NCBI RefSeq assembly: GCF_001592965.1
Contig: NZ_LRPC01000028.1
Location: 434,001-498,000, forward strand
Direction: 5' to 3'
Length of the DNA: 64,000 bases
DNA from: Roseivirga spongicola
GTDB lineage: Bacteria > Bacteroidota > Bacteroidia > Cytophagales > Cyclobacteriaceae
In this document: positions 1 to 64,000 of the stretch, one piece after another
Position numbering within the stretch: the stretch's first letter is position 1
Layout of the letters: each line of letters opens with the position of its first letter
Notes under the pieces: generated by a model
The model's input: the letters and a program-made list of their open reading frames with translations, nothing else
Database searches by the model: none
What the model was told of the DNA's origin: nothing
Translations under genes and position numbers: made by a program

Positions 1-1
1 T

Positions 2-2269
2 ATTTTCTGCTTTCTACTCACTTCGCTTTATGTGAAAGATGAGTTGACCCATGATAAATGGCATAAGAATGCAGAGAATATCTATATGCCACAACAGATT
101 TTCGAGTCAGAGCAAGGCTCTATGATGTTAATGCCATCTTTTGCCATTGGGCAGGGGTGGGTAGATGAAATTCCTGCGGTTCGAGACTATGTGAATATTA
201 GCTCTGAAAAGCATAGAGACTACATCATTAATGAAAGTGAGTTTAAAACCAAGCAACTGGTCTTTACCACTGGCGCTCTATTTAGAATCTTTGATTTTAG
301 TTTGGCTTTAGGCAACCCAGAGAAAGCCTTAAGCGAACCCGATGCAATGGTTATTTCTCATGAAATAGCCAGAAAGCATTTCAAAGGTGAGAACCCTTTG
401 GGAGAGTACATTGAAGTAAAGGGAATTGGAACCTATAAGGTTACTGGAGTGCTCAATCCAATCCCCAGTAATTCTCACTTACAATTTGAATTTTTAGTGC
501 CTATCGACTTTACCAAAGACCCTTATACTGGACTTGAAAATAACTGGCAATTTGGTAGTGGCTATCACTATTTACTGATTGACGAGGGCTCTGATATGGA
601 AAAGCTCTCTGATGAAACTTTGGCTATGCTTGAGAAGCATACAGGAAATAAGCAGGCAATGCCTTTTAGGTTCAACAAATTCTCTGAGTTGTATATGTCT
701 GGCAGTGCTATGAGAACTGGGGATAGCATGTTTGGTGGGCGGAAGAAGTACGTGGTTATATTTAGTATAATAGGAGCTCTTATGCTTCTGGTTGCGTCTT
801 TTAATTATATCAACTTGACCACTTCAAGGTCTTTTGCCAGAGCAAAGGATTTTGCAATCAGGAAAGTGATTGGTGCGTCCAAAGCTAGGTTAATTGCTAT
901 TCAGTTGGGTGAAACGTTTTTCATTGCCTTGCTAGGTCTGGTCATAGCGCTAATTGCCTTAGAACTTACTTTGCCATCGATTAACGAATTGATAGGAAAG
1001 AATCTTTCCCTCCAGATTCAAAGAGACCCTTCAGTATTATTTCTTCCAGCATCTGTATTGGTGTTAGTAATGCTGCTTTCAGGATTGTATCCGGCACTTA
1101 TTGGAAGTCGTTTTAATTTATCAGCTTCATTAAAAGGCAAGTCGCCCAACTCTAGAGGAACAGTCATTCGTAAAGCTTTAATCGTCATTCAATTCACTAT
1201 TTGTACAGGGGTTTTGGCAAGTGCTTTAATTATCCGCTTCCAAGCTAACCACATGATCAATATGGATTTGGGATATAATACCAAGAACATCATTTCAATA
1301 GAGATGAGAAGAAGTGGCCTTTATGACAAAATGCAAACCTTTAAGAATGAAGTTCAGCGTTCGGCTATAGTTGAAGGAATTGCTTCTGGTCCAATTCCTA
1401 CCAGCGGTGGGGCTATGATAATCAATATTGGCGAAGAAGATAAGGTTCAACAGTTCTTTGGGTACAGTGCTGCCGACAAGAACTTCATCAATATTGCTGA
1501 TTTGCAGATCGTTGCTGGCAATTCTTTCGCAAATGTAGATGAGTCGGCTTTGGCTAATGGTGTAATTATTAATGAAGCAGCTTGCGAGCTTTTGGATCTT
1601 TCTCCAGAAGAAGCTATTTCTACAAAAATTCCAGATTCTGAAATGGAAATTGTAGGGGTTATTAAGAACTATCATACAAGTTCTACAAAGTCTAAAATTG
1701 GCCCTCAAATCATCTCTTATGATGAAGATCAGCTTAGCAATGTATTGATCCGATACAAGGCAGGTGATCAGGATAAAGTGGTTGCTCATGCTGAAGCAGT
1801 TTTGGCAGAGTTGGGATATACTGAGCAATTGAAATACAACGTAATTGAAAATCATTTTGAAAACGCCTTCAAAAGGGAAGAAGCGCTGATCTCTATTTTC
1901 GATGGTTTGACCATTATGCTGATTTCAGTGGCGGGTCTTGGTCTATTTGCCCTTGCCGTTTTCGAAAGCCAGATTAGAGAGAAGGAACTTTGTATACGCA
2001 AAGTGCTTGGTGCTAATTCTTTAACCTTACTCAGGAACTTGAATATGCGTTTTGTGCTATTAATAGGTCTGGCCTTGATAATTTCTATCCCGATTACCCA
2101 GTACCTAATTGGTAGTTGGTTAGATGCATTTCCTTATCGAATAGATTCAACGGCCAACTACTTCATTTTAGCTGGTGGCGTTGTAATGGTCCTAGCCATT
2201 GTAATGCTATCTATTCAAGGAGTAAATAGTGTGAGGAAAAACCCGGCCGAAGTGCTTAGAAGTGAATAA
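2..2269 (+). CDS. Duplicated FtsX/MacB-type ABC permease, 5' end cut by window edge
   Basis: Inner-membrane permease with two MacB-like periplasmic domains, each linked to an FtsX membrane module. The reading frame stays open to base 2 and reads FCFLLTSLYVKDELTHDKWH there, matching the end of the first membrane helix in the next three genes. The GTG at 32 is therefore internal, and the true start lies left of the window. FtsX signature segments are visible twice (NYINLTTSRSFARAKDFAIR near the middle, ELCIRKVLGAN near the C-terminus), each beside hydrophobic helices. It is the first visible member of a tandem set of four and most resembles the fourth (7253-9619). No ATPase is in the window. 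The family includes lipoprotein or macrolide exporters and orphan permeases; the substrate is unknown. Confidence 0.93.
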   Translation: MFCFLLTSLYVKDELTHDKWHKNAENIYMPQQIFESEQGSMMLMPSFAIGQGWVDEIPAVRDYVNISSEKHRDYIINESEFKTKQLVFTTGALFRIFDFSLALGNPEKALSEPDAMVISHEIARKHFKGENPLGEYIEVKGIGTYKVTGVLNPIPSNSHLQFEFLVPIDFTKDPYTGLENNWQFGSGYHYLLIDEGSDMEKLSDETLAMLEKHTGNKQAMPFRFNKFSELYMSGSAMRTGDSMFGGRKKYVVIFSIIGALMLLVASFNYINLTTSRSFARAKDFAIRKVIGASKARLIAIQLGETFFIALLGLVIALIALELTLPSINELIGKNLSLQIQRDPSVLFLPASVLVLVMLLSGLYPALIGSRFNLSASLKGKSPNSRGTVIRKALIVIQFTICTGVLASALIIRFQANHMINMDLGYNTKNIISIEMRRSGLYDKMQTFKNEVQRSAIVEGIASGPIPTSGGAMIINIGEEDKVQQFFGYSAADKNFINIADLQIVAGNSFANVDESALANGVIINEAACELLDLSPEEAISTKIPDSEMEIVGVIKNYHTSSTKSKIGPQIISYDEDQLSNVLIRYKAGDQDKVVAHAEAVLAELGYTEQLKYNVIENHFENAFKREEALISIFDGLTIMLISVAGLGLFALAVFESQIREKELCIRKVLGANSLTLLRNLNMRFVLLIGLALIISIPITQYLIGSWLDAFPYRIDSTANYFILAGGVVMVLAIVMLSIQGVNSVRKNPAEVLRSE

Positions 2270-2282
2270 AGGTCAGTTCAAT

Positions 2283-2349
2283 CTTCCTTGTTTGAAGTTC
2301 AAAATTGAGCCAACATGGAACATGAAACTTAGAACATAAAATTAATACC
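2283..2349. repeat. Degenerate heptanucleotide spacer, copy 1
   Basis: Intergenic DNA between permeases 1 and 2 can be cut into 7-base units of shared style (GTTCAAA, CAACATG, AAACTTA, GAACATA, AAATTAA). The same order of units recurs before permeases 3 and 4. The unit AGAACATAAAA lies 11-20 bases before each start codon. Confidence 0.7.
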
Positions 2350-4749
2350 ATGCTCAAAAACTATCTGAAAATCGCCATTCGAAATATCCGTAAACACAAA
2401 GGATATTCATTCATCAACGTCTTTGGGCTTGCCGTAGGGATTTGTTGTTGTTTGCTCATTTTCCTTTATGTAAAAGATGAGTTGACTTACGACAGGTTTC
2501 ACACTAATGTAGATAGAATCTACCGCATCAACTCTGAAATTGATTGGTTTGGGAACAAAGACCTCATGGGAGCTTCTAACTTAGTTGAAGCCAAAGAATA
2601 TGCAGATAGAATTCCTGAAGTAGAGGCTTTTACTCGGTATAAGAGTACTGCCTTAGTCATCAAAAAAGGGGAAGAGTATGTGAATCAATATGGGGCATTG
2701 TTTACCGATTCTGGAACCTTTGACATATTCGATTATGAGGTTTTAGACGGAGCTCTTGATGGAGCATTGGACGACCTCAACTCAATAGTGATTTCCAGAA
2801 GCATTGCGGAGAAGTATTTCGATAGAGTGAATGTAGTTGGAGAAGAACTCACCATTAAGCTAGAAGGAAAGCTGGAGCAGTTCATCATTCAGGCAGTTTT
2901 TGAAGATTTTCCAATTAACTCATCATTAAACCCGAATATTTACTTTCCATTAGAAAAGTCAAATGACTTCAGAAACCTGAAACCTGAAAGAGCTTGGAAT
3001 AATATAGGAAATACATCTATTCTAATGCTTAGAGCAGGTTCTGATCCTTTAGAAGTTGAAAAGAAACTTAGGGAAGTTCGTCTTCAATTGAATCCGGAAG
3101 AAGATTCATGGGCGAGAGGTATTATGAGCTATTTAGAACCTCTGAAGAGTTTCCACTTGAATACAGAGGTTCAGGGTAGCTCAGGCGTTTCCAATGCCAG
3201 CGACCCTACCTACTCTTATATTTTAGGAGGAATTGGATTGCTGATTCTAATTCTAGCCTGTATCAATTTTGCCAACCTATCGGTGGCAAGGTCTATTCCG
3301 AGAGCCAAAGAAATTGGTTTGAGAAAAGTGCTAGGTGCGCAGAGAAAACAAATTGCACTTCAGTTTTTAGGAGAGGCGTTCTATGTTTCAGTCATAGCCT
3401 TTGTACTTGGCCTTATTCTGGCTGAATTACTTTTGCCAACCTTCGGTCAATTAACAGGGAAGGATTTTTCTTCCAGAATATGGAATGATGCCTACTTAAT
3501 AGGAATCTGTTTGGGAGTAGTGGCTTTCAGTGGCTTAATGGCTGGCTCATATCCTGCCTTCTTTGTGTCTCGTTTTTCAGTCCTCAAAAGCCTTTCTGGC
3601 AGGGTGAAAATGAGTGGTAGACAGTACCTCACCAAAGGTTTGGTGCTCTTTCAATTCGCTATTGCTGCCATTTTGGTAATTGGTACCATTGGTATGAATC
3701 AACAGATTTCCTTTCTACTTAAAACCGACTTAGGTTATAACGATAAGGACTTGGTTTCAATGAGTATTAGGGGCAGCGAGAAGCAGGCTAACATTGTAAC
3801 TAGTGAGCTGGCCAAAGATCCGAATATTACCAAAGTTGCCCTAGGTGGTGATTTCTCTTCCGCTACTTCAATGGGTTATGGAGAGGAGGAGTTTTTCTGT
3901 GTTGTTTCTGCAATTGACACGAGTTTTATTGATGTTCTGGGTTTGGAGCTACTCCAAGGTAGAAATATTAAACAGACAGAAGACGCCTATATAAGAGGAC
4001 AGGATACACTGACAAACATAGTTGTCAATCAAAAATTCTTGGAGAAGATTAAGTTTGATGGAGATCCAATTGGGCTCTACATCACAAGTGGAGGCGATGA
4101 GGAAGAAGACGCTTACCGCATAGTGGGGGTGGTCAATGACTTTATTTATTCATCGGCTAAAAGTGGAGTTTCTCCAATATCATTTATAGCAGGAAGCGCT
4201 GAAAAGGGAAGTTTTAATAAGGTGAATGTCAAGCATAGCGCTGGATACGCTAGTGAAATAGAAGGAAAACTAACTGATGCATGGAGAAAAGTAGACCCAT
4301 ATACGCCTTTAAGCTTTTCATTTGTTGAAGAACAGAATAGAGAAAGCTATTTTGATGAGAAGCGGTGGAGATCCATTATTACTAGCGCTACTGTTATTGC
4401 CATCATCATTTCATGTCTCGGGTTATTCGGAATGGCACACCTTTCTTCTCAACAGAGACAGAAAGAAATTGGTGTAAGAAAAGTATTAGGGGCAAGTGTG
4501 AGGGAACTGGTGTTTATGCTCAATCTGAGTTTTACCAAATTGGTAGCTATTTCGGCCATAGTGGCTATTCCAGCAGCTTATTACTTCTTAGACGATTGGC
4601 TTTCAAACTTTGCATTTAGAATAGACTTAGGTGTGTTGGTTTTCCTTATTCCAACCCTGATAACGCTTTTTATCGCGGTATTAACGGTGAGTATACAGTC
4701 TTATAGAACAGCCAATGCTAACCCAATTAATTCATTGAGAGATGAATAG
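2350..4749 (+). CDS. Duplicated FtsX/MacB-type ABC permease (second of four)
   Basis: A 799-residue inner-membrane protein. It has a cytoplasmic start with the family motif (IAIRNIRKHKGYSFINVFGL), a first helix at about residues 20-42, and a large periplasmic MacB-like domain to about 285. Three helices with the first FtsX signature (ARSIPRAKEIGLRKVLGAQ) follow, then a second helix near 430, a second periplasmic domain, and a C-terminal FtsX module (QRQKEIGVRKVLGAS). This duplicated layout resembles the orphan permeases described from Acidobacteria and is common in Bacteroidota. It follows the first permease by 80 bases and precedes the third by 72, so the four are probably cotranscribed. The partner ATPase and substrate are not visible. 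Confidence 0.93.
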   Translation: MLKNYLKIAIRNIRKHKGYSFINVFGLAVGICCCLLIFLYVKDELTYDRFHTNVDRIYRINSEIDWFGNKDLMGASNLVEAKEYADRIPEVEAFTRYKSTALVIKKGEEYVNQYGALFTDSGTFDIFDYEVLDGALDGALDDLNSIVISRSIAEKYFDRVNVVGEELTIKLEGKLEQFIIQAVFEDFPINSSLNPNIYFPLEKSNDFRNLKPERAWNNIGNTSILMLRAGSDPLEVEKKLREVRLQLNPEEDSWARGIMSYLEPLKSFHLNTEVQGSSGVSNASDPTYSYILGGIGLLILILACINFANLSVARSIPRAKEIGLRKVLGAQRKQIALQFLGEAFYVSVIAFVLGLILAELLLPTFGQLTGKDFSSRIWNDAYLIGICLGVVAFSGLMAGSYPAFFVSRFSVLKSLSGRVKMSGRQYLTKGLVLFQFAIAAILVIGTIGMNQQISFLLKTDLGYNDKDLVSMSIRGSEKQANIVTSELAKDPNITKVALGGDFSSATSMGYGEEEFFCVVSAIDTSFIDVLGLELLQGRNIKQTEDAYIRGQDTLTNIVVNQKFLEKIKFDGDPIGLYITSGGDEEEDAYRIVGVVNDFIYSSAKSGVSPISFIAGSAEKGSFNKVNVKHSAGYASEIEGKLTDAWRKVDPYTPLSFSFVEEQNRESYFDEKRWRSIITSATVIAIIISCLGLFGMAHLSSQQRQKEIGVRKVLGASVRELVFMLNLSFTKLVAISAIVAIPAAYYFLDDWLSNFAFRIDLGVLVFLIPTLITLFIAVLTVSIQSYRTANANPINSLRDE

Positions 4750-4752
4750 AAC

Positions 4753-4821
4753 TGTTCAAAGTTTCAAGTTCAAAGTTGAACCAATATGAAATCTAAAACC
4801 TAGAACATAAAACTAATAAAC
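4753..4821. repeat. Degenerate heptanucleotide spacer, copy 2
   Basis: The spacer between permeases 2 and 3 reads as consecutive 7-base units AGTTTCA, AGTTCAA, AGTTGAA, CCAATAT, GAAATCT, AAAACCT, AGAACAT, AAAACTA. It is the same series as copies 1 and 3 with point differences. Confidence 0.75.
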
Positions 4822-7194
4822 ATGCTAAAGAACCACCTTAAACTCGCTTTCAGAAGACTGATCAAGAATCGGTTTTACACCCTCATTAACCTATTGGGTT
4901 TATCGGTTGGTTTTGCATCTGTATTGATCATTTTCCTTTTTGTAAAGAAGGAGAGGGCGTTCGACAAGTTTCATTCAAAACTGGATAGGATTGAGCACTT
5001 GGCAATTGTAACAGAACGGGATGGTACCGCCCAGAAATCAACCAGAACTTCAGGGCCTATTCTGGTAGAACTAGCAACTGATTATCCAGCTATAGAAGCT
5101 TTTAGTAGATATGAATTATCTGGAGGAAGCAAATTTGTATCCGATTCCACAATATCCGAAGATCTGGCCATTAGCCACAATACCTTTCAGGTCGACTCTA
5201 AATTCAATGAGATATTCGATTTCAAACTTAAATATGGTCAGTACCCAGATTTTGATAATGATCATAGTGCAATAATCATTACAGAAAGTAAAGCGAAGGC
5301 ATTATTTGAAACAGGGCAGAAGGCAATTGGGAGAAGCGTGTTTAGTAGTTTTAACAAGGAGGAATATATAGTGAAGGGAGTGATAGAAGACATTCCTGAA
5401 AGTTCTTCACTTCGTTTTGATTGTCTCACCTCTCTGATGGGAGCCTATCCATCGGTAGAAGGTAAAACAAGTTTTATAAAAATGTGGGGGAATAACATCG
5501 TTAATAATGTGGTGTTATTCAAGAAGGGTGTCACCCGTGAACAAAGAGAGTTAGTTGCTCATGAAATTGCTGAGTTATACAACACCAGAGTAGTTCATCA
5601 GGAACTTCCATCAAGTTTTGAATTTCAGCCTTTTAAAGAAGCCCATTTCGACTTAGCCACCAATGACCACTTCAGTGACCAGACAGATGAAAGTTACCTG
5701 CTGATATTTAGCACTATTGCTTTGGTTATTCTTTTCGCTTCGCTTGCGAATTACTGCTCTCTTACCCTGTCTCAATCAGTTGAAAGAGTTAAGGAGATTG
5801 GCGTAAAAAGGACAGTTGGTGCATCAACCATGAATCTCATCAGCCACTATTTTTTCGAGTCTGTAATACTTACTTCATCAGCTTTTATTCTGGCTCTGAT
5901 CATAATAGAGGTTTCAGTTCCGGAAATAGAAAGTGTAATCAATAAGAGCTTGGGTGTACAAATTTTTAGTGACCTAACACTTCTATCGAAATGCTTTAGT
6001 GCAGTTGTGCTTGTGTCTTTTCTTTCCATACTTTATCCTGCTTATATAGCTTCTAGAAGGGGCTTGAGCAATTTTAAAGCACATGGTAGTTCAGCATTAT
6101 TCCGAAGAACATCATTTATCTATGTTGTTAATTGCTTTCAAGCAGCCGTATTCGTTTTTCTATTGGCAGCTACTTTGTTTGTCAATCAACAGTTAGATTT
6201 TGTTCAAAACGAGAATCTGGGCTTTAACAAAGAGCATGTTTTGATGGTCTCAGTGAATACACGTGAGTCCATTTTCAAGAAGAATGAACTGAAAGCTACT
6301 TTCGTCAAGAGCCCATATGTGCAGCATGCTGCAATATCAAGTTCTTATCCGGTAGAGCATGCCCGCCCAACATATGCAGCGAAAGAGGAACTGAATTTTA
6401 TTCAGTATACAGCCGATGCAGAATTTCTGGGGGTATTTGATTTCGATTTGATAGAAGGCAGGCCACTAGAAAACCTCGAACACCACAAGAATTACACAAT
6501 ACTAAACGAAACTGCTGTGGAAGCTTTGGGCTTTGATGAACCGATAGGTAAAAAATTCAACGGAAAGGAGATTATAGGTGTTGTGGCCGATTTTCATGCA
6601 GAATCGAAAAGAGAATTGATTAAGCCTCTGGCCATTCGATTGTTCGAGCATGATGGTTTTGGATGGATTTTGATGCGGCTAAAGTCAGATAATATTCAGG
6701 CTGCTATGGATGATGTGCTCGAGCGATACGAAGAGGTAACAGGAAGCAGCAAGATTACTTACCGATTCTTTGATGAGCAGTACGACAAAATCTATGCTTC
6801 GGAGAAGGTGATCAAGTATTTGATGCAGATTTTTACCGGTATTGCCCTCCTGATTTCCTTCTTCGGAGTGTTTGGGTCGAGTTCCTATACGGTGAGGCGA
6901 AGAGTGAAGGAAATCAGCATTCGCAAGGTGCTAGGCGCGAATCTGATCGATCTAAATAGAGCCATCAACAAAAGTGGTCTTAGATACCTTGTCATCAGTG
7001 CTCTGGTGGCCATTCCATTGTCGTATTGGTGGATCAACGATTGGCTAGCTCAATTCTCATATCAGATCAATGTTGGTGCCTTAAACTACGCTCCGGTTTT
7101 AATGATTACAGCTTTGTTAATTATTCCTGCTATGCTTTTTCAGGTGGTTAAAGTGTATCACACTAAGACAGTTAACTATTTAAAAGATGAATAA
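4822..7194 (+). CDS. Duplicated FtsX/MacB-type ABC permease (third of four)
   Basis: A 790-residue inner-membrane permease with the same layout as its neighbours: N-terminal helix at about 20-42, MacB-like periplasmic region, first FtsX module (SVERVKEIGVKRTVGAST), central helix near 430, second periplasmic region, and final FtsX module (RRVKEISIRKVLGANLI). It is the most divergent of the four: the first module has KRTVGAS in place of RKVLGA. The start codon ATG follows the conserved AGAACATAAAA spacer element. Transport or mechanotransmission with an ATPase encoded elsewhere is inferred from the family; no substrate can be named. Confidence 0.92.
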   Translation: MLKNHLKLAFRRLIKNRFYTLINLLGLSVGFASVLIIFLFVKKERAFDKFHSKLDRIEHLAIVTERDGTAQKSTRTSGPILVELATDYPAIEAFSRYELSGGSKFVSDSTISEDLAISHNTFQVDSKFNEIFDFKLKYGQYPDFDNDHSAIIITESKAKALFETGQKAIGRSVFSSFNKEEYIVKGVIEDIPESSSLRFDCLTSLMGAYPSVEGKTSFIKMWGNNIVNNVVLFKKGVTREQRELVAHEIAELYNTRVVHQELPSSFEFQPFKEAHFDLATNDHFSDQTDESYLLIFSTIALVILFASLANYCSLTLSQSVERVKEIGVKRTVGASTMNLISHYFFESVILTSSAFILALIIIEVSVPEIESVINKSLGVQIFSDLTLLSKCFSAVVLVSFLSILYPAYIASRRGLSNFKAHGSSALFRRTSFIYVVNCFQAAVFVFLLAATLFVNQQLDFVQNENLGFNKEHVLMVSVNTRESIFKKNELKATFVKSPYVQHAAISSSYPVEHARPTYAAKEELNFIQYTADAEFLGVFDFDLIEGRPLENLEHHKNYTILNETAVEALGFDEPIGKKFNGKEIIGVVADFHAESKRELIKPLAIRLFEHDGFGWILMRLKSDNIQAAMDDVLERYEEVTGSSKITYRFFDEQYDKIYASEKVIKYLMQIFTGIALLISFFGVFGSSSYTVRRRVKEISIRKVLGANLIDLNRAINKSGLRYLVISALVAIPLSYWWINDWLAQFSYQINVGALNYAPVLMITALLIIPAMLFQVVKVYHTKTVNYLKDE

Positions 7195-7196
7195 AT

Positions 7197-7252
7197 GAGT
7201 TCAAAGTTGAGCCAACATGAAACCTAAAACTTAGAACATAAAACTAACAGAT
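7197..7252. repeat. Degenerate heptanucleotide spacer, copy 3
   Basis: The spacer between permeases 3 and 4 holds the units AGTTCAA, AGTTGAG, CCAACAT, GAAACCT, AAAACTT, AGAACAT, AAAACTA. It fills almost the whole gap between the stop of one gene and the ATG of the next. Confidence 0.75.
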
Positions 7253-9619
7253 ATGTTAAAACACTTTTTAAAAACAGGCTATAGAGGCTTTAAGAGACAA
7301 AAACTTTACTCACTTGTCAACCTTTCGGGCCTGGCAATTGGTATGTTCTGTTTTCTCATTACGGCACTTTACGTAAAGGATGAACTGACTTTTGACCGAT
7401 GGCATGAGAATGCCGATAATATCTTCATGTCTTCTTTGGAAATGCAGCGAGAGGATGGAGAGAAGTTCAAGGTTAGGCCATCTTATGCTTTGCTTAAGGC
7501 ATTGAAAGAAGAAAGCTCTGAAGTAGTAAGTGCTGTAAATATTAGCCGAAACAACTGGAAGTACTATCAGCTAGGTGAAGAGTGGGTTCAGACCGAGCAG
7601 TTCTATTATTCTTCACCAGAACTTTTCGAAGTATTTGATTTTAGTCTGAAGTATGGTAACGAAACCACTGCACTTTCTGAGCCAACCGATGTAGTAATTT
7701 CTTCTGAATTGGCAGAATCTCTTTTCTCTGGGGAGAACCCATTAGACAAAATGATAAGCATTCAAGGCCAGGGTGAACTGAAGGTGGTGGGTGTTCTAAA
7801 CCCAATTCCAGCAAATTCACATTTGAGGTTCGATATGGTGGCTTCAATTAATAATCCAGGCTCTAGATATAAAAGATCAGAGGGGGAGTGGGTTTATGGA
7901 ACGGGATACAATTACTTCCTTCTAAAAGGAGATTATAAGCTCGATAAGCTCTATGAGGATACCAAAACGATTTTAGCTAGAAATGGTGCTGAGGATATAG
8001 CTGCCAACTATGAGTTTCTCAAATTTTCAGAATTGTATTTGAAGCAACAAACTGAGCGCTTTAATAGGGATATGTTTGGCGGTCAGATGAAGTATGTCTA
8101 CATCTTCAGTTTAATAGGAACGCTAATTCTTCTAGTAGCCTGCTTCAATTACATCAACCTTACTACTAGTGCTTCAATTAGCAGAAGCAAGGAAATGGGT
8201 ATTCGTAAGGTGATAGGTGCCTCAAAGACAAGTTTAGTATCTAACAAAATGGTGGAAACTCTCTTTGTTTCATTTTGGAGCTTAGTCTTAGCCATCATAG
8301 CCGTAGAAATGACGTTACCTTATATCAATTCCCTAATAGGTAAGTCGCTTTCATTCAATGTTTTGCAGTCTCCATCACAGCTAGTATTACCAGTAGTGTT
8401 GCTTATTGTTGTCATGTTGATTTCTGGCGTCTATCCTGCATTTATGTTGAGCTCTATCAACTTGTCAACAGTATTAAGAGGAGCTCAACCTAAAACTAAA
8501 GCCGGTTTATTTAAAAAGTCGCTGATTGTATTTCAGTTTATCATCTGTTCAGGTCTTCTAATCGCTGCCTTAGCTATCAGAAGCCAAGCTGACTTCCTCA
8601 TTAACATAGATAAAGGTTACAATGAGGAAAATATTATGTCTATGAGTGTTAGACAAGAAGGTCAGCGTTTGGAATATGAAGTGCTCAAAAACAAGCTAGA
8701 GTCCATTCCTCAAATTGAGGTGGTTACTTCTGCTACACTTCCCATTTTTCCGCCTCCGCCTCCGCCATCGATGGTGGAGATAGAAGGTAGAATGTTTGCG
8801 ATGACCTTTTTTACAGGCTTCGTTGACAGGAATTTTAATGAGATTTTTCAGTTGGAGTTTCTTGAGGGAGTGGACTTTACACAAGTACCAGAATCTGAAC
8901 TTGGAAATGCGGCTATTATCAATGAAACAGCTAAGAAGAAGCTAGCTCTCAATCCAGCTTTAGGTGCTAAACTGCCTGATGGGTCTAAGGTAGTAGGAGT
9001 AGTAAAGGACTTTTTCTTTGATACAGCTAAATCGGAGATTCAACCCGCTTCTCTTACCTACTATCCAAGAGGTTTCTATAATGTTCAATTTAGTTTCAGA
9101 GCTGGAAATAAGGCAGATGTTATGGCTCAGGTTGAAATGGCCATGAAACAAGAGTTTGGCCTAAAGTCTGCGCCAAGCATGACAGAACTGAAGACCATAA
9201 CCCAAGGCTTTAACTTTTATGATGCTGAAACTACGCTCAAAACCATCTTTAATATGCTGACAGGTATGGTTATTCTGGTGGCTTTCCTTGGCTTGTTCGC
9301 CATGGCCACTTTTGAAAGTAATGCTAGGGAAAAAGAACTCGGAATTAGAAAAGTGTTGGGTGCCAACTATTTCCACATCTTAAAAACGCTCAATAAGCAT
9401 TTTGTTGGGCTGATGGTTGTAGCCTTTCTAGTATCGATTCCCACTACATTTTACTTGGTAGAAGAATGGCTCCAAGCTTTTCCGTATAGAATAGAAGGTC
9501 TTGGAAGCTTTGGTATAAGCTCAGTAGCCATCATAGTTTTGATTGCAACCCTCATACTAGGAGCTCACAGCTATTTAAGTACTCGAAAGAACCCAACTGA
9601 AGTACTTAGGAATGAATAA
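7253..9619 (+). CDS. Duplicated FtsX/MacB-type ABC permease (fourth of four)
   Basis: A 788-residue inner-membrane permease, closest to the first gene of the array (shared YVKDELTFDRWHENADNI and NYINLTTSASISRSKEMGIR regions), so those two are likely products of local duplication. Layout: helix at 20-42, MacB-like periplasmic domain, FtsX module, central helix, second periplasmic domain, and C-terminal FtsX module (ELGIRKVLGANYF). The second periplasmic domain carries six consecutive prolines (codons at 8750-8767) that paralogue 1 lacks. It is the last gene of the array, followed by a strong inverted repeat and then a convergent gene. Confidence 0.93.
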   Translation: MLKHFLKTGYRGFKRQKLYSLVNLSGLAIGMFCFLITALYVKDELTFDRWHENADNIFMSSLEMQREDGEKFKVRPSYALLKALKEESSEVVSAVNISRNNWKYYQLGEEWVQTEQFYYSSPELFEVFDFSLKYGNETTALSEPTDVVISSELAESLFSGENPLDKMISIQGQGELKVVGVLNPIPANSHLRFDMVASINNPGSRYKRSEGEWVYGTGYNYFLLKGDYKLDKLYEDTKTILARNGAEDIAANYEFLKFSELYLKQQTERFNRDMFGGQMKYVYIFSLIGTLILLVACFNYINLTTSASISRSKEMGIRKVIGASKTSLVSNKMVETLFVSFWSLVLAIIAVEMTLPYINSLIGKSLSFNVLQSPSQLVLPVVLLIVVMLISGVYPAFMLSSINLSTVLRGAQPKTKAGLFKKSLIVFQFIICSGLLIAALAIRSQADFLINIDKGYNEENIMSMSVRQEGQRLEYEVLKNKLESIPQIEVVTSATLPIFPPPPPPSMVEIEGRMFAMTFFTGFVDRNFNEIFQLEFLEGVDFTQVPESELGNAAIINETAKKKLALNPALGAKLPDGSKVVGVVKDFFFDTAKSEIQPASLTYYPRGFYNVQFSFRAGNKADVMAQVEMAMKQEFGLKSAPSMTELKTITQGFNFYDAETTLKTIFNMLTGMVILVAFLGLFAMATFESNAREKELGIRKVLGANYFHILKTLNKHFVGLMVVAFLVSIPTTFYLVEEWLQAFPYRIEGLGSFGISSVAIIVLIATLILGAHSYLSTRKNPTEVLRNE

Positions 9620-9635
9620 ACCTGTTCGATGTTTC

Positions 9636-9661
9636 ATTTGGGCTCAAAGTTGAGCCCAAAT
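9636..9661. terminator. Perfect 12-bp inverted repeat after permease array
   Basis: ATTTGGGCTCAA (9636-9647) pairs perfectly with TTGAGCCCAAAT (9650-9661) around a two-base loop. It lies 17 bases after the stop of the last permease. No clear U-tract follows, so termination is inferred from position. The core CAAAGTTGAGCC is the same unit found in the inter-permease spacers. Confidence 0.55.
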
Positions 9662-9714
9662 AAAACTCGAAAATCACTAAGCATGGGGTTAGATCACTTG
9701 GCAATCATAAACTC

Positions 9715-9779
9715 CTTCAATAACTATTGACAAATGACCACTGACCAATTACCTAATTCCCCAATTTCCGTTCAACCGA
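9715..9779. repeat. Degenerate heptanucleotide repeat
   Basis: Between two convergent genes the DNA reads in 7-base steps as ATTGACA, AATGACC, ACTGACC, AATTACC, TAATTCC, CCAATTT, CCGTTCA. The AATGACC-type unit is shared with the repeat at 55746-55804. Confidence 0.65.
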
Positions 9780-12266
9780 TTACTGTTTTCTCTTTTTAAC
9801 CCCACGAATAGCGGGTTCATTCCAAGGATCATCTGGCCAAACATGCTTAGGGTAGCGCCTTTTTAGTTCCTTGCGGACTTCAAAATAGGCATCGGACCAA
9901 AAGCTTTTAAGGTCAGAGGTGATTTGCACGGGTTTGAAACCTGGAGAAAGTAGATGCATTAGTACACCCTGTTTTCCACCATTTATCTTAGGAGTTTCGG
10001 CCAAGCCAAAAACTTCCTGAATACGCACGGCAAGGATAGGAGCTTCGGCATTATCTCGGTATGCCAGTCGGATGCTTGAGCCACTTGGCACTTCAATCTT
10101 TTCAGGTGCCAAGTCATTCAATTGGCTCTGCTGCTCAAAGCTGAGACTGTGATGAAGAATGTCTTTCAGGTTGAGCTTCTTCAAGTCTTCAGGCTTACGA
10201 ATGTCATTGAGATAAGGAGCTAGCCATTCAGCTGAGGTCTGTAGGAGTGAAGAGGTGCTGACTTCTGGCCATTGCTGGTCAGGATTCCATTTCCTGAGCG
10301 ATAATACGCGACTTTGCCATTGAGCTACTTCCTCATTAAAGTCTAGCAATCTTTCGCCTTCTTTCTTAATAGCTTCAATAATTGCTTCTACCAAATGAGA
10401 AGGATCAGGGTCTGGCAGAGGAGTGCTTCGCAATACAATGTTTCCTATGCACAAATTTTTGCTCGCAATCAGTCCACCATCTTCAGTATCCCAAGTAATA
10501 ACTTCTTTTGCCTTTACCAACGGTGCCAAATCACGTGGATTCAATGGAGAGGCCATATGAATCTTACCCATTCCATCGCGGGCATCTATATGGCAAACTG
10601 CTAGCCAAGGTTCGGCAGCCAAATCATCTCTGTGGCCAGCCATAGCATAGCGTCCATTGGATAGCTGAAACTGAGCATTATTACCAGGTCGAGCACAAGC
10701 GATTCGCTCTGGGTAAGCATGGGTAATCAAAACACCTGTTTCATACGGATCGACAAAATCATTCTCTGCTTTAATCTGAAACAGCCTTCGATACTGATCT
10801 GCTATTTTTTCTATTCGCGCCAGCTTCTTTCCATCACGGTTTTCCCTGCGATGCATTCTCAATGCTTCAATTCTGGTATTGATATCTATTCCGGCTTCTC
10901 TTCCAAGCGGATCACGTTCTTCAAGCAAAGCTGCAATATCAGTGGCCAAAGCTAAATGATCATGTTCTTCTGCCAGTAATAGCATATGAGCAATCCTTGG
11001 GTGACAAGGCAAACGCAACATCTTTTGACCATGCTCAGTGATCTTGCCATTTTCTAAGGCCTCAAGCTGATGAAGTAAGTCTCTTGCCTGTGCCAATGGA
11101 CCGGCAGGAGGTGGAGTTAGCCAAGTCATCTGTTGAGCATCAATAATTCCCCATTGCGCCATATCGAGTACCAATGAAGCCAGATCGGCCTCCATAATTT
11201 CTGGTACAATATGCTCAGCCATTCGCTGATGAGTCACTGTTGACCACATGCGATAGCAATGTCCTGCGCTTAGTCTACCAGCCCGGCCTGCCCGCTGATC
11301 GGCTGAGTCTCTAGAAATCCGGACTGTTTCTAAACGAGACAGACCTGAGTTTGGATCGAATTTGGAAGTTCTTCCAAAACCACTGTCAACCACCACTTTA
11401 ATGCCTTCAATGGTCAAACTGGTCTCGGCAATATTGGTAGCCAGTACCACTTTTCGTTTCCCATTTCTATCAGGCATTATGGCTGCCTGTTGCTTATGTG
11501 GCGGAAGACTTCCGAAAAGTTGGTGAATGGCCATATCGCGTAAACTGCCTCTGAGTAAGTCTGCTGTTTTCTGGATTTCTCTTTGTCCTGGAAGGAAGAC
11601 CAAAATATCGCCATCATGCTGTTTTGCAGCCTTTGTTATGGTTTTCGATATCAGTTCAGGAATTAAGAATTCATCGATATCGCCTTCATAGTTTACCTCT
11701 ACAGGATATTGCCTTCCTTCGCTGACTACCGCAGGAGCTTTCAAAAGACTTGTCAGTTGAGGCATGTTCAGCGTGGCCGACATGATCATAATTCTCAAGT
11801 CAGTACGGAGTACCTGTTGGGCTTCACGGCAAAGTGCTAGGGCTACATCGGCATGAATGCTTCGCTCATGGAATTCATCGAAAATGACCATTCCAATGCC
11901 CGAAAGCTCATTGTCTGATTGAATCATTCGGGTAAGAATACCCTCGGTAACGACTTCAATCTTCGTTTTATCAGAAACTCGATTGTCAAATCGAATTCGG
12001 TAGCCAACCGTTTCGCCAACTTTCTCTCCGAGGAAATAAGCCATGCGTTCCGCAATGGTACGCGCAGCCAATCTTCTTGGCTCCAGCATGATTATTTTCT
12101 GACCCTTGAGCCAAGGTTCCTCCATCAAAGTGAGTGGCAGAAGAGTACTTTTTCCAGCACCCGGAGGCGCATTTACGATCATGGTGTTCTTTTCAGCGAG
12201 ATGCTTTCTGGTATCAGAAACTACTTCCTTAACAGGAAGGTCTATATGTTGGTAGTCGAAGGACAT
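9780..12266 (-). CDS. hrpB: ATP-dependent helicase HrpB (DEAH family)
   Basis: An 828-residue DEAH-box RNA-helicase-like protein. Walker A PPGAGKST is at residues 34-41, the DEFH box near 130 (VIFDEFHERS), motif III as SATLN, and motif VI as DQRAGRAGR. These are followed by the helicase-associated domain and the long HrpB-specific C-terminal region ending in VWPDDPWNEPAIRG, typical of this family. Its cellular substrate is not settled. It lies 45 bases after a small secreted-protein gene on the same strand and converges with the permease array. The ATG start is supported by the conserved N-terminal segment just before Walker A. Confidence 0.96.
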   Translation of the reverse strand: MSFDYQHIDLPVKEVVSDTRKHLAEKNTMIVNAPPGAGKSTLLPLTLMEEPWLKGQKIIMLEPRRLAARTIAERMAYFLGEKVGETVGYRIRFDNRVSDKTKIEVVTEGILTRMIQSDNELSGIGMVIFDEFHERSIHADVALALCREAQQVLRTDLRIMIMSATLNMPQLTSLLKAPAVVSEGRQYPVEVNYEGDIDEFLIPELISKTITKAAKQHDGDILVFLPGQREIQKTADLLRGSLRDMAIHQLFGSLPPHKQQAAIMPDRNGKRKVVLATNIAETSLTIEGIKVVVDSGFGRTSKFDPNSGLSRLETVRISRDSADQRAGRAGRLSAGHCYRMWSTVTHQRMAEHIVPEIMEADLASLVLDMAQWGIIDAQQMTWLTPPPAGPLAQARDLLHQLEALENGKITEHGQKMLRLPCHPRIAHMLLLAEEHDHLALATDIAALLEERDPLGREAGIDINTRIEALRMHRRENRDGKKLARIEKIADQYRRLFQIKAENDFVDPYETGVLITHAYPERIACARPGNNAQFQLSNGRYAMAGHRDDLAAEPWLAVCHIDARDGMGKIHMASPLNPRDLAPLVKAKEVITWDTEDGGLIASKNLCIGNIVLRSTPLPDPDPSHLVEAIIEAIKKEGERLLDFNEEVAQWQSRVLSLRKWNPDQQWPEVSTSSLLQTSAEWLAPYLNDIRKPEDLKKLNLKDILHHSLSFEQQSQLNDLAPEKIEVPSGSSIRLAYRDNAEAPILAVRIQEVFGLAETPKINGGKQGVLMHLLSPGFKPVQITSDLKSFWSDAYFEVRKELKRRYPKHVWPDDPWNEPAIRGVKKRKQ

Positions 12267-12311
12267 TTAGTGAATTCTAGTATGCAGTAATTTGACTGGA
12301 GAGAAGCTCGG

Positions 12312-13148
12312 TTAGTTAGATTTTTTACGTTCTAGTTTCCAGATCATCAAAGGTTTGCCTTGTGTTTCTGTTCCGTGTATTCCCAGCAGTGTTAAAGACT
12401 CTGGTTTTATCTCAAAAATTGAGAAGAGATGAATTCCATCAGAATTAATCATGCTATCCGCAACATCATATTTAAAGGTACCCATAGGTCCAATTTCATC
12501 TTGTCCAATAACTAGTTCGTTGTTGGAAAAACTCAGTGAAAACACCGGGTCGGTTATGGGAGCCGATAAAGTATCGAGGATGGTCACAGGTTCCTCATAG
12601 ATAGCAATTCCTTCGGTTCTTACAGGTTGAACGGATTTGGTTACCCATTCACCTTTAATACCCTCTAATAATTCATATCTCGTACTTTCGAAACCTTTTG
12701 AGCTTGTTTTCTTAAATGACATCAACTTATACCCTCTAAGCGGTATGAGTTCAGGGATTTCCAGAAGCTGAAGTTCGTTATTGTCAATTTTAACCACTTT
12801 CCATTTTTGACTGCCGAGAAGCAATGTGTCGGCAGAAACATCATAGATAAATGCATAATGAATAGGTTCTCCTTCAAACAGTTCACGACCTTCAAATGCA
12901 GAATTGAAATTAAAAGCTAAGTCATTTTTATCCTGCTCTTCGTTGTTATGATTTTCCTCAGAACCAAAGCTTCTTAGTTTAGGTATTTCAACCTTGTTTC
13001 CTTCTTCATCAACCTCTATTGAAATTGTGCCTTCCCAAGTGCCTATGATGAGTCTCTTGATATCCTTTTCTTGCTGAGTTTGTGCTGATATGGTGCCTGA
13101 AAACAGGAAGGAAGCTAAAAGGAAAACAGAAGTTATAAGTTGTTTCAT
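12312..13148 (-). CDS. Secreted protein of unknown function, lipocalin-like start
   Basis: A 278-residue protein with a clear signal peptide (KQLITSVFLLASFLFSGTISAQ). The mature part begins with a segment, IKRLIIGTWEGTI, of the style seen in lipocalin-like or DUF-type beta-barrels that open with a GxW motif. The rest is beta-rich with no catalytic motif I can recognise. It lies upstream of hrpB on the same strand; the pairing may be incidental. Start: ATG with basic residues directly before the hydrophobic core. Function unknown. Confidence 0.75.
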   Translation of the reverse strand: MKQLITSVFLLASFLFSGTISAQTQQEKDIKRLIIGTWEGTISIEVDEEGNKVEIPKLRSFGSEENHNNEEQDKNDLAFNFNSAFEGRELFEGEPIHYAFIYDVSADTLLLGSQKWKVVKIDNNELQLLEIPELIPLRGYKLMSFKKTSSKGFESTRYELLEGIKGEWVTKSVQPVRTEGIAIYEEPVTILDTLSAPITDPVFSLSFSNNELVIGQDEIGPMGTFKYDVADSMINSDGIHLFSIFEIKPESLTLLGIHGTETQGKPLMIWKLERKKSN

Positions 13149-13546
13149 TTTGAATAATATGTTGCGAAGTTAAGGGTTTTAGTATTGAGACCTGAGTATT
13201 GGTTATTGAGAAATACGGATTTGGGATGATACTCTTGATATTACAGATTAGAAATTTTATTGAATCTAATAATGAATAGGTAAATCCCCCGACCTTCCCG
13301 AAGCATCGGGAAGGAATTGAGGGTTTTTGAGTCATTTCTTTCTTCTCCAAATCAGAGTCTCTTAGATCCTCAGTGTCCATTTTAGGAGACACTGAGGGTG
13401 TTGCACTTGCGAGTCTCAATACTCAATACTCTGTACTTTGTACTCAATACCCATATCGCAAATCGCTATACAATATTGAAACAAGCTATCATTCCTACGA
13501 ACATTTTTAGCACTCAGGTTGTATGTTTGCATAAAGAACAATCAAT
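13149..13546. other. Gene-free spacer with heptad repeats and two strong hairpins
   Basis: This divergent intergenic region of almost 400 bases holds no convincing gene. It contains two heptad-repeat tracts (13178-13235 with TATTGAG-type units; 13410-13465 with AATACTC- and TGTACTC-type units). It also has two perfect hairpins: CCTTCCCGA/TCGGGAAGG with a four-base loop (13293-13314) and CCTCAGTGTC/GACACTGAGG (13368-13397). A promoter-like element for yaaA lies at its right end. A possible 136-residue minus-strand reading frame here is only repeat DNA. Confidence 0.7.
13522..13529 (+). promoter_or_regulatory. Bacteroidota-type -7 box before yaaA
   Basis: TATGTTTG matches the Bacteroidota sigma consensus TAnnTTTG and lies 17 bases before the yaaA ATG, which predicts a very short leader. 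No convincing -33 TTTG was found at the usual distance. Confidence 0.5.
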
Positions 13547-14311
13547 ATGCTATTAGTACTTTCTCCTGCTAAAACACTCGATTTCGAAACGCCTTGCGAT
13601 AAGGAACATTCTTACCCAAAATTTCAGAAAGAAGCGCTGGAATTGATTGGTGTGCTGAAAGAAAAAAGCCCTGAAGACATTCAAGAGTTGATGGATTTGA
13701 GTGAGAATCTGGCGGAGTTGAATGTAGATAGGTATAGAAAGTTCGCCAAGAGCAAAAACTCTAAAAGAGCCAAACAGGCAGTTTATGCTTTTCAGGGTGA
13801 TGTTTATCAAGGCTTGGAGGCTGAAGCGCTTTCTGATGAAGATATTTCGTATGCTCAAGACAGGTTGAGAATTCTTTCTGGTTTGTATGGCATTTTAAAG
13901 CCATTGGATTTGATTCAGCCTTACCGATTGGAAATGGGTACTCGATTAGCTTTCGATGACTATACCACACTTTACAACTATTGGGCAGATAAGCTTTCCA
14001 TTGAGTTGAATAAGCAGTCTAAGAAGTTGAAAGAGAAAACTTTGGTGAACCTGGCTTCTCAAGAATACTTCAAGGCAGTCGACCTAAAAGCGCTTAAAAT
14101 GAATGTGGTAGATGTTGAGTTTTTAGATAATAAAAACGGTACCTATAAGATCATTTCTTTTTGGGCGAAGAAAGCCCGTGGGCTGATGGCTCAATACATC
14201 ATAAAAAATCGAATCGAGACAATTGAAGGTCTTCAAGCTTTTGATTCTGAAGGCTACTTATTCGATTCTGAATCTTCTACTGATAACAAGCTAATCTTTA
14301 AGAGAGGGTAG
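13547..14311 (+). CDS. yaaA: Peroxide stress protein YaaA (DUF328/UPF0246)
   Basis: A 254-residue cytoplasmic protein of full family length. The signature start MLLVLSPAKTLDFETP and the conserved LSGLYGILKPLDLIQPYRLEMGT segment (written here in parts: residues about 109-130) identify YaaA. In E. coli this protein limits intracellular iron during peroxide stress, and the fold binds DNA. It stands alone with its own promoter-like box and a small hairpin terminator after the stop, and is divergent from the secreted-protein/hrpB pair. Confidence 0.95.
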   Translation: MLLVLSPAKTLDFETPCDKEHSYPKFQKEALELIGVLKEKSPEDIQELMDLSENLAELNVDRYRKFAKSKNSKRAKQAVYAFQGDVYQGLEAEALSDEDISYAQDRLRILSGLYGILKPLDLIQPYRLEMGTRLAFDDYTTLYNYWADKLSIELNKQSKKLKEKTLVNLASQEYFKAVDLKALKMNVVDVEFLDNKNGTYKIISFWAKKARGLMAQYIIKNRIETIEGLQAFDSEGYLFDSESSTDNKLIFKRG

Positions 14312-14350
14312 GTATTGCCTTTACAGTCTTAAGCCTTTTATACTATTTAT

Positions 14351-14371
14351 GTCGATTGTAAATCGACTTTT
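14351..14371 (+). terminator. Hairpin terminator of yaaA
   Basis: GTCGATT and AATCGAC pair around a three-base loop, 39 bases after the yaaA stop, and are followed by TTTTCT. Confidence 0.6.
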
Positions 14372-14452
14372 CTACTGTCCTCGTATCAAACGGTGACGAG
14401 TTGGTAGTTTTATAAAAAGAAAAGATAAGTCCGGAATAGCCGAGGTACCGTA

Positions 14453-14582
14453 ATTGCGAGGAGCAAAAAGAACAAAGTGAAATTTTGTAACGAAGCAATC
14501 CGCTTGTTTATGTGCATCGTGCCAAGAACGGACAGATTGTCGCGTCACAAGTTTGACTCAGGTCAAACTTTCTCCTCGCAAT
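14453..14582. repeat. Structured dispersed repeat bounded by ATTGCGAGGAG
   Basis: ATTGCGAGGAG (14453-14463) and its perfect reverse complement CTCCTCGCAAT (14572-14582) bound about 130 bases. Inside lies a second perfect hairpin, AAGTTTGAC/GTCAAACTT (14549-14570), and a CGAAGCAATCCGC segment. A degenerate relative (attgcgag...gcaatctcc) is at 62499-62540. It resembles the ATTGCGAGG...GAAGCAATC palindromic repeats found between genes in many bacteria. No coding content. Confidence 0.65.
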
Positions 14583-14620
14583 GACTAAATTGGCCTGAAG
14601 ACCTTTAAGATTCCAAAAAA

Positions 14621-14656
14621 ACAAAGAGCGCAAAGTTTAAACTCTGCGCTCTTTGT
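14621..14656 (-). terminator. Rho-independent terminator of the VPS10-like gene
   Basis: A perfect 12-bp stem (ACAAAGAGCGCA with TGCGCTCTTTGT, 12-base loop). On the minus strand it is followed by a run of seven T. It lies 22 bases past the stop of the minus-strand gene. Confidence 0.9.
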
Positions 14657-14678
14657 GTAAATGGGGATATTACACCTA

Positions 14679-17600
14679 TTACTTCCCAGCTTTTTCTATT
14701 TCAATCGTCCTGTTCTTTCTTTCCAGCGCCTTGTTGAACTTCGGAATGTCTTCATTGATAATCTGATCGAATTGTTCAACGGCTTTTTGAAGTCTTCCAT
14801 TTAGCACTTCATAAACTTCACCTTGTTGATTGGTTGGACGGAAGTCTATGCCACTACCGTTGATATCACTAGCCAAAGCACTCAATCTTCCGTAAAGCTT
14901 GATAGGGCTTCTAAATGCATCTTCACGTGCACCTGTAAGGTGAATGTCATATAATTTTCCAGCTATATCTTCGGCAATTCCGAGAAGTCTCATTGCCTCT
15001 TTCTGAGTGCGTTTGTCACTTTCTTCATCTATGATGTTTTCGAGTTCCTTGCGAAGTTGTTCTACGGCATTAATATTACTTACTGCAACGTTAATTGCAT
15101 CTCGCAGTTGAAGGGAGAAATAAACCTGTGCCTCAATATCTTCTTGAGTTCCTTCAGAATAAGGGTCTTTTAACACATCAAACATTTTCGAAACTTCTTG
15201 AATCAAGTCACCATTTTCGTCTTCTAGTTTCAAGTTGACTTTATACGAACCTGGAGCAACCCTTGGTCCGTATTGACCCGCCATTAGGTCTAAATCCCAT
15301 TGTACTAAAGGTCTCCAGCCTTCTCCGTTTAATTGCACCCACGGGCGGCCAGGAGGTTGAGTTAAAAGCTTGGCTCGAATAATTGGCTCGTGTCTTAAGT
15401 CCCAAGTGGTTCTGTTTACACCTGCTCTAGACCTTGGGCTGAGTGTTCTGATCAGGTTTTCCTCTAGGTCTTCGATCTCTATTTTCACTTCACCCTTAAA
15501 TCCTTCAGGTAAGAAATAGTTGATAATAGCTCCATTTGGCGGGTTTTGACCTGAATTGAAGCTTCCTCCATCGGTTTTAATGCTCTCTCGAGTATTGAAC
15601 CTGTAAGTGTCTCTGACGTCCAGCAGCGCCAATTCATCATCTAGCTGATCAGCATTTCTCAGTGCTGCTAAGTCGTCCAATATGTAATATCCACGACCAT
15701 AGGTACCCACCACCATATCGTCAAAACGCTCTTGAATTTCTATCCAGTAAACGGGGGCAGGAGGAAGGTTAAGTCTTAATCTGTCCCAGGTTGAACCATC
15801 ATCATAGCTCACATAAATGCCTTTGTCTATACCAGCATAAAGCATTCCCTGTCTTTTTGGGTCCTCCTTTATGACATGTACAAAGCTCGACTCAGACGAA
15901 GGAATTCCGTCAGAAATCTTCTTCCAGCTTTGGCCATAGTCTGTGGTTTTATAAATATATGGATCGAAATCACCCATTTGGTGAAGGTCTACTGAGATAT
16001 AAACCGTGCCTTTCTGATACTTCGAAATTTCAATGTTGGCAATAGTTCCCCACTCTGGAAGACCAGTGATATTGGCTGTTAGGTTCTGCCAGGTTTCACC
16101 ACCATCTTTGGTGAGTTGAACTTGTCCATCATTTGTGCCCACCCAAATTAAGCCTTCTTCTAAAGGCGATTCTTCAATGGCGAATAGGGTAGAACCATCG
16201 AAAGTCATCAGGTTGTCAATTGCTACCCCACCAGAACTCTGCTGATGATCTTTCAGGTTTAGGGTTAAATCTGGGCTGATGATTTGCCAGCTTTGGCCAT
16301 TATCGTCCGACTTATGAACGTACTGACTACCTACATACACTCTGTTTTTAGTGTGAGGGGAAAAGCTTAGCGGGAAGTTCCAATGCCAACGATATTTCAT
16401 ATCTGCCGGAGCCCAACCGTAGCCAGCTTCTGGCCAAACTCTAACTTCTCTCGAGTGACCTGTTCTGATATCGTGTCTTTCTAAACCACCATCGTAACAA
16501 CCCGACCAGATGATGTTATTGTCGTTGGGATCTGGTTGAGCAAAACCACTTTCACAGCCGCCAACGCCTTTCCACAAACCAAGCGGAATGTAGCCTTGTA
16601 ATGAATTGCTTGGTCCCATGTAGGACCAACCGTCTTGACGATTACCGAATACATTGTAAGGAATTTTATCATCTACTGCTACATGGTACATCTGCGCGAT
16701 AGGAAGTACCACTCTTTGGAAAGATCTTCCATGATTGAGGGTCATACTTACCCCACCATCGTGAGCAACCATAAAGCGGTCAGGGTTTTCTGGATCGATC
16801 CAAATGTCATGGTTATCGCCACCACCTCTTGGAGGTCTTCTGTTCCTAGTTTTTCCACCATCTAATGAGTGAACGAACCGAACCGACATAGAATAGATTT
16901 CATTCGGATCACCAGTATTCACACGTAATCGGGTGTAATAAGGAGCTCTTTCATTCCAATCATGATCACGGCTCATCAATGTCCAGCTCATGCCTTTGTC
17001 CTCCGATCTCCACACTTCAGGGCTTTCTGCTTCGAACAAAGCGTAAACCACATTTGGGTCACTATGAGACAGTGCTACCGATGTTTTTCCTACAATTCTA
17101 TCAGCACCGAACTTCAGGCCATACTTGTTTAAAGGTTCCCAAGTATCGCCACCATCTGTAGATTTATAAACTCCACTTCCGGCACCACCGCTATTCAATC
17201 CCCAAGTATTGATATGTACAGACCACATAGCAGCATAGATGATGTTTGGGTTTTCTGGGTCGATGGCTAAATCTGATGCACCAGTTCCTTCATCTATAAA
17301 TAAAACTCTTTCCCAAGTTTCTCCACCATCTTTGGTGCGGTACACACCGCGCTCTTGCTGAGGACCATATGTGTGACCTAATGAAGCTGCATAAACAATG
17401 TCTGGGTTGGTAGGGTGGATTACCACATGTCCGATTCTACCTGTTTTTTCCAAGCCTTTGTGTTCCCAAGTCTGGCCTGCATCTGGTGAGAAATAGATTC
17501 CATTTCCCATGGCATGGGCAGGACGGATAACGAAAGTTTCGCCTGTTCCTACCCAAACTTGATCAGGATCGGAGGGAGCTAAGGCCACAGAGCCAATGGA

Positions 17601-17852
17601 TGAGATGTCTTGATTATCGAAAATTGGACGCCAGTTGATGCCGCCATCAGTGGTTTTCCATAATCCGCCAGAAGCTGCACCAATGTAGTTGACCATTGGG
17701 TCGCCCGGAACTCCTGCTACAGCAATAGCTCTGTTACCTTCTGGGCCAATAAATCTGAATCTATGATTACCTAATTTCTTATCTAAATCGCTTTGACCCA
17801 GACAGGTGAAGGAAACGAGTAAGAGGACAAACAAAATGAGTTTTTTGAGCAT
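14679..17852 (-). CDS. VPS10/sortilin-like Asp-box beta-propeller protein, secreted
   Basis: A 1057-residue exported protein. The start chosen is the ATG giving a clean signal peptide (KKLILFVLLLVSFTCLGQ). A longer reading would run through the terminator of the upstream gene. About nine Asp-box/BNR repeats of the form S/T-x-D-x-G-x-x-W are visible (TTDGGINW, SPDAGQTW, TKDGGETW, STDGGDTW, SEDKGMSW, SDDNGQSW, TTDYGQSW, SYDDGSTW), giving one or two beta-propellers over residues 25-720. A C-terminal beta-sandwich and a helical tail follow. Bacterial members are usually called glycosyl hydrolase or sortilin-like, but no catalytic residues are evident, so enzymatic function is uncertain. It is preceded on the same strand by a Gfo/Idh oxidoreductase with its own terminator. 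Confidence 0.9.
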   Translation of the reverse strand: MLKKLILFVLLLVSFTCLGQSDLDKKLGNHRFRFIGPEGNRAIAVAGVPGDPMVNYIGAASGGLWKTTDGGINWRPIFDNQDISSIGSVALAPSDPDQVWVGTGETFVIRPAHAMGNGIYFSPDAGQTWEHKGLEKTGRIGHVVIHPTNPDIVYAASLGHTYGPQQERGVYRTKDGGETWERVLFIDEGTGASDLAIDPENPNIIYAAMWSVHINTWGLNSGGAGSGVYKSTDGGDTWEPLNKYGLKFGADRIVGKTSVALSHSDPNVVYALFEAESPEVWRSEDKGMSWTLMSRDHDWNERAPYYTRLRVNTGDPNEIYSMSVRFVHSLDGGKTRNRRPPRGGGDNHDIWIDPENPDRFMVAHDGGVSMTLNHGRSFQRVVLPIAQMYHVAVDDKIPYNVFGNRQDGWSYMGPSNSLQGYIPLGLWKGVGGCESGFAQPDPNDNNIIWSGCYDGGLERHDIRTGHSREVRVWPEAGYGWAPADMKYRWHWNFPLSFSPHTKNRVYVGSQYVHKSDDNGQSWQIISPDLTLNLKDHQQSSGGVAIDNLMTFDGSTLFAIEESPLEEGLIWVGTNDGQVQLTKDGGETWQNLTANITGLPEWGTIANIEISKYQKGTVYISVDLHQMGDFDPYIYKTTDYGQSWKKISDGIPSSESSFVHVIKEDPKRQGMLYAGIDKGIYVSYDDGSTWDRLRLNLPPAPVYWIEIQERFDDMVVGTYGRGYYILDDLAALRNADQLDDELALLDVRDTYRFNTRESIKTDGGSFNSGQNPPNGAIINYFLPEGFKGEVKIEIEDLEENLIRTLSPRSRAGVNRTTWDLRHEPIIRAKLLTQPPGRPWVQLNGEGWRPLVQWDLDLMAGQYGPRVAPGSYKVNLKLEDENGDLIQEVSKMFDVLKDPYSEGTQEDIEAQVYFSLQLRDAINVAVSNINAVEQLRKELENIIDEESDKRTQKEAMRLLGIAEDIAGKLYDIHLTGAREDAFRSPIKLYGRLSALASDINGSGIDFRPTNQQGEVYEVLNGRLQKAVEQFDQIINEDIPKFNKALERKNRTIEIEKAGK

Positions 17853-17882
17853 TGTTTTAAGGTTTGAGGGGAAGATAATAAA

Positions 17883-17912
17883 AAAGGAGATTGTCAAAAA
17901 TCAATCTCCTTT
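17883..17912 (-). terminator. Rho-independent terminator of the oxidoreductase gene
   Basis: An 11-bp perfect stem AAAGGAGATTG/CAATCTCCTTT. On the minus strand the stem runs straight into TTTTTTATT. It sits between the oxidoreductase stop and the start of the VPS10-like gene, so the two are separate transcription units. Confidence 0.9.
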
Positions 17913-17934
17913 ATGCGTAATATTATTGATTTGA

Positions 17935-19350
17935 TTACCAACCAGTTCTATATTCTCTCTTCACGAATTGATTAGCCTCATCGAAATTGGTGATCTTCAT
18001 GTTAGGACCATCCCAAAGTAGCTTGATGTAGCGTCCTGGATAAGTAGTTCTATTGCCATCTTTTTTCTGAATATCGAAACTTCTTAAGGCTAGATTGCCC
18101 ATCAAAATACTTTCAGTTAGAGGTCCAGCAATATCGAAATCTGAGCTACATTCTTTTTGCTTATACCCGGCCATAGCAGCATTTACCCACTGTACGTAAT
18201 GGCCTTCTGGTACTCTAGGGATTGTCTCTTTTACATTGATGGATTCGTTCAGCTCTAATGGTACCAAGCGAGGGTTTATTCCGTAAGTACCACACATCAT
18301 GGTGCCTCGGGTTCCTTTGATGATTACTCCATTGCCACCATCACCCATTTGCTCGTTGGCACCTAGTTCTTCTGGTCTTGGCGGCTGAATTCCGCCATCC
18401 ATCCAATGCAGTTTTAAAGTAGGCTCTTCGCCTCTTGCAGGGAAGTCTAGGGTGATATGGCTAGAAGGAGGGCAGCTTTCAGGAAAATAACCTCTTCTGA
18501 ATTCACCAACATAAACAGAACCAACAGATGCCTCTACACCAGTAGGGTAACCTAGCTTGAGTGTTTTAAAAGCAGGTTCAATAATATGGCAAGCCATGTC
18601 GCCTAAGGCGCCTGTACCATAATCCCACCAGCCACGCCAGTTAAATGGCACTAAATTGTCTATATAGTCTTTTTTAGGTGCTGTTCCCAGCCAAAGGTCC
18701 CAATCGAGCTCTTTTGGTACCTGTGCTTTTCTATCGGCAGGCCAGGCTATGCCTTGCGGCCATACGGGTCTGTCTGTCCAGCACCACACTTCTTCGGCCT
18801 CACCAATTAGTCCGGCCTGATACCACTCTTGCATCTTTCTTACACCGTCTCCAGATGCTCCTTGATTCCCCATTTGGGTCACCACCTTGTATTTGTGAGC
18901 GGCTTCGGTCAGCTGTCTTGCCTCGGCTATATCGTGGGTTAATGGCTTTTGAACATATACATGTAAGCCTCTTTCCATGGCAGCCATCGTTTGAATAGCA
19001 TGCATGTGATCTGGTGATGAAATTGTAACTCCATCTAGTCCAGATTCCTTTTCCAGCATTTCTCGATAGTCTTTGTAGTAGTTGGCTTCCGCAAATGTTT
19101 TTCTGGCATTAACAGCTCTTCTATCATCAACATCGCAAAGTGCTATTACTTTCACTGCAGAGCTTTTTGCAGATTCTGTCAAGTCAGAATAGCCTTTTCC
19201 TCCTACACCAATTCCACCTAAATAGAAGGTGTCTGATGGAGCTCTAAAGCCTTTGCCTAGAACATGGCGGGGAACAATGGTGAAAGCCGCAGTACCCAGA
19301 CCGAGGGTTTTGATAAAGTTTCTGCGAGAACTTTTGTTTGGTTTGTCCAT
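17935..19350 (-). CDS. Gfo/Idh/MocA-family oxidoreductase with Tat signal
   Basis: A 471-residue NAD(P)-dependent sugar-type oxidoreductase predicted to act in the periplasm. A twin-arginine signal (SSRRNFIKTLGLGTAAF) sits at residues 7-23 when the start is taken at 19350; the 13-residue longer version would only push it inward. A Rossmann motif (GGIGVGGKGYSDL) follows near residue 46, and the family lysine appears in YVQKPLTHDIAEA. The C-terminal half is the substrate domain with WRGWWDYGTGALGDMACH. Members of this exported branch act on sugars and often sit in carbohydrate loci, but no glycan genes are adjacent here. The substrate is unknown. Confidence 0.92.
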   Translation of the reverse strand: MDKPNKSSRRNFIKTLGLGTAAFTIVPRHVLGKGFRAPSDTFYLGGIGVGGKGYSDLTESAKSSAVKVIALCDVDDRRAVNARKTFAEANYYKDYREMLEKESGLDGVTISSPDHMHAIQTMAAMERGLHVYVQKPLTHDIAEARQLTEAAHKYKVVTQMGNQGASGDGVRKMQEWYQAGLIGEAEEVWCWTDRPVWPQGIAWPADRKAQVPKELDWDLWLGTAPKKDYIDNLVPFNWRGWWDYGTGALGDMACHIIEPAFKTLKLGYPTGVEASVGSVYVGEFRRGYFPESCPPSSHITLDFPARGEEPTLKLHWMDGGIQPPRPEELGANEQMGDGGNGVIIKGTRGTMMCGTYGINPRLVPLELNESINVKETIPRVPEGHYVQWVNAAMAGYKQKECSSDFDIAGPLTESILMGNLALRSFDIQKKDGNRTTYPGRYIKLLWDGPNMKITNFDEANQFVKREYRTGW

Positions 19351-19612
19351 AGTTTCAAAAATGTGAGCCAGCGCGCTCGTTTCATACAATCGTTTAGCTT
19401 GGATATACCTTGCTGAATCAGTAAACGCGTGTTAACATCAGTGATTCTTGAACACACGTAGTACTGATCTGTCGATAAATTAAGGATAAATGACTTAATC
19501 AAAAATCATTTTCTGACCTTCTACATTTATGCCAAATGAAATAAAGTCTTTTAGCCATCTGGCAACTATATCTTTTTTGGGAGTCTAATTCTTCTAACTT
19601 ACAAACAATTGT

Positions 19613-22318
19613 ATGAGAACGCGCTGGATACCGATATTGTGGCTATGCCTTATTGGCAATACCCTCATGGCTCAGAATATACTAGACCATATGATGAATG
19701 GATCTGAGCAAGGAAGGCAATTGCTTGAGGTACTTTCTGAAATAGCCGATGAAGAACAAGCCAGTATTTTTTTTCTCCCTCGATGGATTGATGGTATTCA
19801 GATCAATAAGAGTTATTCGAGTAAAAGCCTTGGCTTCATGCTGGAAGAGCTCTTTGAGAACACTGAACTTGATGCAGTGTTGATGTACCCAAAAGTACTT
19901 GTTCTAATTAAAGACCCCACAAAAGATATTCAGAGAAGAGAAGCACTGATTTCGGCATTAATGCAAGGGAAGAAGGTTGAAACATATGAATTTGGCGAAC
20001 CAGGAAGCTCTTCGAATCAGGAGGTTTTGATAGAAGGAGAAATAATTGATTGGACTACCGGAGAGGAGCTGCCTTTTGCAACGGTATCGGTGAACGACTC
20101 TTTAATGTCGACAGCCTCAAATGATCAGGGAAAATTTAGCTTAAAACTACTTGCTGGAAGTTATGTGTTACGCTTCAACTTCTTGGATTACACAGAAAAG
20201 GTGGTAGATCTTCATGCTTTCGATAACGGAAAAATCTATGTGGAGCTAGAAAAAGAATCTACGCAGTTAGATGAAGTTGTTGTGCAGGGAGAAAGAACCC
20301 AAGACCTTACAAAAAGTAAAATTGGCAGAACCTATTTAAATGTTAGAGATATTAAGCTAGCCCCTGCTTTTTTGGGTGAAGTTGATCTAGTGAAACAGGT
20401 TCAAACACTACCAGGTGTAACTACGGTAGGGGAAGCCGCTACAGGGTTTAATGTGAGGGGTGGGAGTGTAGATCAGAACCTCATTCTTTATGACGGCATG
20501 CCCGTGTTCAATAGTTCTCATGTTTTTGGGTTTCTTACCACTTTTATCCCAGAGGCAGTTAATGATGTGTCTTTTTATAAAGGAGGAATACCGGCCAATT
20601 ATGGAGGTAGGGCATCTTCGGTGTTAGATATTAAGTCTAAAGACGGAGATTTGAATCGCTGGAATGCAAACATTGGTATTGGTATGATAACCAGTAAAGC
20701 CATGGTTGATGGGCCCCTTAAAGAAGGAAAAACCGCAATGGCGGCATCACTCAGGTCTACCTATTCTAATTGGTTGGTAAATGCTATAAGAACAGACTAT
20801 GCCGATTTAAGTGATAGCAAAGTCAACTTTTACGATGCCACTTTGAAATTGACTCATTTGGTTTCTGATGATACCAAACTATCTTTTACAGGATATTCCA
20901 GTAAAGATGCTTTTTCGTTAGAAGGTGATACCACCTACAGATGGCATAACTTGCAAGTCAGCGTAAGACTAGATCACCAATTTACCCCGCAATTAGGTTC
21001 TGATTTTACGCTCGGTCATACAGTGTATGGTTACAACGTAGATAATGAAGACCCTAGACAAGCCTCACGTCTTTCGTACCAAATAAACCTCACTTCGTTT
21101 CAATCTGCTTTTCATTTAGACAAAGCTGAACACAAGTTAGATTTTGGATGGCAATTGACCCATTATCGATTTCAGCCAGGTAAGCTAGAGCCAACTTCTG
21201 GTAATTCTAATGCTGCAAATATTACCATGGATAATCAGTATTCAATAGAAAGTGCTTTCTACCTCAACGATGAATGGGAGTTGAATGATAAGCTAAGACT
21301 TGAAGGAGGACTGAGGGTGCCTATGTTCTTTTCTTTTGGCCCTGCTGAAGTTTTCACTTATGAACTAGGGGAGGTAAAGCAAGTGTCTACCATTACAGAC
21401 ACCCTAAGTTATAAGGGTGGAAAGTTAATTAAGGCTTACTTTGGTCTAGAGCCAAGGCTTTCAGTTAATTGGGAGTTTGCTTCCGAAGCATCTTTAAAGA
21501 TTGGGTACAATAGAATTTACCAGTTTCTTCATTTAGTAACCAATACTGCTGCTGTTACTCCTGTAGATATATGGCAGCCAAGTGGTTATTACTTTCGTCC
21601 GCAGCGCGCAGACCAAATTTCTGCAGGTCTGTTTAAGGACTTTAGAGATAAAGCCTATGGTTTGTCTACAGAGGTGTTTTATAAGTTTATAGAAAACCAG
21701 ATAGACTTTAAAGATGGTGCACGTCTTATTCTGAATAATCATTTAGAAACAGAGCTACTTCAAGGTAAAGGAGAAGCTTATGGAGTTGAAACCTCAGTTT
21801 TTAAGAATCAGGGAAAGCTTACAGGCAGTTTGAGCTACACTTATTCCAGAAGTTTCAGAACAATTGCAGGGGCCTCTACAAGTGAATCCATCAATAAAGG
21901 AGAACGCTATCCATCCAGTTACGATCAGCCTCATATTGTCAATTTAGGTTGGAAGCTAGCGATGTCTAAAAGGCATTTTTTTACAGGAAATTTCACTTAT
22001 CATACAGGCAGGCCTGTAACTATTCCCTTGGCCGTATTTGGATATGATAATAATTCGGTAGCCTATTTTTCTGGCAGAAATCAATACAGAATTCCCGACT
22101 ATCACAGACTAGACCTCGCCTTGGTTGTAGAAGGAAATCATAATAAAAGAAAGAAGTGGAAAGGTACATGGGTGTTCTCAATATATAATGCTTACGCTCG
22201 AAAGAACCCATACACCATCTTTTTCAGAACGTCTAGAGCTGGTGTTCCTGAACCCTATCAATTATCTATTGTAGGTACTATTTTACCATCTGTGAGCTAT
22301 AACCTGAAACTCAATTGA
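19613..22318 (+). CDS. TonB-dependent outer-membrane receptor with STN and carboxypeptidase-like domains
   Basis: A 901-residue receptor. Order of parts: signal peptide ending LIGNTLMAQ; an STN-like domain (about residues 35-100, VLSEIADEEQASIFFLP); a CarboxypepD_reg-like domain (about 143-215, IEGEIIDWTTGEELPFATV); a plug (about 245-355) with NVRGGSVDQNLILYDGMPVF and FYKGGIPANYGGRASSVLDI; and a beta-barrel to the C-terminus. The STN domain suggests possible signalling to an anti-sigma factor, but no sigma/anti-sigma pair is in the window. It overlaps the next gene by four bases, indicating translational coupling. Ligand unknown. Confidence 0.94.
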   Translation: MRTRWIPILWLCLIGNTLMAQNILDHMMNGSEQGRQLLEVLSEIADEEQASIFFLPRWIDGIQINKSYSSKSLGFMLEELFENTELDAVLMYPKVLVLIKDPTKDIQRREALISALMQGKKVETYEFGEPGSSSNQEVLIEGEIIDWTTGEELPFATVSVNDSLMSTASNDQGKFSLKLLAGSYVLRFNFLDYTEKVVDLHAFDNGKIYVELEKESTQLDEVVVQGERTQDLTKSKIGRTYLNVRDIKLAPAFLGEVDLVKQVQTLPGVTTVGEAATGFNVRGGSVDQNLILYDGMPVFNSSHVFGFLTTFIPEAVNDVSFYKGGIPANYGGRASSVLDIKSKDGDLNRWNANIGIGMITSKAMVDGPLKEGKTAMAASLRSTYSNWLVNAIRTDYADLSDSKVNFYDATLKLTHLVSDDTKLSFTGYSSKDAFSLEGDTTYRWHNLQVSVRLDHQFTPQLGSDFTLGHTVYGYNVDNEDPRQASRLSYQINLTSFQSAFHLDKAEHKLDFGWQLTHYRFQPGKLEPTSGNSNAANITMDNQYSIESAFYLNDEWELNDKLRLEGGLRVPMFFSFGPAEVFTYELGEVKQVSTITDTLSYKGGKLIKAYFGLEPRLSVNWEFASEASLKIGYNRIYQFLHLVTNTAAVTPVDIWQPSGYYFRPQRADQISAGLFKDFRDKAYGLSTEVFYKFIENQIDFKDGARLILNNHLETELLQGKGEAYGVETSVFKNQGKLTGSLSYTYSRSFRTIAGASTSESINKGERYPSSYDQPHIVNLGWKLAMSKRHFFTGNFTYHTGRPVTIPLAVFGYDNNSVAYFSGRNQYRIPDYHRLDLALVVEGNHNKRKKWKGTWVFSIYNAYARKNPYTIFFRTSRAGVPEPYQLSIVGTILPSVSYNLKLN

Positions 22319-23451
22319 AAGCACATCAATTTAAATATTCACCAACTTTCTTTTGCTGTCTCTTGATGATATTTGGGTGTGTTCAACCCATAGAATTTGA
22401 TGTACCACCTGCAGAATCATTAGTTATTGTAGAAGGCTATATCAGCGATCAAGACGAGGAGTATACTGTAACTATCTCTAGGGCCATTCCGCTTTCAGCA
22501 GATAGTTTGAAACAGCCCCCAGTAGAAAATGCTACCGTTAGATTATACGATGATGAAAACAACATAGAAGACTTCCAAGAAGTAAGTCCTGGTGTTTACA
22601 AAACTGGTGGAGCTATTCAAGGACAAGTTGGTAAATCTTACCATATAAGGATTGAATTAGAAGATGGAACGATTTACGAGTCTGAGCCAGATTTGATGAA
22701 GCCAGTAGGGAATGTTGAAGAGATTCGCTATGAATTTGAAGCTAGAACAGAAGAACAAAATTTTGTCAATGCCCGCAAAGATGTATTTAATGTTTATATA
22801 GATTCAGATGCTGGGCCAGGCTTTGGTAATTATGTTCGATGGAGGTTTAAGGGTACCTATAGAATTGTTACTAACCCAGAATTAAAAGTAGAAGTCTTAC
22901 CATGGTCAGATTTACCGAGACCAATACCTAGAGATTGTAGTGGCTTCCGAATAGCTGGTCATCCAAGTGGTTCGGGTTATATACTAGTTCAAGAGCGAGA
23001 TTGTACTTGTTGTGAGTGTTTTGTAACCCAATATGAAAAGGCGCCTCAGCTTTCAGACGATCTATTGATTGCTGATAAACAGTTCAATAATGTAAAAGTG
23101 GGAGAAGTGGCCATCAATAATATAACATTCTACGATAAGTACCTGGTTGAAGTAGAGCAAATGAGCATGACTCAAACTGCTTTTGAGTTCTTCAAATTGA
23201 TCAGAATTCAAAAAACCGAGGCCTCAAATATTTTTCAGCCACCATCTGGTGAATTAATTGGTAATGTTTTTCCAGTAAATTCCGATGACCGTGTGCTTGG
23301 TTTATTCTGGGCTACTGCTACCAGTAAAAAGACACGGTTTATTCAAAAATCAGATATACCTTATCAGCTAACCCCTACGGAAACCATTCCAGAATCTTGC
23401 ACAGTCTTTTTTGATCATTCAACCACAGTCCAGCCAGAATCATGGAATTGA
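22315..23451 (+). CDS. DUF4249 lipoprotein partner of the TonB receptor
   Basis: A 378-residue predicted lipoprotein of the DUF4249 family. The lipobox is LMIFGC near residue 22, followed by IEFDVPPAESLVIVEGYISD, the usual start of this family. It begins with TTG at 22315 in a TTGA overlap with the receptor stop. The next ATG lies inside the signal peptide, so the TTG start is forced. An internal cysteine cluster (CTCCECFV) stands out. DUF4249 genes regularly follow this kind of TonB receptor and are thought to be surface or periplasmic partners. Confidence 0.92.
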   Translation: MKAHQFKYSPTFFCCLLMIFGCVQPIEFDVPPAESLVIVEGYISDQDEEYTVTISRAIPLSADSLKQPPVENATVRLYDDENNIEDFQEVSPGVYKTGGAIQGQVGKSYHIRIELEDGTIYESEPDLMKPVGNVEEIRYEFEARTEEQNFVNARKDVFNVYIDSDAGPGFGNYVRWRFKGTYRIVTNPELKVEVLPWSDLPRPIPRDCSGFRIAGHPSGSGYILVQERDCTCCECFVTQYEKAPQLSDDLLIADKQFNNVKVGEVAINNITFYDKYLVEVEQMSMTQTAFEFFKLIRIQKTEASNIFQPPSGELIGNVFPVNSDDRVLGLFWATATSKKTRFIQKSDIPYQLTPTETIPESCTVFFDHSTTVQPESWN

Positions 23452-25733
23452 GAAAGTTGACTCTTCTTGGCTGGTTTGTTTTGTGCTTTTGTTCTGTTAA
23501 AGCTCAAAGCCAGTTGAATTCCTTCTTAAAGACTTATGAAACATATAAACAAGAAAGGCCTACCCAACAACTGTATTTCACTTTCAACCAAGGCAAGTAT
23601 GTTCCTGGAGATACGGTATTCTTCAAAGCCTACCTTTTAGGGGAAGACCTGAGTCTTTGGAGCAGTCCTCAAATAGTTGAGATTAACTTGATCGATGCTT
23701 ATGGCTCAGTAAGTGCACACACACTGATTAAAACAGAAAAGGGAGTAGCAAGCAATCAGATCATTCTTCCATCAGATTTGAAACCCGGCTTTTACAATTT
23801 TACGGCCTTCACTAATTGGATGAGAAATTTTGGGGTTTCTTCTATGTTTCAAGCTCAGCTAAGCATAGTAGGAGAAGCTGAATTAGATTATTTGAATGAC
23901 AAAATAGAGTACGGAATTGAAGGTGGCAATTTGGTAGATGGAGTGGTCTCCGATGTTGTGATTAGATTCAATAAAGCCGATTCTTGGGTTTACTTAAATA
24001 ATCGATTAAGCCGTATTGACTCTGTTAAAACGGACATGAATGGCTTGGGGAAATTCACCTTTAGAAGTGACAAGGCCAAAAGGTATTCTATAAACGCGGG
24101 AGATACAGTTGTAGATCTTCCAATGGTTCAGGAGAATGGATACAGTGTAAGCTTGGTAAATGGGGAGTCTAAAGATGAAGCCGTTAAAATATTGGTATCT
24201 GGAAAACCTGATCCTGATTTGGATAATCTTTATTTCATTATCACCTCAAAAGGAAAAGTAGTTTATGCTGAGGCTCTTCCTGTCGACCAGCTGAAAGTAG
24301 GGAAGAGCATATCTCGTGAAAAACTCACCTCGGGGCTCTATCATATTTCCTTGCTTAGTGATAGTGGAGAGCTCATTTCATATCGCGAATTCTTTCTTCC
24401 TTCTGTAGAAGATTTGGGAATATCGATAAATACTACTGGTATCAATTCAACTGTTCAAGACCTGAAGCTTAATATAGAAACTGCTCCATCTGTTTCGTCA
24501 GAATTATCGGTGCGGATTATCAATCAATCAGTTTTAGAGAATGAAACTCTTTCTTTCGAGGAGAAAATAGTGTTAAGTCAGAGAATCATCAATGAAGGAT
24601 TCCACAAGCTTAAACCAAACGATAATGTGGTAGATCAAATGCTCATTCTGAAGCCCAAAACAGCTAATTGGGATGACATTCTTGAGTTTGATGGTAGAAA
24701 GCCTCAGTATGGCTTTTCATCGTTACTACAAAAAATAGGGGTGGCAAAAGACTCATTAGATAATCCCTTGCCTTTGCATTCTACCCTGATGTTTTACTTA
24801 CAGAACGACTTAATGCGCTATGAAGTGGATGTATTAGAGCAAGGTATGTTTGCTTTAAACTTGTTTGATGTATTTGGCGAAGAAGAACTGTTTGTGATGG
24901 CAGAAACACCAAAAGGTGAAGAGCTTCTAAATATTAATATTGACTGGATTGCCGAGCCGTTGCCTAGGTTTTTAACGCCACCTAAAGCCAAGGAGTCAAA
25001 CAGAGAAGATGCTTACGGGGTGTTTGCTGGTAAAAGGCAAAGAATAAACGACTCGTTTCAGTTTTTCTCTGATACTGCCAATTTAGATTCATTGGCAGAC
25101 TCTAAGAAAAGTAGAGCGCCTAAGGTTCCTATTCTTGAGGCAGACGAAACATTTAATGTCGAAGACTTCTATTTATTTCCCACGTTTTCTGAGTTCATTA
25201 ATGAGGTGGTTCGCCCTTTGAGAGTGGGAAAATTTAAGGGAAAACCTGTGGTTAGGGTAAGGTTTTTAGAACCAAACATAGCTACTGCAGATCCACTATA
25301 TATCATTGACGGAATAGCAACAAAGAACACCAACTTCTTTCTGTCTCTTGATCCAAAAACGCTTAAACGAATTTCGGTTATCAAGTACCCTAAAAAACTT
25401 TCTAGGTTTGGAGACATGGCCAAAAATGGGATTGTGCTAGTTGAAACTAAGTCGGGAACAACAAGAGAACCAATAGATGAAAATAAGCTATTTACTGGCA
25501 TTAGTAGAGGCTTACCGTTTGCTAAAATTCGTCCGAACAAAATCGCACCACAGTTTAGGTTTACACTTTACTGGAACCCTTCGGTTGAAACAGACGAAAA
25601 TGGTTCGGCTACCATTCAGTTTTATAGTTCTGACGATGTTGCTCCAATGTTGATTTGCGTAGAAGGTTTTGTGAACGGAAAGCCCTTCTCAGTGATAAAA
25701 CAGCTTGAAAATGCTGCCAGAAATAATCACTGA
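23442..25733 (+). CDS. Secreted MG2-like protein with a TonB-plug-like segment
   Basis: A 763-residue exported protein with a signal peptide (KLTLLGWFVLCFCSVKAQ). The first 130 residues (YFTFNQGKYVPGDTVFFKAYL) match the macroglobulin MG2-type beta-domain seen in Bacteroidota proteins that accompany TonB receptors. Near residues 620-680 a segment (ADPLYIIDGIATKN, RISVIKYPKKLSRFGDMAKN, GIVLVETK) resembles part of a TonB receptor plug, though no barrel follows. It overlaps the DUF4249 gene by ten bases, so receptor, lipoprotein and this protein form one coupled trio. The molecular role is not known. Confidence 0.85.
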   Translation: MELRKLTLLGWFVLCFCSVKAQSQLNSFLKTYETYKQERPTQQLYFTFNQGKYVPGDTVFFKAYLLGEDLSLWSSPQIVEINLIDAYGSVSAHTLIKTEKGVASNQIILPSDLKPGFYNFTAFTNWMRNFGVSSMFQAQLSIVGEAELDYLNDKIEYGIEGGNLVDGVVSDVVIRFNKADSWVYLNNRLSRIDSVKTDMNGLGKFTFRSDKAKRYSINAGDTVVDLPMVQENGYSVSLVNGESKDEAVKILVSGKPDPDLDNLYFIITSKGKVVYAEALPVDQLKVGKSISREKLTSGLYHISLLSDSGELISYREFFLPSVEDLGISINTTGINSTVQDLKLNIETAPSVSSELSVRIINQSVLENETLSFEEKIVLSQRIINEGFHKLKPNDNVVDQMLILKPKTANWDDILEFDGRKPQYGFSSLLQKIGVAKDSLDNPLPLHSTLMFYLQNDLMRYEVDVLEQGMFALNLFDVFGEEELFVMAETPKGEELLNINIDWIAEPLPRFLTPPKAKESNREDAYGVFAGKRQRINDSFQFFSDTANLDSLADSKKSRAPKVPILEADETFNVEDFYLFPTFSEFINEVVRPLRVGKFKGKPVVRVRFLEPNIATADPLYIIDGIATKNTNFFLSLDPKTLKRISVIKYPKKLSRFGDMAKNGIVLVETKSGTTREPIDENKLFTGISRGLPFAKIRPNKIAPQFRFTLYWNPSVETDENGSATIQFYSSDDVAPMLICVEGFVNGKPFSVIKQLENAARNNH

Positions 25734-25934
25734 TTTTCACCTGATAAACCAAGTGTAAATACTTGCTTTTTGCCCAATGGAGAAGCGTGTTCTTTTCTGT
25801 TTATAGTGCTGAAAAACAGGTTGTTGAATATACTCTGTTATTTGAAAGGTTAATCGAATTGCTTTTAAGGATGGTTTTAAAATTTATGAAATAATCCTAT
25901 ATTACCTAAGTTTTAAACCTTAACTACAAGTAAC

Positions 25935-27388
25935 ATGAACACACACAATACACTCAAGAGAGTGCAGCTCTGCATTCTTATTGGTCTAACATTTCTGGTA
26001 ATTCAATCCTGCAAGCATTCGGAACCTGAGCGTAAGCATAAGGGCTATGAGGCGAAAACGGTTAATAACAACTTTCCTGATTTCGGAAGAATGATTAGCC
26101 CGGCCGAGTTCGTAGCAAATTACCCTGGAGAAAAGGTATTTAGCTCAAGCAAGATTATCCTCTAGAAATGCCCGATGAATCTAAAATCCCTGACTTCTTC
26201 AACATTCCATTCGATGATGATGATCGATGGATGGAATACATCAATGCTGTGAGAGACTACTGTTTTGAAGGCATGATAGATGTAGACTTTGTGGCTCAAG
26301 AGAGTGAGGTCAGAGAATGGTATCACATGCCATGGATGCATTGGGGTCCACAAGGTTCTGAAGGTTTCAACGGACTGGCCAAAGAAGCTCAGATTTCTCC
26401 ATACCAATTAACACCAGAGCAAAAGAACCCGCATCAAACTTATGCTTTGGGCTATTACAATGAGTTTGCTGGTTATACGCTAGGGCAAATGTGGAAAGAT
26501 GCTGACAACCCAGATGCTTATGCTACCCAGAACCCTAAAGGCTTTCCAGTAGGCACCGTCATCTACAAGCTTCTCTACACTGATGCCGATGAAACTGAAG
26601 TGGATTACTTGGTAAATCCTATGACCAGAAAAGCTTATGTTACACCAACTTGGAACGATGGTCAGGATACAGGACGAGTTGTAAAGGACATGCACCTGAT
26701 TCAAATGGATGTGATGATCCGTGACCCAAGGGCCGATAAATATGGTACTGGTTGGGTATTCGGTACTTTCTGCTACAATGGAAAGCTGAACAATGGTAAA
26801 ACTGGCTCAATGAGGGCTCAGAACCTAGTTCCGGTGGGAATTCAGTTCGGGAATGACGAGCAGGATACCACCAATTTTATTAATCCTTACCCGCCTACTG
26901 AAACTATAGTTAATCCTAACCTTAAGGAAACCAAGATTAATCCGAATAAGGAAGAGTTACCCCCACAGCATCTAGGTTGGGGTGGAAGATTAGATGGGCC
27001 GGTAGATTTAAATAATGCCTCTTGTATGTCATGTCATTCTACGGCTGAATATCCTCAGGCTGCGGCACTAGTACCGGCAGAAGCTTTCGAAGGAATTAAA
27101 AAACCAGTTAAACCTGGCAGTAAAGATAGTGTTTTGGTTAAGCTCACTAATACTGAAGCTGCTGCCTTCAAAAAATACTTCACCAATATTCGCTGTGGAA
27201 CCCCTTATTCAGAAGGCACTACATCTTGCGACTTTTCATTACAGGTCTCATTGGCATTAGGCTATTTCACAGAATGGAAAAATGATAATGTAGAAGGCTA
27301 TTGGTATAAGGAATATGAGAGAAGTCCGCTAGAAATGCATAGGAAGGGTGAGTTGAAAGCATCTGTTGACGAAACTTTAAATAAGTAA
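25935..27388 (+). pseudogene. Monoheme c-type lipoprotein, interrupted by a frameshift near 26142
   Basis: The first part encodes a lipoprotein signal (IGLTFLVIQSC) and runs to a TAG at 26163. The frame then continues at a -1 offset: reading from 26144 gives LKQDYPLEMPDESKIPDFF and stays open to 27388. The two pieces together make about 484 residues. One heme c motif is visible (CMSCH near base 27025). The downstream piece is intact and keeps coding character, so this is either a single-base error, a recent mutation, or recoding. It precedes the phosphoesterase by three bases and is probably the first gene of the operon. I do not recognise the family beyond the heme site; electron transfer is inferred. 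Confidence 0.75.
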
Positions 27389-27391
27389 GTC

Positions 27392-28954
27392 ATGAGCCAG
27401 TACTTACCGCCACAAACTGAAAAGCTTCAGGAAAAAATCAAACATATCGTTGTTCTGATGCTTGAGAATCGCTCTTTTGATAACCTGCTTGGCTGGTTGT
27501 ACGATGAAGAAAAACCACCAAACGGTCAATATTTTGAGGGTTTGTATGATGATCTTTGGAACCCATTAGACAATATTGATAGTAATGGAATGCCCTTTGT
27601 TGAAAAGGTACCTATTCAAAAAAATGGAGTCAAAAAGAGTAAATATGGAAAAACTGAAAGCGTTCCGGTAGACTATTGTTTTCCTGACCCTGATCCAGGA
27701 GAAGGCTTTAAAGATACCAATCATCAGCTATTCAGTGAATACAATGTTGGCTCACTTTATCCTCCTCAGCCTATTAATATGGGCTTTGTGCAGAACTACC
27801 AGAATGCCATGCTCTATGGAGCCTATAGTTTTGGTGATTCACCTAGCAACCCAAGGGACATAATGAAGTGCTTTACTCCTGAGCAGACACCGGTACTCTC
27901 TTCTTTGGCTAAGAATTTTGCTGTTTGCGATCATTATCATTGTTCAATCCCCAGTCAGACGTTGCCGAATAGGTCTTTCGTTCATGCCGCCACTTCGGGC
28001 GGAAATGTGAACAACTCACCTAATTCATTTACCGATGCTAAAACCATTTATAATCAAATTCAAGATGCCATAGATGGAGGAAGGAATGACTTGAGTTGGG
28101 GGGTGTTCAGTAGTAATATGATGCCTACAAGCTATTATAAAAAGCAAAAAGACAAGCCAGGCGAAACCAAAGATGATCACTTCTCACTTACTCGTCTTTG
28201 CATGACACAATTGCACGATGCTAAGTACGATGACAACTTTGGTACATTGGATGACTTTAAACAGAAATGCGCTGATGGAACCTTACCGAGCTATTCGTTT
28301 CTAGAGCCTTGTTATGGAGGAGAAGATCAAAATGATCAACATCCTCCGGCCGATATTCGTCCTGGTGAGCAGCTGATGGCTGACCTGTACAATGCAGTAA
28401 AAACCTCCAAATCGTTCGAAAACACACTTTTCATAATTACTTATGATGAACATGGTGGATGTTATGATCATGTCCCTCCTCCGGGAGAGGCCAAGAATCC
28501 TGATCCCAATAATCAGCCGGGACAAGATGGATTTCTGTTCAATCGTTTTGGTGTACGGGTTCCTTGTATTCTCATCAATCCATACATTACCCAAGGTTTA
28601 ATTGCCAGGCCTAAGGGCTATGTGCCTTTTGATCATACCTCAATAATCAAGACAGTTCAGGAGTGTTTCAAACTTGAAGGTCACCTAACCGCAAGAGATG
28701 AAGCTGCTCCGAGTTTTTCGGCCGTGTTAACCGAAGCCAGTCCTAGAACTTCATTTCCCGAAGTAACTCCTCAAAAATGGGATACCAAAATAGATGTAGA
28801 TCATGAAAATGACCTTCATAGAGTAATGGGGAAAATGGTGAATAAACTTACTGGTGATTCAAATGATAGTGGAGATAAACACCACTTGGAACACTTACAA
28901 GAAAGCTACAGCAAACACTTCATTCATAGAAATAAAGAACACTTAACTAAATAG
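27392..28954 (+). CDS. Phosphoesterase of the phospholipase C / acid phosphatase family (PF04185)
   Basis: A 520-residue hydrolase. Family motifs are visible: VVLMLENRSFDNLLG near residue 20 (metal-binding Glu-Asn), SQTLPNRSFVHAATSGG near 190 (includes the nucleophile region), and TYDEHGGCYDHVPPP near 350 (metal-binding Asp-Glu-His). Family members cleave phosphatidylcholine or phosphomonoesters. There is no obvious signal peptide: the protein starts MSQYLPPQTEKLQEKIKH, although most relatives are exported. It lies between the heme lipoprotein and the molybdenum hydroxylase with gaps of three and four bases, which strongly suggests cotranscription. The substrate is not identified. Confidence 0.92.
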   Translation: MSQYLPPQTEKLQEKIKHIVVLMLENRSFDNLLGWLYDEEKPPNGQYFEGLYDDLWNPLDNIDSNGMPFVEKVPIQKNGVKKSKYGKTESVPVDYCFPDPDPGEGFKDTNHQLFSEYNVGSLYPPQPINMGFVQNYQNAMLYGAYSFGDSPSNPRDIMKCFTPEQTPVLSSLAKNFAVCDHYHCSIPSQTLPNRSFVHAATSGGNVNNSPNSFTDAKTIYNQIQDAIDGGRNDLSWGVFSSNMMPTSYYKKQKDKPGETKDDHFSLTRLCMTQLHDAKYDDNFGTLDDFKQKCADGTLPSYSFLEPCYGGEDQNDQHPPADIRPGEQLMADLYNAVKTSKSFENTLFIITYDEHGGCYDHVPPPGEAKNPDPNNQPGQDGFLFNRFGVRVPCILINPYITQGLIARPKGYVPFDHTSIIKTVQECFKLEGHLTARDEAAPSFSAVLTEASPRTSFPEVTPQKWDTKIDVDHENDLHRVMGKMVNKLTGDSNDSGDKHHLEHLQESYSKHFIHRNKEHLTK

Positions 28955-28958
28955 GCAC

Positions 28959-31900
28959 ATGTCAAATCAAGTATCGTTTTTTCTAAATGGTCAGCAAGTA
29001 GTTCTAGAGGACCCTTCTCCAAAACTACTTCTGATCGACTTTTTAAGATCTCCAGAAATAGGGCTCACAGGAGCCAAAAAAGGCTGCGGCCAAGGTGGTT
29101 GTGGTGCCTGTACGGTTATCATGTCTTCTTGGAACAAAGAAAAGAAGGAAGTAGAGCATAAGTCCATCAACTCGTGTTTGAGACCAGTTTGCTCATTAGG
29201 AGGACTTTCCATTACCACTGTTGAAGGTACAGGAGGAACAAAAAGGCCTGAAAACAAACACCTTACCTTTACTCTGCCTGCTTCGAGAGGAGTGGCTCCT
29301 GGGGCAATTCAGCCAACAGATCATTGGAATGAATCTAAGAGTAACTTGCTGGAACATCAGGAGAAAAAGAAGTCACTGGTAAGGAGCAGCCTTGAAAAAA
29401 TCCGTGATGCAAAAGGTCTAGAACATGTGCTGGTAGGAGATGAAAATCTGCATGAAATTCATGAAGGAATGAACCCAGTGGCACATAGGCTGGCCATCAA
29501 TAACGGATCTCAGTGTGGATACTGTACGGTAGGTTTTGTAATGAATATGTCTGCTTTCCTTGCCCAAAATCCATCACCAACCAAGCAGCAAATAGAAGAA
29601 GCTTTCGATGGTAACATCTGTAGGTGTACTGGCTATCGGGCAATTCTTACGGGAATGAAAACCTTTGCTTCAGACTGGACGGAAGAGGACGAAAAAGAAA
29701 GAATGAAGTGCTTGACAGAAGACAAGTGCGATCAGGTTTTGGTGCATGATCAAGTAAAGATCCCATTTCCTGAGGCTGCTAAAGCACCACTTCCGGACAC
29801 TAAAATTTTAGAGAGTCAATGTGATTGGGTGACGCCTAGAACGCTTGATGAACTCAAAAGAATCATGAGGAAGAATCCTGGTGAAACTACCAGAATAGTC
29901 TTCGGAAATACATCATTCGGTATTTATGCCGATGAATACCCTCAAGTCAAATTGATGGTAGATATTAAGTTGATTGAAGAGTTAAAGGGAATTAAACAGA
30001 CTAAGGATGGAATTTCGTTTGGAGCGACCACAACTTATTCCGAACTCTTCGATTTTCTGGAGAATTTGAATCCAGAACCTACTAGCAGATTAGGAGCTAG
30101 TTTGTACATGGTTCATAGAACGGCAGGAATGATTGTGCGAAATGCTGCTTCAGTGGCGGGAAATACCATGTTGGTTCTTAAACATTTGATGCAAGGAGAG
30201 CCTTTTCCTTCTGACCTATTTACAGCCTTAGATGGTAATGATGCTACAATTACTTATCTCAAGGTATCTACCGGAAGAACCACTGAAGATCATGTTGATG
30301 AACTAGTGAGAAAGCTAAGAAGAACACCTTCATTAGCAGATGATATTATCATTCTCAGATATTTCATTCCTCAAGGCAAAGGAGAAGAGGTAGTATTATC
30401 TCAGAAAGTTTCTATAAGAGAAGTAAACTCACATTCCATTGTCAACTCAACAATTCGACTGGAGCTTGGTAAAGACTTAAAGGTCGATGAAGCTTCCATC
30501 GTTTTTGGTGGTATTGCTCCTATCACTTGGCATGCAAGAAATTCCGAGAGATGGCTAAAAGGAAAGAAGCTATCCCTAGACCTCCTTCCTAGACTTTTAG
30601 GCATTGTTAGGAGAGAAGTCATAAAAGAGCTGGCTTATTGGGAGGAAAAAGGAAGGTCTAATGGCTTACCATCGGAAGGTTTTACCGATGAATATCGCGT
30701 AAAGCTTGCTATGTCTTATATCTACAAGGCCATTGTTAGGGCGATTGTTGAAAAGAAACCGAAAGAGATTCCTGAGAACATTAGCTCTGCTGCAAAAATT
30801 GATTGGGGTAATTGGGGTGTTAGCAAAGGAACTCAACACTATACCATTCAAGACTTTAAAGCTCCAGTATCTCAACCATACATTAAGCTTATGGCTTTTC
30901 ATCAGGCTATGGGAGAGGTGCATTATACACATGAGATTGAATTGCCACCAATTGGTCAGAATGGTGCTTTTATTCAAAGCCAAAGAACGCTGGCTCTCTA
31001 TCATTTCATTAATCCAGAAACCAAAGCTCAAATTGATAGAGACCAATTAGCAGATTATCTAGAAGATAAATTCGAAGGGTTTTATGCATTAATCAATCAT
31101 GAGGATATTCCTCCAGGTGGCGTAAATCTTCAAGGTATGGGCGCTGACCAACCCATTTTTGCTGTAGATCAAATACTCTATCCAGGCCAAGCAATTGCCA
31201 TGGTTATAGCCGAGAGCGAACAATTAGCCATCGAAATTGCAGAATTCGCCTCTTCCAATTGTTTAGCGTACAAGCCCATTAACTGGCAGAAGGGGTGGGA
31301 AAAGCCAATTATGAGCATAGATGAGGCCATTGAAAAGGAGAGTATCTTCCCAGACTGTCCAAAATCTTCTCCATTTGTTACGCATATATGGAAGATTACA
31401 AGGCCTGGCACGGAACTCTATTGGACTAATGAGAATAAAAAGCCGTTGGATAAAAAGCCTGTGAAGCGGAAGACCAAGGTGGACGGCAACAACTGTCTGG
31501 TTATTGAAAATACTCAGGTGTCAGGTGAGCAGATTCATTTCTACATGGAAACACAATCTTGTGTAGCAATTCCTGAAGATGACAATCAAATTCTGATTCA
31601 CCCTTCTTCTCAAAGTCCAATGGAAATGCACCAAACTGCTGCCATTTCTTTAGCGGCAGAACATAACAAAGTCAATATTGATGTTCGTCAATTGGGAGGT
31701 GGTTATGGAGGAAAAACCGAGCAAGCCAAGTTTGTGATTGGTCCAGTTGCGGTTGCTGCTAAAGCCCTAAATATTCCGATTAGAATGGCCCTGAAGCGAG
31801 AGCATGACACCGCTATGATTGGTAAAAGACATGGTTATTATGGTCAATATCAAATAGCTGTAGATCAGGGAGATATAAGAGAAGAAGATAAGGGGATTAT

Positions 31901-33497
31901 TAGAGGTCTATTGGTTAAGCTTTGGGGCGATGGTGGTGCCTTTTACGACTGTTCATTTGTAGTAAGTAATTGTATTCAGTTGCGACTGGATAATGCTTAT
32001 CTGATCAAAAATTTTGAATCTCAATTAGATGTGTGTCGAACTAATAAGGCGCCTAATACTGCTATGCGTGCCTTTGGCGATATACAGGGCAAGTTGATTT
32101 TAGAAAATGCAGTAGATGATGCCGCATTTAGTGTTGGTATGGATCCCTATGACCTTCGACTCAAAAATATGTATCAAAGAGGGGATGTGACACCATTCGG
32201 TCAAGCCCTTTCTTATTGCTACATGCGCGATGTATGGAAATACATTGAGGAGAAGAGCGATTATAGAGCCCGAGTTAAGAAAGTTGAAGAGTTCAATAAA
32301 AATAATAAGTGGAAGAAGCGAGGTATTTATGCCATTCCTGTGAAGTATGGTTCTGGTTATAACCTAGTGATGCTTGAGCAGGCCGCTGCTATTGTTTCTA
32401 TATATTCTGGTGATGGGAGTATTTCCATCAATCAGGGTGGTGTAGATATGGGACAGGGAATGATGACCAAAGTGGAGCAAATAGCCTCTTATATCTTGAA
32501 TGTGCCTATGGAACTCATTCAAATTCATAAACCGTCAACTAAGGTAATCCCTAACCCGAGTAGCACAGGAGGTTCCACAGGAACGGCCTATAATGGTGAA
32601 GCTGTAAAGCAGGCCTGCGAGAAAATGAGGCAAAGGCTAATGGAATTTGGTCAGAAGTTGCTCAAAGAAAACGGAGAAGACTGGTGTAAGGCTCAAGGTA
32701 TTGACTATTGGAACTATGGAAAAGAAGGGTGGTCAGCAAACGTTATCCGTCCGAATGTCGATAAGCACCCAAGGTTAATCTGGCAGAATCTCGTAGGGTT
32801 GGCCTACCAATACCGCATTGACTTGATCGCTGCATTTACCGCACCAATTCCTGGCGGAACAACGCCTGTTCCTGCCATGACATTCAAGCCAATAGATCAA
32901 CAAAAGGAAATACCGGGTATTGAATTGGCCCCTGTGCAAAGCACTGCTGGTGTTGTCGACTCATTCGTTGGTTGGACATTCTCAGCTGCATGTTCAGAAG
33001 TAGAGGTAGATGTTCTCACAGGAGAAGTTAAAATTCTCAAATCAGACATTGTATTTGATATGGGCTGGAGTCTAAACCCTGCCATTGATATTGGTCAGGT
33101 AGAAGGTGCTTTTGTTCAAGGGGTTGGTTATGTAACCACCGAAAAGCTAGTTTTTCAACCTGATGGTGAAGAAGTAGGCCGCCTGAATACGCTGAATACC
33201 TGGAGGTACAAGCCACCAGCTGTTACTTCTATTCCTTTGGAAATGAATACCTATTTGTATCCTAGAAATAACTCTTCAGAGGTTCCTGAAAACCCTAATG
33301 AATTGATGTCTAGTAAAGAAGTAGGGGAGCCTCCTTTGGTACTGGCTTCTAGTGTATTCTTTGCCATCAAGGCGGCAGTAAGAGCTAGCAGGCTTGAAAG
33401 AGGGCATTCTGGTTTATTCAAATTAGATGCTCCAGCAACCGTTCAGGAAGTGAACCTGGCTTTGGATGTAACTGACAGAGACTTGAAATCTATATAG
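28959..33497 (+). CDS. Single-chain xanthine-dehydrogenase-type molybdenum hydroxylase, altered substrate residues
   Basis: A 1512-residue fusion of all three parts of the family. The N-terminal ferredoxin-like 2Fe-2S domain has C43, C48, C51 and C73; a second 2Fe-2S domain has QCGYC and ICRCTGYR. An FAD domain (about 285-520) contains IVRNAASVAGNT, and the molybdopterin domains contain QLGGGYGGK, NTAMRAFG, GGVDMGQGM and the catalytic glutamate in GEPP (E1457). By eye alignment the residues that hold purines in bovine xanthine oxidoreductase are replaced: Glu802 by T920 and Arg880 by C1005. The substrate may therefore not be xanthine. No signal peptide is seen. Last gene of the operon, followed by a large terminator hairpin. 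Confidence 0.92.
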   Translation: MSNQVSFFLNGQQVVLEDPSPKLLLIDFLRSPEIGLTGAKKGCGQGGCGACTVIMSSWNKEKKEVEHKSINSCLRPVCSLGGLSITTVEGTGGTKRPENKHLTFTLPASRGVAPGAIQPTDHWNESKSNLLEHQEKKKSLVRSSLEKIRDAKGLEHVLVGDENLHEIHEGMNPVAHRLAINNGSQCGYCTVGFVMNMSAFLAQNPSPTKQQIEEAFDGNICRCTGYRAILTGMKTFASDWTEEDEKERMKCLTEDKCDQVLVHDQVKIPFPEAAKAPLPDTKILESQCDWVTPRTLDELKRIMRKNPGETTRIVFGNTSFGIYADEYPQVKLMVDIKLIEELKGIKQTKDGISFGATTTYSELFDFLENLNPEPTSRLGASLYMVHRTAGMIVRNAASVAGNTMLVLKHLMQGEPFPSDLFTALDGNDATITYLKVSTGRTTEDHVDELVRKLRRTPSLADDIIILRYFIPQGKGEEVVLSQKVSIREVNSHSIVNSTIRLELGKDLKVDEASIVFGGIAPITWHARNSERWLKGKKLSLDLLPRLLGIVRREVIKELAYWEEKGRSNGLPSEGFTDEYRVKLAMSYIYKAIVRAIVEKKPKEIPENISSAAKIDWGNWGVSKGTQHYTIQDFKAPVSQPYIKLMAFHQAMGEVHYTHEIELPPIGQNGAFIQSQRTLALYHFINPETKAQIDRDQLADYLEDKFEGFYALINHEDIPPGGVNLQGMGADQPIFAVDQILYPGQAIAMVIAESEQLAIEIAEFASSNCLAYKPINWQKGWEKPIMSIDEAIEKESIFPDCPKSSPFVTHIWKITRPGTELYWTNENKKPLDKKPVKRKTKVDGNNCLVIENTQVSGEQIHFYMETQSCVAIPEDDNQILIHPSSQSPMEMHQTAAISLAAEHNKVNIDVRQLGGGYGGKTEQAKFVIGPVAVAAKALNIPIRMALKREHDTAMIGKRHGYYGQYQIAVDQGDIREEDKGIIRGLLVKLWGDGGAFYDCSFVVSNCIQLRLDNAYLIKNFESQLDVCRTNKAPNTAMRAFGDIQGKLILENAVDDAAFSVGMDPYDLRLKNMYQRGDVTPFGQALSYCYMRDVWKYIEEKSDYRARVKKVEEFNKNNKWKKRGIYAIPVKYGSGYNLVMLEQAAAIVSIYSGDGSISINQGGVDMGQGMMTKVEQIASYILNVPMELIQIHKPSTKVIPNPSSTGGSTGTAYNGEAVKQACEKMRQRLMEFGQKLLKENGEDWCKAQGIDYWNYGKEGWSANVIRPNVDKHPRLIWQNLVGLAYQYRIDLIAAFTAPIPGGTTPVPAMTFKPIDQQKEIPGIELAPVQSTAGVVDSFVGWTFSAACSEVEVDVLTGEVKILKSDIVFDMGWSLNPAIDIGQVEGAFVQGVGYVTTEKLVFQPDGEEVGRLNTLNTWRYKPPAVTSIPLEMNTYLYPRNNSSEVPENPNELMSSKEVGEPPLVLASSVFFAIKAAVRASRLERGHSGLFKLDAPATVQEVNLALDVTDRDLKSI

Positions 33498-33525
33498 TCG
33501 TGTAAGGCGCTGATACATTCAATAG

Positions 33526-33616
33526 AGGCTGTTTCAAAAGCTATTGTTCTCGTCATTCCCACTAGATTTTTAGAGCTGGGTCGAGAATGAAAGCTAGCAA
33601 TTGAGACAGCCTTTTT
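33526..33616 (+). terminator. Long-loop terminator after the molybdenum hydroxylase
   Basis: AGGCTGTTTCAA pairs with TTGAGACAGCCT (11 of 12 plus a G-U pair) around a loop of about 63 bases and is followed by TTTTT. The loop holds GTTCTCGTCATTCCC and GTCGAGAATGA arms that can pair partly. The AGGCTGTCTCAA type of stem resembles terminator repeats seen in other Bacteroidota. Confidence 0.75.
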
Positions 33617-33641
33617 ATTGGTCATAAAAGGAGTTAAAACT

Positions 33642-33735
33642 ATGCACTTTAGTGCATTTCGCTTTAGCTTCTCAAAAGCATCCTGGAATTTACGATGTAC
33701 GCCCCGATAATGCTCGGGGTTTGATTGACGTAAAT
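33642..33735. repeat. Hairpin cluster in intergenic DNA
   Basis: Two structures are visible: ATGCACT/AGTGCAT around TT (33642-33657), and a nested pair with CCCCGA/TCGGGG (33702-33719) inside ATTTACG/CGTAAAT (33688-33735). With the flanking terminators they account for most of the 315-base gap between the convergent genes. No gene is seen here. Confidence 0.6.
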
Positions 33736-33785
33736 CGTACATTTTCTAAGTCGGCCATTCAAAGCGACTTTTAGTTGCTTCTAAA

Positions 33786-33809
33786 ACTATGGTGCTTTCA
33801 GCCCATAGT
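33786..33809 (-). terminator. Terminator of the 225-residue lipoprotein gene
   Basis: ACTATGG/CCATAGT with a ten-base loop. On the minus strand the stem is followed by TTTTAG, just past the stop of the minus-strand gene. Confidence 0.6.
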
Positions 33810-33812
33810 GGT

Positions 33813-34490
33813 TTATTTCGTGTCCTCTTTTTCCTTACTGATTCTTTCTAATGTCTCAGCAACTTCAGTCAGGTTTGAATCTGAGTTGCCAGCTCGTATA
33901 TTTTGTGCACACTGATTGATGTGCTTTATAGGCCAATGTTCAATATACTCTTCCATGATGGTGTATTCCCCGTTACCAGTACCATCAGGGCCCATGTTCT
34001 CTCTAATAAAACTCTGCTGAACTAATAGTTTCTCTGTTTCTTCAGTGTCTAATCTCTTTATTATGTTGTCTAAGGCATTATTTACAATCACATTGTCAGG
34101 GTTTCTGTGAATGTAGTTGAGTGCAGTAACTAGATCAGTAGCAAACCAAGGCACCTTATCTACCCAATTGTCGATGAAGAGGTCTCTTTCAGATGCATTT
34201 TTGAGATTGGCTCCAGCCACTTCTAAGTAGTATACTAAAGCAGGCTCCTTATTTGGGAATATAGCCATGATAAGACCGAGCACATCTTCTGCAGACTCCT
34301 CAAATATGGCTGAAGGGTTATAACCTCTTTCTCCTTTAGGAGCGTCCGTCATAAAGCCAACGTCTACTAAGTAATCGTAAGCCTCATCTAAGTCGTAGGT
34401 AGTAGGAGTGAAGTTCTTTTGGTCACTGCCAAAACAGGCACTGAAGCAAATAAAAACCACTAAACTGATAGATTTGAGTCCCTTAATCAT
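33813..34490 (-). CDS. Lipoprotein of unknown function
   Basis: A 225-residue predicted lipoprotein. The start at 34490 gives a short basic N-terminus and a lipobox (VVFICFSAC); the 13 residues upstream in frame add nothing conserved. The mature protein is mostly alpha-helical (long stretches such as FIDNWVDKVPWFATDLVTAL) and acidic, with no recognised domain. It faces the molybdenum hydroxylase operon tail to tail and has its own terminator. Confidence 0.7.
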   Translation of the reverse strand: MIKGLKSISLVVFICFSACFGSDQKNFTPTTYDLDEAYDYLVDVGFMTDAPKGERGYNPSAIFEESAEDVLGLIMAIFPNKEPALVYYLEVAGANLKNASERDLFIDNWVDKVPWFATDLVTALNYIHRNPDNVIVNNALDNIIKRLDTEETEKLLVQQSFIRENMGPDGTGNGEYTIMEEYIEHWPIKHINQCAQNIRAGNSDSNLTEVAETLERISKEKEDTK

Positions 34491-34572
34491 GGAGCGAAAA
34501 TAATGAGTTGTGTTTTTACAACAAATCAAATAGGTTGAGTTGAACTAAAGCAGATTTATGGTTGAAAGAAGT

Positions 34573-35097
34573 TTACAAAAACATCTCTTTTAAGGCATTC
34601 CAAAGCATTTTCTTCTTCTCTGTATCGGTAGCTATTTCAGAGAGAGGATGAGCTTTTAATGATTTTTTAGGGCCGTTAGCAGTAATCTTGTAAAAGTCAG
34701 CAGGCTGAAGATTTGGTATCTTACTAGTTCCAAAATCTAACACATGCTTGTGATTTTGCTCCGCTAAAAGTGCCTCCATTTGTTCTGATGAGCTGTCATG
34801 AGTATGAGCAATGAGTACGTCTGTCTCTGTCCGTTTTACTGAACCAAGAATTTTCAATAGTAATTCTTTCTCAGCACTCACTTCACCATTTTGCCAGTCT
34901 ACCAAAATGATACAGCCTTTTAAGTTATCACCAGAAGTGAATATAGGCTTTAGCTCCACCTTGACCTCTGGTTCTTTCACAACAGCTGGCTCTTGTTCAA
35001 CGGCTTCTTCTTTATACTCGTTTGAAGCCGGTAATTCTTCTTTAATAAGGTAAAGGGGCTCGGTGATAAACTCAGAAAGAAAAGCGCGATCGGACAT
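34573..35097 (-). CDS. Uncharacterised protein, possible HolD (psi)-like C-terminal half
   Basis: A 174-residue cytoplasmic protein. Residues 20-55 are a low-complexity acidic linker rich in Glu, Pro, Lys and Val. The C-terminal half has an alternating strand/helix pattern (GCIILVDWQ, TDVLIAHTHD, HKHVLDFG) and ends HPLSEIATDTEKKKMLWNAL followed by KEMFL. That tail resembles the end of DNA polymerase III psi subunits (small residue, Leu, Asn/Thr, Lys, Leu-Trp). This is a weak, by-eye resemblance only; function is otherwise unknown. A terminator hairpin separates it from the thioesterase upstream. Confidence 0.6.
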   Translation of the reverse strand: MSDRAFLSEFITEPLYLIKEELPASNEYKEEAVEQEPAVVKEPEVKVELKPIFTSGDNLKGCIILVDWQNGEVSAEKELLLKILGSVKRTETDVLIAHTHDSSSEQMEALLAEQNHKHVLDFGTSKIPNLQPADFYKITANGPKKSLKAHPLSEIATDTEKKKMLWNALKEMFL

Positions 35098-35108
35098 AGA
35101 TCAAAAAT

Positions 35109-35145
35109 AGGCCTTTGTGGGTGTTGTTACCAACAAAAAAGGCCT
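35109..35145 (-). terminator. Terminator of the thioesterase gene
   Basis: AGGCCTTT (35109-35116) pairs with AAAGGCCT (35138-35145). On the minus strand the hairpin is followed by ATTTTTG. It lies between the thioesterase stop and the start of the next minus-strand gene. Confidence 0.7.
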
Positions 35146-35197
35146 GATTATTTAAGTTCCCTGACTAATTCGTTGAGAAGCGAAATCTGCAAAAGGA

Positions 35198-35737
35198 TTA
35201 TTCAGCTTTTGCGATATTTTGATCTACGAAAATACTTTTCAATTCTGTAGCCTCTTCTGGCTTCATTCTTTTAGCCAAAACAAGGCGAAGTTGTCTTCTT
35301 CTTAGTGCGCCATCGAATAATTCTTTCTCTTCATCCGTCTCAGGAATTAGCTCTGGAACGTCTATCGGCTTACCACCTTGGTCTACAGCCACGAAAGTAA
35401 AGAAGGCACTGTGGCTACGGAATTTGGTTCCTGAAGGTATGTTCTCGGCAAATACCTCAATATATACCTCCATTGAGCTACTAAATGAACGAACCACTTT
35501 AGCGCGAAGAGTAACTACATCGCCTAATTGAATCGGTCTTTGGAACGAAATATTATCGGCAGAGGCAGTAACAACAATTCTATTGGAGTGTTTTTGAGCG
35601 GATACACCAGCGGCTATATCCATCCAATGCATGAGTTTACCACCCATTAAATTGTTTAACGTATTGGTGTCGTTAGGAAGCACCAATTCGGTCATTATAA
35701 CTAAAGATTCACTCGACTTCTTTGCTTTCTTTGCCAT
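35198..35737 (-). CDS. Acyl-CoA thioesterase, hotdog fold
   Basis: A 179-residue cytoplasmic thioesterase of the YciA/BACH-like group. Visible features are the N-terminal strand TELVLPNDTNTLNNLMGGKL, the hotdog helix region LMHWMDIAAGVSAQKHSN with the catalytic Asp in HWMDIAA, and the strand NISFQRPIQLGDVVTLRAKV. Substrates are acyl-CoAs of unknown chain length. A perfect -7 promoter box is just upstream and a terminator follows, so it is probably transcribed alone. Confidence 0.92.
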   Translation of the reverse strand: MAKKAKKSSESLVIMTELVLPNDTNTLNNLMGGKLMHWMDIAAGVSAQKHSNRIVVTASADNISFQRPIQLGDVVTLRAKVVRSFSSSMEVYIEVFAENIPSGTKFRSHSAFFTFVAVDQGGKPIDVPELIPETDEEKELFDGALRRRQLRLVLAKRMKPEEATELKSIFVDQNIAKAE

Positions 35738-35755
35738 AGTATATTTTGTTCACTG

Positions 35756-35763
35756 CAAAAGTA
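35756..35763 (-). promoter_or_regulatory. Bacteroidota-type -7 box before the thioesterase
   Basis: On the minus strand TACTTTTG matches TAnnTTTG and lies 18 bases before the ATG, which predicts a short leader. The -33 element is not clear. Confidence 0.5.
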
Positions 35764-35831
35764 GTCAATGAATTTTTAGTTGTATGATGTATTCGTTAGA
35801 TATTTTAGAATAAAATACTGAAAAGGAGAGC

Positions 35832-35895
35832 ACAAATGACAAGCGTCAAATTCCAATTGCCGACCAACTCTGATTACTGTTTTCCGTTTTCTAAT
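35832..35895. repeat. Degenerate heptanucleotide repeat
   Basis: Between pcm and the thioesterase gene the DNA reads in 7-base steps CAAATGA, CAAGCGT, CAAATTC, CAATTGC, CGACCAA, CTCTGAT, TACTGTT, TTCCGTT, TTCTAAT. It is more decayed than the other copies. Confidence 0.5.
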
Positions 35896-35903
35896 GAACC
35901 GAT

Positions 35904-36554
35904 TTACTTCCCCCAACCGTCTTCGCCCATGAGAGGGACAAACTTGAAATCAGTAAAGGTTTCGGTCCTTACACGGTTTTTGGCGGTTTTAGTAATGCGC
36001 AGCATTTGTTGAGTTTTGGCATCACCTACAGGAATCACCAAGATACCACCAACCTTTAGTTGGTCAATGAGTGCATCGGGTACAGTGGGAGCCCCTGCTG
36101 TCACTATAATTTTATCATAAGGAGCAAAGCGTGGCATTCCCTGCGAACCATCTCCATAAAAGAAGTTTGGTTTATATCCCATTTCTGGCAAAAACCAACT
36201 GGTTTTGTCGTACAAATCTTTCTGATACTCAATGGTATAAACCTCGGCACCTAATTCTAGCAGTACAATGGATTGATATCCAGAGCCAGTTCCAATTTCG
36301 AAAACTTTGTCTCCAGGCTTTAACTCTAGTAGTTCAGTTTGGAAAGCTACGGTATAAGGTTGAGAAATGGTCTGACCCGAACCTATAGGGAAGGCTTTGT
36401 CTTCATAAGCATGCTCCAAAAATGCATTCTCAAAGAAGAAGTGGCGCGGTATTTTGCCAATAGCAGCTAATACTCTTTCATCTCTAATTCCCTTCTCTCT
36501 AACAACTCGCACGAGCTGCCTTCTCATTCCTTTATGTCTGTAACTGTCTTGCAT
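35904..36554 (-). CDS. pcm: Protein-L-isoaspartate O-methyltransferase
   Basis: A 216-residue SAM-dependent enzyme that methylates L-isoaspartyl residues in damaged proteins. Motif I, VFEIGTGSGYQSIVL, lies near residue 79; the substrate loop region AFPIGSGQTISQPY and the C-terminal strand ILVIPVGD are also visible. The start at 36554 (MQDSYRHKGMRRQLV) matches the family N-terminus. A 59-residue longer reading overlaps the divergent ribE and has no family similarity. It is divergent from ribE with about 108 bases between the starts. Confidence 0.94.
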   Translation of the reverse strand: MQDSYRHKGMRRQLVRVVREKGIRDERVLAAIGKIPRHFFFENAFLEHAYEDKAFPIGSGQTISQPYTVAFQTELLELKPGDKVFEIGTGSGYQSIVLLELGAEVYTIEYQKDLYDKTSWFLPEMGYKPNFFYGDGSQGMPRFAPYDKIIVTAGAPTVPDALIDQLKVGGILVIPVGDAKTQQMLRITKTAKNRVRTETFTDFKFVPLMGEDGWGK

Positions 36555-36662
36555 TGAAGCTTCGAATTTATCTGAAAATTTGCAGACAATCCGATAAAAA
36601 ATTGATGCTTTTCGTTTGTGCTTGAGGCTCAGGCTTTCCCGATTAATGCGTAAACTTGCCAT

Positions 36663-37247
36663 ATGTTTACAGGGATAATAGAAACGGTAGGAACCATCAG
36701 TTCCATTGAGCAAGAAGGAAGCAATTATCACTTCAATATTGAAAGTAACATCAGCAATGAGCTAAAGATAGACCAAAGTGTGGCTCATAATGGGGTGTGC
36801 CTTACAGTGGTTGCTGTAAATGAAAATGTACACCGAGTTACTGCGATTGATGAAACGTTACAAAAGACAAGCCTGGGAAACTGGAATGTTGGTGGTAAAG
36901 TGAATATAGAGCGTTGTATGGTGGCTAATGGCCGATTTGACGGTCATGTTGTACAAGGCCATGTGGATCAGATTGGTACAGTAACGAGTATCCAAGAAGA
37001 GGATGGAAGCTGGCTTTACGACTTTGAATATGACCCCTCATTAGGCAATGTAACTGTTGAAAAAGGTTCGATATGCGTTAATGGCACCAGCTTGACTTGT
37101 TTCAATTCTGAAGAAGGAAAGTTCAGAGTAGCTATTATTCCTTATACCTACGACCACACAGTATTTCATACGCTTAAAGAAGGAGATTCAGTAAACTTAG
37201 AATTCGATATCATTGGGAAGTATGTTAAAAGACTTTTAGGCAAATGA
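36663..37247 (+). CDS. ribE: Riboflavin synthase alpha chain
   Basis: A 194-residue enzyme that dismutates two 6,7-dimethyl-8-ribityllumazines to riboflavin. It starts with the diagnostic MFTGIIETVG and shows two lumazine-binding repeats (about 1-90 and 95-190), each with a conserved segment: AHNGVCLTVVAV in the first, EKGSICVNGTSLT in the second. It overlaps menC by four bases (ATGA). No FMN riboswitch is visible in the short divergent leader. Confidence 0.97.
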   Translation: MFTGIIETVGTISSIEQEGSNYHFNIESNISNELKIDQSVAHNGVCLTVVAVNENVHRVTAIDETLQKTSLGNWNVGGKVNIERCMVANGRFDGHVVQGHVDQIGTVTSIQEEDGSWLYDFEYDPSLGNVTVEKGSICVNGTSLTCFNSEEGKFRVAIIPYTYDHTVFHTLKEGDSVNLEFDIIGKYVKRLLGK

Positions 37248-38320
37248 GGCTAAAGTTTGAGGTCATTCCTTATGTCTTGAAATTCACTTTCACAGCAGGT
37301 ACTTCTCGTGGTTCTTTCACCGAGAAAGAAACTTGGTTGATTAAGGCCTATGATCCATCAAAACCAGATCAAGTAGCTTGGGGCGAAGCAGGACCGTTAA
37401 AAGGACTATCAGAAGATTATTCGCCTGATTTCCAGTCAAAATTGACTTCATTTTTTAGTCAAGTTGAAGGAATGGAAATACCAGACAATCAAGTAGATAT
37501 TCTTGAATTTGCCTCAGAAGTGATTCCTGCTGATTTCCCTTCAATTAGGTTCGGCTTAGAAACTGTTCTGCTCGATTATTTAAAAGGTGGACAGTTTAAG
37601 ATATTCGATAATCCGTTTGCTCAAGGCAAAAGGCGTCTTCCTATTAATGGCCTAATCTGGATGGGTGATGAAGCCTTCATGCAAGAACAGATTGAGGCCA
37701 AATTAAAAGCCGGTTTCAATACCATCAAAATGAAGATTGGTGCCATTGACTTTGATACCGAGTTTAAACTGCTTGAATCCATAAGAAAGCATTACTCTGC
37801 CAATGAAATTACTTTACGAGTAGATGCCAATGGAGCTTTTGATGAATCTAATGTTCGTTCAAGATTGACGGATTTAGCTTCCTTAGAAATTCATTCTATA
37901 GAACAACCCATTATGCCAGGTCAAGGAGATCTTATGGCAAAGCTCTGCGAGGAAGAGTTGTTACCTATTGCGCTAGATGAAGAGCTGATTGGAATTCATT
38001 CACTTCAAAAAAAGAATGAGCTACTCGATAAAATCAAACCTCAATACATTATTCTGAAGCCATCTTTGGTGGGTGGAATCAAATCCTGTCGAGAGTGGAT
38101 TACTCTTGCTGAAGAAAGAAATATAGGCTGGTGGATGACCTCCATGCTCGAATCTAATATTGGTTTAAATGCTATCGCCCAGTTCACTGCTGAGTATGAA
38201 AACCTGTTGCCGCAAGGCCTAGGAACAGGTCAGCTTTACTCCAATAATTTTGATTCTCCACTGGAGATCAGAAAAGGAGAGTTGGTATACAATGTGCCTA
38301 AGGAGTGGGAGATAATTTAA
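37244..38320 (+). CDS. menC: o-Succinylbenzoate synthase (enolase superfamily)
   Basis: A 358-residue enolase-superfamily enzyme. Visible catalytic elements are KMKIG (Lys pair, near 165), RVDANGAFD (first metal ligand Asp), EQP (second ligand Glu), ALDEEL (third ligand) and ILKPSLVGGIKS (Lys base region). This motif set and the N-terminal RGSFTEKETWLI fit MenC, which forms o-succinylbenzoate in menaquinone synthesis. Dipeptide epimerases of the same superfamily are the main alternative. It is translationally coupled to ribE and converges with the ABC-F gene ten bases after its stop. Confidence 0.88.
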   Translation: MRLKFEVIPYVLKFTFTAGTSRGSFTEKETWLIKAYDPSKPDQVAWGEAGPLKGLSEDYSPDFQSKLTSFFSQVEGMEIPDNQVDILEFASEVIPADFPSIRFGLETVLLDYLKGGQFKIFDNPFAQGKRRLPINGLIWMGDEAFMQEQIEAKLKAGFNTIKMKIGAIDFDTEFKLLESIRKHYSANEITLRVDANGAFDESNVRSRLTDLASLEIHSIEQPIMPGQGDLMAKLCEEELLPIALDEELIGIHSLQKKNELLDKIKPQYIILKPSLVGGIKSCREWITLAEERNIGWWMTSMLESNIGLNAIAQFTAEYENLLPQGLGTGQLYSNNFDSPLEIRKGELVYNVPKEWEII

Positions 38321-38330
38321 TGAACCTAGA

Positions 38331-39968
38331 TCACACCTTCCGCTCAATCTCCCTCAGGTTCTCCATCTTCTTATTGCGAAGGAATCCGTTGATGTCTTCC
38401 AAATGCTCTTTGATTCTCTGATTGCCGAACTCTAATACTTTATCTGCTAATCCGTCTAGAAAGTCACGGTCATGAGAAACCAAAATCAGCGTGCCATCAA
38501 AAGCTTTTAAGGCATCTTTCAAAATGTCTTTAGAGCGAATATCCAGGTGGTTGGTAGGCTCATCCAATATCAGGAGATTCACTGGTTGTAAGAGTAGCTT
38601 CACCATAGCCAAGCGAGTTTTTTCACCACCAGAAAGCACTTTTACTTTCTTATCGATAGCATCTCCAGAAAACATAAAGGCGCCTAGTAAATCCTTGATT
38701 TTCGACCTAATGTCCCCTTTGGCTATCTCATCAATGGTTTGGAAGACGGTCAGGTTCTCGTCTAACAGTGAAGCTTGATTTTGAGCAAAGTAGCCAATCA
38801 TAGAGTTATGGCCAACCTGAAGTGTTCCATCAAAATCGATTTCGCCCATAATAGCTTTAACCAAAGTAGATTTACCCTGACCATTTTTACCTACTAAGGC
38901 AATTTTTTCTCCTCTAGCCACAGTGAATGAAGCACCTTCGAAAACTACATGGTCTCCATAGCGCTTAGCCAAGTTATCTACAATTACTGGATAGTTTCCT
39001 GAGCGAGGGGCTGGAGGGAATTTGATGTTTAAGGCAGACGTATCTACCTCATCAACCTCAATAATTTCCATTTTTTCGAGCATTTTCACTCTAGATTGAA
39101 CCTGAAGTGTTTTGGAATAGGTACCCTTAAATCGCTCAATAAACTGTTTAATTTCCGCTATTTCTTTAGCCTGATCATCGAACTGCTTTTGCTGCTGCTC
39201 GCGTCTTTCTTTCCTCAGTTCTAAATAATGCGAGTAATTGGTTTTATAATCGTAAACCTTGCCTCTGGTGATTTCAATGGTTCTATTGGTGAGGTTGTCT
39301 ACGAACGTTTTATCGTGGCTAATAACCATTACAGCCTTAGCGCTGGTTTTCAAAAAGTCTTCTAACCATTGAACCGATTCAATGTCTAGGTGGTTGGTAG
39401 GCTCATCGAGCAGAATAAGATCTGGTTTCTGAAGCAGTATTTTAGCCAATTCTATACGCATTCTCCAGCCACCACTAAATTGACTCGTAGGTTTGTTTAG
39501 GTCAGAACGCTCAAAGCCAAGGCCTATTAAGGTTTTTTCTACTTCAGCATCATAGTTTACATCTTCAATGCTATAGAACTTCTCACTAAGCTCGGAAACC
39601 TCTTCGATGATCTTACTGTAGGCGTCTGACTCATAATCAGTCCTTGTTTCCAGCTGATGATTGAGTTCATCAATTCTGGTTTTCATTCCTTGAATCTTGG
39701 CGAAAGCTTTAGAAGCTTCTTCAAAAACGGAGCAATTATCTTCAGTCAACAGGTGCTGGGGTAGGTAGGCTATAACAGCTTCTTTGGGTGCAGATATTTT
39801 ACCACTAGTAGGCGTGTTTTTACCCGCTACTATTTTTAACAGTGTAGATTTTCCTGCCCCGTTTTTGCCCATCAGGGCTATTCGGTCATTGTCATTAATA
39901 TTGAAAGTAACATTATTAAATAGAGCATTGCCATTGAACTCAACACCTACAGCATCAACTGAAATCAT
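38331..39968 (-). CDS. ABC-F family ribosome-associated ATPase
   Basis: A 545-residue soluble protein with two ABC domains and no membrane segments. Domain 1 has Walker A GKNGAGKST near 35, signature FSGGWRMR and Walker B LILLDEPTNHLD. A charged linker rich in Lys/Gln/Glu (about 240-290) follows. Domain 2 has GKNGQGKST, LSGGEKTR and LLILDEPTNHLD. ABC-F proteins act on the ribosome to resolve stalling or to confer antibiotic protection; nothing here points to resistance, so a housekeeping YkpA/Uup-like role is more likely. A perfect TAnnTTTG box lies just upstream. Confidence 0.94.
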   Translation of the reverse strand: MISVDAVGVEFNGNALFNNVTFNINDNDRIALMGKNGAGKSTLLKIVAGKNTPTSGKISAPKEAVIAYLPQHLLTEDNCSVFEEASKAFAKIQGMKTRIDELNHQLETRTDYESDAYSKIIEEVSELSEKFYSIEDVNYDAEVEKTLIGLGFERSDLNKPTSQFSGGWRMRIELAKILLQKPDLILLDEPTNHLDIESVQWLEDFLKTSAKAVMVISHDKTFVDNLTNRTIEITRGKVYDYKTNYSHYLELRKERREQQQKQFDDQAKEIAEIKQFIERFKGTYSKTLQVQSRVKMLEKMEIIEVDEVDTSALNIKFPPAPRSGNYPVIVDNLAKRYGDHVVFEGASFTVARGEKIALVGKNGQGKSTLVKAIMGEIDFDGTLQVGHNSMIGYFAQNQASLLDENLTVFQTIDEIAKGDIRSKIKDLLGAFMFSGDAIDKKVKVLSGGEKTRLAMVKLLLQPVNLLILDEPTNHLDIRSKDILKDALKAFDGTLILVSHDRDFLDGLADKVLEFGNQRIKEHLEDINGFLRNKKMENLREIERKV

Positions 39969-39985
39969 GAATCGAAATTTGGTCG

Positions 39986-39993
39986 CAAAGATA
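39986..39993 (-). promoter_or_regulatory. Bacteroidota-type -7 box before the ABC-F gene
   Basis: On the minus strand TATCTTTG matches TAnnTTTG, 17 bases before the ATG, so the leader would be only about a dozen bases. Confidence 0.5.
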
Positions 39994-40204
39994 TGTTTTT
40001 GGCCATTGAAAATATGATGGATGCTAAGAGTTCTGAAGAATTCTTAGACAGATTGAAAACAGTTTTATCATAAGTGCACTGATGATATTTTCGGAAATAG
40101 CTTAGATCTATTTTCAGCTTTTAGCCGCTAGGGGTTTTTAACCATCCTTCAAAAAATGGAACTTTTTGTTGTCGGCTTCACGACCATGGTGGACATTTGT
40201 AATA

Positions 40205-40588
40205 ATGTCAGCAATTAGATCAACTCTTATTGGCTTGGTGATTTGCTCACAGCTTGTGAGCACTTTTCTCATGCCACTGATCTATCTCGATTACGAGATA
40301 CGGAAAGATTATATTGCTGAGTTCCTTTGTATCGAAAGAGACAAACCCATTACAGTATGCTACGGTAGCTGCGTTTTGAGCGAAAACCTACAAACGGCTC
40401 AAGACACTCAGGACGATGCTGAAAAGCTGATGCCTAAGGAGTATACCTTTTACTGCAATGAACAAAGGGACGAAGCAATAGGTGAAGCCACTTGGCATCT
40501 GTTGCAAGACAAATTGCCACTGGCTTATGACGAAGATGTTCCTAGCGACCTCTTTAATTCTGATATTTTTCAGCCTCCCCGGGCATAG
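40205..40588 (+). CDS. Small membrane protein with CxGxC motif, probable metal-handling accessory
   Basis: A 127-residue protein with one N-terminal hydrophobic segment (TLIGLVICSQLVSTFLMPLI), followed by YIAEFLCIERDKPITVCYGS and then C-V-L-S-E-N-L. That layout matches a small Bacteroidota family of the form YIAxxLCxNxxxPxxxCxGxCxLxxxL, which I recall as frequent near metal-uptake receptors. The start at 40205 is preferred over an in-frame ATG 13 codons earlier because it sits directly before the hydrophobic segment. It lies 243 bases before the MbnP gene on the same strand, consistent with a copper-related role, which is inferred. Confidence 0.7.
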   Translation: MSAIRSTLIGLVICSQLVSTFLMPLIYLDYEIRKDYIAEFLCIERDKPITVCYGSCVLSENLQTAQDTQDDAEKLMPKEYTFYCNEQRDEAIGEATWHLLQDKLPLAYDEDVPSDLFNSDIFQPPRA

Positions 40589-40831
40589 ATTTCCCTTCCC
40601 AAATGGTGTATGAATTAACTGTATTCCATTTGCTCATGGCGAATGTGAGAATACACTGTGCACTCTTATCTATTATTCAATTATATCCTGAATTGGGTTA
40701 AAGCTTGATGATCTACTCGTTTATTTTGAGCGAGTAAAGCTGATGTCTATTAGTTTCTAAGTAAACTTTTAGATAGAACATCTACGCATCAGTTTTAGCC
40801 TGTTCAACTAATATTCTAAGAAATCTAAAAG

Positions 40832-41695
40832 ATGAAAATATCTAAAATTTTAGCGCTACTGGCGCTTATCGTTACCATTATGTCTTGTGAAAATGACGAA
40901 CCTCAACCAGAAGAGTTCGGAACATTTCAACTTTACTTCGATAATAAGGTAGGGGCTAGCGAGCTTACGCTAAGTGAGCCCGGATCTACTAATTACAATT
41001 ACGAAACAACCAATGGCGAAAAATTCAACCTTTCCAGGTTTGGCTATTACGTGAGCAAAATAAAATTGGAAGGACCGAATGGTGAACTTTATGAGGATGA
41101 AGTCAGTGTTTCTGCCAGCGAGTCGAAAGGTTACTACCAAATCTTGGAGAGTGTAGCTTCTAGTCATAATGTAATGCTGGAAAATGTACCTGCCGGTTCG
41201 TACAGCAAAGTAACTTTCACTATTGGTGTGGCTGAAGATGGCGTTCAGGAAGGTGCTTTGGGAGGTGTTCTAGATCCGGCCAAAGGTGCTTGGTTCTGGA
41301 ACTGGAATGCTGGCTACATTGGAATGGCCATTGAGGGAACTGCCGAAAACTCAGCCCAGCAATATGTAGATTGGGGCAATGGTACAGAAACCAAAGAGAA
41401 AACCTTTGCTGTTCATGTTGGTGGCTGGAAGGATGTTACTGACAATGAGAATTTTGTGAACAATGTTCGCACCAGAACGCTCGATTTTGGAACAACCGTC
41501 TCGGTTTCTGAAGAGCTTTCTCCGAATGCTCATGTAGTAACTGATGTGCTGAAGCTATTAGATGGAGTTAATATAGACTTTAGTTCAACCTATTCGGTAC
41601 ATGCTCCAAAGGCAGGTAAGCCTTTTGCAGATCAGTTAGCCAATGCCTTTGTGGTGCACCATGTACACCAGAGTTCTAATGGTCATGGTCATTAA
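40832..41695 (+). CDS. MbnP-family copper-binding lipoprotein
   Basis: A 287-residue periplasmic lipoprotein (lipobox VTIMSC near residue 19). The family signature is visible at residues 154-162 (WFWNWNAGY), the tryptophan-rich segment where MbnP proteins carry the Trp that is oxidised to kynurenine for copper binding. The LSRFGYYVSKIKL strand and the His-rich C-terminal tail (VVHHVHQSSNGHGH) also fit. The next gene, seven bases on, encodes the diheme MbnH-type partner that performs this oxidation in studied systems. No methanobactin genes are present, so a broader copper role is inferred. Confidence 0.88.
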   Translation: MKISKILALLALIVTIMSCENDEPQPEEFGTFQLYFDNKVGASELTLSEPGSTNYNYETTNGEKFNLSRFGYYVSKIKLEGPNGELYEDEVSVSASESKGYYQILESVASSHNVMLENVPAGSYSKVTFTIGVAEDGVQEGALGGVLDPAKGAWFWNWNAGYIGMAIEGTAENSAQQYVDWGNGTETKEKTFAVHVGGWKDVTDNENFVNNVRTRTLDFGTTVSVSEELSPNAHVVTDVLKLLDGVNIDFSSTYSVHAPKAGKPFADQLANAFVVHHVHQSSNGHGH

Positions 41696-41702
41696 TAGAG
41701 TG

Positions 41703-42737
41703 ATGAAAAAGTGCCTGGCCATTGGCTGGGTGCTTTTTTCTCTTTGGTCATGTGGGGGCGGAGCTGATGAAAAGCCTGGAGAAGTATTGGCTTTTGTAAA
41801 GCCTGAGCACTTTCCAGAGCCTACATACACGTTTCAGAATAACCCGATAACAGCAGAAGGTTTTGAACTGGGTAAGAAGCTGTTTTTCGACCCAATATTA
41901 TCGAGAGACAAGAGTGTTTCATGCAATAACTGTCATCAGCAGTCGCGGGCTTTTGCCGACACACCACTGCATCCGACTAGTGTTGGGGTAGACAACCGGT
42001 TCGGCATAAGAAACGCGCCTTCCATAGCCAATATGGCCTTTATGAAGGAGTTCTTTTGGGATGGTGCAGTTACACATCTTGACTTTGTACCCATCAATGC
42101 GATTGAATCGGATGTAGAAATGGATGAGTCTTTGGAAAACGTGGTGAAAAAGCTCAATGCCAGTGAAGCTTACAGAACCAAGTTTAAGACTGCATTCGGA
42201 ACTGAAGAGGCCACTGCGCCTTACTTGCTTCATGCGCTTTCTCAGTTCACTGCCATGATGATTTCTGCAGATTCCAAGTACGATAAGTATTTGCAAGGGC
42301 AAGAAGAGTTAACAGCGAATGAATCGCGTGGTTTGGCGCTGTTTGAACAGAAATGTTCAAGCTGCCATGCTGGTGTTTTGTTTACCGATCAAAGCTATCG
42401 GAATAACGGAATCAGTTCGGATTTTGGCGATAAGGGTAGGGGGCTTATCACTGAGGATGAGGCTGATGAAGGCAAGTTTAAAGTGCCAAGCCTTCGCAAT
42501 GCAGGCATTACCGCCCCATATATGCACAATGCTAAGTTCTCAACACTAGAAGAAGTGCTTGAGCATTATGGCAATGGCATGGTCGATTCTCCAACACTCG
42601 ATCCCTCATTTAAAAATGGGGAAGTAGTGGTCGGAATACCTATGACTAAAGAAGAGCAGGGAGATATTATTGAGTTTATCCATACCCTAACCGATTACAC
42701 ATTTATTTCAGACGAAAGATTTAGAAACAATGAATAG
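41703..42737 (+). CDS. MbnH-like diheme cytochrome c peroxidase-family lipoprotein
   Basis: A 344-residue diheme protein. The start at 41703 gives a proper lipoprotein signal (AIGWVLFSLWSC) and sits seven bases after the MbnP stop; the 20-residue longer version overlaps MbnP. Two heme c motifs, CNNCH (about residue 78) and CSSCH (about 224), lie in the order typical of the CcpA/MauG superfamily, with FELGKKLFFDPILSRDKSVS and FKVPSLRNAGITAPYMHNA around them. In characterised pairs MbnH oxidises a Trp of MbnP. Pairing with MbnP supports that assignment over a general peroxidase. Confidence 0.88.
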   Translation: MKKCLAIGWVLFSLWSCGGGADEKPGEVLAFVKPEHFPEPTYTFQNNPITAEGFELGKKLFFDPILSRDKSVSCNNCHQQSRAFADTPLHPTSVGVDNRFGIRNAPSIANMAFMKEFFWDGAVTHLDFVPINAIESDVEMDESLENVVKKLNASEAYRTKFKTAFGTEEATAPYLLHALSQFTAMMISADSKYDKYLQGQEELTANESRGLALFEQKCSSCHAGVLFTDQSYRNNGISSDFGDKGRGLITEDEADEGKFKVPSLRNAGITAPYMHNAKFSTLEEVLEHYGNGMVDSPTLDPSFKNGEVVVGIPMTKEEQGDIIEFIHTLTDYTFISDERFRNNE

Positions 42738-43650
42738 AAGAATAATTCTGGTTGCATTGATTGCCGTACTGAGCATTCCAAAGACCTGGGCATGCGATGT
42801 ATGCGGTTGTAGCCTTTCAGGCCTCTATTTCGGTTACGTATCTATGCAGAACCGACATTTTATAGGACTTAAGTACAGTTCGGCTTCATTTAAAGCCTAC
42901 ATAGATAATGATGACTACTACTTTCAAGATGAGTATTCTAACGATACTTATCAGCGATTCGACTTGACTGGAAAATACCGATTTAGCCCAAGATTTGAAG
43001 TAAGGTATGTGGTACCTTATATCATCAATAACATGGAAGGGTCGCATCAAAATGTGCGTTCTTCAGGATTGGGAGATCCAATGATTGTTGGTTACTATTC
43101 AGTTTTCAACACTGGTGAAAATATGGAGGGAATCGTTCATTCACTAAATGTAGGCGCTGGGTTGAAACTGCCGGCAGGGGAGTTTGAGAAAACTGATGAT
43201 GGAGAAATTATCAACCGAAATTTTCAGTTGGGCTCTGGTAGTCTAGACTACATTCTTTCAGCCAATTATATGGTGAGGTTTGGTAAGTATGGTGCAAATG
43301 TAGAGTCATCTTATAAAATCAACTCAGCCAATAGTATGGACTATGAATTTGGAAATCAGGCCAATGTTGCCTTGAATGTTTATCGCTATTTGGAAACCGC
43401 CAGTTTCTCGGTTTTGCCGTTTGTAGGAGCCTTTTATGAACAAGGGGACTATCACTATAATGAGGGAATTCGAGAAGCCAATACTGGTGGTAAAGCCATT
43501 ATGGCTACACTTGGTGCCCAGGTTTTTGTCAGCCGACTTACTTTAAATGCTCAGTATCAGACTCCTATTAAGCAAACCTTCAATACAGATGATTTTGCCT
43601 CAATTGAAGGGGGAGATAGGTTTTCAATCGGGTTATACTACAGCTTGTAA
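42730..43650 (+). CDS. Outer-membrane beta-barrel protein with N-terminal CDVCGC motif
   Basis: A 306-residue exported protein. A signal peptide (IILVALIAVLSIPKTWA) is followed at once by CDVCGCSLSG, a cysteine cluster suited to bind Cu(I) or another soft metal. The rest alternates in short amphipathic strands (YFGYVSMQNRHFIGLKYSS, RYVVPYIINN, FSIGLYYSL at the end), typical of an outer-membrane barrel of about twelve strands. It overlaps the MbnH gene by eight bases, so the two are coupled. A metal transport or sensing role is inferred from context. Confidence 0.82.
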   Translation: MNRRIILVALIAVLSIPKTWACDVCGCSLSGLYFGYVSMQNRHFIGLKYSSASFKAYIDNDDYYFQDEYSNDTYQRFDLTGKYRFSPRFEVRYVVPYIINNMEGSHQNVRSSGLGDPMIVGYYSVFNTGENMEGIVHSLNVGAGLKLPAGEFEKTDDGEIINRNFQLGSGSLDYILSANYMVRFGKYGANVESSYKINSANSMDYEFGNQANVALNVYRYLETASFSVLPFVGAFYEQGDYHYNEGIREANTGGKAIMATLGAQVFVSRLTLNAQYQTPIKQTFNTDDFASIEGGDRFSIGLYYSL

Positions 43651-44124
43651 ATGATGAGTAGAATGAAGTCTAAAGGAATCTTGATAGCTATAGGTATTCT
43701 TATAGCTATCATAATTTTTTCATTTGACTCAAATATAGGGCAAGATGAAGTGAGTGAGTTGAAGGAAGAAGTTATTACTATTCATGATGAAGCCATGGCT
43801 AGAATGGGAGAGATTATGCAGTTGAAACGTGAGCTCTCCAAATTGAAGATTGAGGCTAAAAATGATTCGCTTATTCTTATCAACTTAAGTGATTTAACCA
43901 AGGCGCACGATGGTATGATGGACTGGATGCGCAACTTCTCAGCAAGGTTTCCCGAAGGTACTTTGATGGGCGGAGAAGCCTCTTCTCTGGCTGATGATGA
44001 AGTCATGAGTAAGGAAGAACTAACTGATGCTTTGAAAGAGGAATTGACAAGTGTTAAGATTGTGGCTGAGGATATTGATAAGGCTATAATTGCAGCAAAG
44101 GAAACACTTAGTGAAAGCAATTAA
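43651..44124 (+). CDS. Membrane-anchored coiled-coil protein
   Basis: A 157-residue protein with one N-terminal transmembrane helix (GILIAIGILIAIIIFSF) and a long heptad-patterned coiled coil (about 35-75, EVSELKEEVITIHDEAMARM). A conserved-looking DWMRNFSARFPEG region and a final helix follow. It starts on the base after the stop of the barrel gene, which makes it the last member of the copper cluster. Relatives are annotated only as viral A-type inclusion-like proteins; function unknown. Confidence 0.7.
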   Translation: MMSRMKSKGILIAIGILIAIIIFSFDSNIGQDEVSELKEEVITIHDEAMARMGEIMQLKRELSKLKIEAKNDSLILINLSDLTKAHDGMMDWMRNFSARFPEGTLMGGEASSLADDEVMSKEELTDALKEELTSVKIVAEDIDKAIIAAKETLSESN

Positions 44125-44128
44125 GTAA

Positions 44129-44167
44129 AAAGAGCCTCCGATCGATTGTATAGATTGGAGGCTCTTT
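44129..44167. terminator. Bidirectional terminator between copper cluster and MATE gene
   Basis: AAAGAGCCTCC (44129-44139) pairs with GGAGGCTCTTT (44157-44167). It has A/T runs on both sides and lies between convergent genes. Confidence 0.85.
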
Positions 44168-44175
44168 ACTCATTT

Positions 44176-45585
44176 TTAAACTTCTGTAGTCTTCCACTTA
44201 CCTTTCCTGAAAAGAAGGATAGACACTATGGCAATAAGTATCTCTGAAGTGGTGATTGCACCATAAACTCCTATAGGTCCCCAATCTAATTGAAGAGCAA
44301 CAAAATAGGCCACAGGAATCTGAAATAGCCAAAAACAAAAGAAGTTGATAATGGTGGGTGTTTTAGTATCTCCAGCACCATTGAAGGCCTGAGTAACCAC
44401 CATACCATAGGCATAGAAAATGTAGCCCGCAGTAATTATTTGTAAACTTAAGGCTCCGTATTCTACTACATCACTTACATCGCTAAACCATCCGATAATT
44501 TGTTTAGCAAATAGGAAGTAGACAGCCGAAACGATTACCATGAATACAGCATTGTATTTGCTGGTTTTCCATACCGATTTTTCCGCTCTCTCGGGTTGCT
44601 TAGCTCCTAAGTTCTGACCAACCAGCGTTGCAGCAGCATTACTCATTCCCCAAGAGGGCATAAGGGTGAACATCATAACTCTTATGGAAATGGTGTAACC
44701 AGCTAATACATCGCTACCGAATTCGGACATTATTCGCATAAGAAATACCCAGCTCGATGTACCGATCAGAAACTGACCAATTCCTCCCAAGGAAATTTTG
44801 ATAAGGTTCATCATTACCTCCGCCTTCCACACAAAGTCACTTAGTGTCAATTTGACACGGCTCCAACCAAAGAAAAGCACCATAAATTGTGCTACTACAG
44901 CGGTTCCTCGACCTATTGTAGTGGCTATGGCAGCACCTTCTACACCATAAGCTGGTATAGGACCCCAACCGAATATAAGAATAGGATCTAGTATAATATT
45001 CAAACCGTTGGATAGCACCAGGGCCCACATGGCTACAGAGGCATCACCAGCGCCTCTGAAAATAGCGTTGATGAGAAAAAGTAGCATAATGGTGATATTT
45101 CCACCTATCAAGATTCTGGTATATCCATACCCTTCCTCTATAAGAGCTGGTTCGCCTCCCATTAGCCCCAGAATTTCTTTAGGGTAAATGATGCCAATTG
45201 CTCCAACTACTATTGAAATGATTACGCCTAAAATAATGGCTTGAACAGCTGCTTCTTTAGCCCCTTTTTTGTCTTTGGCGCCTGTTCTTCTGGCAACTAC
45301 AGCCGTTGCGGCCATACTTAACCCGATGGCCAAAGCATAAAGTAGTGTAATAACAGATTCTGTAAGACCAACGGTGGCAACAGCATTTACCGAAACCCTG
45401 GAAACAAATAGAATGTCTACCAGAGCAAAAGTAGACTCCATGAGCATTTCCAGAATCATAGGAATGGAAAGCATAAAAATAGCCTTCCGAATACTACCGG
45501 TAGTAAAATCTTCTTCTTTGCCACGGATAGCGGCAATAAGGTATTGAAAGTAACGCTTGTACTTATTTTGAGAAATAGATGTCAT
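44176..45585 (-). CDS. MATE-family multidrug/cation antiporter
   Basis: A 469-residue inner-membrane transporter with about 12 helices in two similar halves. Each half shows the family pattern: PMILEMLMESTFALVDILFV near 40 and VGIGQ-like GGIGQFLIGTSSWVFLM near 265. A QNLGAKQPERAEK segment (about 320) is typical of the MATE loop. NorM/DinF-type members exchange Na+ or H+ for organic cations. It is preceded by a 156-base gap and a terminator, so it is likely a separate unit from the sirtuin. Confidence 0.93.
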   Translation of the reverse strand: MTSISQNKYKRYFQYLIAAIRGKEEDFTTGSIRKAIFMLSIPMILEMLMESTFALVDILFVSRVSVNAVATVGLTESVITLLYALAIGLSMAATAVVARRTGAKDKKGAKEAAVQAIILGVIISIVVGAIGIIYPKEILGLMGGEPALIEEGYGYTRILIGGNITIMLLFLINAIFRGAGDASVAMWALVLSNGLNIILDPILIFGWGPIPAYGVEGAAIATTIGRGTAVVAQFMVLFFGWSRVKLTLSDFVWKAEVMMNLIKISLGGIGQFLIGTSSWVFLMRIMSEFGSDVLAGYTISIRVMMFTLMPSWGMSNAAATLVGQNLGAKQPERAEKSVWKTSKYNAVFMVIVSAVYFLFAKQIIGWFSDVSDVVEYGALSLQIITAGYIFYAYGMVVTQAFNGAGDTKTPTIINFFCFWLFQIPVAYFVALQLDWGPIGVYGAITTSEILIAIVSILLFRKGKWKTTEV

Positions 45586-45723
45586 TGTAGAGAATTATGA
45601 AATAAAAAAATACAGATGTGCGACTAGGAAAGGATTATCCTAGGTTCAGGACCAATGCAGCCTCGACATAAAGTGTGAACACAACTCTCAAACAATCATG
45701 CTATAAAGCAAGGCCAATTTTCG

Positions 45724-45742
45724 AAAAACTCCTAGAGTTTTT
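45724..45742 (-). terminator. Terminator of the sirtuin gene
   Basis: AAAAACTC/GAGTTTTT with a three-base loop, overlapping the sirtuin stop. On the minus strand the right arm is itself a T-run. Confidence 0.6.
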
Positions 45743-46428
45743 TAATTTTTGAAAATAAGCTCCTTGAATTTCAGCATCCCGGTGCTTGCTTTTTCTTCAA
45801 TGAAAGTGACATTTCTACCAAGGTAACCACCTGGCTTTTTGGGGTCTACTAAGTAAATAGGGCAGCTCGCCTTGGTGTACTGAATGAGACTAGCCGCTGG
45901 ATAAACCTGTAATGACGTTCCTACTACAAGGAATATATCCGCTTGTGCAGTTGCTTCAATGGCGGGTTCCATCATAGGAACAGCTTCTCCAAACCATACG
46001 ATATTTGGTCGAAGTTGAGAGCCTCTTTCACATAAATCGCCCATTTTGAGTTCCCAACCATCTACCTCATAGACTAATTGCTCATCAATTGAGCTTCTTG
46101 ACTGAAATAACTGACCATGTAAATGTAGCACTTCGGTTGACCCAGCTTTTTCATGAAAATTATCTACGTTTTGAGTAATGACCGTTACTTCAAAGTTTTT
46201 CTCTAATTCTGCTAATAAAGTGTGAGCTATATTGGGCTTAGCGTTAAGTGCTTGTTTTCTTCTTTCGTTGTAGAACTTCTGAACCAACTCAGGATTCTTA
46301 GCCCATGCTTCTGGAGTAGCTACTTCGGTTACATCATGACCTTCCCATAAACCTCCTGAGTCTCGAAAAGTCTTTAAGCCGCTTTCGGCACTTATTCCTG
46401 CTCCTGTTAGTACTACTAGTTTTTTCAT
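45742..46428 (-). CDS. Sir2-family NAD-dependent deacylase lacking the zinc cysteines
   Basis: A 228-residue sirtuin. Visible motifs are TGAGISAESGLKTFRDSGGLW (NAD site, split over residues 8-28), TQNVDNFHEKAGS (catalytic region), the active-site His in HLHG, and VVGTSLQVYPAA. The Y-x-x-R pair of desuccinylases is present (FYNERR), predicting activity on succinyl or malonyl lysine. The four zinc-ligand cysteines of most sirtuins are absent: only one Cys (DLCERGSQLRP) remains in that module, as in other Bacteroidota sirtuins I recall. The start at 46428 is chosen because the 29 residues upstream are translated from a dispersed repeat. Confidence 0.9.
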   Translation of the reverse strand: MKKLVVLTGAGISAESGLKTFRDSGGLWEGHDVTEVATPEAWAKNPELVQKFYNERRKQALNAKPNIAHTLLAELEKNFEVTVITQNVDNFHEKAGSTEVLHLHGQLFQSRSSIDEQLVYEVDGWELKMGDLCERGSQLRPNIVWFGEAVPMMEPAIEATAQADIFLVVGTSLQVYPAASLIQYTKASCPIYLVDPKKPGGYLGRNVTFIEEKASTGMLKFKELIFKN

Positions 46429-46440
46429 ACCCATTTTTCT

Positions 46441-46513
46441 GTCATTCCTGCGAAGGCAGGAATCCCCAATTCTGTGCACAAAACTTAGGGATTTCCACCT
46501 TCGTGGAAATGAC
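46441..46513. repeat. Double-hairpin dispersed repeat (GTCATTCCTGCGAAGGCAGG type)
   Basis: One end forms ATTCCTGC/GCAGGAAT (loop GAAG) and the other ATTTCCAC/GTGGAAAT (loop CTTC), inside GTCA...TGAC ends. This repeat type is widespread in bacterial genomes. It lies directly before the sirtuin start and gives the spurious upstream reading frame there. Confidence 0.8.
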
Positions 46514-46530
46514 ATGTTTTTGATAGGGGG

Positions 46531-47073
46531 TTAGCCAATCCCCAACTCTTCCTTGTTCTGCTCCAACACATTGATAATAAACCGAATGTGTTCATCCAGT
46601 TCAACCTCAAGCAGACTGACGCCTGCTTCAATTTCATCTCTTTCTACTTTAGCAGCAAAGCTCTTTTGTTTCAGTTTCTTCTTTACAGACTTTGGTGTTA
46701 AGCCGTTAGCACCTTCTGGTCTCACTTGGCAACAGGCAATAATAAACCCAGTGAGCTCATCGCAGGCCAGCAAAGCCTTGTCTAATAGGTTTTCATAACT
46801 GACTCCCCATTTTGTGTAATGAACTGAAATAGCATGTGCTATCTTCTCTTCGCCTTTCTCCCGCAAAAGGGCTACTATTTTATTCGGATGCTCTTCAGGA
46901 TACTTTTCATAGTCTGCATCATGTAAAAGACCAGTAATGGCCCATTCTTCCGAATCTTCACCGAAATGCTTTCCGTAAGCTTCCATTACTAATTCTACAC
47001 TTCTGGCATGCCTTAGAAGGCTATCAGTCTTTGTCCAGTTTTCAAGAATTTCTCGGGCTTCAGGTTTTGTCAT
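46531..47073 (-). CDS. HD-superfamily hydrolase
   Basis: A 180-residue cytoplasmic protein with HD-domain metal ligands: an early His (LLRHARSVELVME), the HD pair in GLLHDADYEKYPEEHP (near residue 50) and a later His/Asp region (ALLACDELTGFI near 103). It resembles stand-alone HDIG-type proteins acting on phosphate esters or nucleotides; the substrate is unknown. It overlaps the alpha/beta hydrolase upstream by four bases, so the two are cotranscribed. Confidence 0.88.
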   Translation of the reverse strand: MTKPEAREILENWTKTDSLLRHARSVELVMEAYGKHFGEDSEEWAITGLLHDADYEKYPEEHPNKIVALLREKGEEKIAHAISVHYTKWGVSYENLLDKALLACDELTGFIIACCQVRPEGANGLTPKSVKKKLKQKSFAAKVERDEIEAGVSLLEVELDEHIRFIINVLEQNKEELGIG

Positions 47074-48038
47074 TTGAGATGTTTAGAAAAAAAAGTGTTG
47101 ATCGACTTCTCGAACTCTTCATTCAGAGGAAGGTTTGGGTTTGAATAGGAGGCAGTATTTTCATTGGTTAAGGCAGAAGAATTTTTCAACACATGGTTCA
47201 TTCCTTCAATCACTTTTAGTTCGGCCTTGGCATTGGCTATCTGAAGTCGCTGAGCGTCTTCTACGGTTACCTGTAAGTCTGTGCTGCCAGCTACTACCAA
47301 GATTGGTATATCCAGTTTTTCAATTTCCAGCAAGGGGTCATATTTCATCCATGATCTCATAAACGGTTGAATGCTTGGCCTGAAAACGGCCATTAGGTAA
47401 GGAGGGATTGTGGAAACACTTTCTCCATTTCTGAGCTTGTTAAAAATATCTTCGGCCTCTTTGGTAATGTTAGGTGGATTAAAAGGATTGCTCTTAATCT
47501 GAGCTAGTATGGTTTCATCAATACTTAGTGAAGGTCCAGCAATTGAAGCGAAAGCTTCTACCTTTTCATGTCGAGACAATCTCATTCCGATTAGAGATCC
47601 TTGAGAGTGACCTGCGATGCCAATACTATTGAAGCGTCTATCTTCTATAAGAAACTCTAGCCATGCATTGGCGTCATTTACAAAGTCATCGAATGATAGC
47701 TCAGCTTCTGGTATAGCAGCTTCTTTACTTAGGCCAACACCTCGCTTATCGAATCGGAGGGAGGCTATGCCGTTTTGGGCTAATACCTCTGCTAAAAGCT
47801 TTAGCGAGTTGTTCTTTCCTGCCAGAGCAATTGAATTACCATCTTTATCGGTTGGTCCAGAACCTTGGATGATAAGTACAATAGGCAGCTTTTTCTTCTT
47901 GCCTTCAGGGAACATTATGACTCCACCAAGATCATGTCCTTTGGATTGAATATGTACCGTATCTTCTTCGAAGGTTTGTGTGTGAAGAAGAGGTGAAAAT
48001 AAAAGTATAAAGAAAGATATAAGTATCAGTCTGCCCAT
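47070..48038 (-). CDS. Secreted alpha/beta hydrolase
   Basis: A 322-residue exported hydrolase. The start is taken at ATG 48038, six bases inside a TTG-start version, giving a signal peptide (LILISFFILLFSPLLHTQ). The nucleophile elbow is GHSQGS (near 145), the oxyanion region is IIQGSGPTDKDGNS, and the final His is in GMNHVLKN near the C-terminus. Esterase or peptidase activity is likely; the natural substrate is not known. It is coupled to the HD gene by an ATGA overlap. Confidence 0.9.
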   Translation of the reverse strand: MGRLILISFFILLFSPLLHTQTFEEDTVHIQSKGHDLGGVIMFPEGKKKKLPIVLIIQGSGPTDKDGNSIALAGKNNSLKLLAEVLAQNGIASLRFDKRGVGLSKEAAIPEAELSFDDFVNDANAWLEFLIEDRRFNSIGIAGHSQGSLIGMRLSRHEKVEAFASIAGPSLSIDETILAQIKSNPFNPPNITKEAEDIFNKLRNGESVSTIPPYLMAVFRPSIQPFMRSWMKYDPLLEIEKLDIPILVVAGSTDLQVTVEDAQRLQIANAKAELKVIEGMNHVLKNSSALTNENTASYSNPNLPLNEEFEKSINTFFSKHLK

Positions 48039-48110
48039 AGTCAATCTGTTTGAAAACTAATGATTTCAATGGAGACTTGAAACAATAAATAAGCCAAAGA
48101 AAGTTAAGAA

Positions 48111-50597
48111 TTACTTCTTTTTAGCCTTTCCCTTTTTTGCAGGAGTATTGTTGGCAATTAAAGTTTGAGCTTCTTCTAATGTCATGTTTTCTACACTAAC
48201 ATTTTTAGCTAACTCTACTTTTACCTTGCCTTTTATAACATTATGCCTTCCCCAACGAGCCTTTTCAACGCGAATGCCTTCAGACTCCCAGTTATGAATA
48301 ACCTTTTCTCTTTCCTTCTTAAGCTTATCTTCAATGAGTTCCTCAATATCTTGTGCCGAAAGGTTATCCCAGTCGTACTTTTTGTTCACGTTAATGAACA
48401 TATTGTCCCATTTTATGAAAGGCCCAAACCTTCCTTTACCTTTCTGAACCGGCTTATCTTGATAAACATAAATAGGTGCATCAGCCTCTTCTTTTTGTTT
48501 GATGAGCTCAATGCATTCGTCTAGCTCAATGCTAATTGGGTCGGCACTCTTAGGTAGAGAAATAAACTTCTCATCGTACTTAATATATGGTCCAAAACGG
48601 CCTATGGCGGTAACTACTTCTTTGCCTTTGTATTCGCCAACCTCTCTTGGTAGTTGGAATAGTTCTAGCGCTTCTTCTAGTGTTATACTCTCAATGAATT
48701 GCCCTTTTTTAAGGCTAGCATATTTAGGTTTATCTTCCTCATCTTCAGAGGCTTCACCTATTTGAACTAAAGGTCCGAATTTACCAAGTCTAGCAACAAC
48801 AGTTTTGCCACTTTCCGGATCAATTCCTAACTCCCTACTAGCACCAACTTCTCTGCGGTCTATTTGCTCTGTTTCTTCTACAGTCTGATGGAACTTACCG
48901 TAGAAGTTCTTAATCATATTGTCCCAGTTTTGAGAACCCTGAGCAATTTGATCAAATTCTTCTTCCACATTAGCAGTAAAAGAGTAGTCTATCACATTTG
49001 GGAAATGATCTACCAAAAAGTCATTCACCACCATTGCAATATTGGTAGGGAAGAGCTTCGACTTTTCCGCACCAGTAATTTCCGTAAGAGCGTTAGACCG
49101 AATATTGTCATCTTTCAATATTAGCTCGATGTATTTACGCTCGTTACCTTCTCTGTTTTCCTTAACTACATACTCCCGCTTCTGAATTGTAGAAATAGTA
49201 GGGGCATAAGTAGAAGGTCTACCGATACCCATTTCTTCCAATTTCTTCACCAAACTAGCCTCTGTATATCTGGCAGAAGGGCGAGTAAAGCCTTGTCTGG
49301 CTTTTAAGAAATCTAACTTTAGGTTCTGACCAATAGATAATGGTGGAAGCATTCCCTTTGCCTCATCTCCACTTTCTTCATCGTCTGTAGATTCGATATA
49401 AACCTTTAAGAAGCCTTCGAAAACTATCACCTCACCATGGGCAACAAGTCTTTCTTTGTTAGTTGAAATGTCAATATTTACGGTAGTGCGCTCCAACTGA
49501 GCATCTGCCATTTGAGAGGCTACAGCTCTTTTCCAGATCAGTTCGTAGAGCCTTTTTTCGTTATAGTCTTTCCCAGCAGTATGTGCCGAAAAATCAGTTG
49601 GTCTTATGGCTTCGTGAGCTTCTTGTGCCGATTGAGACTTGGTTTTGAATACACGACTTTTTGCGTATTCAGCTCCATAAGCCGACTTTATTTCTTTTGC
49701 AGCACCGTCCATGGCCTCTTGAGAAAGGTTCACAGAGTCAGTTCTCATATATGATATCTTACCCGCTTCGTAAAGCCTCTGGGCCAAAGTCATGGTTTGA
49801 GAAACAGAGAAATTTAGCTTTCTACTGGCCTCTTGCTGAAGGGTAGAAGTTGTAAACGGAGCAGCTGGAGATCTTTTTCCAGGTTTTTTGTCGAGTGATT
49901 CGATAGTGAAGTTGGCAGCTTTACAACTTTCTAGAAAGGCTTGCGCCTCTTCTTCTGTATCGAAACGTTTAGGTAGTTCGGCTTTTAACTCTTTACCATC
50001 TATGTCGAAGATGGCTGAAACTTTAAAGAAAGATTGAACATCGAATTGATCGATTTCTCTTTCTCTTTCTACTACCAAACGAACTGCCACAGATTGAACT
50101 CTTCCTGCTGAGAGTCCTCTTTTTATCTTCTTCCAAAGCACTGGAGAAAGCTCGTAACCCACAATTCTATCTAGTATTCTTCTGGCTTGCTGAGCATAGA
50201 CTAAATCTTCATCTATAGTCCTTGGGTTTTCCAAGGCCTTCTGAATAGCAGATTTGGTTATCTCTCTGAATACTATGCGCTTAGTGAAATCATCTTTAAG
50301 CTTTAATGCTTCTTTTAAGTGCCAGCTAATGGCCTCTCCCTCGCGGTCATCATCACTCGCTAGGTAGATGGTCTCTGCCTCTTTCGCTAACTTTCTAAGG
50401 TTTTTGATGACGTCTTTCTTGTCTGCCGTAACTTCATAGGTGGGGCGAAAGCCATTTTCAATATCAATAGCTTTATCTCCTTTGGGTAAATCTCTCACAT
50501 GGCCATAACTAGAAACTACTTTGAAGTCTTTTCCAAGATATCCTTCTATGGTTTTAGCTTTAGCCGGTGACTCGACAATAACAAGATTTTTCGACAT
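48111..50597 (-). CDS. topA: DNA topoisomerase I (type IA)
   Basis: An 828-residue type IA enzyme that relaxes negative supercoils. Toprim domain: IVESPAKAKTIEGYLG with the DDDREGEAI acidic cluster near 82-90. The catalytic tyrosine is Y283 in ISYMRTDS. In place of zinc fingers it has C-terminal repeats of the GRFGPFIKW type (seen about four times) followed by a lysine-rich tail, the form common in Bacteroidota. The start at 50597 (MSKNLVIVESPAK) fits the family; an 18-residue longer reading extends into the divergent promoter region. Confidence 0.97.
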   Translation of the reverse strand: MSKNLVIVESPAKAKTIEGYLGKDFKVVSSYGHVRDLPKGDKAIDIENGFRPTYEVTADKKDVIKNLRKLAKEAETIYLASDDDREGEAISWHLKEALKLKDDFTKRIVFREITKSAIQKALENPRTIDEDLVYAQQARRILDRIVGYELSPVLWKKIKRGLSAGRVQSVAVRLVVEREREIDQFDVQSFFKVSAIFDIDGKELKAELPKRFDTEEEAQAFLESCKAANFTIESLDKKPGKRSPAAPFTTSTLQQEASRKLNFSVSQTMTLAQRLYEAGKISYMRTDSVNLSQEAMDGAAKEIKSAYGAEYAKSRVFKTKSQSAQEAHEAIRPTDFSAHTAGKDYNEKRLYELIWKRAVASQMADAQLERTTVNIDISTNKERLVAHGEVIVFEGFLKVYIESTDDEESGDEAKGMLPPLSIGQNLKLDFLKARQGFTRPSARYTEASLVKKLEEMGIGRPSTYAPTISTIQKREYVVKENREGNERKYIELILKDDNIRSNALTEITGAEKSKLFPTNIAMVVNDFLVDHFPNVIDYSFTANVEEEFDQIAQGSQNWDNMIKNFYGKFHQTVEETEQIDRREVGASRELGIDPESGKTVVARLGKFGPLVQIGEASEDEEDKPKYASLKKGQFIESITLEEALELFQLPREVGEYKGKEVVTAIGRFGPYIKYDEKFISLPKSADPISIELDECIELIKQKEEADAPIYVYQDKPVQKGKGRFGPFIKWDNMFINVNKKYDWDNLSAQDIEELIEDKLKKEREKVIHNWESEGIRVEKARWGRHNVIKGKVKVELAKNVSVENMTLEEAQTLIANNTPAKKGKAKKK

Positions 50598-50742
50598 GTA
50601 GGGCTTGATTTTAATCTCTGAGCGCCTCAAAGATGCGCATAAAACTTTCAAAAAAACAAACGAATTGATTTTTCACCTGTTTTGCGATATATCAATACAT
50701 TGCTTAATTCGTTGTTCAACAAACAACACAACATCAATTAAA

Positions 50743-51234
50743 ATGGTTAGAAATTTATTATTGATTAGGCATGCGGAAGCTGAATTTCCGAGCGAACGCA
50801 AAAGAGATTTCGATAGAAACTTAACACCTAATGGTCAGAATCAGGGAATTATCTTGGCTAGCTACCTGAAAGAATTACCCTTTGAGCTAGACGCCATATA
50901 CCACAGTCCATCTAAAAGAACCTTACAAACCAGCCAATTCATTCTAGATACTCTGAATAAAGTGCCCAGAATGATGGATGCCGAAGAATTATATGAAGCA
51001 ACTGGAAACCTCATGAGGGCTTTTGTGAATAGAATGGATGATAATTTTAAAAATGTAGCTATTGTAGCCCATAACCCTGGTATTGCAGAACTACATAATT
51101 ACCTCACCAGAAAATTTGAGTCTTACAGTCCCTCAACCTGTTCATGGCTAGAAGGGGAGTTTGAGAGTTGGTCTCACATTACAGAAAATAGTTTTACCGA
51201 ACGAGATTTTTACTATCCTGGCCAAATCGGATAA
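50743..51234 (+). CDS. sixA: Phosphohistidine phosphatase SixA-like (histidine phosphatase superfamily)
   Basis: A 163-residue phosphatase. Catalytic RHAEAEFP is near residue 9, and the second His lies in VAHNPGIAEL; LTPNGQNQG and HSPSKRTLQTS are typical of the SixA branch, which removes phosphate from histidine-phosphotransfer domains. The start at 50743 (MVRNLLLIRHAE) is clear; 46 codons upstream in the same frame belong to the topA divergent region. It lies 65 bases before the polyamine operon, which has its own promoter box. Confidence 0.9.
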   Translation: MVRNLLLIRHAEAEFPSERKRDFDRNLTPNGQNQGIILASYLKELPFELDAIYHSPSKRTLQTSQFILDTLNKVPRMMDAEELYEATGNLMRAFVNRMDDNFKNVAIVAHNPGIAELHNYLTRKFESYSPSTCSWLEGEFESWSHITENSFTERDFYYPGQIG

Positions 51235-51260
51235 TGATCTATTGAGAATAATTGAGAAAC

Positions 51261-51294
51261 TTTGGCTCAGTAAAAATTGAAGGTTTTATTTTTG
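51261..51294 (+). promoter_or_regulatory. Bacteroidota promoter with near-leaderless spacing
   Basis: A perfect -7 box TATTTTTG (51287-51294) is paired with TTTGG (51261-51265) about 22 bases upstream. The ATG of the polyamine fusion follows only four bases after the -7 box, so transcription should start at or next to the start codon. Confidence 0.6.
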
Positions 51295-51298
51295 ACGC

Positions 51299-52576
51299 AT
51301 GGCATCATTAGGAAGACATATTATAGTGGAGTACTACAACTGTTCTCCAGAATTATTGAACGATGTAGTTCATATAGAAAAAAGCATGGAAAATGCTGCA
51401 GAAGAGGCTGGAGCAACCATCATTAATTCAACTTTTCACCACTTTTCACCTTATGGTGTTTCTGGTGTTGTGGTTATACAAGAAAGCCACTTGGCTATTC
51501 ATACATGGCCTGAATATGGTTATGCGTCTGTAGACTTATTCACCTGTGGAGATACGGTAAACCCTTGGGTTTCTTATCAGATGTTAAAAGATTCATTTCA
51601 GGCTGGGCATGGTTCGGCTGTAGAGTTGAAGAGGGGTGAAATGGCTTTATTGAAGAGAAAGAACTTTGATGTGAAAGCCATGAGAGATGAAAAAAGCTCT
51701 GAAGATGGTGACCCTATCAGAACCAGAGATGTATGGTTTACCGAGCGTGACGATAAAATAGCCCTTTCTCTCAAGCATGATGGTAAATTGTACGATGTGC
51801 AATCTGACTATCAGCGCGTAGAAGTGTATAATACACAAGCTTATGGTAATATGCTTACGCTAGATGGCATGGTAATGACCACCGAAAAAGATGAGTATGT
51901 GTATCATGAAATGATTACTCACGTTCCGCTTTTAACTCATCCAGATCCAAAAAGAGTGCTTATTATAGGTGGTGGTGATGGTGGAACCGCCCGCGAGGTT
52001 CTTAAACATGAGAACTTGGAAGAAGTGGTAATGGTGGAGATTGATGATAAAGTGATCGAGGCAAGTAAGATGCACTTACCAACTATAGCCCAATCGTTAG
52101 ACCATCCTAAGCTAAACCTGATCATTGATGATGGAATCAAATATGTAAACGATGCTGCCGATGGTAGTTTCGATTTAGTTATTGTAGATTCTACCGATCC
52201 TGTTGGCCCAGCGGAAGGTTTATTCACTGTAGATTTTTATAAGGAGGTTCACCGAATACTCTCAGCTGATGGATTGATGATTACTCAAAGTGAGTCGCCA
52301 AGATTTAACAGCAAAGTCTTTAAGGAAATTTACCAGACTTACAGAGGAATCTTTGGTCAAGATAACGTACACTGTTACTTAGCTCATATTCCTACTTATC
52401 CAACTGGCATGTGGTCATTCAGCTACAGCTCAAAAGGATCGGCCAACCCAATGAACTTAAAGCCTACTGAAGAGGTAGATGCTTTTGTAAAGGCTAACAA
52501 GCTCAGATATTATAATGCCGATTTACATAAAGCAGCATTTGCATTGCCAAACTTTGTAAAAGAAATGATTGGGTAA
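51299..52576 (+). CDS. Fused S-adenosylmethionine decarboxylase - spermidine synthase
   Basis: A 425-residue fusion. Residues 1-120 are a bacterial-type AdoMet decarboxylase with the self-processing E62-S63 site ([10 protein letters not shown]), H68 and C83, the same numbering as the well-studied Thermotoga enzyme. Residues about 140-425 are a spermidine synthase with [14 protein letters not shown] (SAM site), [22 protein letters not shown] (catalytic Asp region) and YPTGMWSF. One polypeptide thus makes decarboxylated SAM and transfers its aminopropyl group to putrescine. It overlaps the agmatinase-like gene by one base (TAATG). Confidence 0.95.
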
Positions 52577-53613
52577 TGGCAACAGACTTCAATCCAAACA
52601 ATGTTGGTATTAAGGGCACTCTATTTGGGTTGCCCTATAGTACCGATGATGCCAAAGTAGTGGTAATTCCTGTGCCTTGGGATGTTACTGTTTCTTATGG
52701 AGCAGGAACTTCAGATGGTCCTGAAGCTGTGTTGGAGGCTTCATCTCAACTAGACTATGAGCAGCCAGATCTTTCTGAAGCATGGAAGCTAGGTGTGGCT
52801 ATGGCCGATATTCCTGAGGTTTGGTATTCACTAGGGAAGGAGTTGCGTGCCAAATCGGAACAGTACATTCAATGGCTCGAAGAGGGATCTAACCCAGTTT
52901 TAGCCAAAGAAATGGATGCTATTCTTGAAGAAGTGAATGAAGAATGCGCTCAACTGATGAAGTATGTTGAGCAAGAGTGCGACTATTGGCAGGAGAAAGG
53001 TAAGTTAACTGTGCTACTTGGGGGAGATCATAGTACTCCTTTGGGACATATCAGATCTTTAACCAAAAAGCATAAGGGCTTAGGAATCCTTCAGATTGAT
53101 GCTCATGCTGACCTCCGGACGGCTTATGAAGGCTTTGAGTTTTCACATGCGAGCATTATGTACAATGCTTTAAAGGATGAAAATCTAGGAAAGTTAGTGC
53201 AGGTTGGCATCCGTGATTATTGTCAAGAAGAGGCTGATCTCGTTAAAGGTTCGAAAGGAAGAGTAGTTAGCTTTTACGATCAGGTAATTAAAGAAGAGCA
53301 ATATGCTGGTGTTACTTGGGATGCTATTTGCGAAAAGATAATTGCCGAACTGCCAGAGAAAGTCTACATCTCATTCGATATTGATGGCTTAGACCCTAAG
53401 CTTTGCCCAAATACAGGTACTCCTGTGCCTGGTGGCTTTGAGTTCGAACAAGTGATGTACTTGTTTAAAAAGCTGGTACAATCGGGTAAAACTATTGTGG
53501 GAGCCGACCTAAATGAAGTTTCACCTTCAGATGATGAGTGGGATGCCAACGTGGGTGCAAGAGTGCTCTATAGGCTAATCAACTTAATGGCTATGAGTCA
53601 GGGCTTGCTTTAA
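52576..53613 (+). CDS. speB: Agmatinase/arginase-family ureohydrolase
   Basis: A 345-residue manganese ureohydrolase. Metal ligands are visible in GGDHSTPLGH, DAHADLRTAYEGFEFSHA and SFDIDGLDPKLCPNTGTPVP. Coupling by a one-base overlap to an AdoMetDC-spermidine synthase fusion supports agmatinase (agmatine to putrescine) over arginase or other family members, because putrescine is the fusion's acceptor. An extra helical insert (about 95-145, EEGSNPVLAKEMDAILEEVN) is longer than in E. coli SpeB. No arginine decarboxylase is in the window. Confidence 0.85.
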   Translation: MATDFNPNNVGIKGTLFGLPYSTDDAKVVVIPVPWDVTVSYGAGTSDGPEAVLEASSQLDYEQPDLSEAWKLGVAMADIPEVWYSLGKELRAKSEQYIQWLEEGSNPVLAKEMDAILEEVNEECAQLMKYVEQECDYWQEKGKLTVLLGGDHSTPLGHIRSLTKKHKGLGILQIDAHADLRTAYEGFEFSHASIMYNALKDENLGKLVQVGIRDYCQEEADLVKGSKGRVVSFYDQVIKEEQYAGVTWDAICEKIIAELPEKVYISFDIDGLDPKLCPNTGTPVPGGFEFEQVMYLFKKLVQSGKTIVGADLNEVSPSDDEWDANVGARVLYRLINLMAMSQGLL

Positions 53614-53617
53614 GCCC

Positions 53618-54217
53618 TCACTTCAAAACAGTCTTTCTAATCCCTAGTTCTCTAGTCTTTTTCATTACGAAGGCTACAAATTCAAATGGTGTTCTGGCAT
53701 CGGCTGTAATAATAACACAAGAATCTGCAGGCAAGGCATATTTATGCTCATTTATCTTACCCATGAATACGGCTTCAAAACTATTAATGGGTAAGTCATT
53801 GTTATTTAGATATATAAGCCTTCTTTCATCAATATGAAGATTAAATGTGATGTGCTTTTCGGATAACATCTGGGCATAGAGAAACAAGACTTCTTCAGGA
53901 CGTTGTTCACCCATGTTTTCCAGTTCTCTCTGAGCCTTAAGGAATGGCTCCTTAGGAATGAAGGATGGAATGCTAAGTGCTTCGGGTTTAAACTCTTCTA
54001 TAATGGAATAGATCTTTTTATGAAGAATGTCAACATGCTCAAATTCACCTTCATTCAAAATTCCCTTCTCTATTAATGCAGTCTTAAATGATTGAACTAC
54101 CTCTGTGACATTCACTTCAATTCTATCGTTGTTATAGTGCTTCTGAATGATGTCTATTGAAGACGTTTGATCTCCGTGCCATTGAAAGAATAATAGAAGC
54201 AAAATGATAGCTTTCAT
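53618..54217 (-). CDS. Exported protein with ExbD-like C-terminus
   Basis: A 199-residue protein with a short signal or anchor (KAIILLLLFFQW) and a helical middle. Its C-terminal 35 residues (CVIITADARTPFEFVAFVMK, then KTRELGIRKTVL) follow the ExbD/TolR periplasmic pattern of strand, Asp, Tyr/Phe, amphipathic helix, Gly and strand. It lacks the ExbD transmembrane Asp segment. It converges with speB at a distance of five bases. Function unknown; the ExbD-like reading is by eye. Confidence 0.65.
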   Translation of the reverse strand: MKAIILLLLFFQWHGDQTSSIDIIQKHYNNDRIEVNVTEVVQSFKTALIEKGILNEGEFEHVDILHKKIYSIIEEFKPEALSIPSFIPKEPFLKAQRELENMGEQRPEEVLFLYAQMLSEKHITFNLHIDERRLIYLNNNDLPINSFEAVFMGKINEHKYALPADSCVIITADARTPFEFVAFVMKKTRELGIRKTVLK

Positions 54218-54335
54218 GAGGTGAGTTTAACTATATAAATAGTTGAAACCAAAGAATTATTCTCCGATTTAAAAGAGAACTGTTGGTGAATGAAGTCTTA
54301 TCTGTTATTATAGCGGCTTCACATAATTTGAGACT

Positions 54336-55748
54336 GTGGGATTTATAGAAGACGCTGTAGCTTTTTTTGCCGGATGGATTTGGGGAATACCTCTTTTAAT
54401 TCTTTTAATGGGTGGGGGGCTTTTCTTTATGGTATACGCTCGCTTCAGCCCATTTCTATATTTTAAACATGCCATTCAGGTATTAGCTGGTAAATACCAC
54501 GAAGAAGATAAAGAGGGTCAAATTAGTCACTATGAGGCGCTTTCTACAGCGCTTGCGGCTACTGTGGGTATGGGTAACATTTCTGGAGTGGCTGTGGCCA
54601 TCACCATGGGAGGCCCAGGTGCTATCTTCTGGATGTGGGTTTCGGCATTCTTCGGAATTGCCACAAAATTCTTCACCTGTACTTTGGCAGTTATGTATCG
54701 TGGAAAAGATTCTGACGGTGAAGTTAGGGGTGGTCCCATGTATGTAATAACCGAAGGCTTAGGTAAGAAATGGAAACCTCTGGCGGTTTTCTTCTGTATT
54801 TTCGCATTGATTGGTGCATTGCCAATATTCCAAGCCAACCAGCTAACCGCTGCCCTTAATGAAGTGTTGGCGCCATCCATTGGTTATGATGTGGCTTCAT
54901 CATTCACCTTTTTAGGAATAGATATACCTTACGCTTCAGCCGTTATTGGTGTAATACTCACCGTATTGGTTTCTTCTGTGATCTTTGGTGGAATTAAGAG
55001 GATTGCTAAAGTGGCCTCAAAGATGGTTCCTTCTATGGTGGTGCTTTATTTCATTCTTGTAGTCTACATTCTAATTCAAAACCTAGCTGGTATTCCGGAG
55101 ATATTTGCTTCAATTCTTGAAGAAGCCTTTAACGGCAATGCCATTTTAGGAGGTGGTGTTGGTGCCATAATTGTAACTGGAGCCAAACGAGCTGCATTCT
55201 CGAATGAAGCGGGTATAGGAACTGCCCCTATGGTACACGGAGATTCTAAAACGGATGAGCCAGTAAGAGAAGGTTTGGTTGCTATGCTTGGTCCAGCTAT
55301 AGATACGCTTTTGGTTTGTACCCTTACCGCTCTAGTAATTCTGAGTACTGGTGTTTACAAACCGTATATAGGAGATGGCAACATAGCAGGTATTTCTTTA
55401 ACACTCGAAGCATTTAATGCTGCTATTCCAGGTTACGGAGCTTACTTCTTAGGACTGTGCATTCTGGTTTTTGCCGTGAGTTCTCTGCTTTCTTATTCTT
55501 ACTACGGAGTGAAGTGTGTGTCTTTTATGCTGGGAGCTAAGAACGGAAACCTTTATAACTATTTGTATATAGGTACTATTATTATCGGGGCTGTTACTTC
55601 GCTGGGTTTTGTGGTAAACCTGATAGACAGCAGCTTTGCTCTAATGGCCATACCTACCATGATTTCTGCCATATTATTGGCGCCTAAAGCATGGAAAGCA
55701 GCTCAAGACTACTTCGCCAGGCTTAAGGCAGGGGAGTTTGATAACTAG
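54336..55748 (+). CDS. Sodium:alanine/glycine symporter family (AGCS)
   Basis: A 470-residue inner-membrane transporter with about 10-11 helices. The diagnostic region SHYEALSTALAATVGMGNIS, then GVAVAITMGGPGAIFWMW, lies near 65-105, and GAKRAAFSNEAGIGTAPMVH near 285. It imports alanine, glycine or related amino acids with Na+. It starts with GTG at 54336; no ATG is suitably placed. It stands alone, divergent from the ExbD-like gene and followed by a striking heptad-repeat hairpin. Confidence 0.95.
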   Translation: MGFIEDAVAFFAGWIWGIPLLILLMGGGLFFMVYARFSPFLYFKHAIQVLAGKYHEEDKEGQISHYEALSTALAATVGMGNISGVAVAITMGGPGAIFWMWVSAFFGIATKFFTCTLAVMYRGKDSDGEVRGGPMYVITEGLGKKWKPLAVFFCIFALIGALPIFQANQLTAALNEVLAPSIGYDVASSFTFLGIDIPYASAVIGVILTVLVSSVIFGGIKRIAKVASKMVPSMVVLYFILVVYILIQNLAGIPEIFASILEEAFNGNAILGGGVGAIIVTGAKRAAFSNEAGIGTAPMVHGDSKTDEPVREGLVAMLGPAIDTLLVCTLTALVILSTGVYKPYIGDGNIAGISLTLEAFNAAIPGYGAYFLGLCILVFAVSSLLSYSYYGVKCVSFMLGAKNGNLYNYLYIGTIIIGAVTSLGFVVNLIDSSFALMAIPTMISAILLAPKAWKAAQDYFARLKAGEFDN

Positions 55749-55804
55749 TCAATAGCTATTAGTCATTAGTCATTCATAACCGAATGACTAATGACTAATT
55801 TCCA
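55746..55804. repeat. Heptanucleotide repeat forming a perfect 17-bp hairpin
   Basis: TAGTCAT- and CTAATGA-type 7-base units are arranged head to head. Positions 55759-55775 pair perfectly with 55782-55798 around a six-base loop (ATAACC). It lies between convergent genes, overlaps the stop of the arsC-like gene, and may terminate both transcripts. Confidence 0.8.
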
Positions 55805-56145
55805 ATGACCGACTTAAGTGCTTCAACATTCTTTTTACTATTCCCAATGAATATCTCATTGTCAATAATGAAAACAGGACGCTTTAGAAAAGTGTATTCT
55901 TCCAAAATATAGTTTTTCATTTCTTCTTCAGTGAGGACTCTTTCATTGAGGCCAAGTGCACGATATTTTTGGGCCACTTTAGAAAATAAGCTCGCATAGC
56001 TTCCTGCAAGCTCTTTCATTTGTTCAACTTGAGTTTTAGTTATGGCCTCGTTTTTGATATCTTGCTTCTCAAATCCTTCAAGGTTGAGTTCGCTCATTAT
56101 TCTTTTGCAGGTATCGCAAGTGGAGAGGTAGTAGACTTTCTTCAT
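55795..56145 (-). CDS. ArsC/Spx-family thioredoxin-like protein
   Basis: A 116-residue thioredoxin-fold protein with C10-x-x-C13 (STCDTCKR) and the family C-terminal FLKRPVFIIDNEIFIGNSKK region, which includes the Arg-Pro turn. Members are arsenate reductases (ArsC), Spx regulators or YffB-like proteins. The CxxC form, and the lack of any arsenic genes nearby, leave the role open. It is converged upon by the AGCS transporter. Confidence 0.88.
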   Translation of the reverse strand: MKKVYYLSTCDTCKRIMSELNLEGFEKQDIKNEAITKTQVEQMKELAGSYASLFSKVAQKYRALGLNERVLTEEEMKNYILEEYTFLKRPVFIIDNEIFIGNSKKNVEALKSVIGN

Positions 56146-56334
56146 ATTCGATCTGTTGTTTGTCTTTTTTTATGGAAACTGACAAAATCAGCCGCAATTA
56201 AACAATTTTGGGATACTAATATTTGTATGTTTTGATCAAATGCCTTTTTTTGTGATGCTGTTAAAAATAACTAAACTACTAAACTGTCTGAAAGGAACGC
56301 TGACCTTTCATTAAAACTAAAATCAAAAACTATT

Positions 56335-56769
56335 ATGAAAAGATTATCTAATGTTGTTCTAGCTGCTATTTGTTTTGTCTTTGTGTCTGTTTCAGCACAA
56401 GCTCAAGACGAAATCACAGATCAGGACTACAAGGATTACGCGATTATCCTTTTGGCTCAGAAATCAATTACTGATAAAATCAGCCCTATGGTGAATGAAT
56501 TGATTGAAAAGCAAGAGGGTATGACTGGTCAGAGATTCCAAGAGCTTCAGAAGAAATCTGGTGAGCCAGCAGCTGACTGGGAGAAGCAATTCTTGGCGCT
56601 TGTAAACAAGCAAATCGATGCAAAGAAGAAAGCTGCAGGTAGTGTAGTTGGTACTTTGGCTAAACATAGCCTTGGAGCTAAAAAGTACAATGCCGTGAAG
56701 AAGGCTTACGCTGGTGGTGGAGATGCAAAGTCAAAAGTTGACGCATTCTTGGCCGAACTAGCTCAATAA
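56335..56769 (+). CDS. Small secreted helical protein of unknown function
   Basis: A 144-residue protein with a typical signal peptide (LSNVVLAAICFVFVSVSAQAQ). The mature part is charged and alpha-helical, with a conserved-looking YKDYAIILLAQKSITDKISP start and an Ala/Lys-rich C-terminus. It has its own strong terminator. No domain is recognised. Confidence 0.75.
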   Translation: MKRLSNVVLAAICFVFVSVSAQAQDEITDQDYKDYAIILLAQKSITDKISPMVNELIEKQEGMTGQRFQELQKKSGEPAADWEKQFLALVNKQIDAKKKAAGSVVGTLAKHSLGAKKYNAVKKAYAGGGDAKSKVDAFLAELAQ

Positions 56770-56807
56770 GAACCCTTAATCAACCTTAACATACTAAAAA
56801 CGAAAAG

Positions 56808-56833
56808 AGACTGCTTTGGCAGTCTTTTTTTTG
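56808..56833 (+). terminator. Rho-independent terminator
   Basis: AGACTGC/GCAGTCT with a TTTG loop, followed by nine T, 38 bases past the stop of the small secreted protein gene. Confidence 0.92.
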
Positions 56834-56940
56834 TCCATGAGTTTACTGTAAGGGTTTATAATCTTACTTCTAGCATCTATTTTCTACCCCTTTCCATAAT
56901 AATTGAATACGTTTGTCTTTATAATTGAAAAAGCCTTTCA

Positions 56941-58128
56941 TTGATACGTCTATACCGCCTTTTCCTGCTTACTCTCCTGTTGGGTATAACATTTAACCAA
57001 GTAGATGCTCAGTTTTGGAAAAAAAAGAAAAAGAAGGAGGGTAACGTACAAGGTTTTGTGCTTGAAGAGGCCCAAACACCAGAGGAAAGGAAAAAGGCCA
57101 TGGAACGGCAGCTCACTAGCCCGGTGAGAAAAATGCTCAATCGGTTCAACCTGAGTGTAGAGAAAAGCTACGGATATTTTTCTTATCAAAATCCGCTAGA
57201 AGGGGTGTCTGTTATTAGAAACCCGAGAAACGATCTGCTTTATATTGTCCCTATTGGTGAAGAATCGACAGCGCAGCCTAGTGTTGCCTATAGCAATTGG
57301 TTTAATAGATTTACCGAAGTTGATATTTCGAGAATAGATGACGATAGTCAGATTGTAAGAACAGATACAGCCTCATTCGTCTATAACAATTCAGGTCGTT
57401 ATAATCCGCTGACTCTGAGGCTATCGTATAGCATTAAAAAATTAGACAAAGGCCATTTCGAAAGAACTGGAGAAAAGAGGTATCTAGATGATGATATGCT
57501 TCGCATAGGAGGCGGAATAGGGTGGGGCGCACATAAGTTTAGGCATCCGAGTTCAGAGCAAGATGTAGACCCATTGCTGAGACGATATCAGCTACCTGAA
57601 ACCAAGATATCTACAACCAAAATGTTTGCTTCGGTCACTTATAACTTCTACTCTCTGGGAGACTTCTCTATGTTGGCCGATGTTTATGGTGGTGTTTGGA
57701 AGATCAAACAGTCGCAAATTAATTCGGATAACATCAACTACGAGCCATTTTTCAATGTCGGGCTCATGTTCCAAACCACATTCTCAAAGTATTTCAAAGG
57801 CTACATTAGACCATCATTTGAAATGAGGAGCTATACCTTGGCCAACGATGTTCTTTCTACCCAGCACAAATATTCCATCTTTAGCATAGACTTAGGTCTA
57901 CTATTCAAGTATCCTGTCTACCCAAGAAATAAGTACAAGGCCGATATGGTGCAAATGGAACATGTTTTCAACGGAAAAATGTACCGAGGTAGGCCGTTCT
58001 ATAAGAAGCAAAATCCTCGCTACGGACAGCGAGGCGTTAACAGAAAAGCCAAGGGTTGGTCATTCCCAATTATAAAGGACAAAAAGTCTAAAAAAGGTAG
58101 CGAAAAAGGTGGTGGAAATGGCAATTAA
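56941..58128 (+). CDS. Outer-membrane or secreted protein of unknown function
   Basis: A 395-residue exported protein. The start is TTG at 56941: an in-frame stop lies 15 bases upstream and no ATG precedes the signal peptide (LFLLTLLLGITFNQVDAQ), so TTG is forced. A lysine cluster (FWKKKKKKEG) follows the cleavage site. The middle and end carry beta-strand patterns (LTLRLSYSIKKL, FASVTYNFYSLGDFSMLADV) suggesting a barrel. The C-terminus is strongly basic and Gly-rich. It lies 78 bases before gyrA; a functional link is not evident. Confidence 0.75.
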   Translation: MIRLYRLFLLTLLLGITFNQVDAQFWKKKKKKEGNVQGFVLEEAQTPEERKKAMERQLTSPVRKMLNRFNLSVEKSYGYFSYQNPLEGVSVIRNPRNDLLYIVPIGEESTAQPSVAYSNWFNRFTEVDISRIDDDSQIVRTDTASFVYNNSGRYNPLTLRLSYSIKKLDKGHFERTGEKRYLDDDMLRIGGGIGWGAHKFRHPSSEQDVDPLLRRYQLPETKISTTKMFASVTYNFYSLGDFSMLADVYGGVWKIKQSQINSDNINYEPFFNVGLMFQTTFSKYFKGYIRPSFEMRSYTLANDVLSTQHKYSIFSIDLGLLFKYPVYPRNKYKADMVQMEHVFNGKMYRGRPFYKKQNPRYGQRGVNRKAKGWSFPIIKDKKSKKGSEKGGGNGN

Positions 58129-58206
58129 ACCTTTCATTTTAACCGCTTCTACAGATAATATTTAGTATCTTGCGCCTTTAATTAAAACGGACTTTTTAAC
58201 CAATTT

Positions 58207-60735
58207 ATGGCAGACGGAGACAAGGAAACCATCATCCCCATTAACATAGAAGATGAGATGAGGGGTGCATACATCGACTACTCCATGTCGGTGATTATCT
58301 CAAGAGCATTACCAGACGTCCGAGATGGACTAAAACCAGTTCACAGAAGGGTTCTTTACGGAATGCTCGACCTAGGGGTTAACTGGAACAAACCTTATAA
58401 AAAATCAGCTAGAATTGTAGGAGAGGTGCTTGGTAAATACCACCCTCACGGAGATTCATCGGTATACGATACCATGGTACGTATGGCCCAAGAATGGTCG
58501 TTACGATATCCTTTGGTAGACGGGCAAGGTAACTTCGGTTCCATTGATGGTGATTCGCCAGCAGCTATGCGTTACACCGAGGCTAGGTTGAAAAGGATTG
58601 CTGATGAGATGTTGGCCGATATCAATAAGGATACGGTAGACTATCAATTCAACTTTGACGATTCATTAAAAGAGCCAACAGTTTTACCCGGTAAACTCCC
58701 TTGTTTATTGGTAAATGGTAGCTCCGGTATTGCGGTAGGTATGGCTACTAATATGGCGCCTCACAACCTTACTGAGGTAGTGAATGGTACCATCGCATAT
58801 ATCGACAACAATGACATAACTATCGATGAGCTTACGCAGCACATCACAGCTCCTGACTTTCCAACTGGCGGAACCATTTATGGTTACACAGGTGTAAAGT
58901 CTGCTTTCGAGACAGGTAGAGGTAGAGTGGTGCTTAGGGCCAAAGCCGATATTGAAGTCTTGAAGTCTGGTCGTGAGCAAATCATTGTAACAGAAATTCC
59001 TTATCAGGTAAACAAAGCCAGCATGATCGAGAAGACTGCTGCTTTGGTAAATGAGAAGAAAATTGAAGGTATTTCTGATATCAGAGATGAGTCGGATAGA
59101 AGCGGAATGCGCATTGTCTATGAGCTAAAGAAAGACGCCATAGGTAATGTTGTATTGAACAACCTGTATAAGTATACACAGCTTCAATCTTCATTTGGTG
59201 TGAATAACGTGGCCTTGGTAAAAGGTAGACCATACACATTAAACCTTAAAGACTTAATAAAGAACTACGTAGACCACAGACATGAAGTGGTTATTCGTAG
59301 AACGCAATATGAACTCAATGAAGCTGAAAAGAGAGCACACATCTTAGAAGGCTATCTTATTGCACTAGATAATCTCGATGAGGTTATCAATCTAATTCGT
59401 TCTTCAAGAGACCCTGAAATAGCGAAAGCAGGTCTAATGGAGAATTTCGGTTTGTCAGAAATACAAGCCAAAGCCATCTTAGAAATGCGACTTCAAAGAT
59501 TGACAGGTCTTGAAAGAGACAAGATCAAGAAGGAGTATGAAGAGATAATGGAGCTTATTGCTAAGTTGAAAGAGATTCTTGAGAAAGAAGAACTTAGAAT
59601 GGGCATTATCAAGGATGAGCTTATTGAAATAAGAGACCGTTATGGCGATGAGAGAAGAACTGATATAGTTCATTCTGCAGAAGACTTCACTACGGAAGAT
59701 ATGATTCCGAATGAGGAAATGCTCATCACCGTTTCTCACCAAGGATATATTAAGAGAACGCACCTTTCTGAGTATAGAACTCAAGGAAGAGGTGGTGTTG
59801 GTTCTAGAGGGGCTGGCTCTAAGGAAGACGACTTTACGGAATACCTATTCACTGGTATGACCCACAACTACTTGTTGATCTTTACTGAGTTTGGTAAAGT
59901 GTTCTGGAAGAAAGTATGGGAGCTGCCAGAAGGAAGTAAAACGTCTAAAGGTAGACCAGTTCAGAACTTGATTAATATTGAGCCTGGAGACAAGATCAGA
60001 GCCATTATCAATGTTGAAGACTTGAAGGATGAAGACTATGTAAACAACCACTTTGTGGTTATGTGTACTGAATCTGGAACTATCAAGAAAACTTCTCTTG
60101 AGGCATATTCTAGACCAAGAACTAACGGTATAAATGCCATTACCATTAACGAAGGAGACCGATTATTAGAGGTTAAATTCACAAATGGCGACAACCATAT
60201 TATTATCGGTAAAAAGTCTGGTAAGGTGGTTCATTTCCACGAAAGTGACGTTCGATCTATGGGGAGAACAGCCGCTGGAGTAAGAGGAGTGACCCTAGAA
60301 GGAGACGATGATAGAGTAGTTGGCATGGTATGTGTAGCTAGAGAAGACGCTAACCTGTTAGTTGTCTCTGAAAAGGGCTACGGAAAGCGCTCTCCAATAG
60401 AAGATTACCGCATTACCAAAAGAGGTGGTAAGGGTGTTAAGACCATTAACATTACTGAGAAAACCGGTAACTTAGTATCCATAAAAGAAGTGATTGATAC
60501 AGATGATTTGATGATTATCAACAAGTCGGGAATCACCATCAGAATTTCTGTAGAGAACCTAAGAGTTATGGGCCGAGCTACACAAGGAGTGAAGCTAATT
60601 AGGTTACAAGAAGGAGATGAAATCTCTTCTGTAGAAAAGATAGAACAAATAGCTGAAGATGAAGAACTTATGGATTCTTCAGAAAACGAAAATAACGAAG
60701 GAGGCGAAGCGCCAACTTCAGAGACTACCGAATAA
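58207..60735 (+). CDS. gyrA: DNA gyrase subunit A
   Basis: An 842-residue breakage-reunion subunit that introduces negative supercoils with GyrB. The catalytic tyrosine is Y123 ([10 protein letters not shown]). The quinolone pocket keeps Ser84 and Asp88 ([10 protein letters not shown]), the sensitive form. The GyrA-box appears as KRGGKG near residue 740 in the C-terminal beta-pinwheel, which supports gyrase rather than topoisomerase IV. The acidic tail ([17 protein letters not shown]) is typical. It is followed after 31 bases by a TPR protein, likely cotranscribed. Confidence 0.97.
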
Positions 60736-60766
60736 AAATTGAAACTAAAATTAGACTAAAATACTC

Positions 60767-61939
60767 ATGAAAAAACTGTTTTTAACTGTAGTACTTTCAT
60801 TCCTGGCAGTGGGAGTATTTGCACAAAAGAAAGTATTAAAAGAGGCTGAGAAAGCATTAAGAAAAGGTGAGATTGACAATGCGATAACTAATGCTACTCA
60901 AGCATCTCAAGATGCTGAAACCAAAGTTGACGCCTTAGTACTATTAGGCGATATCTATCAAGAAAAATTCTTGACTGGTGGCCTAACCAATATGGAAGAT
61001 GCTCAAAAAAGCTTCGATTGGTATATGAAGGCGATGGAAGTAGCTGACGACAAGGTGAAAGAAGACCTTATGCAAGAAGCTATTCTAAACCCTGCTGATG
61101 ATACTAAAGCAATGGGTGGTTCTAAGTTAGGTGCATTAGAGGCTGTTTTGCTTAACGAATCTAATAAGGCTATGGAAGCTGAAGATTATGAAAGAGCTTA
61201 CAAATGCTTGAAGATCGTTACTCAGATTAACTCAGATATTACAAAAGACTTTTTTGCTGGTTATTCTGCTGAAAACGCTGGAATGGATGATGAAGCTGTA
61301 GCATACTACAAAAAAGTAATTGCTTCTGAAGAAGACTATGACAACAAGAGCTATGCCTATAATCAGGTAATCACCAACCTTATCGATAATGAAAATTATG
61401 ATGAGGGCTTGAAAGTGTTGAGAGCTGCTAAAGAAGAGTATCCAGAAGAAAAGCTTTATCCGCAATGGGAAGTAGATATTCTTATTAAGATCGATCAGAT
61501 GGATGAAGCAATTGAGGGACTTGAGAGCTTAATCGCTCAAGGTGATGTAGAGAAGAATATTTACTACATGTTGTCATACCTACAATGGAACAATGAGGAT
61601 TTCGATGATGCTTTAGTGAACGCTAAGAAGGCTTTAGAGATGGATCCTAATTACCCAGAAGCTTTATATGTTGCAGGATCTGTGGTTTATAATCAAGGTG
61701 CTGAGTTAATGTCAAAAGCTAATAATGAGGTAGATGATGATGCCAAGTATCAAGAGTTGAAGAAGCAAGCAATGGACAAGTTCAAAGAGGCTCAGCCATA
61801 TTTTGAGAAAGCCATTGAAGCCGATCCTAATGATGTGTACTCATTAAGACCATTGAGTACTATCTACGATCAGTTAGGAATGGATGACAAGAGAGATGCC
61901 ATCCTTGATAGACTAGATGCACTAGAAGGAGGTAACTAA
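60767..61939 (+). CDS. Exported TPR-repeat protein
   Basis: A 390-residue protein with a signal peptide (KKLFLTVVLSFLAVGVFAQ) and at least four tetratricopeptide-type helical pairs (for example DALVNAKKALEMDPNYPEAL and AQPYFEKAIEADPNDVYSL). TPR scaffolds mediate protein contacts, here in the periplasm. The position directly after gyrA, ending in a hairpin terminator, suggests cotranscription. No specific partner can be named. Confidence 0.88.
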   Translation: MKKLFLTVVLSFLAVGVFAQKKVLKEAEKALRKGEIDNAITNATQASQDAETKVDALVLLGDIYQEKFLTGGLTNMEDAQKSFDWYMKAMEVADDKVKEDLMQEAILNPADDTKAMGGSKLGALEAVLLNESNKAMEAEDYERAYKCLKIVTQINSDITKDFFAGYSAENAGMDDEAVAYYKKVIASEEDYDNKSYAYNQVITNLIDNENYDEGLKVLRAAKEEYPEEKLYPQWEVDILIKIDQMDEAIEGLESLIAQGDVEKNIYYMLSYLQWNNEDFDDALVNAKKALEMDPNYPEALYVAGSVVYNQGAELMSKANNEVDDDAKYQELKKQAMDKFKEAQPYFEKAIEADPNDVYSLRPLSTIYDQLGMDDKRDAILDRLDALEGGN

Positions 61940-61945
61940 GAAATA

Positions 61946-61970
61946 GAAGGAGGTTAAATAGGCCTCCTTC
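61946..61970 (+). terminator. Terminator of the gyrA-TPR unit
   Basis: GAAGGAGG/CCTCCTTC with a nine-base loop, followed by ATTTTC, seven bases past the TPR gene stop. Confidence 0.8.
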
Positions 61971-62050
61971 ATTTTCGAAGTTTATATTTAACATAATATA
62001 AATTATATAACAACAATAATGTTTTGCGTAATACGGAGCTTGTAGAGTAT

Positions 62051-62106
62051 TTAACATAAGAACAGTTATCGTCACTCCAGTGCGATAACGTCAGTTCTTA
62101 TGTTAA
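62051..62106. repeat. Long nested palindrome
   Basis: The outer arms TTAACATAAGAAC (62051-62063) and GTTCTTATGTTAA (62094-62106) are perfect reverse complements. Inside, GTTATCG/CGATAAC and CACT/AGTG pair in turn, giving 24 paired bases with small bulges. Confidence 0.8.
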
Positions 62107-62625
62107 GCAAAACACGGATGGCCCATTCATAAGGTTTACCAGAAAATTCTGATGCTCTATTTTCTTGTGTACGTCCTGTCGTACAGATTGCTTCCGAATA
62201 TTCGATTGTCGCGCGCTTCATTTATTTGGCGAATGAGCGCAACGAATGCTGGGCATTTCTCAAGTGTTAGCCCGAGTCTTCAGGCTTGCCTGTTAAAATC
62301 GAACGCTTCTCGAAGCCCTGAACCATATTGAACTTCAATGAGTGAGATTCGCGAGCACGATTTAAAATAAATCCAAACGATCGCGAGCAAACATATGTGA
62401 ACCTGGGCTCTGTTGGCGCTTTACTGATTTTTTGGCTGTCTAACTGAGCTGTGTGCTGGTCCGAGGCCTTTCTCTTTGCTGTGGGTCATTAAGGTCGACA
62501 TTGCGAGTGTAGCGCGGCAATCTCCTCATTGCTTTGTGGATTTGTGTTAATGATGATTGCCCTATAGACAGACCACTCGCTAAATTCATTCTCTGAATAA
62601 ATTCTTAACGCTCAATCTCATTCAA

Positions 62626-62676
62626 GCCGTCCCGATACTTCGGGAGGCTCAAACTTTCTGCCTTGATGCAGAAAGT
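62626..62676. repeat. Paired hairpins of a dispersed Bacteroidota-type repeat
   Basis: TCCCGA/TCGGGA with loop TACT (62630-62645, extended by AGCC/GGCT) is followed at once by ACTTTCTGC/GCAGAAAGT with loop CTTGAT (62653-62676). The second hairpin resembles a repeat seen near genes in many Bacteroidota. The CCCGA/TCGGG core recurs at 13293-13314 and 33702-33719. Confidence 0.65.
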
Positions 62677-62923
62677 ATGCAAAGAAATCAAGAAGGAATA
62701 ATCGGCCAGCCGCACAAGGCGGACGCATCTCCGCGATTCCTTCATCCCACCCGCCTTCAAAAACTCAACTTCACTTATACCTAAGGATATAGTTATACAT
62801 TCTTACCACTCCCAGTCAATAGCCAATATCCGGCTGATCACTTCGGTAATTACAAGGGCAAGTAAATCCTGTCCTTTTGAGCCAGGCACAGCTGAACGCT
62901 TCTTGTGAGTAGACACAATTTTT

Positions 62924-63646
62924 TTATTTACATTCTAGGAGTTCATTAGTCGGAATGACTTTTTCTAATATCTCGGAATTGCTGAAAATCACTTTTCCAA
63001 AGTGCTTATATTGTACTTTTTCATAGTCCTTTTCTCCTTCCCAATACCAAGAACTTATTAAATGTAATAGTTTGTTAGACACCTTCAAATCGTACTTCTT
63101 CTGATAATAGAATGTATTAACTACACATAATTGCCTGTTGGCATTTGGTTCATAAACGTAATCGATTGTTTTCGTCCTAAGGAAACTCAAAAAGTCTTTG
63201 GTATAGAAGAACTTTTGTTCATTGATTGAATAAATAATGGCGGAAAAATTAAAGAAAGAAGTTTCAGGTATAATGCGTTGTAGATCAAGGTTCAGATGCT
63301 TTTGTCTATGGTTGAAAGCCCATGTCTTATCCATTCTCCAAATGTCGATGTTCTTACCATCTAATTCAATCTTATAACCACCAAATGAATTTTGACGATA
63401 TTTTAAGCCTTCCAACACTTTGTCAAGTCCATCATCAGATTCAATCACCAGATCTACATCGCGCACCAAATACTTATGGAGAAAATAGTTTCTGATTATG
63501 CCACTGAATAAATATACCTTGGTTGACTTAGATAATTGATCAATTAACCTGAATATTTCGCCCTCTAAAATGTTTCTAAGAAAGCTAGAGAACTTTTGCT
63601 CATGGTTTTTGATCTCAATCTCTATATCAGCTAATCTTCTGCCCAC
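62924..63646 (-). CDS. Nucleotidyltransferase of the poly(A) polymerase/CCA-type fold
   Basis: A 240-residue protein. Residues about 44-66 (LFSGIIRNYFLHKYLVRDVDLVIE, in two parts) match the head-domain pattern G-x-x-R-[DN]-x-L...R-D-x-D-hh-h, with the two metal-binding aspartates in DVD; a third acidic candidate is in KNIDIW. A small C-terminal helical part follows. It is too short to be a full CCA enzyme and lacks the RNA-binding body. The start is GTG at 63646, 20 bases inside the upstream gene, so the two are coupled. RNA, nucleotide or protein may be the target; it is not known which. Confidence 0.75.
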   Translation of the reverse strand: MGRRLADIEIEIKNHEQKFSSFLRNILEGEIFRLIDQLSKSTKVYLFSGIIRNYFLHKYLVRDVDLVIESDDGLDKVLEGLKYRQNSFGGYKIELDGKNIDIWRMDKTWAFNHRQKHLNLDLQRIIPETSFFNFSAIIYSINEQKFFYTKDFLSFLRTKTIDYVYEPNANRQLCVVNTFYYQKKYDLKVSNKLLHLISSWYWEGEKDYEKVQYKHFGKVIFSNSEILEKVIPTNELLECK

Positions 63647-64000
63647 TTAGTTTTTGATAATGTTGCAATGCGAATTGGTCGGTCATACCGGAGATAAAAT
63701 CAACAATTACTCTCAACTTATAATAATCCGGTAGTGAATCAAAATCAGATCTTTTCTTAAAACCGTTTTCGAAAAGTGCTGCCCGAATTAAACTTCCAGA
63801 AATCATACCGATTGCCCTTTTTCTGTAATGCTTCGATTCAGAAAAAATAAATTCGATATAAAAATCCAAAAGGCCAGTAATAATAGAGTGTCCGGTCAGC
63901 TCTAATTGTTGAATTTCTCTTTTTGGAAACACATTTACGCCTACAAATTCCCTCAGAATATCTGATAAACCATTAGGATCATCATCTATCAATTCTTTAT
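63627..64000 (-). CDS. dNTP triphosphohydrolase (Dgt-like), C-terminal part; 5' end outside window
   Basis: The frame is open to the window edge, so this is the C-terminal 124 or so residues of a longer protein. The ending YKLRVIVDFISGMTDQFALQ, then HYQKLSGQK, matches the conserved DyxGMTDxyA tail of deoxyguanosinetriphosphate triphosphohydrolases, HD enzymes that strip triphosphate from dNTPs. The HD motif itself lies beyond the edge, so catalytic competence cannot be judged. It overlaps the nucleotidyltransferase gene downstream by 20 bases. Confidence 0.78.
   Translation of the reverse strand, partial: KELIDDDPNGLSDILREFVGVNVFPKREIQQLELTGHSIITGLLDFYIEFIFSESKHYRKRAIGMISGSLIRAALFENGFKKRSDFDSLPDYYKLRVIVDFISGMTDQFALQHYQKLSGQKIS

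Follow-up and report, generated by a model that had tools for sequence, protein, structure and literature searches.

Degenerate arrays of seven-base units occur in excess between the genes of Roseivirga spongicola and are nearly absent from its coding sequences; they change length in steps of seven bases, in the few cases available, turn over fast at persistent sites, and are biased in orientation. We consider that they are probably degenerate heptameric simple-sequence repeats, remade by seven-base slippage, blurred by mutation and filtered by selection. The repeat kind is known; here it is sloppier and AT-rich.

Period-7 signal between genes

An initial annotation of the window (the whole stretch of 64,000 nucleotides analyzed here) had described a genome-wide heptad grammar in intergenic DNA, to be abandoned if period-7 signal between genes were no stronger than in random sequence. 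This comparison was carried out on 1.08 Mb of the genome (24% of the total), comprising 512 gaps (171.7 kb) and 905 kb of coding sequence; genes were called by a simple caller without annotation, in which start-call errors shift gap edges, and segment lists were cut at a lag-7 score of at least 11 unless otherwise given. The excess over shuffles held: the gaps contain 44 lag-7 segments scoring at least 10, as compared to 3.8 in shuffles (maximum 7), and 25 scoring at least 12, as compared to 0.7, while the coding sequence contains only 8 and 1, respectively. Lags 4 to 23 other than multiples of seven gave 2–14 segments at the lower cut and 0–9 at the higher. Period 8 was raised too, far less than period 7, and multiples of period 7 were also in excess, both here and in the gaps of R. 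thermotolerans.

Arrays were found in 37 of the 512 sampled gaps, a patchy distribution for which "genome-wide" is too strong a word. Contig region C1:1.0-1.3 Mb has no lag-7 segment in 49.5 kb of gaps, and one array there, at 1288988, falls within a predicted ORF; C28 has 41 segments in 106.6 kb. This regional lack on C1 is left without explanation by slippage. Every gap type has arrays, as had been proposed: the 32 segments scoring at least 11 are distributed over operon spacers (12 op+ and 9 op-), divergent gaps (6) and convergent gaps (5). The high degeneracy of the units was likewise confirmed, but the idea that each locus has its own theme is only partly correct: related themes come back at several loci, and a single AC or GT in every seven bases is common among the units.

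Arrays of the window

The features of the window are as follows:

2312..2341, plus strand: AACATGA-type array in a tandem-gene spacer (score 11, p = 0.003)
4783..4813, plus strand: AACNTNA-type array, 8 nt ahead of the next gene (score 12, p = 0.002)
7214..7244, plus strand: AACATGA-type array, 8 nt ahead of a MacB/FtsX-type permease gene (score 12, p = 0.0005)
9723..9760, plus strand: AATGACC-type array, convergent gap; distance to the 3' end of the HrpB gene 19 nt
13186..13208, minus strand: marginal remnant of TATTGAG type (CTCAATA when read on the minus strand), 5' of the gene at 12312-13148
13415..13465, plus strand: CTCAATA-type array of seven degenerate heptads, the strongest of the window, 5' of the YaaA gene (13547-14311)
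13522..13529, plus strand: TATGTTTG, putative promoter box of -7 type for the YaaA gene, judged from sequence and present in R. thermotolerans too
35870..35891, plus strand: weak lag-7 stretch CTGATTA CTGTTTT CCGTTTT, between thioesterase and PCMT genes
55746..55774, plus strand: TAGTCAT-type array, its first three bases being the stop codon of an alanine symporter gene
55758..55799, no strand assigned: perfect 18-bp hairpin with inverted heptads as arms, in a convergent gap of 46 nt (z -9.2)

Site p values come from 2000 dinucleotide shuffles per claimed span, with 0.0005 as the floor, and are flattering, the spans having been picked by eye. Among the five sites named initially, three are strong: span 9715-9779 (score 13, p = 0.0005; units ACTATTG ACAAATG ACCACTG ACCAATT ACCTAAT), span 13410-13465 (score 20, p = 0.0005; CTCAATA CTCAATA CTCTGTA CTTTGTA CTCAATA CCCATAT CGCAAAT) and span 55746-55804 (score 12, p = 0.0005; TAGTCAA TAGCTAT TAGTCAT TAGTCAT plus an inverted copy). 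Span 13178-13235 is marginal, with a score of just 6 (p = 0.04). The CAAATTC theme assigned to 35832-35895 is mis-registered, as the span scores a weak 9 (p = 0.001) and its periodic part, at 35870-35891, has another theme. The three arrays beyond the five are AAC-type and lie in spacers of one tandem-gene run; GTTCAAA-type heptads are also seen at 4754-4777, at the opposite edge of the gap holding the 4783..4813 array. Tandem Repeats Finder scores of the window arrays were 31-37. Rfam 15 families gave no match in the window at gathering score. At the YaaA gene, the array is placed upstream of the box at 13522..13529, which we call promoter-like by the Bacteroidota consensus TAnnTTTG.

Turnover and steps of seven among relatives

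The period-7 excess between genes is also found in R. thermotolerans and in genomes G133, G080 and G201. Across 79 loci from relatives, the gaps (273 kb) hold 25 segments scoring at least 12, and the coding sequence (1.14 Mb) holds 1; this count omits L049, which is within the R. thermotolerans stretch, and another scan took all 80 loci. Of 100 gaps orthologous between the host and R. thermotolerans, 5 carry arrays in both, against a length-stratified expectation of 1.25 (reached in 3/5000). In the window, the 9723..9760 array is still alignable with R. thermotolerans, with substitutions, and 13186..13208 has, by eye, a similar diverged stretch there.

Some differences in length were whole heptads. 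Between common anchors, the YaaA array is 28 nt (four units, counted by eye) longer in the host than in R. thermotolerans, two paralogous R. thermotolerans spacers differ by one heptad, and gaps of G201 and G203 show exact 7-base indels, while the same array-bearing alignments also have gaps of lengths that seven does not divide. Among well-flanked indels, multiples of seven account for 3/5 in heptads versus 2/43 in the rest of the gaps (Fisher p = 0.005, on small counts), the remaining two heptad indels being single bases. For G201/G203, substitutions per column were 0.25 in heptads (0.23 at a stricter cut) and 0.13 in the remaining gap columns; they were 0.36 and 0.23 for G201/G211, but equal at 0.28 for G211/G203. 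Among three genomes, the heptads of one convergent gap differ along their whole extent, whereas the canonical terminator hairpin adjoining them is identical.

In the pattern searches, the reversed-pattern control is not neutral: ATAACTC is itself a heptad theme with many matches in other genomes, and the reversed AATGACT pattern matched in 12/16 genomes, the same number as the forward one. We therefore give these pattern counts no weight, except for the 12-to-0 result of CTCAATA in the host.

Orientation and position at gene edges

GT-type arrays tend to leave a gene and AC-type arrays to enter one, strongly in Roseivirga and in a mixed manner elsewhere. Scored by G+T/A+C skew, 35/44 arrays of the host and R. 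thermotolerans follow this orientation, with 22 expected. In the validation data the keto/amino rule gave 51/77 as compared to 39.9 expected (1/300), with no excess in two of the four sets; these data include some Roseivirga (L050-L056, L107 and G201) and are therefore not wholly independent. On the start side, no excess was found in the 79 loci (8/15) or in G133 (7/14). A rule based on AC/GT dinucleotides was dropped, as its 30/38 in the discovery set became only 37/63 in validation and 11/24 in the 79 loci, so that only the keto/amino rule is claimed.

Arrays within 30 nt of starts are AC-type in 25/30 cases and those within 30 nt of stops are GT-type in 26/40, both sets pooled. Moreover, the 121 arrays lie in the 30 nt beside stops more often than random placement gives (40 versus 26.7; 0/1000), and likewise beside starts (30 versus 22.1; 18/1000), a start-edge preference that comes from the validation set alone (23 versus 13.3), with none in the discovery set (7 versus 8.8).

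Inverted pairs and alternative explanations

The orientation bias, the AC- and GT-type preferences near starts and stops, and the persistence of sites in spite of turnover favor reading the arrays as maintained gene-edge elements, either a heptad-spaced site bound by a protein that recognizes DNA or RNA, or an AC-rich leader before starts that stays unstructured, in which spacing and AC/GT type are kept while letters drift. For TAACTGA repeats lying immediately ahead of starts, MacGregor suggested that they take part in regulating translation (PMC4679880). However, the rate of change in heptad columns equals or exceeds that in the rest of the gap DNA, units differ among loci, the start-side rule is absent from the 79 loci and G133, and the YaaA array lies 5' of the promoter-like box and thus outside such a leader. 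The genome encodes no RRM_1 protein (E <= 0.001), which removes one candidate binder, and RRM binding was dropped. On these grounds, maintained elements seem rather unlikely. Rho-utilization sites were also dropped, many AC-type units being without YC dimers when reasoned from the units, as was an attC-like (GTTRRRY/RYYYAAC) reading, the arms being ordered the other way round.

Some arrays form inverted pairs, which could serve as transcription terminators or mRNA-end stabilizers, with heptads supplying material for new hairpins. This would fit the perfect hairpin at 55758..55799, whose right arm runs into the end of an ArsC-type gene, and the 18-bp stem in the orthologous gap of G212 (L130), where two pairs are changed on both sides; template switching between arms could, however, copy such compensatory changes without selection. 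Further strong stems with heptad arms, at C28:635997 and R:128826, point the same way; C28:23591-23686, the host orthologue of the latter gap, folds strongly too, much of it due to a neighboring hairpin. On the other hand, 33 of 44 folded array contexts, a set comprising array-bearing gaps only, have z above -2, and some of the other 11 owe their score to non-heptad hairpins. As read from the sequence, no T-run follows the 55758-55799 stem on either strand, unlike an intrinsic terminator, and another convergent gap has its own canonical terminator next to the heptads. A terminator or stabilizer role for the inverted pairs is thus improbable. That the arrays derive from small mobile elements, as their ends or as what is left of them, which a dispersed palindromic element between two arrays in G201 might suggest, is very unlikely: dispersed repeats occur in 6/37 array-bearing host gaps against 3.1 in length-matched ones (77/1000, not significant), and the listed arrays have no common element sequence. 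Chance or base composition, for which the weakness of claimed sites 13178 and 35832 would speak, is refuted by the shuffles and neighboring periods of the host scan and is hardly credible.

Probable slippage of heptameric repeats

Slippage of heptameric repeats remains our preferred explanation. Slipped-strand events in DNA synthesis would gain or lose whole heptads, sometimes several together, and point mutations would blur the units, so that each array would be a worn, drifting series. Survival would be almost solely between genes, because a seven-base step breaks the reading frame. Selection may sort position and orientation, AC-type (G-poor) arrays being tolerated or favored before genes and GT-type after, and a minority could turn into inverted pairs and hence hairpins, possibly at transcript ends. 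The arrays share with heptameric simple-sequence repeats the excess of unit seven, the mainly intergenic location and, in small numbers, length change by whole units. Plain slippage does not account for seven over six, nine or ten. Persistence at the same gaps, the orientation bias and the clustering of arrays within 30 nt of genes exceed the reach of pure neutral slippage. "Grammar" implies a coded meaning, whereas the evidence consists of seven-step length change, fast turnover and orientation bias. Worn arrays such as these fall below usual repeat-finder thresholds, yet mark a seven-step mutational process reshaping bacterial gene spacers.

Comparison with known heptad systems

The likeness to cyanobacterial heptanucleotide repeats drawn initially is reasonable. 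The cyanobacterium Calothrix reportedly has tandem heptanucleotides too (mentioned in PMC4692102). A general survey of 2007, attributed to Mrazek, is reported to have found unit length seven over-represented among bacterial simple-sequence repeats and to have proposed polymerase slippage. Heptameric repeats are over-represented in many bacterial genomes (PMC4692102), and the passages of that paper citing the 2007 heptamer survey (its reference 33) make no mention of degenerate arrays or polarity.

The statement that no such element was known in Bacteroidota has to be corrected, as five strains of Bacteroidetes are already on record with TAACTGA direct repeats, and some of the gaps concerned also hold heptamer repeats of other kinds (MacGregor 2015, PMC4679880). 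In F. litoralis, 12/14 TAACTGA sets precede a start in forward orientation, and one follows a stop in reverse orientation (PMC4679880). Those of marine Beggiatoaceae, cyanobacteria and the five Bacteroidetes are mostly intergenic heptads, as here; however, TAACTGA is one fixed unit, its single-base variants seldom forming repeats in the one Beggiatoaceae genome concerned (PMC4679880), whereas Roseivirga units vary within and between arrays, and no window array has TAACTGA as its unit.

Xanthomonas (GGGANTN)n and Nostoc GGGGA(C/T)T are G-rich heptameric repeats (PMC4692102). Compared with them, as described in the passages drawn on here, Roseivirga arrays are AT-rich and more degenerate, with many themes per genome; divergent gaps are not under-used (6/32 segments, with 110/512 gaps divergent); and no window array has a G- or C-tract of three per unit, as a quadruplex would need. 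Common to both are perfect or heterogeneous copies, mostly intergenic and near gene edges, many inverted pairs, lengths varying among close relatives, and the same polarity, downstream on the coding strand and upstream on the non-coding (PMC4692102), here seen as G+T/A+C skew. As strand bias thus exists in AT-rich arrays without G-tracts, the bias of G-rich heptads need not stem from quadruplexes, and "why seven" becomes directly testable. It is conceivable, if unlikely, that distant bacteria share, in the form of heptad arrays, a renewable signal at gene edges, in which slippage makes the strings and selection on a strand code (GT-type out, AC-type in, for any transcription direction) keeps the gaps while letters change, the code perhaps being read by a common machine. 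If such a reader existed (ribosome entry, Rho, or a nucleoid or RNA-binding protein of seven-base step), the heptads of Xanthomonas, Nostoc, Beggiatoaceae and Bacteroidota would be explained together without quadruplexes.

Period-seven excess in host intergenic DNA

The initial annotation had proposed that intergenic DNA of Roseivirga parses into degenerate tandem 7-base units (heptads), and period 7 in gaps was compared with random sequence in 1.078 Mb of host DNA (C28:1-678000 plus C1:900001-1300000), with genes called by a simple codon-usage caller and each lag scored by local identity runs. At a score of at least 10, the 512 gaps (171.7 kb) held 44 lag-7 segments versus a mean of 3.8 (maximum 7) in 20 dinucleotide shuffles, a clear excess; 25 segments scored at least 12 (0.7 in shuffles) and 18 at least 14. 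Among lags 4-23, those other than multiples of seven had 2-14 segments at 10 or above, lag 8 being the highest (14) and lag 16 having 11, and lags 14, 21 and 28 were raised, as expected, with 25, 19 and 12. Host coding DNA (905 kb) had 8 lag-7 segments at 10 or above and 1 at 12 or above, the raised lags there being multiples of three instead. The R. thermotolerans stretch (580 kb) yielded 16 lag-7 segments versus 1.4 in shuffles. These results agree with an earlier scan of 864 kb.

Individual loci also stood out. A convergent gap at C28:587785-587839 carries about eight near-perfect GTCGGAA units, much cleaner than other arrays, and a clean GTATTGA array (score 14; few such occur in coding DNA) lies inside a predicted 248-aa minus-strand ORF at C1:1288988.

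Arrays in the window

The genome containing the window comprises 4.48 Mb in 33 contigs, and the HrpB protein of the window is 94% identical to that of R. thermotolerans, on which basis the host is regarded as a Roseivirga. Of the five spans previously read as heptads, those at 9715, 13410 (preceding the YaaA gene) and 55746 (following a symporter gene) have clear period 7, but 13178 is marginal and 35832 weak, the periodic part of the latter sitting in a register other than the one claimed. Three gaps unnamed before (2312, 4783 and 7214) also reach a score of 11-12. Tandem Repeats Finder, used at its lowest threshold only, reported four of the six gaps at 9715, 13410, 55746, 2312, 4783 and 7214 as period 7 (scores 31-37) and one as period 8; it missed the 7214 array.

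At 32-9619 lie four comparably sized ORFs in tandem (745-799 aa), with related AAC-type heptads in their spacers; the single ORF tested proved to be a MacB/FtsX-type permease. Palindromes of type CAGTGTC...GACACTG occur within heptad-bearing gaps at window 13280-13400 and C28:30077-30272.

Distribution among genomes

The description "genome-wide" is too strong for the host, where heptads are patchy, with arrays in 37 of 512 gaps: C28 has 41 segments in 106.6 kb of gaps, C1:0.9-1.0 Mb has 3, and C1:1000001-1300000 has none in 49.5 kb of gaps. GC skew changes sign near C28:500-550 kb, shortly after the window, marking a possible terminus; a dnaA match lies at C1:1391599.

In the gaps (273 kb) of 79 loci from relatives, lag 7 was again top, with 36 segments at 10 or above and 25 at 12 or above, compared with 10 and 1 across 1.14 Mb of CDS; lags 8, 6 and 12 were somewhat raised too (13, 9 and 8 at 12 or above). 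A weaker second peak at period 8 was also seen in host gaps (9 segments at 12 or above versus 0.85 in shuffles), and R. thermotolerans lacks it (1). Three genomes selected on the strength of heptads in prior pattern searches (G133, G080 and G201) had 20, 11 and 6 lag-7 segments at 12 or above, and at most 6, 3 and 1 at eight other non-multiple lags. Of 198 genomes from the class, 19, among them the host, contained the theme CTCAATA in three copies (at most two mismatches), with up to 65 matches per genome; in most of the 198 this theme was not found. The reversed control, meant as neutral, had up to 99 matches in other genomes, since ATAACTC is a heptad theme in its own right; from both counts it follows that heptads are found across many families of that class, with themes varying by genome.

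Length change, turnover and hairpins

Measured between anchors common to both, the array preceding YaaA is 65 nt long in the window versus 37 nt in R. thermotolerans, four heptads apart as counted by eye; two paralogous R. thermotolerans spacers differ in length by one heptad, and alignments of G201 gaps with those of G203 (median protein identity 97%) contain exact 7-base indels. With G211 (92% to G201) also compared and three genome pairs pooled, multiples of seven made up 3 of 5 good-flank indels in heptads versus 2 of 43 elsewhere (p = 0.005). Substitution in heptad columns of the aligned G201, G203 and G211 gaps was at least that in other gap columns. Among 100 orthologous gaps, arrays were found in 14 of the host, 6 of R. 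thermotolerans and 5 of both, versus 1.25 shared gaps expected with length strata (5 reached in 3 of 5000). Site and period are kept while letters turn over.

A palindromic dispersed intergenic element at G201:C45:502003-502127 (within locus L229) is flanked by two heptad arrays; copies occur on both strands in G201, G203, G204 and G211.

At 55758-55799, within a convergent gap of 46 nt, two arrays in inverted orientation pair into a perfect 18-bp stem (z -9.2), and the orthologous gap of G212 also has an 18-bp stem, two base pairs being changed on both sides. Such compensatory pairs could result from selection on RNA or be products of arm-to-arm copying in replication. By eye, two of 14 other symporter-matching loci carry different arrays right behind the gene (GGTCAAT in L132, TCTAAAG in L134), and the rest showed no clear array there. 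Comparable heptad stems lie at C28:635997 and R. thermotolerans 128826. Among 44 folded contexts, all array-bearing, 11 had z of -2 or lower, some owing to non-heptad hairpins.

Orientation at gene edges and comparison with known heptads

Read on the plus strand, arrays lying in a gap's left half are mostly G+T-rich, whereas the right half tends to carry A+C-rich ones, regardless of gene directions. The rule was first found in the discovery set itself (host plus R. thermotolerans), where it held for 35/44 versus 21.8 in matched gap DNA (0/500); in other data it held for 51/77 versus 39.9 (1/300). It was carried by G080 (13/15; 2/300) and the 79 loci (20/30; 22/300), but not by G133 (14/24; 99/300) or G201 (4/8; 231/300). 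Ahead of starts, the A+C-rich strand was the coding strand in 21/23 of the discovery set, 8/15 in the 79 loci and 7/14 in G133; past stops, arrays were G+T-rich in 14/21 of the discovery set. With both sets pooled, arrays within 30 nt of a gene edge followed the rule in 25/30 cases at starts and 26/40 at stops.

The simplest account is that of heptameric simple-sequence repeats, which slippage would renew and mutation would blur, the reading frame keeping them out of genes and filtering for orientation presumably acting at gene edges. A recent survey reports a subset of 6-9-bp repeats as highly enriched in prokaryotic phyla, and repeat density as high in Bacteroidota (PMC12699852). Among the open-access matches listed, only PMC4679880 was recognised as treating heptads in Bacteroidetes: this work by MacGregor places 12 of 14 TAACTGA sets of F. 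litoralis forward ahead of a start and one reversed past a stop, in agreement with the rule seen here. The G-rich heptads of Xanthomonas and Nostoc are reported (PMC4692102) to have the same placement plus many inverted pairs, whereas the present arrays are without G-tracts. Given the same placement in both descriptions, the orientation rule was therefore already known, and the new part is that it reaches arrays lacking G-tracts.
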